A stretch of DNA of 34,042 nt from the IMG/VR virus record IMGVR_UViG_3300028800_000231, positions 1 through 34,042 of that record. One strand, given 5' to 3'. Each line of letters opens with the position of its first letter. Within the stretch, counting starts at the first letter, position 1. This document shows positions 1 through 34,042 of this stretch, piece after piece. The notes under the pieces are model-generated. The model saw only the letters and a program-made list of their open reading frames with translations, did not search any database and was not told where the DNA came from. The DNA comes from a virus. The translations under genes were made by a program, and so were the position numbers.

Positions 1-11
1 AGGGGAGAGCA

Positions 12-293
12 TTGCAAGAACTTACAGAAGCACAGCTAAAAGAGTCACATAAAGTCTTTATTAATTTATGTGAGATATTTAAAGGCATCAATAATATAGA
101 ATCAACTTCTCAACAAGGCTTAGAAATGGCAGCATTCATACTTGCAAACCTTCAAGGATGGGCACTTGCAAATTTGTTACCTACCGGCACAAAAAAAGAC
201 GATAAAATATTTAAGAATATTCAAAAGTTAATACAGGGTTGGTCTGAAAGGATTTTTTTACGGCATATGAGAAAAAATGATCACATTTCTTGA
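12..293 (+). CDS. Small helical protein, unknown function (TTG start or 5' partial)
   Basis: I do not recognise this 93-residue protein. It is mostly helical and ends in a basic tail. The chosen TTG at 12 has an AGGGGA ribosome site at 1-6, but the frame is open to the window edge, so the true start could lie upstream. Its layout (a central W-A/L stretch, then an I-F pair, then W-S/D-E/D near the end) resembles the protein at 452-757, so the two may be diverged paralogues. It opens the compact plus-strand small-gene cluster and overlaps the next start by 17 bases. Confidence 0.6.
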   Translation: MQELTEAQLKESHKVFINLCEIFKGINNIESTSQQGLEMAAFILANLQGWALANLLPTGTKKDDKIFKNIQKLIQGWSERIFLRHMRKNDHIS

Positions 294-459
294 TAAAACA
301 TTCTGCGCAAGCCCTAATTGTAAAGACGAATGCGGCAGGCGTATGACAGAAGAACAAAAATCCATTCTTTCTACAATGAAAAACCAGTTTGTTTGCTACG
401 GTTATTTCTGCCCCCAACATTACAGAGATAAAATTGAGGATAATAATTTAAATGATTAA
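277..459 (+). CDS. Cys-rich small protein, probable zinc-binding
   Basis: This 60-residue protein has four cysteines and a histidine in a zinc-finger-like spacing: C10 and C15 (FCASPNC), C19, then C45 with H48 in FCPQHY. That suggests a small metal-bound fold, but no named family is recognised. It overlaps the upstream gene by 17 bases and the downstream gene by 8, which indicates coupled translation. It is one of several Cys-rich proteins in this cluster. Function unknown. Confidence 0.65.
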   Translation: MITFLDKTFCASPNCKDECGRRMTEEQKSILSTMKNQFVCYGYFCPQHYRDKIEDNNLND

Positions 460-757
460 TTCTAACGAAGTTGAAATTTCACAAAAATTCTTTGAAAAAT
501 TACAAGATATGGCCTCCTCATTAAATGAATACAGTTTAACAAATGAGGATAAATTGATCATACTTCTTAATACGTCGTCTAATTTTGTAGCGTGGCTAAT
601 TATAAGTTTCTCGGATAACAAAATAGAACGAGAAAGAATATTTCATCAATATGTTAATAATTTTGATACAATTTTTGAACACTGGGATGATGCCGTTAAA
701 GCGAAAAGAGAGATGCATAACAAATTATTAGAACATAAAGAGAAAAAAATAAACTAA
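452..757 (+). CDS. Small helical protein, unknown function
   Basis: This 101-residue protein is predominantly helical, with a hydrophobic middle (around SNFVAWLIISF) and a Lys/Glu-rich C-terminal helix. A GAGGA site at 436-440 lies 11 bases before ATG, between short AAATT/AATTT arms. It resembles the 12-293 product in general pattern (F..L near the N-terminus, W plus I-F later, then W-D-D). The hydrophobic segment is too short to call a membrane span confidently. The stop overlaps the next start by one base (TAATG). Confidence 0.65.
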   Translation: MINSNEVEISQKFFEKLQDMASSLNEYSLTNEDKLIILLNTSSNFVAWLIISFSDNKIERERIFHQYVNNFDTIFEHWDDAVKAKREMHNKLLEHKEKKIN

Positions 758-987
758 TGAAAGACCTAGCACGGATGCGCCTAGGCGTTTTGAGGGAAAT
801 TAAAAACGTTAAGAAATTCTTAGAAAGTATGGAGAGAAGCGTTAAATCGAGGAATCCTGAAGCTGTGCAACGCGCCTATATGTTTTTGGTACATCTTGTA
901 CGATTAATGGACGAAGGATGCCTTACACCGAATAACATAGCTCTTGATTTAGAGATAGCTAGAGTATTTCAGGAGATAGATGAATGA
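757..987 (+). CDS. Small basic helical protein, unknown function
   Basis: This 76-residue, Arg/Lys-rich N-terminal, all-helical protein starts at an ATG overlapping the previous stop by one base and ends in an ATGA overlap with the next gene. The tight TAATG and ATGA junctions support it as a real, translationally coupled gene. The sequence does not resemble any family I know. It may act with the two neighbours as a unit. Confidence 0.65.
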   Translation: MKDLARMRLGVLREIKNVKKFLESMERSVKSRNPEAVQRAYMFLVHLVRLMDEGCLTPNNIALDLEIARVFQEIDE

Positions 988-1172
988 CTACAGATGAATT
1001 AATAGAAGAAATCTATGATCACATCCATGAAAAAAAATCACATTCAATAGAAGCGTTTATTGATCAACTTGAGGATTCAACAGATTTTGGACGTGGAGTT
1101 CTTCAAGGGCTTGTCCGCGGATTCGATTACACGCTGAAATATTTGCAGGAAAAGATGGATCAAGATATTTAG
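984..1172 (+). CDS. Small acidic protein, unknown function
   Basis: This 62-residue acidic protein (N-terminus MTTDELIEEIYDH) is probably helical. It is joined to the upstream gene by a 4-base ATGA overlap. No cysteines or membrane segment are visible. It closes the first overlapping run of the cluster; a 38-base gap follows before the Tad2-like gene. Confidence 0.6.
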   Translation: MTTDELIEEIYDHIHEKKSHSIEAFIDQLEDSTDFGRGVLQGLVRGFDYTLKYLQEKMDQDI

Positions 1173-1210
1173 TTAATTCCCAAAAAATTTCTGTCTATTA
1201 AGGAAATAAA

Positions 1211-1471
1211 ATGAAATTTGAAGAAGTTTTGCCATTAATGCGACAAGGGAAAAAAGCAAAGCATGCAAAAATGATGGATGGTGAATATTGGATTTGCGGA
1301 ACCGCAGAATTTAAGTTAGATGCAAATGTTCCTAAGTGGCCAACACTTGTTCGAATATTTGATAATCCCTTTGAGGATGGAAAAAATTATGACACCAACT
1401 CGCATTCGTGGGGCATACAGCGCTGGGCAATAATGGAAGACACTTGGGAAATTGTAGAGGAAGAGGATTAA
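1211..1471 (+). CDS. Tad2-like protein (DUF2829 family), candidate anti-Thoeris protein
   Basis: This 86-residue protein has the N-terminal signature of the DUF2829/MW1434 family: MKFEEVLPLMRQGKKAKHAK, followed by an aromatic strand (GEYWICG). It also has the usual C-terminal end, W-A-I-M-E-D-T-W-E-I-V, at about residues 72-82. Phage members of this family (Tad2) are known to sequester the Thoeris signalling nucleotide and so block that abortive defence. Family membership is my reading of the motifs; the anti-defence role is inferred from the family and from the small-gene setting. The middle of the protein is more divergent than typical members. An AAGGA site precedes the ATG. Confidence 0.55.
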   Translation: MKFEEVLPLMRQGKKAKHAKMMDGEYWICGTAEFKLDANVPKWPTLVRIFDNPFEDGKNYDTNSHSWGIQRWAIMEDTWEIVEEED

Positions 1472-1473
1472 CA

Positions 1474-1824
1474 ATGGAAGCATGCCAAAGATGTCACGAA
1501 GTAGATGAAGACCGGCGCACACTAATGATGGCCTGTTTCTACGATATGGATGAGCTAAAAATACCTTTCAGACACGAGCTTATTCAACAGCATATTCAAG
1601 ATAGCGGCCAAAAGTTTTACACACTTAGAGTTTGCAAAGGCTGTCGCGCAGAATGGATGGAATCCCAAAAAAGTTGGTTTTTCAACGTAATTCGGGATGA
1701 AGAATCCTGCGGGAGCGGTATTTTTGTGATGCGCAATGGGGTGCCGGTAGAGATTAGTGAAGAGGCGTGGCGCTCAATGTATCCAGATCGCGAGCCTGTG
1801 AGATTTAGGGGAAATGATCAGTGA
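1474..1824 (+). CDS. Two-CxxC zinc-ribbon-like protein
   Basis: I chose ATG 1474, two bases after the previous stop and preceded by a purine-rich AAGAGGA, over an upstream in-frame ATG at 1408 inside the preceding gene. The 116-residue product begins MEACQRC, with a CxxC pair at residues 4-7, and has a second pair (C-K-G-C) at about 53-56. A hydrophobic C-terminal half follows. The two CxxC pairs suggest one structural zinc site. The role is unknown; a nucleic-acid or protein-binding adaptor is possible. The end overlaps the start of the 30-residue membrane peptide at 1814. Confidence 0.7.
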   Translation: MEACQRCHEVDEDRRTLMMACFYDMDELKIPFRHELIQQHIQDSGQKFYTLRVCKGCRAEWMESQKSWFFNVIRDEESCGSGIFVMRNGVPVEISEEAWRSMYPDREPVRFRGNDQ

Positions 1825-1906
1825 TGATAATGATGCTAAATGGTTTTGCATACTAATGTGCGTAATTATGATTTGTACCACATGTGGAATGATTTGGGGG
1901 AAGTAA
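1814..1906 (+). CDS. 30-residue single-span membrane peptide
   Basis: A very short gene, MISDDNDAKW followed by a Cys-rich hydrophobic helix (FCILMCVIMICTTCGMIW) and GK. AGGGGAA sits just before the ATG. It overlaps the upstream stop by 11 bases and its TAA shares a base with the next ATG (TAATG), a classic coupled junction at both ends. The acidic N-terminus, roughly 18-residue hydrophobic stretch and Lys end fit a one-pass inner-membrane peptide. Function unknown; holin or host-membrane modulator are possibilities only. Confidence 0.6.
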   Translation: MISDDNDAKWFCILMCVIMICTTCGMIWGK

Positions 1907-2247
1907 TGAAAAAATATTTAATTATATTATTGTTTTGCTGTTCTTTTAATTCATTTTCTGCGGGTAGTCCAGCTGCCGTGGCTATCATGACTGCATCAGC
2001 TGCGGCTAATTCTGCAGCTGTTGCTTCTTATCAAACTTCAAATGCACAAAATGCTGAGAAAGTTTCTGGCAAATATGACTACATAGTTGTTTGCCGCGCA
2101 AATTATCACGAAGAAGATGGAACTTACAAATATATGTGTTTGCATCCTCCGCATGAAGATGGAATGACCTCTATAGCCTTCATGGGAACTACATTTTACG
2201 ATGGGGTATGGCCGGCAAATATAATTTATTACATGAGGATTAAATAA
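1906..2247 (+). CDS. Secreted or periplasmic small protein with signal peptide
   Basis: I chose ATG 1906, with GGGGGAAG just upstream, over the in-frame ATG at 1840. The 113-residue product starts with a clear signal peptide (MKKYLIILLFCCSF, cleavage plausible after FSAG). An Ala/Ser-rich linker (about residues 24-48) and a C-terminal domain with two cysteines (VVCRANY and YMCLHPP) follow. Export to the periplasm is inferred. No lipobox is apparent. It could modify the envelope or exclude other phages, but I do not recognise the family. Both ends are coupled by TAATG junctions. Confidence 0.7.
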   Translation: MKKYLIILLFCCSFNSFSAGSPAAVAIMTASAAANSAAVASYQTSNAQNAEKVSGKYDYIVVCRANYHEEDGTYKYMCLHPPHEDGMTSIAFMGTTFYDGVWPANIIYYMRIK

Positions 2248-2363
2248 TGGAACATTTATCTTGGATGTGGTTTCTACCAGGATTTGGCTTGGGCTTGACC
2301 ACTGGTATTGCAATGACAGTAGTTTTTTTATTCAAAGAGGCAAAGAAGCGCGGATTACAATGA
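2247..2363 (+). CDS. 38-residue single-span membrane protein
   Basis: This tiny gene starts in the stop codon of the secreted-protein gene. It encodes MEHLSWMWFLPGFGLGLTTG, then more hydrophobic residues, ending in a basic tail (FKEAKKRGLQ). A glycine-rich transmembrane helix with a positive C-terminus predicts N-out, C-in insertion. The stop overlaps the next start by four bases (ATGA). Unknown function. Its overlaps on both sides argue that it is translated. Confidence 0.6.
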   Translation: MEHLSWMWFLPGFGLGLTTGIAMTVVFLFKEAKKRGLQ

Positions 2364-2473
2364 ACAATTACTATATTTTATGTCAAATTGGTTCAGCTCT
2401 TTGCTTTTTCTGGGCTGGTTTTATTGCTGGTCGTGGAATTAGGCTCGTGGTGAATGACAAGAAGAGAGATTGA
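2360..2473 (+). CDS. 37-residue single-span membrane protein
   Basis: I chose ATG 2360, in ATGA overlap with the preceding mini-gene, over an upstream in-frame ATG at 2261 that would read across it. The product has a hydrophobic helix (YYILCQIGSALCFFWAGFI) and a basic tail (GRGIRLVVNDKKRD). It is the third consecutive short membrane gene. Whether the pair at 2247 and 2360 forms a lysis or transport unit cannot be told from the sequence. Confidence 0.6.
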   Translation: MNNYYILCQIGSALCFFWAGFIAGRGIRLVVNDKKRD

Positions 2474-2476
2474 AAA

Positions 2477-2692
2477 ATGTTTTTATCTTTGGAAGTTCCA
2501 CTTTTAAATACAAACGCAAGAATTTTTTATTTTCATAAAGAATGTGGGTGTTTATATATGTTGGGTTCTACACAAGCCAAAGAAGTAATTCCTTTGCCTG
2601 GAATAAAAATAGATAATCATACTGTAAAAGAATTTACTAATTGGCTTAATAAAGATTGTGAGCATGAGAGCGTAGAAAATGATGAGGAATGA
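2477..2692 (+). CDS. Small Cys-containing protein, unknown function
   Basis: This 71-residue protein has a C-G-C pair with nearby histidine (F-H-K-E-C-G-C) in its first half and C-E-H-E close to its acidic C-terminus, so a metal site is possible. It starts four bases after the upstream stop, and its last codons contain the GAGGA ribosome site of the next gene. No family recognised. Confidence 0.55.
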   Translation: MFLSLEVPLLNTNARIFYFHKECGCLYMLGSTQAKEVIPLPGIKIDNHTVKEFTNWLNKDCEHESVENDEE

Positions 2693-2697
2693 TAAAT

Positions 2698-2964
2698 ATG
2701 TCAGATTTTAAAAATGAATCCCTGAACGAAGGGATTGAGCTTCTTAAAAATATTATAGATAAAACTGAACGGCTCAATGATCCTTTTTTAGCTGCGTTGC
2801 TAGGATTTGTAGTAAGTATAATATCTACAACACTTGAAGGGGTGTCAGATCAAGTTAAATCAGGATCCTTTGATTCAATGAATGCATTTCTTGTATTTGT
2901 AAAATGTTTACGCTATGCCGCAGATAAAATAGAGAGTGATGTAAAGAGGGTCAAAAATGACTGA
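2698..2964 (+). CDS. Small helical protein, unknown function
   Basis: There is an in-frame ATG at 2689, but GAGGA at 2684-2688 abuts it. The ATG at 2698 has a normal 9-base spacing and was chosen, giving 88 residues (MSDFKNESLNEG...). The protein is helical, with a moderately hydrophobic centre (FLAALLGFVVSIISTTLEG) that could be a core helix or a weak membrane segment. It overlaps the next gene by 8 bases. No family recognised. Confidence 0.6.
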   Translation: MSDFKNESLNEGIELLKNIIDKTERLNDPFLAALLGFVVSIISTTLEGVSDQVKSGSFDSMNAFLVFVKCLRYAADKIESDVKRVKND

Positions 2965-3289
2965 TTTAACAAAAGAACAAATAGATAAAATCATATCAAT
3001 GAACCAAAGTTTGCTGTACATCATGGGAGTTACAACATCCGTGCTTATGGATATAGAAAAATATTTCCCAGAAGAAAAAAAAGAAGGTATTTGCTGGGTT
3101 TTAGAGGCTATAAACAACATTGTTTATTTGAATAAGCGGTTGCCGACATTTCCAAACAATGTTTGTAAAGTAAAAGATTCATTCGATTGCAACAATGGAA
3201 GGCATGATTGGGATAGAGGGAAGATTATATTTAGTAATGTCAAAGAATGTAGTAATTGCGGATTTGAAGGAGGGGTTTTTCGTGAATAA
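2957..3289 (+). CDS. Helical protein with C-terminal zinc-ribbon-like tail
   Basis: This 110-residue protein starts MTDLTKEQIDKII, similar to the 3683-3901 product. Its C-terminus carries C-N-N-G-R-H-D-W and then C-S-N-C-G, a C..H...CxxC layout common in small phage zinc-binding proteins. A helical domain precedes the metal site. It overlaps both neighbours, and its last codons contain the strong AAGGAGGGG ribosome site of the next gene. Function unknown. Confidence 0.65.
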   Translation: MTDLTKEQIDKIISMNQSLLYIMGVTTSVLMDIEKYFPEEKKEGICWVLEAINNIVYLNKRLPTFPNNVCKVKDSFDCNNGRHDWDRGKIIFSNVKECSNCGFEGGVFRE

Positions 3290-3686
3290 AGATACTAAAG
3301 AAATATTTACACTTATCGGAACAGGTATATTTATTGTACTATTTGTAATAATAACGTTGTGTTCATTTCACGCGGTTATCGCAAAATATCATATCTGGTC
3401 ACAATCACAGAAAGGGCAAGCTGAATTGAGCAAAGCTGAATTTACAAAGAAAATAGCGGTTCGCGAAGCTGAGGCTAAAATGGAATCAGCTAAAATGCTT
3501 GCAAAAGCAGAGGTTGAGCGTGCCAAGGGCGTTGCTGAGGCCAATAAAATTATTGGTGAGAGTCTTAAAAATAATGAATCTTATCTGCGTTATTTATGGG
3601 TTGAAGGATTGCAGCATACTCAAAATCAAATTGTTTATGTGCCGACAGAAGGTGCGCTGCCTATTTTGGAAGCTGGGAAAAGATGA
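3282..3686 (+). CDS. Membrane-anchored coiled-coil protein, SPFH/band-7-like C-terminal half
   Basis: I chose GTG 3282, since AAGGAGGGG at 3267-3275 lies six bases before it and the upstream ATG at 3195 has no such site. The 134-residue product has one transmembrane helix (about residues 9-33). A long Ala/Glu/Lys coiled coil follows (about 42-95; AEVERAKGVAEANKIIGESL), with a short C-terminal VPTEGALPIL segment. That pattern matches the end of prohibitin/stomatin-type SPFH proteins but the SPFH domain itself is missing. Such proteins form rings at the inner membrane; a role in protecting FtsH substrates or scaffolding is conceivable but unproven. Confidence 0.6.
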   Translation: MNKDTKEIFTLIGTGIFIVLFVIITLCSFHAVIAKYHIWSQSQKGQAELSKAEFTKKIAVREAEAKMESAKMLAKAEVERAKGVAEANKIIGESLKNNESYLRYLWVEGLQHTQNQIVYVPTEGALPILEAGKR

Positions 3687-3901
3687 CTGACTTCACGAAA
3701 GACGAATTAAAATCAATTTTAGATTTGTTTCAAATAATGGAAGATAATCATGTGTATTGCCACATATGGAGAAATTCTCATGGGTGGGACAATATTCTTT
3801 GGGAAAAAATCCAATCAATGATTGATAACTATTGCGAGCATGAACCCTGTGGTCATGAAATTTGTTGTGTTACATGTAATAAGATAATAGGGGTTTTATG
3901 A
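3683..3901 (+). CDS. Small Cys/His-rich phage protein (SMIDNYCEHE type)
   Basis: This 72-residue protein has the layout of a small protein seen in many enterobacterial phages: MTDFTKDELKSIL at the N-terminus, then QSMIDNYCEHE. Its tail has clustered cysteines and histidines (C-E-H-E-P-C-G-H-E-I-C-C-V-T-C), likely binding zinc. The resemblance is from memory of the motif. It overlaps the upstream stop by four bases. Function unknown. Confidence 0.65.
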   Translation: MTDFTKDELKSILDLFQIMEDNHVYCHIWRNSHGWDNILWEKIQSMIDNYCEHEPCGHEICCVTCNKIIGVL

Positions 3902-3930
3902 TAATCATCTATTGGAGTACGAATGAATAA
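3898..3930 (+). other. Possible 10-residue coupling mini-cistron
   Basis: MIIIYWSTNE begins in an ATGA overlap with the preceding gene and its TAA lies inside the start region of the next gene (ATG 3923). It would carry ribosomes across the 21-base gap. It may be accidental. Confidence 0.25.
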
Positions 3931-4204
3931 TAATCATTTTTGTCTGTGCGGAATAAGATTCAAAAGTAAAAAGCATGCACTAATTCATATCGATTTGCTT
4001 AAAGATTTTACGGATGATCATGGGATCATTTCTAAGACCAAATTAGGAATGTTTTATGATTTTCTGTTGTGGTGTCCTTGGAAAGCCATGGTGAGATCAG
4101 CCGCAATTACAACAATAATCTTTTTAATAGCGCATAAAATGAATTTACATTTCGAATCCTGGGAATCAATGTTAATGGGTGCATGCATTGGCTTTATTGT
4201 TTAA
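3923..4204 (+). CDS. Membrane protein with N-terminal zinc-finger-like motif
   Basis: This 93-residue protein begins MNNNHFCLCGIRFKSKKHAL and has C-x-C, then two histidines (H18 and H22) in a C2H2-like spacing. Hydrophobic segments follow at about 58-72 (AAITTIIFLIAHKM) and at the C-terminus (MLMGACIGFIV). GGAG lies before the start at 3923. A cytoplasmic metal knuckle on a membrane anchor is the likely architecture; the function is unknown. Confidence 0.6.
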   Translation: MNNNHFCLCGIRFKSKKHALIHIDLLKDFTDDHGIISKTKLGMFYDFLLWCPWKAMVRSAAITTIIFLIAHKMNLHFESWESMLMGACIGFIV

Positions 4205-4271
4205 TTAGTGATGTCTCGTAAATAATTGAGCAACGTATGAAAATGGCCACTGATTATCTGGAAAATAAAAA

Positions 4272-4493
4272 ATGAGTGAATATAAGAAACAAGTCAAAGT
4301 ATTTGAGACATATTATATATGCGATGAATGTGAAAAACTTACTACGCCTCACGGAGATATTGTTCTTAAAAGTACAGGAGACATTTTAATGACAATCCCA
4401 GCAAAATAAAGATATGAATGCCCTAACTGTAAGAATATATTTGTACTTGATAAATCATATCCTTCTCATGAAACAGTCTACATCGACTATTAA
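4272..4493 (+). pseudogene. Zinc-ribbon gene interrupted by an in-frame TAA
   Basis: From ATG 4272 the frame encodes 45 residues with a CxxC pair (Y-I-C-D-E-C, C17 and C20), then TAA at 4407-4409. The same frame continues for 27 residues with a second CxxC pair (Y-E-C-P-N-C) to TAA 4491. The two halves together make an ordinary 73-position zinc ribbon, so the stop looks like a nonsense change from AAA, CAA or GAA. TAA is the normal stop for many genes here, so recoding of the whole genome is unlikely. Read error, pseudogenisation and local readthrough remain possible. A 12-residue mini-ORF (4237-4275) overlaps its start as ATGA. Confidence 0.65.
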
Positions 4494-4565
4494 ACATTAA
4501 TATGCTTAAACATTTTTTTGATGTAAATAAGCTGAAGAGTTGAGAAGATAAGGGGAATTAAAATA

Positions 4566-4856
4566 ATGATTACAAGAGACGATATGATCTATGATCCGAA
4601 ATTCTGGAATACAACAGAAAAATTGGACTTAGATTTTTTTGATTACGTCTATAAAAATATTGGTGGAACTTATTATTTAAAAAAAATAGGTTCCGACATA
4701 ATATATCACGGACATTATGTCCCAGAATCAAAACATTTTGAATGCCATCAATTACACGGTAACAATAAAAAAATTATAAAAAGAGAAGATATTGCGTCTT
4801 TCATCTCATTACCACCAATAAACATTAAGTCTGATTATCTAAATAATCAGACCTAA
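4566..4856 (+). CDS. Small protein, unknown function (DUF1653-like feel, unproven)
   Basis: This 96-residue protein is rich in Tyr, Asp and His, with a compact mixed alpha/beta character (GGTYYLKKIGSDIIYHGHYV suggests beta strands). AAGGGGA at 4550-4556 lies about 9 bases before the ATG. It follows the interrupted zinc-ribbon gene after 72 bases. The beta-rich middle is reminiscent of small Tudor/SH3-like phage proteins, but I cannot assign a family. Confidence 0.6.
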   Translation: MITRDDMIYDPKFWNTTEKLDLDFFDYVYKNIGGTYYLKKIGSDIIYHGHYVPESKHFECHQLHGNNKKIIKREDIASFISLPPINIKSDYLNNQT

Positions 4857-5018
4857 TTTGTTAAGTAATTGAATTTACTACAAGTGATAATAATTGGTAA
4901 GTGAAAAAAGTGGTATAATTATTGCTCTAACTATTTGTATAAAATATATGCTATAAATTGGTGCTAACTATATACTATAAGTTCACAAGTTAAGATAAAT
5001 TTTCAAGGATTAAACAAA
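4857..5018 (+). promoter_or_regulatory. AT-rich intergenic region with extended -10 promoter candidate and direct repeats
   Basis: This 162-base gap contains TGG-TATAAT (extended -10) at 4911-4919, without a good -35 at normal spacing (TTGGTA is only 14 bases away). CTAACTAT occurs twice at 4927-4934 and 4964-4971, 37 bases apart, followed by TATACTATAAG. It probably drives the isolated gene at 5019; the repeats could be operators. Confidence 0.4.
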
Positions 5019-5336
5019 TTGAAGACATTGGCAGATATTAAGAAAATTATTGACGAGGCAGATGATTTGGAGAGAATGAAATCATTTATCGCTAATATTG
5101 ATATGGGAGATTCGACAGAAACGTTATTATTAATGTGGATGTCGCAAATGCTTTTGTATTTTTATAAATCTATTGTTAGCCATGTGAAGTTGCATGATAT
5201 ATCTATAGATGAGATTCCCCCACTAACTCTCATGAAACTATCTGTAAATATTGCAAGACATATGAGCATGGAGGCCGAGAATAGCATGTGTAAAGTTGAT
5301 ATTATTAAGGATTGTCTCAATCATGTTATTAATTAA
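5019..5336 (+). CDS. Small helical protein, unknown function (TTG start)
   Basis: This 105-residue helical protein starts at TTG 5019, with CAAGGA at 5004-5009 upstream; no in-frame ATG gives a comparable product nearby. The middle (LLLMWMSQMLLYFYKSIV) is hydrophobic but is bracketed by charged helices. It is the last gene of the plus-strand cluster, separated by an AT-rich regulatory gap, and ends just before a strong terminator. No family recognised. Confidence 0.6.
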   Translation: MKTLADIKKIIDEADDLERMKSFIANIDMGDSTETLLLMWMSQMLLYFYKSIVSHVKLHDISIDEIPPLTLMKLSVNIARHMSMEAENSMCKVDIIKDCLNHVIN

Positions 5337-5343
5337 GATTAAG

Positions 5344-5377
5344 AAGGGGCGGCAAGCACGCTTAACAGCCCCTTTTA
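5344..5377. terminator. Bidirectional rho-independent terminator
   Basis: AAGGGGC (5344-5350) and GCCCCTT (5368-5374) form a 7-bp stem followed by TTTAT. It lies between the converging plus-strand cluster (ending 5336) and the minus-strand virion operon (ending 5389) and could stop both; A/T-rich bases flank the stem on each side. Confidence 0.75.
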
Positions 5378-5388
5378 TAAATTAAAAA

Positions 5389-6678
5389 CTAGAGTACTGC
5401 ATATCCGATTAGAATAGTGCCGTTGAGAGCCGTAGCAGCAGTATTATTGTAAATCGTTAATGTACTTGTACCACTACCAGCAAGCGCTTTCAGAGTAATA
5501 TTCTCAGTCGTATTTGTTCCGCCCATAATAGTGAGCAAAATTACAGAACTTGAGGATATCTTAGTATTAGTCCAAGTGATTGCATAATTTGCGCCACCCG
5601 CAGTGGTCAAGGCAGACGTAGTAATCACACCAGCATTACCACTCGCAGTCACTGCATTCGCAGCTTCAGTGCCATTGGCTTTACCAAGAATTATCTGGCT
5701 TGCAGAATCCATGGTTGTAACACCATGGTCTAGTACAAAGTTTGCACTACCACCGGCGCCAGGGTCAGGAATAGTAATCTGTGAAGTTTGACCCATTGCA
5801 GCATTAGTTATTGATGTGGTTGTATTTCCAGTATTCTCAGTAGCAGAGAAGACAAGATGGCCGCGTGCAGCAGTTGCAGGAAAGGCTAATAGCGCGCCCG
5901 CCGTGCCTGAAAGACCTGCCTGAATATTACCACCGTTTATCGCTGTAGCAGCATTCTCACCGAGATTGCCAGATGTGTTAGTCCAGGTAGCAATACGGTT
6001 TGCTATCGTGGGCGAAGTAAATGTTGGAAGAGCCGCTGCGGATTTCCCTGAGTCAACGAACAATCCAGCAGTACCCGAAGCTACTGGGAAGTTTCCACTC
6101 ACGAATGGTGTTGCGCCTGCTCCCATCATGAAATTTCCTGCAAAATTTCCAACGTCTGGAATTGTGAGAGTGCTAGATTGTCCGAATGACGCATTCGCAA
6201 TTGATACAGAATAATCAGCAGCGTTATTCGCGGGTGATATTACGAGTGTACCCCGAGCCGAAGTTGATGGGTACAATATTAATGCACTACCACTGCCTGA
6301 CGATCCGAATTGAACAGGACCTGTATTAGCCGCAGTTATATTTGACGAATCTATCGTGCCTGTTGTATTTGTGAAATACGGTACTGCATACTGCCTACTA
6401 GGCAATATTACTCCACCACCAGCTTCATCGACTAATGACCAGTCTGTACCTGAATGCATTACCTGGTAAGGAGCTGCAATTGGTTGGGCTGAAGATGATT
6501 CTTGCGTAGATACAATTGCAAGGCATGGCAGAGAGAATTGCGTACCCTCGGAAACAATCTTATTTAAATATCCAGTAGCTGTAACTGTTGCTACTGAATC
6601 TGTAGTTTGTATATAAGCTAGACTTGGCAGTACGCGCGTCAATCCTGCTTGACTAGTTGTTACACTGATAATAGACAT
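5389..6678 (-). CDS. Repetitive beta-rich tail or fibre protein
   Basis: This 429-residue protein is rich in Ala, Thr, Ser and Gly and lacks charge, as in phage fibres. I preferred ATG 6678 because AAGGA lies eight bases before it; an ATG at 6687 directly abuts the same site. An approximately 65-residue unit occurs twice (about residues 122-185 and 252-316), sharing the order V/I-Q-x-G, L-x-x-P-x-T-x-A-R-G, then I-x-N-A, G-Q, I-T/L-T-I-P-D, N-F. It is the last gene of the virion operon, before the terminator. A role in receptor binding or virion decoration is inferred from composition and place. Confidence 0.7.
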   Translation of the reverse strand: MSIISVTTSQAGLTRVLPSLAYIQTTDSVATVTATGYLNKIVSEGTQFSLPCLAIVSTQESSSAQPIAAPYQVMHSGTDWSLVDEAGGGVILPSRQYAVPYFTNTTGTIDSSNITAANTGPVQFGSSGSGSALILYPSTSARGTLVISPANNAADYSVSIANASFGQSSTLTIPDVGNFAGNFMMGAGATPFVSGNFPVASGTAGLFVDSGKSAAALPTFTSPTIANRIATWTNTSGNLGENAATAINGGNIQAGLSGTAGALLAFPATAARGHLVFSATENTGNTTTSITNAAMGQTSQITIPDPGAGGSANFVLDHGVTTMDSASQIILGKANGTEAANAVTASGNAGVITTSALTTAGGANYAITWTNTKISSSSVILLTIMGGTNTTENITLKALAGSGTSTLTIYNNTAATALNGTILIGYAVL

Positions 6679-6740
6679 TTTTCCCATCCTTAGGTTTAAT
6701 TTAAATTTTAATTTCCGCTAATTCCGTTAGCATTAAAAAA

Positions 6741-7304
6741 TTATACTGAATATGTTATAGAGGCATAAATAATGATTGATACTGTACTTGCAAATTCAGA
6801 TGCTGTAAAAAATCCGCCCGTACCTCCTGAATGCGTGCCATATAATTGCAAATTTGAAGTACTTGCAGCGAGATACAAATTTGAGTGAGTAGAACTACTT
6901 GGCCAGGTGTCCGTTGTTGCAATAAGTGATGAACCCACAACATTCCCACTGCTTGAATTATTTGCAAATGGCAATCCTGTGATAAGTGCATTACCTGTTG
7001 CAGTAGTAAAAGTCGGAGTACAGGTCAAATTGAAATTTGCAGTTACAATATTGCCAATCCGGCTATACCATGCGACCCGCGTTCCATATGCTACTGATAA
7101 ATCTCCAGGTGTTGCAAACGTAAATACAGGCGTCCACGCTGTGAATCCTACATACGCATTCAAAGCACTGCCGCCAAAATTTACACTGGTAGCAGTAGCT
7201 ACGCCAAGGCTTGGCGTTGTAAAGGATGGTGACACGCTTCCTGCGAAACTGCCTGTACCTGTCTGTCCTGACAGGCCGACGCCTACGTCATTGACCGTTG
7301 CCAT
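6741..7304 (-). CDS. Tail fibre-like protein
   Basis: This 187-residue protein starts MATVNDVGVGLSGQTGTGSF. It has the common phage fibre linker SPSFTTPSLGVATATSVNF (about residues 26-44). A beta domain follows with W-T-P-V-F and G-N-I-V-T-A-N-F-N-L, typical of exposed fibre tips. No catalytic motif is visible. It sits in the tail-gene block; the start is preceded by AGGGAG in a small hairpin loop. Receptor binding is likely but inferred. Confidence 0.7.
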   Translation of the reverse strand: MATVNDVGVGLSGQTGTGSFAGSVSPSFTTPSLGVATATSVNFGGSALNAYVGFTAWTPVFTFATPGDLSVAYGTRVAWYSRIGNIVTANFNLTCTPTFTTATGNALITGLPFANNSSSGNVVGSSLIATTDTWPSSSTHSNLYLAASTSNLQLYGTHSGGTGGFFTASEFASTVSIIIYASITYSV

Positions 7305-7307
7305 TTA

Positions 7308-7323
7308 TAATTCTCCCTAACTA
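7308..7323 (-). promoter_or_regulatory. Shine-Dalgarno-in-loop hairpin before the 187-residue tail gene
   Basis: Read on the minus strand: TAGTT-AGGGAG-AATTA, a 5-bp stem with one G-U pair. The loop is the ribosome site, three bases before ATG 7304. Confidence 0.5.
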
Positions 7324-7373
7324 AATTTAAATCCCTTTATTGACGTCACCAAAAGTTTTTGTGTAACTATTAA

Positions 7374-7793
7374 TTATGTAAATGTTAACCCTGTACTTGA
7401 TATGCTTACGATACCCCAGGTGTTATTTGCAATTCCTATTAAAATCAAATTGTCAGTATTATTAGCACTTGATAGAGAACTATACACATGTCCAAAGGCG
7501 ACGATAGAGCCACCTGCGCCAACTGTTACTGTCCAGGTACCTTGAGAGCCTTGGATACCAACTAATTGACCTGCTGTTACAGTTGTTGGCAATGTGATGG
7601 CGGCTGTTGCGCCTTGTAGTACATAGCCATTATTTACGGCTGCTGTAAATCCTGTAGAGGATGTCGATTGCCAGCTAATAGCATTGGGATTTGCAGTGAA
7701 CAGTGCATTTACGCCCCCACGCAATCCTACAATAAGATCGCCACTTACAAGTTGACCATCATTCGGAAATGCACTCCATTTTATATCTGCCAT
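7374..7793 (-). CDS. Small tail or virion protein
   Basis: I chose ATG 7793 (139 residues, MADIKWSAFPNDGQ) with CGGAG eight bases upstream, over TTG 7799 directly after the upstream stop. The N-terminal DLIVGLRGGVNALF motif is common in small phage tail proteins. The remainder is Gly/Thr/Val-rich beta structure. The ribosome site lies within the end of the preceding 61-residue gene, so translation is coupled. Confidence 0.65.
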   Translation of the reverse strand: MADIKWSAFPNDGQLVSGDLIVGLRGGVNALFTANPNAISWQSTSSTGFTAAVNNGYVLQGATAAITLPTTVTAGQLVGIQGSQGTWTVTVGAGGSIVAFGHVYSSLSSANNTDNLILIGIANNTWGIVSISSTGLTFT

Positions 7794-7799
7794 GTTCAA

Positions 7800-7985
7800 T
7801 CACTCCGTGATCATTAAATTATTTCCTGTTTCGGTTTGCATATATAACCCATCTTCCGTAATCATATAAAAACTTCCAGGGGGAGGAACTATATATCCCA
7901 GAGATACATTTACATTGAATGGGCTAGTAACAATAGGATCGTCATCAGTAAGATTAAATCCCAGTGCATTATTTAGCGCGCCCAT
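7800..7985 (-). CDS. 61-residue virion protein with MITE beta repeats
   Basis: The C-terminal third has three repeats of the type M-I-T-E / M-Q-T-E / M-I-T-E separated by D-G or T-G turns, predicting a tight beta meander. The gp10-like protein at 14740-16323 carries the same repeat. The gene starts directly after the upstream stop. A structural role on the particle is inferred from its place. Confidence 0.6.
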   Translation of the reverse strand: MGALNNALGFNLTDDDPIVTSPFNVNVSLGYIVPPPGSFYMITEDGLYMQTETGNNLMITE

Positions 7986-8348
7986 TTATGTAAGGCTCGC
8001 ATAGTTATTAAGAATTTGCAGCTCTACACAGAAAAATGGCACTGTAGCATCTGAGGTTATAAGGCTAATAGTGCTCCCACCCTTTACCTGCCTGCCTGCG
8101 GGATTAAGGACTGTATGAACTGCGGCTACTGAAGACGCGGGAACAGTCGCAGTCCCTGAGAAATTTACCCAGATATTAGCTCCAGGGGAAAAAGTGAAGA
8201 TTGCAAGCCAGTATTCGTTATTATTGGGTACTGTAAAGTGTTGTTCGGTATTAGCTGCGAGTGCGCCCGCATATATATCATACGTGGGTATTAGACCAAA
8301 GGCGTTATAGCCATTGATGTCTCGTGTCATACATAATTTTGTACTCAT
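7986..8348 (-). CDS. Small virion (decoration or tail) protein
   Basis: This 120-residue protein (MSTKLCMTRDINGYNAFGLI) has a pattern I associate with small phage virion proteins: C-x-T-R-D-I-N-G-Y-N near the start and N-N-E-Y-W-L-A-I-F-T-F-S-P-G in the middle. The fold is probably a beta sandwich. It lies between the large tail protein and the MITE protein. Role inferred, not shown. Confidence 0.6.
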   Translation of the reverse strand: MSTKLCMTRDINGYNAFGLIPTYDIYAGALAANTEQHFTVPNNNEYWLAIFTFSPGANIWVNFSGTATVPASSVAAVHTVLNPAGRQVKGGSTISLITSDATVPFFCVELQILNNYASLT

Positions 8349-8350
8349 AA

Positions 8351-8368
8351 TAAGTCATCCTTAACTTA
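8351..8368 (-). promoter_or_regulatory. Shine-Dalgarno-in-loop hairpin before the 120-residue gene
   Basis: On the minus strand TAAGT and ACTTA pair around the loop TAAGGATG, which holds AAGGA; the stem ends two bases before ATG 8348. Confidence 0.5.
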
Positions 8369-8386
8369 AATTTCCTTTAATTTATT

Positions 8387-10585
8387 CTATACGATGCCTA
8401 AGCGACAGTCAGCAGTGTAATGGTAAAGCACTTGCCCTTCATCTCCTGCAAGTCCTGCGGATGCTGTTAATGCTGATGGGTTTGTTTTTATACACAATAA
8501 AAAAACCCCATTAGTAGAGCTATAAGTATATGTATAGTTGGTGTTTATAGTTATATTTTGTGGGTTTGCAGCATCGGCTACAATTGCAGATCCATTTCTG
8601 AATATTCCAATTCTTACAGAACCATTAGCGCCGCTAGATGTTCCATCTGGCGAATAGAATTTTAGTTGCGGAATTATTCTTTTAACGGTTTTAAAATTTA
8701 ACTGGAATGAATTTAAGCACATTATGTCTAATGGTGTCATACCAGTAGGATCAACAACAATTATATTATTGTAAGCATATTTTAACCCAACAGTTGTATT
8801 CGTCCCAGGAGCAGTTGGCAACTCATAGCTTTTCTCATAGTAATACTGACATTCACGCAAAACCTCATTTTGAGACTTTGCACCTGGTCTTGTCGCAATG
8901 TATCCCTTATTTAATGATACTGATAGCAAATCAATATTAGTTGACGCCGTGGGCGCTGCGAATGTAACTACAATTGCAAAATTAGCTGTTGAAGATGTGC
9001 CATAGTATTTTTTAGCATTAAACCCATTAAATCTCATGTCAATTTCACCACTGCTACCGGACGGAATCATGAATGAACCTGTTGGTGTAAATTGTGTTAT
9101 TTCAGCCCAGTTAGCGGCAGATAGTGAAAATACACCCGAACTATTGACAGTTCCAATGGTCGTGGGCAGTGTTGGTATGGTTCCACCACCATTCGAATAA
9201 TACATGTAAACATTTATAGCACAACCAACGGCTCCTGGCGCATAAACTGTAACCATTGAGCTCACAATTGCTGAGACTACATTAAAAGCCTCATCTCCTG
9301 TTAAATACTGCAATATGTACCAAGCCTGGTTATTTGCAGTAGTGAGAAATACAGCATTTTGTGTTGTTCCATCAAAGCCAAAGTCGACAGTTCCACTACT
9401 CGTTGCAGCAATTGTTTGATCACAAATATAACTCGGAGTTGTTGTAATAGATGTATTAATAAATTGTGCAGGATTTAATATGAAATCCCATCCGGTTAAT
9501 AAGCTCGGTATAGGTTTAAATTGTAAGTGATTATTGTAATCATGAAAAAGCTGGTCTTGAATTCTCTCGACAGTCTGTTCAAGGTATTGAACAACCTCGC
9601 CATTGCCAACACCGCATAACTGTACACACGATATTAAAAAAGGATGTCCCTGGGGGAATACGAGCGTTATATCAACATATCCCGCACCACTCCCAGGATC
9701 ATCTATTAAAACCGGAAGGATATTAAATATACGTGTAAATTCTGAAGATAGGGTTGTGCCTGTACAAATTTGTTGTATTGAACTTGTAATTGATGGCGTG
9801 TAATTCATGCTGACTGTATAAGCGCCTGCATCTTGAGATGATATTATAAAAGTCGCGGAGACATTTTTATTTGCAAACAATCTTGGGTTTAAAATTCTTT
9901 GTCTAAGGATTATAGGTTGTGTAAATCCAGTCGTATTTATATAGAGAGCATATGCAGGATTGCCTAATGAAGGGTCTGCCGAGGTATCATCGGCAACAAC
10001 ATCCCTATATAGGAACAGTGTTCCAGAGCCTGTGGTAACTACATCCCAGTCCGGTGCAATTGGTGTTGCAGTTTGTGTGCCTGTTACATTTAATGACCAA
10101 GGGAGTGATGGTGATGCATTGAGAGGGAATGATACATCAACAAATTGTGTGTTTGCCAATACATTATCAGTAGTATCAAAATCAATTGTGGCAGATGATC
10201 CACTGCCAACGCCAGGCCAATTAATAATATCAAATTGAAATACGCCAGTAGAGCTTTCAACAGTTATATAGTAGTTTTGTGCGGTTTGAGAAGGGGGAAC
10301 ATCATCAGGGTTGCCAGTGAATGGCCATAGGTATACGGGTATATTGCCACCGTTTTCATCTATGTATGTGCCAATACCTGAAAGTGTTAATTCGGCACCT
10401 AGGGATACGTAGCTGTAGTTACCGGGACCTGAGCCTACGAGTTCATAGACAATTTTCGGAGTAGTTCTTGCATCATCTCTGAAGAACTTTACTATACCAC
10501 CTGATAGGGGAACGTTTAATGTTTTATCCCACAATTGCTGTTGAAGCGGGGGCATTAATATCGTATTATTGCTAAACGTTGCCAT
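8387..10585 (-). CDS. Large tail protein (putative fibre or tail-spike)
   Basis: This 732-residue protein begins with a motif shared by many podovirus tail proteins, in which the tail subunit introduces itself as PLSGGIVKFFRDDARTTPK (about residues 26-44). A Y-I-D-E-N-G-G-N-I-P-V-Y-L-W-P-F strand follows. At about 574-592 it has L-R-E-C-Q-Y-Y-Y-E-K-S-Y, a segment recurrent in phage virion fibres. The rest is beta-rich and low in Lys. I see no depolymerase catalytic motif and cannot say whether it is enzymatic. It is the largest tail gene, next to the ejection proteins. Confidence 0.75.
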   Translation of the reverse strand: MATFSNNTILMPPLQQQLWDKTLNVPLSGGIVKFFRDDARTTPKIVYELVGSGPGNYSYVSLGAELTLSGIGTYIDENGGNIPVYLWPFTGNPDDVPPSQTAQNYYITVESSTGVFQFDIINWPGVGSGSSATIDFDTTDNVLANTQFVDVSFPLNASPSLPWSLNVTGTQTATPIAPDWDVVTTGSGTLFLYRDVVADDTSADPSLGNPAYALYINTTGFTQPIILRQRILNPRLFANKNVSATFIISSQDAGAYTVSMNYTPSITSSIQQICTGTTLSSEFTRIFNILPVLIDDPGSGAGYVDITLVFPQGHPFLISCVQLCGVGNGEVVQYLEQTVERIQDQLFHDYNNHLQFKPIPSLLTGWDFILNPAQFINTSITTTPSYICDQTIAATSSGTVDFGFDGTTQNAVFLTTANNQAWYILQYLTGDEAFNVVSAIVSSMVTVYAPGAVGCAINVYMYYSNGGGTIPTLPTTIGTVNSSGVFSLSAANWAEITQFTPTGSFMIPSGSSGEIDMRFNGFNAKKYYGTSSTANFAIVVTFAAPTASTNIDLLSVSLNKGYIATRPGAKSQNEVLRECQYYYEKSYELPTAPGTNTTVGLKYAYNNIIVVDPTGMTPLDIMCLNSFQLNFKTVKRIIPQLKFYSPDGTSSGANGSVRIGIFRNGSAIVADAANPQNITINTNYTYTYSSTNGVFLLCIKTNPSALTASAGLAGDEGQVLYHYTADCRLGIV

Positions 10586-10601
10586 ACAGTGTCCTTACTG
10601 T
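10586..10601 (-). promoter_or_regulatory. Shine-Dalgarno-in-loop hairpin before the large tail gene
   Basis: On the minus strand ACAGT-AAGGAC-ACTGT forms a 5-bp stem that directly abuts ATG 10585, with AAGGA in the loop. Confidence 0.55.
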
Positions 10602-10647
10602 TTTAATACTACATTCTACGCTTTATTTATAATATGACAAGAAAGCG

Positions 10648-10695
10648 TTACCAGTCTGCCCATATAATTAAAGCCAAACCTATTAAGATAAGCAT
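10648..10695 (-). CDS. Possible 15-residue hydrophobic micropeptide
   Basis: In the 167-base gap upstream of the tail gene, ATG 10695 reads MLILIGLALIIWADW and stops. GAGGA lies seven bases before it, an ideal spacing. The peptide is almost entirely membrane-like. The site may be accidental; nothing else in this gap looks coding. Confidence 0.3.
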   Translation of the reverse strand: MLILIGLALIIWADW

Positions 10696-10752
10696 CACAT
10701 AATCCTCAAAAATATTATTTAATATTAAATCACATTGATGAAAATACCTTCA

Positions 10753-12498
10753 TTAACGGAATAAGTCAAACAATTTTTTTGTAGCCCCTGTAAGCGATGC
10801 ACCTATTACTGTAAATCCTATGTTTTTTCCAGCTTTTTTTAGTCTATCTATATTTTTGTTTATACTATCAAGTTTAGCATTTGCTTCTAATTTTTGTTTG
10901 TAAGTAAGATCTCTATTTCTCAATAATTCTTTTTGTTGTTTCAAATCTTTTTCATGTTCTTTTAATTTATCAGCAATATCGCGAGCTTTCTTTATATTTT
11001 GTTCATGCTTTACATCTTCATTATAAGCAGATTCCACACGCTTTGCTTCTTCTTTTAATTGTAATTCTTTGCTTTTTGCAGTTTGAATATTCTGTTTAGA
11101 AGATCTAAGTTTCTCAATATATTCTGGGAGTTTATCTACTTTTTGAATAAAAGGTTTTTCATAAGATGACGCATTTAATAATGATTCTGGATTTTTAGCA
11201 TAAAGGTGTCCTAGAGCCGTTCTCGATGCTTCAGGATAAAATTCTGTTAAAGCCCTAAGAATCTGCTGTCCTTCATCAGATCCACGCATACTTTCTAATA
11301 TATTTGAACTAGACATGCCTTGGGAACTAGAAAGTTGTCTCCCTATAGGTGTTTCTTCTATAGATGAAAATTGCCTCCATTGCTCATTAAGTGGCGCTAA
11401 TTTATTTTTAAATTCTTTATCAACTTTGCTTTCTATTAGAGAAGCTAATTTATCGGCCTGATTTCTGTAACTTTTCCCTTCATCACCAAATTGTGTTCTT
11501 TGTGCTTCTGTTAAAGAAATATTGGACTCACGACTTTTGGCATACGATTGTTTAGAAAGTTTATCAAGTGTCCTAAATTGTTCTAGTAACTTTGATGCTG
11601 ATATAGTTTTTGATGGATTGTCCAATATATCTAATATTTGAGAACTAAGATTTTTATATTCTTTAGTGCCCATTTTATTATTTTTTATTAATTCAAGAAG
11701 ATCATTTTGTAAGTTTTTTATATCATTTGATTTAGGTATTTCAATATTTTTGTTTTTAAAGGCATTTTTCACTTCTTCATAGCCATGTCCAATAGCTCTC
11801 TTATGACTAGAGATTTTTTCATTTAAGAAATCTTGAAATTTAACATCATTTTGTTCGCCACGACCTAATAGTTCTGAAATTAATTTTGAATTTTCTCCAG
11901 CCTGCGCCTCTGCTTTTGGAACAAGATTTGAACCTGTTGAACCAGGAAGTCTATTGCCCAAGTCCGTTGGCGATTGTTCATGAAGTGGAACGTCATATGG
12001 GTTTTGACTCTCAAGTTCAGATGCTTTTGTCATTCCCTCATTTATCTTTCCTTCAAGATTTGGGGTTTTTGTACCATATTTATCTTTAAAAAATTTTTGC
12101 AGATTATTTATGGCTTCTTCAGAACCAAAATGTGCTTCATCGGCAGCCTCGGCCTCTTGCCCTATATTTTTAGCATTTGATAAGTTTTTTATAGCCGCAG
12201 CGCCACGAATTACCTTACCCGCACCACCCAATGCTTTAAAAGCCGCGCCTCCTGGGAATGCCATGCTTCCAAAAAATTGTGCTATTGGATGTTGTACATC
12301 ACCTGGCTGTTCATGAAACATTTCAGGATAGACTAGATTTTCTTTAGGCACACCTAATGTTTCAGCTAAAGAAAAAGGAGCACGCCCCGCTGCCCTGAAT
12401 GCCGCACCTAATGCCGAAGTTTCTGAACCTGCAATAGGCATTGATGGTTTTTCCATATATTGATCAAAATCTTCTTCACTGGGTGTATAGCTCATCAT
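10753..12498 (-). CDS. Putative DNA-ejection / internal virion protein (gp16-position)
   Basis: This 581-residue protein has an N-terminal region with hydrophobic, Gly/Ala-rich segments (about residues 75-103, FFGSMAFPGGAAFKALGGAG). A long, highly charged coiled-coil body follows (about 130-550), ending in a hydrophobic tail (IGFTVIGASLTGATKKLF). Third of three consecutive genes between gp10 and the tail protein, it holds the place of P22 gp16, which enters the cell with the DNA. No lytic transglycosylase motif is seen. Function is by position and composition; sequence similarity to gp16 was not evident. It overlaps the upstream stop as ATGA; M1 and M2 are both possible starts. Confidence 0.6.
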   Translation of the reverse strand: MMSYTPSEEDFDQYMEKPSMPIAGSETSALGAAFRAAGRAPFSLAETLGVPKENLVYPEMFHEQPGDVQHPIAQFFGSMAFPGGAAFKALGGAGKVIRGAAAIKNLSNAKNIGQEAEAADEAHFGSEEAINNLQKFFKDKYGTKTPNLEGKINEGMTKASELESQNPYDVPLHEQSPTDLGNRLPGSTGSNLVPKAEAQAGENSKLISELLGRGEQNDVKFQDFLNEKISSHKRAIGHGYEEVKNAFKNKNIEIPKSNDIKNLQNDLLELIKNNKMGTKEYKNLSSQILDILDNPSKTISASKLLEQFRTLDKLSKQSYAKSRESNISLTEAQRTQFGDEGKSYRNQADKLASLIESKVDKEFKNKLAPLNEQWRQFSSIEETPIGRQLSSSQGMSSSNILESMRGSDEGQQILRALTEFYPEASRTALGHLYAKNPESLLNASSYEKPFIQKVDKLPEYIEKLRSSKQNIQTAKSKELQLKEEAKRVESAYNEDVKHEQNIKKARDIADKLKEHEKDLKQQKELLRNRDLTYKQKLEANAKLDSINKNIDRLKKAGKNIGFTVIGASLTGATKKLFDLFR

Positions 12499-13712
12499 AG
12501 CCTCTTTTTAGATATACTATTTCTCACTAATTGCCTCTGCTGAGGTGTTAATCCTTTCATGTAATTATGAAAGTCTAACTTACTCCTGAAAGTTGTTTGT
12601 GGAACAAAAAATTTCTGCCTGCCACCTAAACTATTATATTTTTCACTATTTAAGTTAATAGATCTTTCGAGTTCATCTTTTATTTTATGTAATTTTCCTA
12701 CAGCATTTTTTTGATTTTCTCCAATGGTTGGCTTTATGTTTCTTGAAATTCCAAAAGCTGTTGCCAATACCTTATTAGAACCTGATAACTCTTTGGCTTT
12801 GGGACCAATAAGTCCTTCTAAAATTGACTCTAAAATACCGAATTCTGGATCGTTAACTTTACGTTTGGTCGCCTCAACTCCAGTTAATGGACCCGTAAAA
12901 GGCGTGTGAGTTGTAAACCAGTGAGGATGTGATTCAGCTATTCTTATTGCATTATTCACGTCAGTAAGCACTTGGTAGGCCTGAGGAATATTGACCTCAA
13001 GTTCTGTACGTGTCTTTACGTCTTGTTCTGATTGTTTTGTTTCTGATTCAGAAGGACCAATCTTTGTTGATGTAATTCCAGAAAGTGGATTTTCTGTAAT
13101 TAATTGTCCATTAAGTACTTGAGTTTTTATTGGAATTCCCAAAAGTGCTGCCTGTAGGTTAGCTCTATTTTTATTTCCAGATTGTTGAGTCCCATTACTA
13201 TTTTGATAACTAGGTGCTTCAGACGGACGCAATAACTGTTCTGCAAATGTAGTTGGTTGATACGAAGTATTACCGCCATTGCCCTGGTCACCCTGGTTTC
13301 CTGAACTATCAGCAAAAGCCTTCTCCCATGCATTTTGTATTGCAGCAGCTTTTGATGCTTTGGCTCTTGCCTCTAAAGCCTGCGCAATCTTAAATTGCTG
13401 CTCATAAGGCAACATTTTTAATTGCCCTCTATGAAGTGCGGCTTGTGCACCTAAACTACCTGTTCCAGCTTGTGTGTATTGCAAATCAGCCAAAGCTTGC
13501 TGCATGGCATATTTAGCCTTTGCCTCATTTATTTTATTCGCAAGCTCTTTTCCATAGGCCTCATTCTCAAGATTCCTCGGCTTAAACTTAGTTTCTTGAT
13601 AAAGATTATAATTTCCCAGCCCTGACTTAATGGCCTCACCTAAGTCAAATCCGCCAAATCCACCCACATCCGAGGCATTCAGTTTTGGTAAATTAGGATA
13701 ATTAATTGCCAT
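12495..13712 (-). CDS. Putative DNA-ejection protein (gp20-position)
   Basis: This 405-residue protein, Gln/Ala/Lys-rich and largely helical, has an N-terminal segment with DVGGFGGFDLGEAIKSGLGN (about residues 16-35), then a coiled coil (about 45-140). A low-complexity Gly/Asn/Gln linker (about 140-180) and a helical C-terminal part follow. Such composition and its place between a gp7-like and a gp16-position gene are typical of P22-type ejection proteins. TTAGGAGAATAA sits before the start, an imperfect version of the loop hairpins at neighbouring genes. Assignment is positional. Confidence 0.6.
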   Translation of the reverse strand: MAINYPNLPKLNASDVGGFGGFDLGEAIKSGLGNYNLYQETKFKPRNLENEAYGKELANKINEAKAKYAMQQALADLQYTQAGTGSLGAQAALHRGQLKMLPYEQQFKIAQALEARAKASKAAAIQNAWEKAFADSSGNQGDQGNGGNTSYQPTTFAEQLLRPSEAPSYQNSNGTQQSGNKNRANLQAALLGIPIKTQVLNGQLITENPLSGITSTKIGPSESETKQSEQDVKTRTELEVNIPQAYQVLTDVNNAIRIAESHPHWFTTHTPFTGPLTGVEATKRKVNDPEFGILESILEGLIGPKAKELSGSNKVLATAFGISRNIKPTIGENQKNAVGKLHKIKDELERSINLNSEKYNSLGGRQKFFVPQTTFRSKLDFHNYMKGLTPQQRQLVRNSISKKRL

Positions 13713-13722
13713 GCTTATTCTC

Positions 13723-14382
13723 CTAACCTGGATTAGACCAAGGGGCTACACTTGAACCTGACATAGGACCCGCTAAAGCACCAGCCGCAGCACCAGCAGG
13801 ACCACCCATAGCCATAGCAGCCATATTTACAAAATTCTTAAACATTTGTGATCTGGCTGCATTTTGACCCGCTTGTCCGTTGTAAGCCGCCCCTCCTTGC
13901 TGAGCCAAATTACTGCCTAAAATATCTCCGTATCCTGTGGACGCACCAAACCCTTGTGTCTCAAGACCCTGTGTGCCTTGTAAGCCCGTGCCATATAAAC
14001 CCAATACATGATTAAGGTAATTCTCAAAATCTTGTCCATGTAGGTCTAAGGCTTTCTGAGCGGATAATGATTGATGCTCTTGCGAACCTGCCATTCCACC
14101 TGCCGCTTCAGCATTAGTAATCCCACGCAGTGCTTCAGTTAATCGTGTTTGATATCCAGGAGATTCCTTGTAGCCTTCAGAAAACTTGTTATACATAGCA
14201 TTAGGGTCGTTCATGAGCGTGTCATATTGACCCGTCACTTTACCTAATGCATTCTGTCCAGAATTGATATATGGCTGGTAGTACGGATTTACCGCACCTG
14301 GTATTTGCTCATAGTATTTATTAGCAGCATCGGCAGGATTCTTTCCTATAAAAAAATTGCCTATTTCATCCCAAAATGACAT
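13723..14382 (-). CDS. Putative DNA-ejection protein (gp7-like)
   Basis: This 219-residue protein starts MSFWDEIGNFFIGKNPADAA and then has a YYEQIPG-type region. The order S-P-G-Y-Q-x-R-L-T-E-A-L-R-G at about 74-87 is followed by an Ala/Gly-rich stretch (NAEAAGGMAGSQ), as in P22 gp7-family transfer proteins. The C-terminal third is hydrophobic and Gly/Ala/Met-rich (about 180-210), compatible with membrane insertion during DNA injection. It is the first of the three ejection genes. Family assignment is by motif layout. Confidence 0.7.
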   Translation of the reverse strand: MSFWDEIGNFFIGKNPADAANKYYEQIPGAVNPYYQPYINSGQNALGKVTGQYDTLMNDPNAMYNKFSEGYKESPGYQTRLTEALRGITNAEAAGGMAGSQEHQSLSAQKALDLHGQDFENYLNHVLGLYGTGLQGTQGLETQGFGASTGYGDILGSNLAQQGGAAYNGQAGQNAARSQMFKNFVNMAAMAMGGPAGAAAGALAGPMSGSSVAPWSNPG

Positions 14383-14404
14383 ATTAAACTCCTTTTAAAA
14401 TGTC
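14378..14404 (-). promoter_or_regulatory. Shine-Dalgarno-in-loop hairpin over the gp7-like start
   Basis: On the minus strand the loop AGGAG is closed by TTAAA/TTTAA, then a T-T mismatch, then GACAT/ATGTC. The outer arm overlaps ATG 14382, so the start codon itself is inside the stem. Confidence 0.6.
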
Positions 14405-14743
14405 TTAGGTCAATGTAACGGTCTTAAAAATAGGTGGCGTATTAGGATAGGTATTATCATTACGCACCGCTATCATGACCTTGTCTTGCGTGTAATCGTT
14501 TGGATCTGCTATCACATAAAGAATAGTTCCTAATTGACAGCTATATTGACCCTGTGTATTTTTAGTATTCTGTATTATTGTAACATTACTAGCCGATTGC
14601 GTGGGAGAAACTAATCCCTCGTCACTAGTTACAGATTGCAAAGATTGTATTAAATTCTGCCTAAATTGGTACTCCTCAGGCGTCGGATACCCATCGGCTT
14701 CAACTACTTTGCTGACCGTTAAATCTGGTATATTCATCGTCAT
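14405..14743 (-). CDS. Small virion-associated protein, unknown function
   Basis: This 112-residue protein has an N-terminal helix with G-Y-P-T-P-E-E-Y-Q-F-R-Q-N-L-I-Q-S-L-Q and a C-terminal beta half with LGTILYVIADP. Proteins of this layout occur beside gp10 in P22-like and related podoviruses, where they are virion or assembly proteins. It overlaps gp10 by four bases (ATGA), so the two are made together. No known enzymatic motif. Confidence 0.55.
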   Translation of the reverse strand: MTMNIPDLTVSKVVEADGYPTPEEYQFRQNLIQSLQSVTSDEGLVSPTQSASNVTIIQNTKNTQGQYSCQLGTILYVIADPNDYTQDKVMIAVRNDNTYPNTPPIFKTVTLT

Positions 14744-16323
14744 AAATAAGCCTCAACAAGTCCTGGTCCCACAACATATCGAGACAAACCAACAAACTGC
14801 AAACGCGCTGTAAAATCATTAGCCCGCCCAAGTCTCTGAAATATAAATCTTGATTTACGGCGAGCCGTGAGATTCATAGATAACGGCACATTATTACCAA
14901 ATGCCTCGCCACCATCACGAGAAACTGCAAGAAATACAGTCATATTAGTTGTATCTGTTACAAAAGGATTTAGTGAACCCTCTGTAATCATGCGCCTATT
15001 GCCTGTTTCCGTTATCATGAAGTCTTCAGTTACTTCAGTTATCATATATTCAGGAATCTGTTCGTTGATAAAATTAGGTTGCCCTTGCTCAATAGTGAAT
15101 CCTAGGCTTTTAAATATTAATGGCCGCTGAGTAGGGAGCCTTATAGGCGAGCAAATCCTAACGCGAGGAATCTCTTCCACTCGGTCTTGATAGGTATATG
15201 TTGAAAATTGTGTACCAAACGCATAAAGATTTGGGTCATTAAAACTGACGAAATAATACGTGTTATTGAAATAAACAATTTTCCTGGCAGGATGATAGTT
15301 CATCTCTTGGTCTGTAATCGTAAAAAAGGTCTTATTATTTAAATCTAGTGCAAGCGTTAGGTTATCCGTTTTAAAAGTTACCTGATAGAATAAGTGGCCG
15401 TCAATCTTAACTAAAAATCCGCTACAATCCTCTGGCGCTGTCAGTGTTGAAAATAGATAGTCGATACCGTCTGTTGATACCTCATTTATGTCACCACCAG
15501 TAGTATACATAACGACAGGTCCCGCTTCCTCGCTAATACCTATCCAAACAATATAATTGCCTTGATACGCTATTGAACCTGGATTTATACAACCATAGTC
15601 AAGACTCACAGAGTTATTGCGCGACCAGGGGAATAAGGCCTTTCCCGTAAACGTCCACTGTTCGCCCACTGTATTCCCAAAAACAAATGTCATATTGCCG
15701 CGTCCTGGCATGGGGACTACGGCCTGTACGGTATCAGGTTTAATTTGTAATTGACCAACAAATGCATCCTGATTAGGCCAGGAATTGCCATTATTTGGCT
15801 CTGATAGTCGCCATCTCGCCTCATTTACGGCAGCAGCAATAAAATAGGTATTTTGGAATGCTAGAAATCCTGGAATAAAATCTATAACGGGGATAGTAAA
15901 GGTTAGTAATGTTTGATCCCAAATATAAATATTAACGCCATCTGAAAATGCAATCTGCCCTTTATTATTCTCCGCTATGTAGACCTCGCCCGTTGTTGTT
16001 GCAAGAATCCCCACAATGGTAGGCACGAGATTATGATCAAAACTTACAACGTTATTACCAGCAATAACATACATTTTATTAAATACAGTACTGACGTGGG
16101 CACCCCTGCCACTAGAAGATGGTGTATTTGTTATATTTGCTACAAATTTAAACCCTGCATAATCTACAAGAAATCCATCCGTTATCATCATATTGAATGT
16201 TTGGGCGACAGTGATTTTTGGATATCTTCCATAGGTATTACCGCCCACGATATCAAGCGGGATTTCAAATATGCCTTGTGCGTTTTTAGGCGCTAATGGC
16301 TGTACGGGTGAAGAATCTGCCAT
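14740..16323 (-). CDS. P22 gp10-like tail accessory factor (packaged-DNA stabilisation)
   Basis: This 527-residue protein has the gp10-family order: an N-terminal propeller-like beta region (RYPKITVAQTFNMMITDGFL, residues 35-54). Characteristic steps follow, such as R-G-A-H-V-S-T-V-F-N-K-M-Y and I-A-F-S-D-G-V-N-I-Y, and then W-R-L-S-E-P-N-N-G-N-S-W. A V-V-P-M-P-G-R-G-N-M-T-F-V-F-G stretch precedes W-S-R-N-N-S. Gp10 extends the portal/gp4 channel and closes the packaged head. A C-terminal insert at about 427-448 has three MITE repeats shared with the 7800-7985 gene. Somewhat longer than P22 gp10 (472 aa from memory). It sits downstream of gp4, after the inserted HNH gene. Confidence 0.75.
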   Translation of the reverse strand: MADSSPVQPLAPKNAQGIFEIPLDIVGGNTYGRYPKITVAQTFNMMITDGFLVDYAGFKFVANITNTPSSSGRGAHVSTVFNKMYVIAGNNVVSFDHNLVPTIVGILATTTGEVYIAENNKGQIAFSDGVNIYIWDQTLLTFTIPVIDFIPGFLAFQNTYFIAAAVNEARWRLSEPNNGNSWPNQDAFVGQLQIKPDTVQAVVPMPGRGNMTFVFGNTVGEQWTFTGKALFPWSRNNSVSLDYGCINPGSIAYQGNYIVWIGISEEAGPVVMYTTGGDINEVSTDGIDYLFSTLTAPEDCSGFLVKIDGHLFYQVTFKTDNLTLALDLNNKTFFTITDQEMNYHPARKIVYFNNTYYFVSFNDPNLYAFGTQFSTYTYQDRVEEIPRVRICSPIRLPTQRPLIFKSLGFTIEQGQPNFINEQIPEYMITEVTEDFMITETGNRRMITEGSLNPFVTDTTNMTVFLAVSRDGGEAFGNNVPLSMNLTARRKSRFIFQRLGRANDFTARLQFVGLSRYVVGPGLVEAYL

Positions 16324-16341
16324 TTAACCATCCTTGGTTAA
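16324..16341 (-). promoter_or_regulatory. Shine-Dalgarno-in-loop hairpin before gp10-like gene
   Basis: On the minus strand TTAACC-AAGGAT-GGTTAA is a perfect 6-bp stem that directly abuts ATG 16323; AAGGA fills the loop. Confidence 0.65.
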
Positions 16342-16367
16342 TAGTTTAATTACTTTAGTATTATTTA

Positions 16368-16464
16368 TTATGTATGTCGCACCAAACCTATAATAACCGT
16401 GAGCAATGTTGATATTGTTGTAAGACTAAGCGCACCCAAAAGCGGTTGAATTATCTGATTTCAT
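16368..16464 (-). pseudogene. Frameshifted 31-residue membrane peptide gene (possible)
   Basis: On the minus strand an ATG at 16464 with GAGG upstream reads only 12 codons. Skipping one A in the AAA after the ATG gives MNQIIQPLLGALSLTTISTL, continuing TVIIGLVRHT to a stop, an excellent short membrane peptide. The homopolymer context suggests an indel or read error. It lies between the HNH gene and gp10 and might have been disrupted with the HNH insertion. Confidence 0.4.
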
Positions 16465-16473
16465 TGTGCGCCT

Positions 16474-17016
16474 CTATTCCTCATGCTGCTTTAGATAGTC
16501 TATTGCAGCTTGTAATATTTTTATATTATCCTTAAGTTTTCCCAATCCTATATTACAAGAAAAACACAATAAACCTCTGATTTTTCCACTTTTATGATCA
16601 TGGTCTAAACATAACCTTCTTGTTTCACCTAGAAACTTTCTAGTTTCTTGTAGTCCACAAATATTACATTTATTATTACAATCAATGACGAATTGATTGT
16701 ATTCTTCTAATTTTAATCCATACTTTCTTATTATTCTTTTAGTTACTTTATCATACGCGTTAGTTTCATTATATTTAGTAGCATAATTTTTATATTTTTC
16801 TGGATTTTTTTTTCTGTTTTCATCCAGCCATGTTTTTGCTTTATTCCGAGTTTTCTTATTATATTCTTGATTTTTTTTTCTTATTATTTCTTTATTTCTT
16901 TCTGTATAAATTTTCCTCTTCTCATACCGACATAATCTACATACATTTCTATCATTGTTATCTTTAAATTTATCTATATTGTGAATTTCACAATATAGCT
17001 TAGCTATATTTGGCAT
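16474..17016 (-). CDS. HNH endonuclease of the recombination endonuclease VII family
   Basis: This 180-residue protein has the endonuclease VII-type motif: Y-G-L-K-L-E-E-Y, then C117-x-x-C120, D138-H139-D140-H141, K-x-R-G-L-L, C151-x-x-C154-N. G-L-G-K-L-K-D-N follows near the C-terminus. A second Cys pair (C26, C29) near the N-terminus precedes a long basic coiled coil (about 30-80) that probably contacts DNA. Family members resolve DNA junctions or act as free-standing homing nucleases. As it sits between two virion genes with its own promoter, a homing role is more likely. Its Lys/Asn-rich composition differs from the neighbouring structural proteins, supporting later acquisition. Confidence 0.85.
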   Translation of the reverse strand: MPNIAKLYCEIHNIDKFKDNNDRNVCRLCRYEKRKIYTERNKEIIRKKNQEYNKKTRNKAKTWLDENRKKNPEKYKNYATKYNETNAYDKVTKRIIRKYGLKLEEYNQFVIDCNNKCNICGLQETRKFLGETRRLCLDHDHKSGKIRGLLCFSCNIGLGKLKDNIKILQAAIDYLKQHEE

Positions 17017-17018
17017 TT

Positions 17019-17035
17019 AACACCTCTCTAGTGTT
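17019..17035 (-). promoter_or_regulatory. Shine-Dalgarno-in-loop hairpin before the HNH gene
   Basis: On the minus strand AACAC-TAGAGAG-GTGTT, with the ribosome site in the loop, ends two bases before ATG 17016. A second hairpin (AATATAGC/GCTATATT, 16992-17010) lies just inside the coding region. Confidence 0.5.
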
Positions 17036-17048
17036 CTCATTTAAATTA

Positions 17049-17116
17049 CAAATCCAGGTTAATGAGATTTTAACTTTTCGCCCCGTCAGGCTAGGATTTG
17101 CAACAACATTATAACA
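17049..17116 (-). promoter_or_regulatory. Extended -10 promoter and stem in the HNH leader
   Basis: On the minus strand TGTTATAAT (17108-17116) is a complete extended -10. The roughly 90-base leader contains CAAATCC (17093-17099 arm) pairing GGATTTG (17049-17055 arm) around 37 bases. This gap between gp4 and HNH is AT-rich and otherwise non-coding. No -35 of good fit is seen. Confidence 0.4.
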
Positions 17117-17147
17117 TAAAAACTTGATATAAATAAATACAAATTGT

Positions 17148-17858
17148 TTAAAAAGGCCAATATCCGCTCGATAAATTTACAAATTGCCAGTCAAAGGTAG
17201 CATTTGTAGTGAAAAATGATCTTTTGGTTATTGAAAGGTCTGCTGGAGAAATAGATTTTAATTTTTTCGTAATTTCTTTTAATTTTTCTTTAGCCCCATC
17301 TGGAAACGTTTGCCCATATTCCGCACAGATGTAATTTGCGAGAGCGAATCTTAAATACTCAACATAGAATAGGTCATAGACCAATGATATATCCTGGTCT
17401 AGCGTCACTTCACTAAGCGCAAATTTACCCCAAATATTTACGAGATATGCTTGGTTTGGAACAAAGTACAGGAACAAATTTGCCCCACCTAATACACGCT
17501 CATAGCGATAGCTAAAAGGAAGTGCTTGAAGATTATCAACTCGTGGGGTACTAAAATATTCTTTGCGCGTTAATTCATTCATTGAGAATCGTACATCGCC
17601 TATATTGAATGTAGTTGTGTCAGCTTCAGCTAAATTTGGAATAAAGTACTTTTCTTGTCCTGCGACAGTTGTAATCTGAAAATTTGAATAATAGGGGATG
17701 AGCTGTAAATCAGAGAATTTTACATCAAGAAGTGCATTTAAAAGGTACAGGCCATCATCTTGCATTGAGCCTGATACGGTCTGTAAATCTCGGGCTAAAA
17801 CTTGGGAGAGAAAATAGGCGCGTTCTATTAACTGACTAGCTAAATAGGGTGTTGCCAT
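17148..17858 (-). CDS. P22 gp4-like head-to-tail adaptor / head completion protein
   Basis: This 236-residue protein begins MATPYLASQLIERAYFLSQV and then has A-R-D-L-Q-T-V-S-G-S-M-Q-D-D-G-L-Y-L-L-N-A-L-L-D-V-K, the gp4-type helical start. A beta domain follows (about 55-150), then helices ending in a basic part (K-E-K-L-K-E-I-T-K-K-L-K). P22 gp4 attaches under the portal and closes the channel; the family is near 166 residues in P22, so this one is longer. It lies upstream of gp10 as expected for the tail-accessory block. No catalytic residues are assigned. Confidence 0.7.
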   Translation of the reverse strand: MATPYLASQLIERAYFLSQVLARDLQTVSGSMQDDGLYLLNALLDVKFSDLQLIPYYSNFQITTVAGQEKYFIPNLAEADTTTFNIGDVRFSMNELTRKEYFSTPRVDNLQALPFSYRYERVLGGANLFLYFVPNQAYLVNIWGKFALSEVTLDQDISLVYDLFYVEYLRFALANYICAEYGQTFPDGAKEKLKEITKKLKSISPADLSITKRSFFTTNATFDWQFVNLSSGYWPF

Positions 17859-17860
17859 GT

Positions 17861-17876
17861 CTTCTCTCCCTAGAAG
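17861..17876 (-). promoter_or_regulatory. Shine-Dalgarno-in-loop hairpin before gp4-like gene
   Basis: On the minus strand CTTCT-AGGGAG-AGAAG pairs perfectly over 5 bp and ends two bases before ATG 17858; the hairpin fills the whole gap after the upstream stop (17877). Confidence 0.6.
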
Positions 17877-18668
17877 TTATACAAACCAGGTGTAACCTGC
17901 TACGTCTATAGCCACCGCATCACTACCACTAGAAACCTTATAGTTAATAGTAGGTGATGGGACAGTAGAAATTGCCACAGTTTGTGCTAATACTGTAGAC
18001 AGAGTCGTAGTATGCGCTGTACCTGTAACAACAGAGCCTGTGATGATTACCTGATCACCAGTTCCATTTCCTGATTGCAGACTCAATGTATCGGCCGCAG
18101 CATTTGCAGAGAAGTTAGTGAATATAGATACAGGAGTGTTATTAACTAGAGGTACAAATTTAGTTAAATCTACATTCGCATAGGATGTTGATGCGCCAGC
18201 CGTTATCCCTGTTGCTTGGAATGCATCATAGGTAAATGTACGCATAGATGAGTTACCGGCTGTCCAGTAGCCCTTTAAGATGTGACTGCTGCCATCAATC
18301 GCAACATAACCGATTAGCAAAAATGCGTTATAGCCAAATGGCATTAATGGTTGTGTGTATGATAGTGAGAGCATGCATCCTGTAGGTTGGAATGTAACAG
18401 GATCCCAAACCACATATACTGCATATAATTTACTCGCGGCAATAGTTCCCGTATCAAGACCACCTAATCCATTAATCGCTATATTAATCGTCATAGCTGT
18501 ATTGGTCGATAACTGAAAACTACCAGTCGAATCTAAGCAACTACCAGCAGATATATCTAAAATAGTATTAGGAGTAGTGGCATCATTACTAATCGCTAAA
18601 CCATTAATATAGTAAGGTTGGTATTGCCCGTACTGAATCGCAGGTTGTGTATCGTATGTTTCTGACAT
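17877..18668 (-). CDS. Putative head-fibre or virion surface protein
   Basis: This 263-residue Thr/Ser/Ala-rich beta protein has an N-terminal Y-Y-I-N-G-L-A-I-S-N-D-A-T-T-P-N-T-I-L-D-I-S-A-G segment (about residues 19-42), a repeat-like start seen in many phage fibre and decoration proteins. The C-terminus is strand-rich. Its place directly after the coat gene suggests a head-associated protein. No known enzymatic motif. Confidence 0.6.
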   Translation of the reverse strand: MSETYDTQPAIQYGQYQPYYINGLAISNDATTPNTILDISAGSCLDSTGSFQLSTNTAMTINIAINGLGGLDTGTIAASKLYAVYVVWDPVTFQPTGCMLSLSYTQPLMPFGYNAFLLIGYVAIDGSSHILKGYWTAGNSSMRTFTYDAFQATGITAGASTSYANVDLTKFVPLVNNTPVSIFTNFSANAAADTLSLQSGNGTGDQVIITGSVVTGTAHTTTLSTVLAQTVAISTVPSPTINYKVSSGSDAVAIDVAGYTWFV

Positions 18669-18669
18669 G

Positions 18670-18688
18670 AATATTTCCTTATAAAATT
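18670..18688 (-). promoter_or_regulatory. Imperfect Shine-Dalgarno-in-loop hairpin before 263-residue gene
   Basis: On the minus strand AATTTT-ATAAGG-AAATATT: six A-T pairs with one bulged base; AAGG lies in the loop, just ahead of ATG 18668. Confidence 0.35.
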
Positions 18689-18702
18689 AGTCTAATAGGC
18701 CA

Positions 18703-20037
18703 TTAAAGGGGGAAAATCATACGCATTGAGTCTTCCGCTATTAAAGTGGAACCCCAAGTACAGTCACGCACGTATGACCTATTGTCCTTACCAAATTGAA
18801 CACCCCAATAGTGACGAAGTGAAGCACCAGACTCTTTGTCTTTGAAGTACACAGTTTCGAAAGGTGATTGGTTAGGAAGGCGCGGCATAGCTAAGTAGAA
18901 ACTATTACCAGCATCCATCCAGCCTGCTTGGTGAGAAGGAAGAACGGTTGCCTGCATTCCCGCTTGAATAGCATTGTTAATGTTCTGGTTCTGATTTTGC
19001 GCACTGACTAAACCAATACTGTTGTTAATGGTTTGTACATTCACAACCACGGTTCCACCTACTGAATTCGCATTAGCAATAGCTCTAAACTGCACACGCA
19101 AACGTGTAGGAGTGTGGCCTATGAAAGTCAAGAAACGCATGTTAGGTTTACCAGGCACACCATCGTTGAATTCCAGAAGGTCACCCGCCAAAATAGCATT
19201 AGCCGCAGTTGAGCCCGTAGGTTCTGTAAAGGTGATTTGTGTAACGTTCACACCTGTTGGATCATTAGTAGAAACAACAGTTAAAACGTTATTAGGAGAA
19301 GCAGCATTACCAACAAATCCTGAAATGTGAATAGGGAGTAAATTCGATACACCCCATTTAACGTCAAGACCTGCATATGAACCCAATTCCCAAGCTTTAG
19401 CAATTTCATTGTTTCGGTCTGGTGCAAATTGGTTTAAACCAGTTCCTACGATTGCTGGAACAAGATCAATCGGTATAACACCACGCTTCATATGTGTTGA
19501 TGCGCCAAACGCCGTAAAATTTGCCCAAGCTTGTGCTAATTGCTGATAGCTATTAATGGGCGTGATTCCATCGCCGTAAAATCGGAAAGGACCAGAGTTA
19601 ATTTGAGCCTGTCCAAACTCAGGACTATTAGGGTTGTTACCCACAACGCCTGAAACGATATTCTTCAAGATATCTAATTCAACGCCTGCGCCAATTTCTT
19701 TAGCCGCAGCAATACCGAATCTGTCCATATACTGCTCAACATTGAAGATGAACTGTTCATCGGTGTAGGCAGCGGACACGTTCTTTGCCTGTGAGCAGAT
19801 AAGAGATTGTAAACGTTGAACTGATGGTTGCTCGGTAATTACAAGACCATCATAGGAAATATAACGTGGTGTACAGTCGAAAGTTATAACGTCACCTAAA
19901 TTTCCAGGGCGCTCGTTAAATTCTTCTAGTGATTTGTTAGCATTTGATATACCCCAATATTCGTTATCGAGCCATGCAAGCTCAGATTTGATATAGAGTT
20001 GTACATTCTGTAAAATATTGACCGGTGTAGTAGCCAT
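18703..20037 (-). CDS. Major capsid (coat) protein, P22 gp5-like
   Basis: This 444-residue protein has the P22-coat-like start and core. After residue 40 comes N-E-R-P-G-N-L-G-D-V-I-T-F-D-C-T-P-R-Y, then D-G-L-V-I-T-E-Q-P-S-V-Q, and an AAKEIGAGVELDILKNIVSG helix region. The beta-rich stretch at about 240-340 resembles the coat I-domain insertion. It ends with W-G-V-Q-F-G-K-D-N-R-S-Y-V-R. P22 gp5 is 430 residues. It lies after the scaffold and is probably among the most abundant late products. An SD hairpin covers its start. Confidence 0.8.
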   Translation of the reverse strand: MATTPVNILQNVQLYIKSELAWLDNEYWGISNANKSLEEFNERPGNLGDVITFDCTPRYISYDGLVITEQPSVQRLQSLICSQAKNVSAAYTDEQFIFNVEQYMDRFGIAAAKEIGAGVELDILKNIVSGVVGNNPNSPEFGQAQINSGPFRFYGDGITPINSYQQLAQAWANFTAFGASTHMKRGVIPIDLVPAIVGTGLNQFAPDRNNEIAKAWELGSYAGLDVKWGVSNLLPIHISGFVGNAASPNNVLTVVSTNDPTGVNVTQITFTEPTGSTAANAILAGDLLEFNDGVPGKPNMRFLTFIGHTPTRLRVQFRAIANANSVGGTVVVNVQTINNSIGLVSAQNQNQNINNAIQAGMQATVLPSHQAGWMDAGNSFYLAMPRLPNQSPFETVYFKDKESGASLRHYWGVQFGKDNRSYVRDCTWGSTLIAEDSMRMIFPL

Positions 20038-20040
20038 GAG

Positions 20041-20060
20041 TATTCCTCTCCATGTGAATA
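20041..20060 (-). promoter_or_regulatory. Shine-Dalgarno-in-loop hairpin before the coat gene
   Basis: TATTC/GAATA (5 bp) closes a 10-base loop holding GGAGAGG (minus strand), three bases before ATG 20037. Confidence 0.5.
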
Positions 20061-20098
20061 AATTCTTTGGAGAAAAGCTGCATGACTATCATTTGAGG

Positions 20099-20848
20099 TT
20101 ATTTAAATTTTCTTACTAATAAACGCCTTAATTCCTCGGATGACATATCATGCTGGCTTTTCTCAACGTTGCCAGATGTTGTCGAGGATTTAATTTGTGA
20201 CATTGGATCACGCGCTTGTGCTTCTTCAGCTTTAGCGGATTGATTGGTCTTAATAGAATCACTTAAACTTTTTAATGCCTTCTGTGCTTGATAAGGCTGA
20301 TTGTGAGCCATATTCAAGAGATGTTCCATTTTAGTAGGATTGTCTATCACTTCTTTCATTATAGCCCCTGTATTCTCTAACTGGTTCGCCATAGCGATGA
20401 AAGAGTGCATACGTGGGTCGTTATAGTTTAAGTTATTAAGCTCGGCCTCTAGGCCAGGGTGCTCGGATTCGGCTAATTGCATCTTTTGAACAAACGTATT
20501 TACCATTTGTTTTTGCTGCAAGTCCTGTACGTGTTGCTGAAGCGCTAAGGGTGCTCTTTCTGAAATCATGCGCTCAATATCTGCTTGAGACATTTGTCTC
20601 ATTCCTCCCATCCCAACATTCGATGCTTGTTCCTGGGGAGCCTGAGGATTCTCGTTCGCGTCCATTTGATTCTGCTGTAATTCCATTAAAGCCTCTCTTT
20701 TGCCTCGTTCAAATGCTTTTGCCTTTTCGCGTTCCACCACTTTCTTTACCGTTTCACTTGTAAACGTTTTCTTTGGCTCTTCCGCTACAGGCGCAGTATC
20801 TGCAACAGGCACAACTTCCTGTTCTAGGGCTTCCAATTCTTCTGTCAT
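20099..20848 (-). CDS. Scaffolding protein
   Basis: This 249-residue charged, helical protein has an acidic N-terminus (residues 1-25) and a basic coiled coil (TVKKVVEREKAKAFERGKRE, 34-53). A Gln/Asn/Met-rich middle follows, and the extreme C-terminus is short and basic (S-S-E-E-L-R-R-L-L-V-R-K-F-K). A basic C-terminal helix that binds coat is the hallmark of P22-type scaffolds, which assemble the procapsid and then exit. It precedes the coat gene as expected. P22 scaffold is about 303 residues. Confidence 0.7.
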   Translation of the reverse strand: MTEELEALEQEVVPVADTAPVAEEPKKTFTSETVKKVVEREKAKAFERGKREALMELQQNQMDANENPQAPQEQASNVGMGGMRQMSQADIERMISERAPLALQQHVQDLQQKQMVNTFVQKMQLAESEHPGLEAELNNLNYNDPRMHSFIAMANQLENTGAIMKEVIDNPTKMEHLLNMAHNQPYQAQKALKSLSDSIKTNQSAKAEEAQARDPMSQIKSSTTSGNVEKSQHDMSSEELRRLLVRKFK

Positions 20849-20861
20849 AAATCCTCTTTAT
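20847..20861 (-). promoter_or_regulatory. Shine-Dalgarno-in-loop hairpin over the scaffold start
   Basis: On the minus strand ATAAA-GAGGA-TTTAT: 5-bp stem with the ribosome site as the loop; the last two bases of the stem are within ATG 20848. Confidence 0.55.
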
Positions 20862-20972
20862 CGACTGAAATTAGCGGTGTCACCGTGAAAAAATCATTAC
20901 ATTACGTGTAAAGTTTCGGCCAGGTTCGCGTTTGGCGACGTTATGTATATCTTTAATACTAAGGTAGTTCAT

Positions 20973-21001
20973 AAAATATAGCAATATCAAGAATGTGTTA
21001 A
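20973..21001 (-). promoter_or_regulatory. Candidate promoter for the scaffold-coat operon
   Basis: On the minus strand TTAACA (20996-21001) and TATTTT (20973-20978) are 17 bases apart, in the gap just after the His-rich gene's stop. The rest of this 154-base gap (20849-21002) holds only a short palindrome (CGGTG-T-CACCG). Confidence 0.4.
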
Positions 21002-21002
21002 C

Positions 21003-21173
21003 TTATTTACAGTCTTTTTTCATGCCGTCTTTCTTACCCATGTGTTTATGCATTTCTTTCTCATGATGCTTTAATTCGCGTTCATGATGTCTCATCATTT
21101 CTTTGTGATGCTTATGCATTTCATGATGGGCTTTATGTTTGTGTTCTTCGTGGTGTTCTTTATGGTGTGCCAT
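21003..21173 (-). CDS. 56-residue histidine-rich protein
   Basis: This very small gene encodes a protein with 17 histidines in 56 residues, in pairs spaced through a Lys/Glu helix (MAHHKEHHEEHKHKAHHEMH, then HKHHKEMMRHHERELKHHEK). It ends in a Lys-rich tail with a single cysteine. It is likely to bind divalent metal ions and to be helical. It has the strongest SD-in-loop hairpin after portal and gp10, so it is probably well expressed late in infection. I know no matching family. Confidence 0.65.
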   Translation of the reverse strand: MAHHKEHHEEHKHKAHHEMHKHHKEMMRHHERELKHHEKEMHKHMGKKDGMKKDCK

Positions 21174-21191
21174 TTCAATATCCTTATTGAA
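21174..21191 (-). promoter_or_regulatory. Shine-Dalgarno-in-loop hairpin before the His-rich gene
   Basis: On the minus strand TTCAAT-AAGGAT-ATTGAA: perfect 6-bp stem directly abutting ATG 21173. Confidence 0.65.
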
Positions 21192-21205
21192 TGCTAATAG
21201 GTGGA

Positions 21206-21610
21206 TTACTTCATACCTTTTTGTTCTTTATATTGGTTTTTGTACTTTTTGTCTTTAAGGTCTTTTTCAGCTCTTTTTTCAACACGTCCTTCATTATTTT
21301 CAGATTTGCTAGAACGCTTAGAGCCAAACTTATCGCCCATGCTTTGATAACCCATTTTTTTCCCCTTTTGATTTTCATCCGTTAATTTCACTAGGTACTT
21401 GTTTATTTCAACTAGAAAATTGTGCATTATTTCATGTTGTTCTTCAAGAATTTTTACTTTTCCAGAAAGCGCATTAGTCTCCTTTCTCAATGCCTCGTAA
21501 TCAATAAATTTTCTCCCCAAAATTTTATATGAACAACACACCCAGTCTACTTTATCATTAATTTCTTTAAATAAAACCTTAAATGATTTTCCTATAAGCC
21601 ACTTTATCAC
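21206..21610 (-). CDS. Coiled-coil protein with internal duplicate of the MGYQSMGDK start
   Basis: This 134-residue protein starts at GTG 21610 with AAGGA nine bases upstream. It has an N-terminal hydrophobic/basic region (MIKWLIGKSFKVLFKEI), then a coiled coil (about 40-78). A Lys/Glu-rich end begins with MGYQSMGDK at residue 86, exactly the start of the neighbouring 70-residue protein. An internal ATG at 21355 has AAGGGG seven bases ahead, so a separate 49-residue product is possible. It overlaps the upstream gene by four bases. No family recognised. Confidence 0.55.
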   Translation of the reverse strand: MIKWLIGKSFKVLFKEINDKVDWVCCSYKILGRKFIDYEALRKETNALSGKVKILEEQHEIMHNFLVEINKYLVKLTDENQKGKKMGYQSMGDKFGSKRSSKSENNEGRVEKRAEKDLKDKKYKNQYKEQKGMK

Positions 21611-21819
21611 TGATTCTTATCCTTACGCATTTTAGCCTTGTAAGCCCTATCTTCAGGCTGTGGCGTCTTCTTACGTGTGCGCTCGTGAACGGCTTCACGT
21701 TTTCCAGCCGTAAGCGGGTCAACGATAGGCATGTCTTTGCGCTTTATAGTCTTGCCCCCAGGTGCACGTTCCTTATCTACCATTTTACGTGGCTTATCAC
21801 CCATACTTTGGTAACCCAT
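21607..21819 (-). CDS. 70-residue basic protein starting MGYQSMGDK
   Basis: I chose ATG 21819 with AAGGAG upstream; the longer frame to 22008 runs through two other small genes. The protein is highly basic and disordered (K, R, P rich; KREAVHERTRKKTPQPED). Its first nine residues are identical to residues 86-94 of the next gene's product. Nucleic-acid or virion-interior binding is possible from charge alone. Unknown function. Confidence 0.6.
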   Translation of the reverse strand: MGYQSMGDKPRKMVDKERAPGGKTIKRKDMPIVDPLTAGKREAVHERTRKKTPQPEDRAYKAKMRKDKNQ

Positions 21820-21829
21820 TATGATCTCC

Positions 21830-21961
21830 TTATTTTTTCTTCTTAGGTTTAACATGCTCTGGTAATTTCTTAATGCTTTTTGTCTTTGATGCAAACTCTT
21901 TTGCAACCTCAGGTTCATTTGCGAACAAATATTTGGCCTGCGCCTTAGATTTAAATGGCAT
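21830..21961 (-). CDS. 43-residue conserved-type phage protein (MPFKSKAQAKYLFA)
   Basis: MPFKSKAQAKYLFANEPEVA is the signature of a short basic protein found in many phages and prophages, in which the ending is K/R-rich (here KPKKKK). Known from memory; its function is not established. A GGGGGA site precedes ATG 21961. It lies in a minus-strand cluster of tiny basic genes. Confidence 0.65.
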   Translation of the reverse strand: MPFKSKAQAKYLFANEPEVAKEFASKTKSIKKLPEHVKPKKKK

Positions 21962-21970
21962 TGTATCCCC

Positions 21971-22084
21971 CTATTTAAGGCACTTCTCTTTAACCATACC
22001 CTTAACAAGCTTCTTATCGTCCCTAATATCAGGATGCTTCTTAACTTGCTTTCTCTTCATGCCACTTTTAGGCTTATCACGCAT
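21971..22084 (-). CDS. 37-residue basic protein
   Basis: MRDKPKSGMKRKQVKKHPDI continues to K-C-L-K. Twelve of the 37 residues are Lys, plus Arg. AGGAGA six bases upstream of ATG 22084 supports translation. It resembles its neighbours in composition only. Function unknown. Confidence 0.55.
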   Translation of the reverse strand: MRDKPKSGMKRKQVKKHPDIRDDKKLVKGMVKEKCLK

Positions 22085-22093
22085 TTGTATCTC

Positions 22094-22282
22094 CTATCTG
22101 TAATCGTTATCATCAAATTGGAAATTATGTCCTATGTTGCAAGGGTTATATGTTTTTAGCTCTTGCTTTGGATTTTTAGAGCGATTTCTTTCAAGTTCTT
22201 CATTTATCTTGTCAATGCGATAATTTCTGTAACTTGTGAATTGCCCCCTAACCCTCGGTCGCCGTGCGCTATCCTTGTTCAT
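22094..22282 (-). CDS. 62-residue basic protein, unknown function
   Basis: This protein is Arg/Asn-rich (MNKDSARRPRVRGQFTSYRN), helical in the middle, and has one cysteine. It starts inside the end of the upstream 80-residue gene (overlap 14 bases). No family recognised. Confidence 0.5.
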   Translation of the reverse strand: MNKDSARRPRVRGQFTSYRNYRIDKINEELERNRSKNPKQELKTYNPCNIGHNFQFDDNDYR

Positions 22283-22511
22283 TTTCCGGTTCCTTCTTTT
22301 TCAATTCTGGGAATGTTGATTCTAGGAATTCCATAAGTTCTATAGCATTATCTAAGCCTAGCGTTATAGAGTATTTTTCCTTGTCTTTCTCGTTTTCTTT
22401 ATAACATAACTTAGTGTAAAAATTAAACGCATCCCCATGCGATAATAATGAAATCACTATTGTATCTGGGTATAAGTTTGACTTAACCGCCCTAAGCTCA
22501 AATGTATTCAC
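22269..22511 (-). CDS. 80-residue small protein, unknown function (GTG start)
   Basis: This mixed alpha/beta protein (V-K-S-N-L-Y-P-D-T-I-V-I-S-L-L-S-H-G-D-A-F-N-F) reads from GTG 22511, with AAGGG nine bases upstream. It has a charged Lys/Glu tail. It overlaps the upstream gene by four bases. I do not recognise it. Confidence 0.55.
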   Translation of the reverse strand: MNTFELRAVKSNLYPDTIVISLLSHGDAFNFYTKLCYKENEKDKEKYSITLGLDNAIELMEFLESTFPELKKKEPENEQG

Positions 22512-22690
22512 TTCCTAAGACCCTTTAAGGTAGCGGCTAAATTTGCTCGCTTACGGGTTAATGGGTTCTTGCTATGCTCGGCCTTCTTAAGCTTCTTAGC
22601 AGGTATTTTTTCGCCTTCAGGCACGCCTAAGCTTTTATGAAGCGCGCCAGGATGTTTTATAGCTTTGCTAATCCATTTATCCTTACTCAT
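22508..22690 (-). CDS. 60-residue phage protein of the KWI..AIKHPGALHK type
   Basis: The motif W-I-x-K-A-I-K-H-P-G-A-L-H-K-S-L-G-V-P-E-G-x-K-I-P-A-K-K-L, then P-L-T-R-K-R-A-N-L-A-A-T-L-K, is a familiar small phage protein often found near portal and capsid genes. Its function is not known to me. It starts in an ATGA overlap with the upstream gene, so the two are coupled. Confidence 0.75.
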   Translation of the reverse strand: MSKDKWISKAIKHPGALHKSLGVPEGEKIPAKKLKKAEHSKNPLTRKRANLAATLKGLRK

Positions 22691-22833
22691 AGGGTAGGTT
22701 CCTCTTTCTTTTTAGGCGCTTTAAATCCTTGTATCTCTAGTTCTATAAGTTCACGTAGCTTCTTAATGCTAGGATTAGACATAGAGTCAATCAGATCCAT
22801 AATAGCCCGTAATGTACCCAAGTAGGTTGCCAT
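22687..22833 (-). CDS. 48-residue small protein, unknown function
   Basis: MATYLGTLRAIMDLIDSMSN starts at ATG 22833 with AAAGGAG upstream and ends as a basic proline-containing tail (KAPKKKEEPTL). Helical. Its end overlaps the next gene by four bases, and both ends are well formed, so I consider it real although short. Confidence 0.6.
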   Translation of the reverse strand: MATYLGTLRAIMDLIDSMSNPSIKKLRELIELEIQGFKAPKKKEEPTL

Positions 22834-22844
22834 TATCTCCTTTC

Positions 22845-23057
22845 TTATATCCATCTTGTTGGCTTCCCATAACGTGTCTCAAGATTGCGTTTATAGAACT
22901 TTGTCATTAACTCTGTTCGATCTTTGTTATTAATGCCATCTGTAATCTTAAACATAGCATCATGTATAGACACCCTATCATGGCCTAAAGCCTCTAGGCG
23001 CTCAACGCCTCCTTTGGCGTCAAGATCATTCGCTGTTATCTTGTATTTGCTTGTCAT
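22845..23057 (-). CDS. 70-residue small protein, unknown function
   Basis: I chose ATG 23057 with AAGGAG eight bases upstream, over the longer frame to 23096 that lies in the membrane-peptide gene. MTSKYKITANDLDAKGGVER is followed by a helical, charged middle (H-D-R-V-S-I-H-D-A-M-F-K-I-T-D) and a basic end. A small helix-turn-helix is possible but not certain. Confidence 0.6.
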   Translation of the reverse strand: MTSKYKITANDLDAKGGVERLEALGHDRVSIHDAMFKITDGINNKDRTELMTKFYKRNLETRYGKPTRWI

Positions 23058-23082
23058 ATGCGCTCCTTGCAATAAAAAGTCT

Positions 23083-23190
23083 TTAAACACACGCATCTTG
23101 CGTGTTATTCAATGTATCAATACTATAATCTATAGTCTCTATTAATGCCGCAACTGCAATTGATAATATTATGATTTTAACTATTTCCAT
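23083..23190 (-). CDS. 35-residue single-span membrane peptide downstream of portal
   Basis: MEIVKIIILSIAVAALIETI is a membrane helix; the rest is polar and acidic. It overlaps the portal stop by 14 bases in another frame, with AGAAG just before the ATG. Its place beside portal recalls tiny membrane peptides in phage structural operons, but the role is unknown. Confidence 0.5.
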   Translation of the reverse strand: MEIVKIIILSIAVAALIETIDYSIDTLNNTQDACV

Positions 23191-25375
23191 CTTCTTTTTT
23201 CTCACCTCTAATTCTATGATGTAATTCTACGGATTTTCGTATTGATTCATGTTCATCCATTTTCTTTTTATGTTCAATGGAGGCTAATTTTGCCACAGCA
23301 TCAAGACTATGAGACACAATCTCAGCGTGTGCCTTTTCGCGTTGTACTGCGGCTGATATTTCTGATTGTTCGGCTTCGTGCTGCACAAGTATTGCTTCAT
23401 TTTGAACTTTTTCTTGTTCGAGCGCTAATTGTGCTCCTAACTCGGCTATTTTTACTTCGCGTTCAAACTGTTGTTGTTGGTCTTTCATCTGCAATTCTTG
23501 TTCTTCTAATTGTACTTTTTTCACATCCGCCTGGGCTTTAATCATGCGTGGGTCTTGCATCATCATTTTTTGCTGCATTTGCATAGCCTGCTGTTTTTCT
23601 TTTTGTTGCTGTTGCATCCATTTACCTGCTGCATCTTTGAGTCTATCAGCACCGTAGATAGTCAGATTGTCGAGTAGTATGGGTAAGCCCATGTCACTTG
23701 CAAAAAATTCAGCTAGTTTAGGATTAGACTGTGTTAACCCTATGATGGATTGTAATGCTTTATTCTTTTCTACCTGGAAGTTCACACCTGCATTAATCTG
23801 TACTTTGATAGCGCCCTGTTCATAGTTGATTGAAGGTTTACCAGGTACGTTAATGTCCTGGTAAACCCTGTCCCCTTCACGATTAACGACAGGGATGGTG
23901 CGCCGCCCTAGTAGATATTTAGGCATTAAATCTACGTGTATACGAGCCATTTGCTCAAGCCCTGCGAGATATCCTATAGTGTATGGCATGCCGGCGGCAT
24001 TATCAGCGTTAGACGCCTCTATAATCGCCTTCCCTGATATATAGTCTTGTGCGTTCTCAGGATTTGACGCACCACTTCCAAGGATAGCTTGTATAAACTG
24101 TATAGACTGGTTAAATGTAGCCATAACCTCAGGCGGCAATGCTGGATATTGAACCTCGCGTATAGGTGTAGGTATAGGTTTATCAGGGTTATTTTCACTA
24201 TATGCTCTAACTACGATTGTGTTAGCGCGCTGTGGATTTGTGATAGCGTCTATATAGTCTTGTTGCTGTGGTATTGCTTCTTCCATTACGATGAATTTGC
24301 TTGCACTAAGGTTATCCGTGCTATTAGTGATAGCTATACCCATAAAGTTCATCATATCCTGGGCGCCCTTGGCGTGGTAATAGTATGGCTTTGTGAATTG
24401 GTAGCTAGTATTTGTATGACCTTTGCATAAGATGTCACTGTTACCGTCAAAGAAAACATGTGGTAAGTAGCTATAGTCCGTTTCCGTATATTCGAGTATT
24501 TCATCCTTTATAAATTTCCAGTTGCAGATTACATCAATGACTGTCATTCGTGAAGCTACTATCTCGGGGATTTGCTCAATGATTTGGTTATCTTCCCAGT
24601 ACTTTTGCATCTTTTCATATTGCCTAATAGTCATGACGCGCCCGTCTGCTATTTTGACTATCTTTTTACGCTTCTTCTTTTTCTCATAGAAATCACATAC
24701 TAGTATTATGTATCGGTCGTACATGTCCTTGTATGACCACTGGTATGATTCTATATAAGTGCTGTCAGCTTTTAGTGATAGCTTTACCTTCGGGAATTGC
24801 TTTTGTAGGTCTTCAGCTATCACGGGATACATCTCGAATGAGAATTGACCATCCCCTTTGTGCGAACTACGTGCTAGTGGGTCAAAGCCCACAAGTGTCG
24901 CATCAAAGCATTTTTCCCAAAATATATCCTGATTAAGGCTCATAGGGCTTTGATAGTCTGTAAATACCTTTGCTGCTGAAAAGCCACCACCTAACATGTC
25001 TTTGTAGATTTCGTTGCTGAAGGAGTTCTTATTGGCATCATGTATCTTATGGCGGATGTTGCCTTCTACTGTGTCGATTACGTCCGTGCCAACGGGGTTT
25101 CCTTCGCTTGCAGATATTGTGATTGATGGTTCATGCATAGAGAATTCGCCAAGCTTCCTAGAGACTGAAGCGGCGCCTAAATTAAATTCTAGCTGTGGAC
25201 GATTTAGGGATGTAAGCATACCCTTTTGTTGTTCGTTGAGGGTTTCTCTAAATGTGTAGGTCTTGAAGTCGCGGAAGCGTTGGCAGTTGTCTTTGAAATA
25301 GATATATGCTGTTTCTACTGATTTACAGAGTCGATATAACTCGTCTTGTTGCTCTTTATAGTCCTTTGTGCTCAT
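23177..25375 (-). CDS. Portal protein, P22 gp1-like
   Basis: This 732-residue protein matches P22 portal in length (725) and plan. The N-terminal part has L-C-K-S-V-E-T-A-Y-I-Y-F-K-D-N, then R-P-Q-L-E-F-N-L (about 58-65), and V-I-D-T-V-E-G-N-I-R-H (about 98-108). A G-G-G-F-S-A-A-K-V-F-T-D-Y motif follows. The last ~150 residues are a Gln/Glu/Met-rich helix bundle (from about 580), like the barrel of P22 portal. The dodecameric portal nucleates procapsid assembly and is the gate for DNA packaging. It has the best SD-in-loop hairpin of the set (7 bp). A candidate terminator lies between it and the upstream 112-residue gene. Confidence 0.85.
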   Translation of the reverse strand: MSTKDYKEQQDELYRLCKSVETAYIYFKDNCQRFRDFKTYTFRETLNEQQKGMLTSLNRPQLEFNLGAASVSRKLGEFSMHEPSITISASEGNPVGTDVIDTVEGNIRHKIHDANKNSFSNEIYKDMLGGGFSAAKVFTDYQSPMSLNQDIFWEKCFDATLVGFDPLARSSHKGDGQFSFEMYPVIAEDLQKQFPKVKLSLKADSTYIESYQWSYKDMYDRYIILVCDFYEKKKKRKKIVKIADGRVMTIRQYEKMQKYWEDNQIIEQIPEIVASRMTVIDVICNWKFIKDEILEYTETDYSYLPHVFFDGNSDILCKGHTNTSYQFTKPYYYHAKGAQDMMNFMGIAITNSTDNLSASKFIVMEEAIPQQQDYIDAITNPQRANTIVVRAYSENNPDKPIPTPIREVQYPALPPEVMATFNQSIQFIQAILGSGASNPENAQDYISGKAIIEASNADNAAGMPYTIGYLAGLEQMARIHVDLMPKYLLGRRTIPVVNREGDRVYQDINVPGKPSINYEQGAIKVQINAGVNFQVEKNKALQSIIGLTQSNPKLAEFFASDMGLPILLDNLTIYGADRLKDAAGKWMQQQQKEKQQAMQMQQKMMMQDPRMIKAQADVKKVQLEEQELQMKDQQQQFEREVKIAELGAQLALEQEKVQNEAILVQHEAEQSEISAAVQREKAHAEIVSHSLDAVAKLASIEHKKKMDEHESIRKSVELHHRIRGEKKEDGNS

Positions 25376-25376
25376 T

Positions 25377-25395
25377 GCTTAAAATCCTTTTAAGC
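25377..25395 (-). promoter_or_regulatory. Shine-Dalgarno-in-loop hairpin before the portal gene
   Basis: On the minus strand GCTTAAA-AGGAT-TTTAAGC: perfect 7-bp stem, loop AGGAT, ending one base before ATG 25375. Confidence 0.7.
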
Positions 25396-25414
25396 TGCGT
25401 ACTTTAAATTATAG

Positions 25415-25439
25415 AGTAGGTTATAGATTGTAACCTACT
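25415..25439 (-). terminator. Hairpin between the 112-residue gene and portal
   Basis: AGTAGGTTA and TAACCTACT form a 9-bp stem with a 7-base loop, six bases after the upstream stop. The trailing bases (CTATAATTT) are only weakly U-rich, so partial termination or an RNA-processing site are possible. Confidence 0.45.
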
Positions 25440-25444
25440 GTTGA

Positions 25445-25783
25445 TTATGAAGCCACTTCTAGTATATCTACTAATTTAAATGCCATTTCTTTATTCAATG
25501 CTTCCTGCCTTAATTTACTTATAGCAAAACTATAGTGAGGTGCGTTATACAATGCTGTGTTGCTTGACACCACTTGTCCCTCCTTCCACATTTGATATGT
25601 GATTTTATAAAATTTATCAGGCATTAAATTTTCATATAGACTGATTTTTTTGCGGGCATTATTATACCAATCTTCGTACATATAGTTATTTTCTTTGTGG
25701 TATTTTACTAATTTATTAAGCCTCTTTATTGTCTCATTTTTCTTCTTTATCTTTTCTTTTAATGCCTTAACTTCATCATTCAT
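25445..25783 (-). CDS. Coiled-coil small protein, unknown function
   Basis: I chose ATG 25783 (112 residues) over TTG 25801, since GAGGAAG at 25795-25800 is well spaced for ATG. The N-terminal half is a Lys/Glu coiled coil (about 3-30, EVKALKEKIKKKNETIKRL). The C-terminal half is globular with F-Y-K-I-T-Y-Q-M-W-K-E-G. It overlaps the preceding DUF551-like gene by 8 bases. Function unknown. Confidence 0.6.
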   Translation of the reverse strand: MNDEVKALKEKIKKKNETIKRLNKLVKYHKENNYMYEDWYNNARKKISLYENLMPDKFYKITYQMWKEGQVVSSNTALYNAPHYSFAISKLRQEALNKEMAFKLVDILEVAS

Positions 25784-26021
25784 TTTTATCTGCTTCCTCA
25801 ACTAACATGTCATAAACTTCAGGGATGGGGTCAGGATAGCAAAAGTGGGTTACTTTAAAAATTTCATTTTCTATATCTTCTTTATTCTCCCACTCTTTCC
25901 ATCCGCTATTCCACTCGCCCAACTCAAGATAAATGTTTCCTGAATTTTTGCTATAAACTGCTAGCAATACGCAACACGCAGATAACAAAGGCGTGTGTTC
26001 TTTAGTTGAGTACCATTTCAT
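25776..26021 (-). CDS. DUF551-like small phage protein
   Basis: This 81-residue protein has the shape of DUF551: M-K-W-Y-S-T-K-E-H-T-P-L at the start, a V-L-L-A-V-Y strand. W-N-S-G-W precedes the ending V-T-H-F-C-Y-P-D-P-I-P, which in DUF551 is usually V-T-H-W-M-P-L-P. The function is unknown; the family is common in phages and prophages. It lies just downstream of the large terminase. Confidence 0.65.
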   Translation of the reverse strand: MKWYSTKEHTPLLSACCVLLAVYSKNSGNIYLELGEWNSGWKEWENKEDIENEIFKVTHFCYPDPIPEVYDMLVEEADKNE

Positions 26022-26024
26022 ATT

Positions 26025-27551
26025 TTACCCCACATATAATTTATTTCTGGCTTCTGCATATTCTCGTGAGCTACGCATAATTTTAGATGCTACCTCATCT
26101 TTATGTTTTACATTGTAGCTCAATGTTTTACTAATTAACGCCATCTTAATTGCATCGGCGAGTGTATCTGCTATATCGTCATGTCTGTGACTGTCGTTTG
26201 CTGTAATCTTAGTCATATGATTTATACAGCGCTCTATATGCCTTGCATCTCGTGTAAATGATATGCGCTTAGATGCGACATAGGGCTGGCACTCAAGGAA
26301 TCTTTGCGTCTTTGAACCGCTCCCCCTATTACGATTTATATCCCTAATTTGTATGCCTTGAATGTCTTTAAGCGTTGAAATAAGTGTAGTTCCTGTCGAT
26401 TTTTTCTCAATTGCGGCTATCATGGGCGGTACTTTATGTCTCATACAGTCAGCCAAGAAGTCCAGGAAAGATTCTTTTAGGTCTTTCGGTTCTATGCGTA
26501 GCTCTAAACAATCTAACCAATGGAGGCCTAGCTCGCCCGTCTTTTTGCCGAATATTTCTATCTCGTAAATACCCCAAAAACTAAACACTGTCGCGTCGTT
26601 ATACTCTTTGTCTGTCTCTGCTGTATCGCCTGTGATAAACGTTTGCAAGATATTTGGCTCTGTATCCAAAATTGGGAACCAGTCAGCTTTGAATACGGCT
26701 CCTCCTGCCGGTTGTGGTTCTTGTTGATGTTGTGCGGAAAATACGTAAACGTCACGTTCTTGCCTTATACGTAGCATTGATAGAGGGAAAGCCTCGGGAT
26801 ATAGCGCATTACCAGATTCGTCTATAGATTTAAGTATTACTCTGTGCCAGTTGTGTCCATCTTCACCGCGTAGTAAGTAGTCGCATAGGTCGGCTTCATG
26901 CAAGCGTTGGCCTATGAGTATGAATGGCACGTTTATGCCACGTGCGCGTTGTTGTATAGTGTCTCGGTAGTTTTGGATAACCTTCTCACGTACCGTATCA
27001 CTGAATACCTCGTCAGGCTTATGTGGATCGTCAAGTATGAGTGCTCCTGAAAATCTATCGAGTCCAGGAAGCCCAGCATCTCGCCCAGTAATTGCCCCAC
27101 TACTACCAAAAGCGCCAACTGCGCCTCCTGCTGTTGTTTGGAAAAAGTCTTTGGCTTTGCTGTCTGCTCTGAGTTCAACGCCGAATAATTCCTTGTACTC
27201 CCGCATCATCATTATGCGCCTAACGGTATCTGTATGCGTTGCCGCTAGTGTTTGCGCGTAGCTGATATATAAAAACCTGCTGTCAGGATAGCGTGCCATG
27301 CACCAGGATATCCAAAAAGCTAGCATTGTGCTCTTGCCGTGACCTGGGGGAATATTGATAATTGTGCGCAAAGATTGCAAAGTTGAACACTTAACTAGCT
27401 CTCGACATACTGTGATTATGTGTGATTCGCGTCCTAGAGGGTTGCTGATTATGAAGTCGCGTCCGGTTAGAAGCGGATAGAATACGCGAATGTAAGTGAA
27501 GAAAGATGATTGTAAATCTGATATAAGCGCGGCTTTGTCGTTATCATTCAT
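26025..27551 (-). CDS. terL: Terminase large subunit (ATPase and nuclease)
   Basis: This 508-residue protein carries a Walker A motif PPGHGKST at residues 68-75 and Walker B LILDD at 171-175. S-R-F-L-Y-I-S-Y-A follows the ATPase strand. The C-terminal nuclease part begins F-I-T-G-D-T-A, giving the first acidic residue of the RNase H-like site, then E-Y-N-D-A-T-V. This motor cuts concatemers and pumps DNA through the portal. P22-type headful packaging is inferred from the neighbouring genes. No clear ribosome site is seen before the start. It precedes portal as is usual. Confidence 0.9.
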   Translation of the reverse strand: MNDNDKAALISDLQSSFFTYIRVFYPLLTGRDFIISNPLGRESHIITVCRELVKCSTLQSLRTIINIPPGHGKSTMLAFWISWCMARYPDSRFLYISYAQTLAATHTDTVRRIMMMREYKELFGVELRADSKAKDFFQTTAGGAVGAFGSSGAITGRDAGLPGLDRFSGALILDDPHKPDEVFSDTVREKVIQNYRDTIQQRARGINVPFILIGQRLHEADLCDYLLRGEDGHNWHRVILKSIDESGNALYPEAFPLSMLRIRQERDVYVFSAQHQQEPQPAGGAVFKADWFPILDTEPNILQTFITGDTAETDKEYNDATVFSFWGIYEIEIFGKKTGELGLHWLDCLELRIEPKDLKESFLDFLADCMRHKVPPMIAAIEKKSTGTTLISTLKDIQGIQIRDINRNRGSGSKTQRFLECQPYVASKRISFTRDARHIERCINHMTKITANDSHRHDDIADTLADAIKMALISKTLSYNVKHKDEVASKIMRSSREYAEARNKLYVG

Positions 27552-27558
27552 TTGTTAT

Positions 27559-27756
27559 TTATTTGACAATTATATGCCAATGGCAATTACTATAAATGTA
27601 TTTATTACCGTTTGGCTCTGTGTATAAAGCCCCTTCAACTGGCGGAGGGAGGAAGTTTACTGGTATACTTTGCTCTGTAATCAGCGCATCTTTTTGTGCT
27701 TTTTGTAAATCAAAATATGAGATTTGCTCGTCATCAGCTTTGCTAAATATACCCAT
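27559..27756 (-). CDS. 65-residue protein between terminase subunits
   Basis: MGIFSKADDEQISYFDLQKA is followed by an ending rich in aromatic and Asn residues (Y-S-N-C-H-W-H-I-I-V-K). It starts in the base after the TerS stop and ends seven bases before TerL. No family recognised; its position suggests a packaging-related or coupling role, which is inference only. Confidence 0.6.
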   Translation of the reverse strand: MGIFSKADDEQISYFDLQKAQKDALITEQSIPVNFLPPPVEGALYTEPNGNKYIYSNCHWHIIVK

Positions 27757-28242
27757 TCACACATCGCTCGAGTTGGCTTTGTTGTAGTCATCAATAATCG
27801 GCTTAAGTTTAGCAAAAGTTTCGTCTTTGTTGTCAGGATCTTCATCTTTCGGTATGCGGAATTTCTTGCTCAAAATTGCAGCGTGTTTTGCTTTGCGATC
27901 TGACAATGCTTTCTTAAATGCTACCATCCCGCTGTTTATTTCTTGAGCACCCGTGTTCGGGTTAATATATGTACACTCTTGCAATTCCTCGAGCTCTTCG
28001 ATTGCTCCTTGGAATAAGTGAGCCGCTTGCTTTTGATAGGCTTCTTCGTATTTAGTTCGAAAGTCGGGGATTTCGTATATCCATCTGCGTATAGTTGAAG
28101 GGGGCGGAATGTCAGGATTTATCTTGCAAATCTTCTCTAATCCAAAATGACTAGACCCGATTAAATAGCAAATTTTTGCCGCAATCTCTGTATTGTAAGT
28201 GCTTGGCCTGCCATTCGGATTACCTGTAGGCTTAGTAGCCAT
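27757..28242 (-). CDS. terS: Terminase small subunit
   Basis: I chose ATG 28242 (161 residues) with GAGGG seven bases upstream, over GTG 28248 with one base. Basic N-terminus G-N-P-N-G-R-P-S-T-Y-N, then a helix-turn-helix-like region (about 16-55, ending T-I-R-R-W-I-Y). F-R-T-K-Y-E-E-A-Y-Q-K-Q follows, a typical TerS central part, then an oligomerisation helix and an acidic end. It recognises packaging sites and regulates TerL, its neighbour after one small gene. The recognition site (pac) cannot be seen here. Confidence 0.8.
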   Translation of the reverse strand: MATKPTGNPNGRPSTYNTEIAAKICYLIGSSHFGLEKICKINPDIPPPSTIRRWIYEIPDFRTKYEEAYQKQAAHLFQGAIEELEELQECTYINPNTGAQEINSGMVAFKKALSDRKAKHAAILSKKFRIPKDEDPDNKDETFAKLKPIIDDYNKANSSDV

Positions 28243-28244
28243 TT

Positions 28245-28421
28245 TCACGCCCTCTTTGTTTTGCCCCTAGCGGGCTTGTTATCACTCAATTTACTTACAA
28301 ACTCATCTTTTGTAACGCACACATGACCTACACCTTTGCAGTGATCACAATCACGCGTCATGCCGCCCATACCTGTGATAGTGCGTCCACCGCGACACTC
28401 TGGACATTTTACAGTAATCAT
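28245..28421 (-). CDS. 58-residue zinc-finger protein, DnaJ central-domain type
   Basis: Two motifs, C-P-E-C-R-G-G-R and C-D-H-C-K-G-V-G, are of the CxxCxGxG type in the DnaJ central domain and one zinc is likely bound. A basic tail (K-P-A-R-G-K-T-K-R-A) follows. MITVKCPECRGG starts at ATG 28421, in overlap with the preceding gene; its stop is next to the TerS start. The J-domain is absent. Small proteins of this kind are common in phages. Confidence 0.7.
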   Translation of the reverse strand: MITVKCPECRGGRTITGMGGMTRDCDHCKGVGHVCVTKDEFVSKLSDNKPARGKTKRA

Positions 28422-28585
28422 TTAACACGCTCGTCTAGTTTGTTATTAATCCATTGCTGACCCTTCGCAAATAGCGTCTGCATCTCACGAAGAAAAGCCG
28501 CCTGCAACGCTGGTTCATGCTCAACGAGCGCTTGCTCTAGCATAGATAATATATGATGCGTTAAAAACGAGCTTAGTATAGTCAT
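28418..28585 (-). CDS. 55-residue helical protein, unknown function
   Basis: MTILSSFLTHHILSMLEQAL continues as an amphipathic helical protein with W-I-N-N-K-L-D-E-R near the end. AAGGA lies five bases before ATG 28585. It is the first gene of the minus-strand terminase operon; the region upstream (28586-28725) holds the plus-strand promoter and only a weak candidate for this strand. Confidence 0.6.
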   Translation of the reverse strand: MTILSSFLTHHILSMLEQALVEHEPALQAAFLREMQTLFAKGQQWINNKLDERVK

Positions 28586-28660
28586 ATCCATCCTTAGTCA
28601 CTATTAATGTATAAATCTTAGCACGCACAAAAAATAATTAAAATAATTTTAACATAACTG

Positions 28661-28688
28661 TTGACTTAATCTGCGACTATGATACTAT
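28661..28688 (+). promoter_or_regulatory. Extended -10 promoter for the plus-strand operon
   Basis: TTGACT (28661-28666) is 16 bases before TACTAT (28683-28688), with TG at -15 to -14 (TGATACTAT). It shares the 12-mer ATGATACTATAG (28679-28690) with the promoter at 33419. Confidence 0.65.
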
Positions 28689-28725
28689 AGCTTCATCAAC
28701 AACAAACAACGTGAGAGCACAGAAG

Positions 28726-28938
28726 ATGAAATATGAATTAATAGCGAAGTCAATAAATGCAAATTATTCCATCCACAGACATGGTGATCATTTTTGGGAG
28801 TTATTGAGTGATTTCAAAAAAGACCATTCATTTGAATTGGGTTTCTTTGACTCCGTCATTAAGAACAAAACGACTGGTCACGTGGATAAAATAGATTTTA
28901 ATAAACTATTTTTCGGAATAAAGCGCCCGATAATGTGA
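28726..28938 (+). CDS. 70-residue small protein, unknown function
   Basis: I chose ATG 28726 (MKYELIAKSINANYSIHRHG); an in-frame GTG at 28711 adds five residues. The start of translation lies some 30 bases after the promoter. The product is mixed alpha/beta with several His residues and F-W-E-L-L. Function unknown. Confidence 0.6.
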   Translation: MKYELIAKSINANYSIHRHGDHFWELLSDFKKDHSFELGFFDSVIKNKTTGHVDKIDFNKLFFGIKRPIM

Positions 28939-28948
28939 GGACAATAAT

Positions 28949-29098
28949 ATGAACACACTACTAAGACTAATAAACCGCATCAGATTCAGAAAGTATTTAA
29001 CCAGCGGACTGCCAATCAAGACGCTATTCATATCAACGAGCTACTATTGCCCGTATAACAAGCGCTTAGTGAGCAAGTCTAAAACGTACGTAGTATAA
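28949..29098 (+). CDS. 49-residue basic protein, unknown function
   Basis: MNTLLRLINRIRFRKYLTSG is followed by a Tyr/Lys-rich end (S-Y-Y-C-P-Y-N-K-R). The ATG has GAGGA about eight bases upstream. High positive charge suggests nucleic-acid or membrane surface contacts. No family recognised. Confidence 0.55.
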   Translation: MNTLLRLINRIRFRKYLTSGLPIKTLFISTSYYCPYNKRLVSKSKTYVV

Positions 29099-29126
29099 TA
29101 ATTAATCATCAACGGGGGACAATAAC

Positions 29127-29423
29127 ATGTACACAACAGTAGAATTATCCAAATTCAGAGACGCTTTCATACACATGGACAGGAAGGAAAACTTTTCTTA
29201 CAAGGGATTAGAATACCTGTACAGGTATCTGTCGGATTTAGAAGAAAGCCTAGGAGAAGAAATGGAGCTGGATGTAATAGCGCTTTGCTCTGAATATGCA
29301 GAAGAACAACTTATAACTGTATTAAAAGAGTACAACTTAGAATCTCTTGAGGAACTAGAAGATCAGACAGAAGTGGTTAACTTTGACCCGAAAACCGGCC
29401 TTGTGCTGTATCAGATTTATTAA
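29127..29423 (+). CDS. Conserved acidic phage protein of unknown function
   Basis: This 98-residue protein has a sequence pattern I associate with a common phage family: F-S-Y-K-G-L-E-Y-L-Y-R-Y-L-x-D-L-E-E, then L-D-V-I-A-L-C-S-E-Y, then L-E-E-L-E-D-Q-T-E-V-V. Acidic and helical; DNA-mimic or regulatory roles are possible but unproven. GGGGGA precedes the ATG. Confidence 0.65.
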   Translation: MYTTVELSKFRDAFIHMDRKENFSYKGLEYLYRYLSDLEESLGEEMELDVIALCSEYAEEQLITVLKEYNLESLEELEDQTEVVNFDPKTGLVLYQIY

Positions 29424-29432
29424 GGGGTAATT

Positions 29433-29624
29433 ATGACAGTTAAAATTGAGCGCATGTGGATTAATCAACCATCTACACTGCAGCCGTTGCACCAATTACA
29501 CGGTAAAAATGTACTCGCAGTGAAAGAGGGTGAAAACATGTATAGGATTTACTTTCTAAGCGGTGAAACTATCAGCATGAACGCTCATAAAAATACTTTA
29601 TCTTGGGGATGGAAACAATCATGA
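29433..29624 (+). CDS. 63-residue conserved phage protein (WINQPSTLQPLHQLHG)
   Basis: The motif W-I-N-Q-P-S-T-L-Q-P-L-H-Q-L-H-G, then N-V-L-A and Y-R-I-Y-F-L-S-G, is found in many small phage proteins of unknown function. The ribosome site AAGGGG is followed by TAAT that pairs with ATTA before it. It ends in an ATGA overlap with the next gene. Confidence 0.7.
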   Translation: MTVKIERMWINQPSTLQPLHQLHGKNVLAVKEGENMYRIYFLSGETISMNAHKNTLSWGWKQS

Positions 29625-29842
29625 ACATGGCACAACAGAAAGTTTACGAAATGCGCGAATGGCAGGTACATTCTATTTTAGACGCAATATTTATGGCCAA
29701 TGACGGAGTGAGTCAAGATGAAAATTTTCTTGACGACAGAATAGCTACATTCACGTTTACATATATCGACGAGTCAGAGTTGAAAATTGGGACTGATGGG
29801 CTCGTGTATAGTGACAATGATTATCAATATCAGATTTACTAA
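29621..29842 (+). CDS. 73-residue protein, paralogous to the end of the 30377 gene
   Basis: I chose ATG 29621 (ATGA overlap) over TTG 29603 or ATG 29609. The protein matches the C-terminal half of the 30377-30787 product: I-L-D-A-I-F-M-A-N against I-L-D-A-I-Y-L-A-N. The D-x-x-x-A-T-F-T-F-T-Y core and D-G-L-V-Y-S-D ending also recur. Alpha/beta fold, acidic. Function unknown. Confidence 0.6.
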   Translation: MNMAQQKVYEMREWQVHSILDAIFMANDGVSQDENFLDDRIATFTFTYIDESELKIGTDGLVYSDNDYQYQIY

Positions 29843-29908
29843 GAGCTAAACACACCTAAATTTGACTGCCGAACAGGTAGAATTTAATTAAAATTGGAGT
29901 AAATAAGC

Positions 29909-30328
29909 ATGAAACTAGAAATACAAATTACTGACAGTATTCATTATCATGAAAACGCAAGAATTGATGGGGATTCTGCGATTCTTCCGTACAATTACTA
30001 TAGACTTGAAGTCTATGGCAAATTGAAGATAAATGATCGCGAATACGAAATTAATTGGCAAAGGGATAATGATTATTACTCTGAGGAAAACAACGCTACC
30101 CGCAATGAACTGGCAATTTATGGCGAAGGATCTGATGAACTAATCGAGAAAATTATCAAGCTCGATGAAAAATGGATTGAAAATCTATCAGTCGAAGATA
30201 AGGAATTTATGGAGATACACTATCTATGCTCAGATATCAAGAATACTGATGACTTGTTCATGGTTTATCAAGCTCTGATGGAAAGCACGCCCACGCCGCA
30301 AGATTATTGCAAAATCTATGGTCGTTAG
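29909..30328 (+). CDS. Acidic protein, unknown function
   Basis: This 139-residue protein has a beta-rich N-terminus (KLEIQITDSIHYHENARIDG) and a helical, acidic C-terminus (K-I-I-K-L-D-E-K-W-I-E). TTGGAG lies nine bases before ATG. The gap of 66 bases upstream contains TTGACT (29862-29867) without a clear -10. No family recognised. Confidence 0.6.
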   Translation: MKLEIQITDSIHYHENARIDGDSAILPYNYYRLEVYGKLKINDREYEINWQRDNDYYSEENNATRNELAIYGEGSDELIEKIIKLDEKWIENLSVEDKEFMEIHYLCSDIKNTDDLFMVYQALMESTPTPQDYCKIYGR

Positions 30329-30347
30329 TCCCAGGCCTTATTGGGAC
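30328..30347 (+). terminator. Weak terminator-like hairpin
   Basis: GTCCCA and TGGGAC pair around an 8-base loop just after the 29909 gene, followed by A-rich sequence without a U tract. It may attenuate transcription into the next gene. Confidence 0.3.
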
Positions 30348-30376
30348 ATAATAATAAAAAACTCGGAGATAAGAAA

Positions 30377-30787
30377 ATGAAGTATGAGATATTGGAGATA
30401 AGACAATCTGGTGAAATAATAAACTACGGGGAGTATGAAAGAGATCAAAACGGAAGTCTCGAACAAATACACGCGCTAGCAGAACATCTTAACAGCAATG
30501 CAGATAATACATCAAGATTTGTAGTCGGAACTTCTGAGAAAATAGACGAAACAAGAGACACAATATCAAGAAAAATAATCAAGCTTATAATTGATTCTAA
30601 AGTGACAAAAATACTAGATGCAATTTATCTTGCAAACCTGCATTCACAAAAGGCCGACCAAGTTTTTTATCAACAAAAAGTAGACGCATTTTTGTTTGTC
30701 TATGAAGATAAATCAAACCTTACAATACAAGTGGACGGCAATGTATTTTGCGACTTTGAAGAATGCGAGTTTAATTTGTTTGAATAA
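30377..30787 (+). CDS. Two-part protein with C-terminal domain like the 29621 gene
   Basis: I chose ATG 30377 (136 residues, MKYEILEIRQSGEIINYGEY) with GGAG upstream; the in-frame TTG at 30341 lacks a good site. Residues 1-62 are unique, and residues 70-136 match the 73-residue gene at 29621. The pair therefore looks like a fusion or duplication of a small domain. It is the last gene of the operon, before the terminator. Confidence 0.6.
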   Translation: MKYEILEIRQSGEIINYGEYERDQNGSLEQIHALAEHLNSNADNTSRFVVGTSEKIDETRDTISRKIIKLIIDSKVTKILDAIYLANLHSQKADQVFYQQKVDAFLFVYEDKSNLTIQVDGNVFCDFEECEFNLFE

Positions 30788-30801
30788 TTACAAATAAATA
30801 C

Positions 30802-30824
30802 CCGCCCCTCTCGGCAAGGGGCGG
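30802..30824. terminator. GC-rich bidirectional terminator
   Basis: CCGCCCCT/AGGGGCGG makes an 8-bp stem with a 7-base loop. On the minus strand the stem is followed by GTATTTATTTG, on the plus strand by A/C-rich sequence. It separates the plus-strand operon (to 30787) from the minus-strand replication genes. Confidence 0.7.
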
Positions 30825-30858
30825 ATACCACTACATTTTACATAAGGACTTAACAACG

Positions 30859-31287
30859 CTAAAAGCCATTGAGGAGATAAGCTTCAATGACGTTTTTAGC
30901 ATCTTCCCAACCATAACAGAAAAAATGCGCGTATCCAACTGATTTCACAATATTTTGGAATTTTTCTTGCGCTACCCACGTTTCCGTTCTTCTTTCAGAC
31001 GCTGTGTATTTTTTATTCCGCTTCATCTCTATCCATAGACCATGATATCTACTATTTGGATAATAAATGAGCAGGTCGCCGGCACCCTTCCTTAACCCAG
31101 TTAACTGCATTAGTCTCCCAGTGATAGGTGTCCTCAATCCGTCATTTGGAATTTTACAATAAAAGTCTTTGAGCGTTGGATGCATACTAAGCCATTTTAC
31201 AAGTGCTGCTTGCTCTTGAAATTCCGTGGCTAACTGTGGTTTCGTTTTCCTACAAACTTTAAGTGTTGCGTCACTTTTTCGTAGCAT
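30859..31287 (-). CDS. VRR-NUC domain nuclease
   Basis: This 142-residue protein is almost entirely a VRR-NUC (PD-(D/E)XK) domain: E22/E24 helix, C-K-I-P-N-D-G-L-R (44-52), G-L-R-K-G-A-G-D71-L-L-I. Then E87-M-K89 is in W-I-E-M-K, and a Q107 helix follows. These give the acidic and lysine residues of the metal site. Phage members are small stand-alone nucleases thought to process replication or recombination branches. ATG 31287 is preceded by GAGGG, and the first 58 bases overlap the upstream gene in another frame, a long overlap. Confidence 0.8.
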   Translation of the reverse strand: MLRKSDATLKVCRKTKPQLATEFQEQAALVKWLSMHPTLKDFYCKIPNDGLRTPITGRLMQLTGLRKGAGDLLIYYPNSRYHGLWIEMKRNKKYTASERRTETWVAQEKFQNIVKSVGYAHFFCYGWEDAKNVIEAYLLNGF

Positions 31288-31445
31288 TCAATTGCCCTCT
31301 CTATCTCATCACTCGGATTGTCTTGCAAGGTTTCTTCAAAGACGCTGGTTAAAAATTCATCAGAATCTCCGCTGTAATATTCTGAAACATTTTTAATCAG
31401 GGAGTGTAAGTAATTTTTTCTTGCTATCCATATCCCACGATTCAA
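31230..31445 (-). CDS. 71-residue protein, unknown function (TTG start)
   Basis: Start TTG 31445 has AGGAG seven bases upstream, and no ATG lies near. The product is helical and mixed-charge (E-R-A-I-E-C-Y-E-K-V), perhaps a partner of the nuclease, with which it overlaps by 58 bases. It follows the P homologue after one base. No family recognised. Confidence 0.55.
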   Translation of the reverse strand: MNRGIWIARKNYLHSLIKNVSEYYSGDSDEFLTSVFEETLQDNPSDEIERAIECYEKVTQHLKFVGKRNHS

Positions 31446-31446
31446 G

Positions 31447-32355
31447 CTAATCTCCTGTATAATTTTTATATACCTTAAAAGGCTCTCTAGTGCCCTTATT
31501 TGAAGAGCTACAAGACCCCTGTGGGTTAGGGCTCCTAGGTATAGAAGATTGCTCTTTCATGGCTAAAAAACGCATTCTGCGGTGCGCGTAGTTCGGTGGG
31601 AGGATCATAGTATCCGTTTCAGGTATGGATAAGAGATATTCTCGGAACTCGTCATAAACATTTTTGTCAAAGTCCCTGTGACTCGGAGATATCTTACTCT
31701 CGTCGAACTCACGATATGTTTTTCCCTCGGAGACTATTTTTTTGTCTTGTAGTATTCGTTGGCATTCGTTCATACAATCGCGGAATGCCTTGGACTCCCC
31801 TTTTGTGAGGTTTTTTTCGGGCGCTGGGAGTTCCTGTAGCTTATCGTCCTGAAATTGCTGTAGGCGTTTCCAGTGATCGTGAGGATTAACTTCAAAATCA
31901 ACTACACAATGCGCATAACATTCCCGCGTTTTTGCTTTGACTTCTTCATGTTTCCCGTTCTTTATAGTCCAACTTCCGATCTTATCGTAAACCATTTTTA
32001 CAATTGGGTGAGAAAAGTCGCGGTTTACTATTAGGCGTATGATTTCGTCTTCGTCTGGAATACCTGACGCTTTCCGGCATAGCTCGATGAACTGTGGTTG
32101 TGTTGGGGGGAAGTCTTTGTAAATCAAAAAACATTTTTCACGCGCTTGAGTTGCTTGTGCTACGGTAAATTTGCTGAGTTCTTCTGTCCAATCTTCTAGG
32201 CATCCAATCCAATCTGGATCATCTCCCAGTCTTGTAGTCCACAGCTTTCCGTACTTGCTCGCGAATCTTGAGAAGAGCTTGGTAACAAATTCCTGGGTAA
32301 CAGCTTGGGTGAGATAGGTTACTGGGGTTAGTGGGTTTTTATCAAACGTGGTCAT
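31447..32355 (-). CDS. Replication protein P-like helicase loader
   Basis: This 302-residue protein has the lambda P-family pattern. It has V-T-K-L-F-S-R-F-A-S-K-Y-G-K-L-W at about 24-39, then W-T-E-E-L-S-K-F-T-V-A-Q-A (about 52-64). C-F-L-I-Y-K-D-F-P-P-T-Q-P-Q-F-I-E-L-C follows (about 71-89). The last part is helical and Lys/Glu-rich. Such proteins recruit the host DnaB helicase to the O-bound origin. It overlaps the O-like gene by 14 bases, like the lambda O-P pair. Confidence 0.7.
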   Translation of the reverse strand: MTTFDKNPLTPVTYLTQAVTQEFVTKLFSRFASKYGKLWTTRLGDDPDWIGCLEDWTEELSKFTVAQATQAREKCFLIYKDFPPTQPQFIELCRKASGIPDEDEIIRLIVNRDFSHPIVKMVYDKIGSWTIKNGKHEEVKAKTRECYAHCVVDFEVNPHDHWKRLQQFQDDKLQELPAPEKNLTKGESKAFRDCMNECQRILQDKKIVSEGKTYREFDESKISPSHRDFDKNVYDEFREYLLSIPETDTMILPPNYAHRRMRFLAMKEQSSIPRSPNPQGSCSSSNKGTREPFKVYKNYTGD

Positions 32356-33160
32356 AAGTCACCCCGTGCTTTCTCTGTGCTTGTCTCATCATCTCGTTGA
32401 ATTTATCAGTGCCACTGGGCGTTTTTGTATAGACAGTCCTGTCTTGGCTTGCGGGTGTATATATCTCGCCCTCCCATTCACGCTGGTTTAGATACGTTGA
32501 TGGATGGGGGATTTTGCTTTTATCTCTTCCGAGCCAGTTGTTTTTAATTCGCTTGTTAACATCGTCTATGAGCATCTCAACAAACTCTATCGTGGGATTG
32601 AGCTTATGAAAGGCTTTCCTGGCGACATGGGGTTTTTGTTTGTTGGGGTATATCTTGTACCAATCATCAAATAATTTTTCGTTTTCGTCCTCCGTCGATT
32701 GCAAATCGACATAGGGGTTTAAAAGATTTATATCTTTTATTTTTTTTAATCTTTCTTTCGTTGTAGGTGGATCCACCAGGTGGGTGCTTTCACCACAAGG
32801 TGGATTTTCCCCCTTCTGGTTTTTACTCTCAATAGACTTAGAATCCACCGCCTGAGGAACATTGAATAATATAGATTCCCAGTGGCTTATCTGCCCTTTT
32901 TCGTTTTTGATAGCAACACTTTTTAATAGGCCTATTTTCTTCAATTCAGCTAATCTGGCTTTGATGAAATCGCCTCCTCGATCAAACCTGTTTTTTAAGT
33001 TTGTAATGGATATTTCCCAGTTTTCAGATTTGGATGACAGGTAGATATAAATACCAAGTGTTGCAGGGTCTTTGATGGATTCTATGGTGGAATTTAGGAC
33101 TGTAGTCCAGCCCTTATCAGAATGTTTTAAAAAATTAGGTGTATTTTTTACGATGCTCAT
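32342..33160 (-). CDS. Replication initiation protein O-like
   Basis: I chose ATG 33160 (272 residues, MSIVKNTPNFLKHSDKGWTT) with AAGG upstream, over ATG 33214 in a poorer context. The N-terminal region is a winged-helix-like DNA-binding domain (about 5-100). A Pro/Lys-rich linker with repeated NPPCGESTHL-type residues follows, then the C-terminal block F-D-D-W-Y-K-I-Y-P-N-K-Q. Then come P-H-P-S-T-Y-L-N-Q-R-E-W-E, typical of phage O/DnaT-like initiators. It binds the origin and recruits P. Origin iterons are usually inside such a gene, but I could not pick out clear ones here. Confidence 0.75.
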   Translation of the reverse strand: MSIVKNTPNFLKHSDKGWTTVLNSTIESIKDPATLGIYIYLSSKSENWEISITNLKNRFDRGGDFIKARLAELKKIGLLKSVAIKNEKGQISHWESILFNVPQAVDSKSIESKNQKGENPPCGESTHLVDPPTTKERLKKIKDINLLNPYVDLQSTEDENEKLFDDWYKIYPNKQKPHVARKAFHKLNPTIEFVEMLIDDVNKRIKNNWLGRDKSKIPHPSTYLNQREWEGEIYTPASQDRTVYTKTPSGTDKFNEMMRQAQRKHGVTYDHV

Positions 33161-33276
33161 ATATAATTGCCTTGAGTGTGGATGCACTTGCCGTTGTATC
33201 GCCAATCTTGGCATCCGGTTACAAAAGAATGAATAGTCAACTTGGCTGGAGAATATTCGTTCACGACTTCAAGTAT

Positions 33277-33302
33277 GTGATGGGACATGATGTCCCTTTC
33301 AC
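33277..33302. promoter_or_regulatory. Palindromic operator candidate upstream of O
   Basis: GGGACA-TGA-TGTCCC (33282-33296) is a perfect inverted repeat, extended by GTGA/TCAC arms. It lies about 120 bases upstream of the O-like start in the 320-base divergent gap (33161-33485). I did not find a convincing promoter for the minus strand next to it. Confidence 0.45.
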
Positions 33303-33370
33303 AACACTTTCAAACATTATGCCCTAACTTTCCCCCCCTGTCTCGATCAACCGCACAATAATAAAAAAAA

Positions 33371-33400
33371 TTAAACGTAATTAAACGTAATTAAATTTAC
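33371..33400 (+). repeat. Tandem decamer repeat (TTAAACGTAA)
   Basis: TTAAACGTAA occurs at 33371-33380 and 33381-33390, then a partial copy TTAAATTTAC. The 10-base period is one helical turn. It lies 19 bases upstream of the -35 box, suited to a ribbon-helix-helix regulator. Confidence 0.6.
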
Positions 33401-33418
33401 TAAATCCGAAATATTCTG

Positions 33419-33447
33419 TTGACTCATATTATCTTCAATGATACTAT
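33419..33447 (+). promoter_or_regulatory. Promoter of the RHH regulator gene
   Basis: TTGACT (33419-33424), 17 bases, TACTAT (33442-33447), with extended TG. The core ATGATACTATAG (33438-33449) is identical to the 28661 promoter. Confidence 0.7.
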
Positions 33448-33485
33448 AGTCTCACTAAAAAACACAAGATAAAAGGGGTATGAAA

Positions 33486-33644
33486 ATGAAAGAAACAAAA
33501 AATCTATATTTGAGGTTACCGCCAGAAGTTTGGTCTATATTACGTGAGGAAAGCTATCATACGCAGGTTTCGTTAAATACTATTATCGTAGGGTGTTTGC
33601 AAAAACATATAAAAAATATAGAGAATAAATTGACTACAACATGA
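33486..33644 (+). CDS. Ribbon-helix-helix (Arc/MetJ-type) transcription regulator
   Basis: This 52-residue protein (MKETKNLYLRLPPEVWSILR) has the compact RHH pattern: a beta strand N-L-Y-L-R-L at residues 5-10, then P-P-E-V-W-S-I-L-R-E-E-S-Y, and a second helix from S-L-N-T-I-I-V-G-C-L. ATG 33486 is preferred, as AAGGGG at 33473-33478 is seven bases before it; ATG 33480 is only one base away. The gene stands behind an early-type promoter and tandem decamers and could regulate its own synthesis. Related proteins repress phage promoters as dimers of dimers. No sensor domain is present. Confidence 0.75.
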   Translation: MKETKNLYLRLPPEVWSILREESYHTQVSLNTIIVGCLQKHIKNIENKLTTT

Positions 33645-33658
33645 AACTATAGTAGCAT
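33630..33658 (+). promoter_or_regulatory. Candidate promoter inside the end of the RHH gene
   Basis: TTGACT (33630-33635), 17 bases, TAGCAT (33653-33658). It also contains ATGAAACTATAG, one mismatch from the core of the other two promoters, but at a different spacing. Confidence 0.35.
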
Positions 33659-33666
33659 ACATATTT

Positions 33667-33698
33667 GAGTTACCAAGGCGTCGATACCTCGGTAACTC
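33667..33698. repeat. Inverted repeat after the RHH gene
   Basis: GAGTTACC (33667-33674) and GGTAACTC (33691-33698) pair perfectly; inner AGG/CCT may extend the stem. No U tract follows, so a terminator is only one possibility; a protein-binding site or leader hairpin are others. Confidence 0.45.
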
Positions 33699-33737
33699 GG
33701 GATTCACTAATTCCCCCACTAGCATAGGAAAATCAAC

Positions 33738-34042
33738 ATGAACATAAAAAGTTTAGTATATTTTAACGTACAAAATCAAGCGTCTTATAATAACCCATTT
33801 GATTTGGGTTCAAATTTTAGTCAAGGATTGACTGTGAATCATGAAACGAGCCTGCAAAATTACGCCTACGATCTCGTATCTTTATACGCCAGATTTACCG
33901 GCGAAAACTACGAATTATCCATAGATTTACTCTCAGAATCAGACCGTCACGAACTAGCCAGACTTTACATAGAATCTATCGAACGTGAAGTCGGTGAGTG
34001 TGTGTTCGGGGATGATTTTTCAATCAATAACGCATACACCTA
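33738..34042 (+). CDS. Small protein, unknown function, runs off the window
   Basis: The frame is open from ATG 33738 to the last base (101 codons plus TA, which may begin a stop). MNIKSLVYFNVQNQASYNNP is followed by a helical acidic part (R-H-E-L-A-R-L-Y-I-E-S-I-E-R-E-V-G). A 40-base leader with weak GGAAAA precedes it. It is incomplete at the 3' end; no family recognised. Confidence 0.55.
   Translation, partial: MNIKSLVYFNVQNQASYNNPFDLGSNFSQGLTVNHETSLQNYAYDLVSLYARFTGENYELSIDLLSESDRHELARLYIESIEREVGECVFGDDFSINNAYT

Follow-up and report, generated by a model that had tools for sequence, protein, structure and literature searches.

Proteins of the CsrA/RsmA family usually repress translation by blocking the 30S subunit at the Shine-Dalgarno sequence (SD), and many of their targets carry two or more sites. 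The repression sites of CsrA, RsmA and RsmE, as in the glgC and hcnA leaders, and the hairpins of CsrB and RsmZ present an ANGGA in a short loop, often a hexaloop, at the SD. CsrA and RsmE recognise hairpins with an ANGGAN hexaloop, Leu4 and Arg44 being the residues highlighted for CsrA; among the SELEX RNAs, GGA lay in a hairpin loop in 51 of 55, the loop was a hexanucleotide in 44, and additional loop bases lowered the affinity (PMC7652899). A solved structure shows RsmN in complex with the RsmZ-2 hexaloop AAGGAU, a loop that RsmA binds as well (PMC3791407), the CsrA sites of Legionella pneumophila are A(N)GGA motifs within predicted loops (PMC5338858), and repression through a single site is known for one mRNA (PMC7652899).

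In phages, csrA genes have already been described (PMC7366521) and proposed to target host CRISPR-Cas (PMC8450108). Control at SDs by means of RNA structure or a GGA core is found in T4, in the cutting of GGAG by RegB and in the gene 32 and gene 43 operators, but these cases concern early or single genes and different proteins, with no rule that places the SD in a hexaloop across many genes (PMC3014915).

The DNA analysed here (the window) belongs to an uncultured P22-like phage; it is a viral contig of 34,042 bases, IMG/VR record IMGVR_UViG_3300028800_000231, with its late genes on the minus strand. The SD of most of these genes occupies a hairpin loop, in several cases AAGGAU, identical to the RsmZ-2 loop of the RsmN complex (PMC3791407, PMC7652899). 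Unlike glgC, hcnA, CsrB and RsmZ, many virion genes of one phage are concerned, with mostly single candidate sites and AU-rich stems. Moreover, the published suggestion for phage-borne csrA/rsmA (F116 and others; PMC7366521, PMC8450108) is a host target, whereas here the candidate targets are the virion genes of the phage itself; the window is without csrA, although genes of this family also occur in its sister phages. The open-access papers searched contained no description of CsrA sites at the virion genes of a phage.

Hairpins at the Late-Gene Starts

A preliminary description of the window had placed the SD in a short hairpin loop at twelve late-gene starts; all twelve were found again (Table 1), and the six stems that it quoted were located at the genes named. 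It regarded these genes as free-standing and the starts that overlap a neighbour as devoid of a stem, which holds for most overlap starts but not for gene 7374, whose hairpin lies in such an overlap. The labels scaffold, gp4, His-rich and tail derive from that description and from gene order.

Table 1. Genes and SD hairpins of the window; hairpins are written as left arm, loop and right arm.
Feature	Positions	Strand	Hairpin	Remarks
Terminase large subunit	26025-27551	-		
Portal	23177-25375	-		
Coat	18703-20037	-		
Endonuclease VII	16474-17016	-		
Head closure Hc3/gp10	14740-16323	-		
DNA ejection protein	13723-14382	-		
Small terminase (terS), Sf6-like	27757-28248			
Small genes in the csrA slot	28711..30787	+		no csrA there
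Portal SD hairpin	25377..25395	-	GCTTAAA-AGGAT-TTTAAGC	1 nt upstream of ATG 25375; alternative AAGGATT heptaloop
His-rich gene SD hairpin	21174..21191	-	TTCAAT-AAGGAT-ATTGAA	ANGGAN hexaloop; adjoins ATG 21173
Scaffold SD hairpin	20847..20861	-	ATAAA-GAGGA-TTTAT	overlaps ATG 20848
Coat SD hairpin	20041..20060	-	TATTC-ACATGGAGAG-GAATA	10-nt loop containing ATGGAG
gp4 SD hairpin	17861..17876	-	CTTCT-AGGGAG-AGAAG	ANGGAN hexaloop
Endonuclease VII SD hairpin	17019..17035	-	AACACT-AGAGA-GGTGTT	loop without GGA
gp10 SD hairpin	16324..16341	-	TTAACC-AAGGAT-GGTTAA	ANGGAN hexaloop; closing pair C-G
Ejection-protein gene (13723-14382) SD hairpin	14384..14398	-	TTAAA-AGGAG-TTTAA	
Tail gene (8387-10585) SD hairpin	10586..10601	-	ACAGT-AAGGAC-ACTGT	ANGGAN hexaloop
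Gene 7986-8348 SD hairpin	8351..8368	-	TAAGTT-AAGGAT-GACTTA	ANGGAN hexaloop; closing pair U.G
Gene 7374 SD hairpin	7797..7813	-	TGATCA-CGGAG-TGATTG	within overlap with upstream stop
Gene 6741-7304 SD hairpin	7308..7323	-	TAGTT-AGGGAG-AATTA	ANGGAN hexaloop

The gap between stem and start codon is 0-3 nt where the two do not overlap, the position expected of a CsrA site that covers the SD or the start. Stems were scored as the best uninterrupted pairing around the SD core (Watson-Crick pair 1, G.U 0.5), and a score of at least 4.5 was reached in 11 of the 14 free-standing late genes; no good stem is present at starts 13712 (gene 12495) and 18668 (gene 17877; 3 bp). Early genes scored lower, with an exception at 452. 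Dinucleotide-shuffled flanks gave an expectation of 3.4 such genes and right arms swapped between genes one of 3.2; a count of 11 never arose under either null in 2000 trials (placement test, P < 5e-4). The folding energies of whole leaders showed nothing unusual in comparison to shuffles (z from -1.7 to +1.1), the stems being weak; the conserved signal is the placement of the SD rather than the stability of the fold.

Loop Sequence and Register

The statement that structure and not sequence is kept proved correct for the stems, but the loop is conserved in both sequence and size. The hairpin keeps a constant register relative to the GG of the SD, and the commonest form is the hexaloop A-N-G-G-A-N (AAGGAU, AAGGAC, AGGGAG). 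Among 102 leaders in the relatives, a loop of six with GGA at offset 2 occurs 25 times against 1.2 expected, other hexaloop registers occur 0-1 times, and this loop also accounts for the concentric 4- and 8-nt readings. A CsrA/Rsm target has GGA in a loop, preferably a 6-nt ANGGAN, and six window hairpins have this strict form, against 0.1-0.2 expected for the register among its late leaders. The two strands together contain 222 ANGGAN sites, and only these six lie in hexaloop hairpins, all at late-gene SDs. The portal, ejection-protein, scaffold and coat hairpins are not strict hexaloops, and the sites of the window outside the six have loops of 5-10 nt.

In counts over the family that ignore relatedness, 37 of 40 hairpin leaders have A at loop position 1, as do 161 of 289 leaders without hairpin (P 3e-6), while position 2 does not differ between the two groups (P 0.15); an A followed by a free N is what CsrA would require. 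The match is in part built in, because the SD itself supplies AGGA. The closing pairs are mainly U-A or A-U, unlike the C-G favoured in SELEX. Two sites per mRNA, the usual but not universal arrangement, are generally lacking: most leaders have one GGA in 60 nt, the exceptions being those of starts 6687, 7304, 8348 and 20037, and gene 6741-7304 has another AGGGAT site immediately upstream of its hairpin.

Compensatory Changes in Relatives

Searches with portal, gp10 and terminase retrieved relatives among viral contigs, the nearest with 63-87% protein identity to the query, and profile searches added many more; a contig scan with a single TerL protein gave no relative and one with a TerL alignment gave 17. 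No close relative at the DNA level was found among annotated phages. Within the window's clade, hairpins are present in 28 of 66 leaders, and the pooled clade has 21 hexaloop hairpins against 1.74 expected.

Orthologous leaders retain the loop and alter the stem on both sides. For gene 7986 the window and its relatives have TAAGTT-AAGGAT-GACTTA, TTGAT-AAGGAT-ATCAA, TAGATAA-AAGGAT-TTATCTA and TATACC-AAGGAG-GGTATA; the tail leaders are ACAGT-AAGGAC-ACTGT, ACGGT-AAGGAC-ACCGT and AATATC-AAGGAT-GATATT, and those of the portal GCTTAAA/TTTAAGC, GTTTAAA/TTTAAAC and AGTTTAA-AAGGAT-TTAAACT. Relatives have TAGTTT/AAACTA and TGAGCAG-AAGGAA-TTGTTCA at gene 6741, and the gp10 hairpin is retained with the loop AAGGAC in two of them (G001 and G002). 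When the right arm was taken from an orthologue, across close and intermediate relatives, pairing was expected in 7.8 leaders (maximum 14), whereas the leaders' own arms pair in 32. Compensatory changes of this kind are what the preliminary description had asked for as a check. This arm swapping replaced a MAFFT alignment of the short leaders, which misplaced the loops and was dropped.

Two hairpins have features of their own. In the scaffold leader, where an Rfam search gave no match, the hairpin is almost invariant among close relatives, and its loop contains GGA with a base other than A two positions before it. The coat hairpin competes with a CTCC:GGAG pairing, and its flanking pair covaries (AATTC/GAATT, TTATTC/GAATAA).

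Control Genomes and csrA Genes

Hairpins of this type are absent from T4 (70-119 kb), P22, Vibrio phage 1.211 and MW202573, and no hexaloop was found in 89 GGA-bearing leaders of two Legionella chromosomes; F116, which carries csrA, has one such hairpin.

No csrA was found in the window or in 22 related records, among them the nearest relatives and 14 others. The window spans the slot in which sister phages carry csrA, which lies between terS and the replication genes, with csrA on the other strand from the late genes. Different genes are located there in the window, so csrA is probably truly missing and not lost by truncation. Among 50 sister contigs, 19 encode a CsrA above the curated Pfam cut-off for PF02599. 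The twelve phage CsrA sequences inspected keep Leu4 and have an Arg at the place of Arg44, and one sister-phage CsrA matches solved CsrA/RsmA structures. In L115 and L167, the two contigs examined for context, csrA is phage-borne, since its neighbours are O/P-like replication genes and terS; family match, key residues and, for these two, gene context thus all agree with a phage-encoded CsrA.

As a group, the csrA-bearing contigs have fewer hairpins than the window's clade (7 of 70 leaders, 1.6 expected). A simple inverse relation between phage csrA and hairpin number was nevertheless rejected: these contigs average fewer, yet L062 (= L167/L168) combines csrA with five hexaloop hairpins of the NNGGAN type, one before each of five virion genes (0.29 expected), and every one of them is ANGGAN. 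Related prophages are present in L. maceachernii, with six CsrA-family matches, and in a second Legionella genome, with four; the prophage of the latter has hexaloop hairpins before several late genes and that of L. maceachernii few. A csrA near the L. maceachernii prophage, suspected from contig numbers, was discarded, as its contig (C15) is not the prophage contig.

Discussion

The hairpins are probably binding sites for a protein of the CsrA/RsmA family over the SDs of most late genes and would gate virion translation; the match of their loops to the known site points to CsrA-type translational control over the whole of virion synthesis. The preliminary description had offered, among other roles, both a general presentation of the SD and a target for a regulator; of the roles offered, only the latter finds support, with CsrA/Rsm nameable as the candidate. 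Hairpins that merely present or insulate the SD, prevent other pairing and raise the translation of abundant virion proteins with no regulator would agree with predicted folds that put the SD in the loop in most leaders, with stems weak enough to be opened by the ribosome and with genes that are probably highly expressed. However, a ribosome would be poorly served by a closed loop of 6 nt, and SD presentation is insufficient because it does not account for a register that never shifts, for the A that opens the loop, for hairpins confined to late genes or for their absence from the control phages and Legionella genes; we therefore judge it unlikely. That such stems simply form easily in AT-rich leaders might be argued from folding energies that do not beat the shuffles, but it is hardly credible in view of the placement test under two nulls and the empty control genomes, and the covariation of the stems among relatives refutes it.

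A conserved structure with variable stems would suit any protein that reads the loop, and the hairpins could be operators for another RNA-binding protein or sRNA, of phage or host, that prefers a CsrA-like loop, for instance a phage late-gene repressor; the uncharacterised small genes of the window's csrA slot might be considered for this role. These genes, however, are unmatched in 26 relative loci, including those of close relatives that bear the hairpins, so that no shared phage repressor was found there; the textbook loop of CsrA is ANGGAN, and the sister phages have csrA itself, all of which makes a different regulator decidedly improbable. If the hairpins were places where a long late mRNA is processed or cut by a nuclease, comparable to the GGAG sequences cut by RegB in T4, the common feature would be a GGA core in the SD. 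Cleavage of this kind was set aside as very improbable, since many loops are GGAU, GGAC or GGAA, and RegB acts mainly on early mRNAs, is hindered by secondary structure and has strong sites that share sequence 3' of GGAG and not a stem (PMC3014915).

Under control by CsrA, a dimer gripping the GGA of the loop would block the 30S subunit, repression being the outcome to which the overlap with the SD points, and the virion genes would be translationally closed until CsrA is withdrawn or, possibly, titrated. The CsrA would be that of the host in the window's clade, whose host presumably has one, and perhaps the phage's own in the sister phages. A Salmonella fimbrial mRNA is said, in work by Sterzenbach in 2013, to titrate CsrA; a late transcript with about ten candidate sites could likewise be a sponge, and we infer that a threshold-like, joint release of all virion genes may follow. 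That CsrA serves this phage family as a lock on the translation of virion genes, with its own hairpin on most late genes and the late mRNA as its own sponge, is a tentative proposal which we hold with some doubt. Such a lock would rely on a CsrA encoded by some members and taken from the host by others, and virion production would be switched on sharply once late mRNA suffices or once host CsrA activity drops at the end of growth.

Phages and plasmids carry csrA genes, for which the published idea points to a target in the host; here the virion genes of the phage itself are the likely targets, and each has a candidate site of 15-20 nt. If this is true, virion production would be tied to a growth-phase regulator of the host through translation and not through a late promoter, in Legionella it would be linked to the switch from the replicative to the transmissive phase, and the hairpins would offer a simple sequence sign to be sought in other phages.

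RNA Elements in the Late-Gene Leaders

The scaffold leader carries an element, CGGTGACACCG followed by AGTC, which is found in 17 of the 38 leaders of relatives compared and reaches phages whose scaffold identity is as low as about 40%, with no occurrence among those of the 38 below about 38%. The element is a hairpin with GAC as its triloop, and these three bases could form pairs with a downstream GTC; a search of Rfam gave no match. The scaffold protein of P22 autoregulates its own translation and, because of this analogy, the element is a candidate operator.

In the coat leaders, a CTCC able to pair with the Shine-Dalgarno (SD) GGAG is present in 16 of the 54 that bear GGAG, and in 32 of these when TTCC or CTCT is also allowed as partner, whereas the leaders of other genes have the CTCC partner in 0–1 cases; therefore, the coat SD may alternate between stem and loop.

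The hairpin of gene 7374 is retained in the related contigs L031, L035, and L036 as TGATTA/TGATCA variants. Second GGA hairpins lie further upstream of two other genes, which could thus have two-site leaders, and an int-alpA RNA match immediately precedes the endonuclease VII gene.

Features of the late-gene leaders
Feature	Window position	Strand	Basis or remark
TGATCA-CGGAG-TGATTG hairpin, gene 7374	7797-7813	-	stop/start overlap within hairpin
CGGTGACACCG then AGTC, 5' of scaffold gene	20860-20893	-	conserved among relatives
Coat leader, CTCC 5' of SD GGAG	20038-20072	-	possible CTCC:GGAG pairing; also sister-clade coat leaders
int-alpA RNA (RF02996)	17035-17101	-	Rfam, 43.5 bits
TAAATT-AAAGGA-AATTTA, second upstream GGA hairpin	8367-8384	-	sequence
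TGCTAA-CGGAA-TTAGCG, second upstream GGA hairpin	6716-6732	-	sequence

Frequency of csrA in Sister Contigs

The gene csrA, encoding a translational regulator, occurs in 19 of the 50 terminase-related sister contigs (including L087, L091, L092, L106, L112, L114, L115, L122, L129, and L150), a share that greatly exceeds the 1.2% of phages reported to carry it (PMC7366521).
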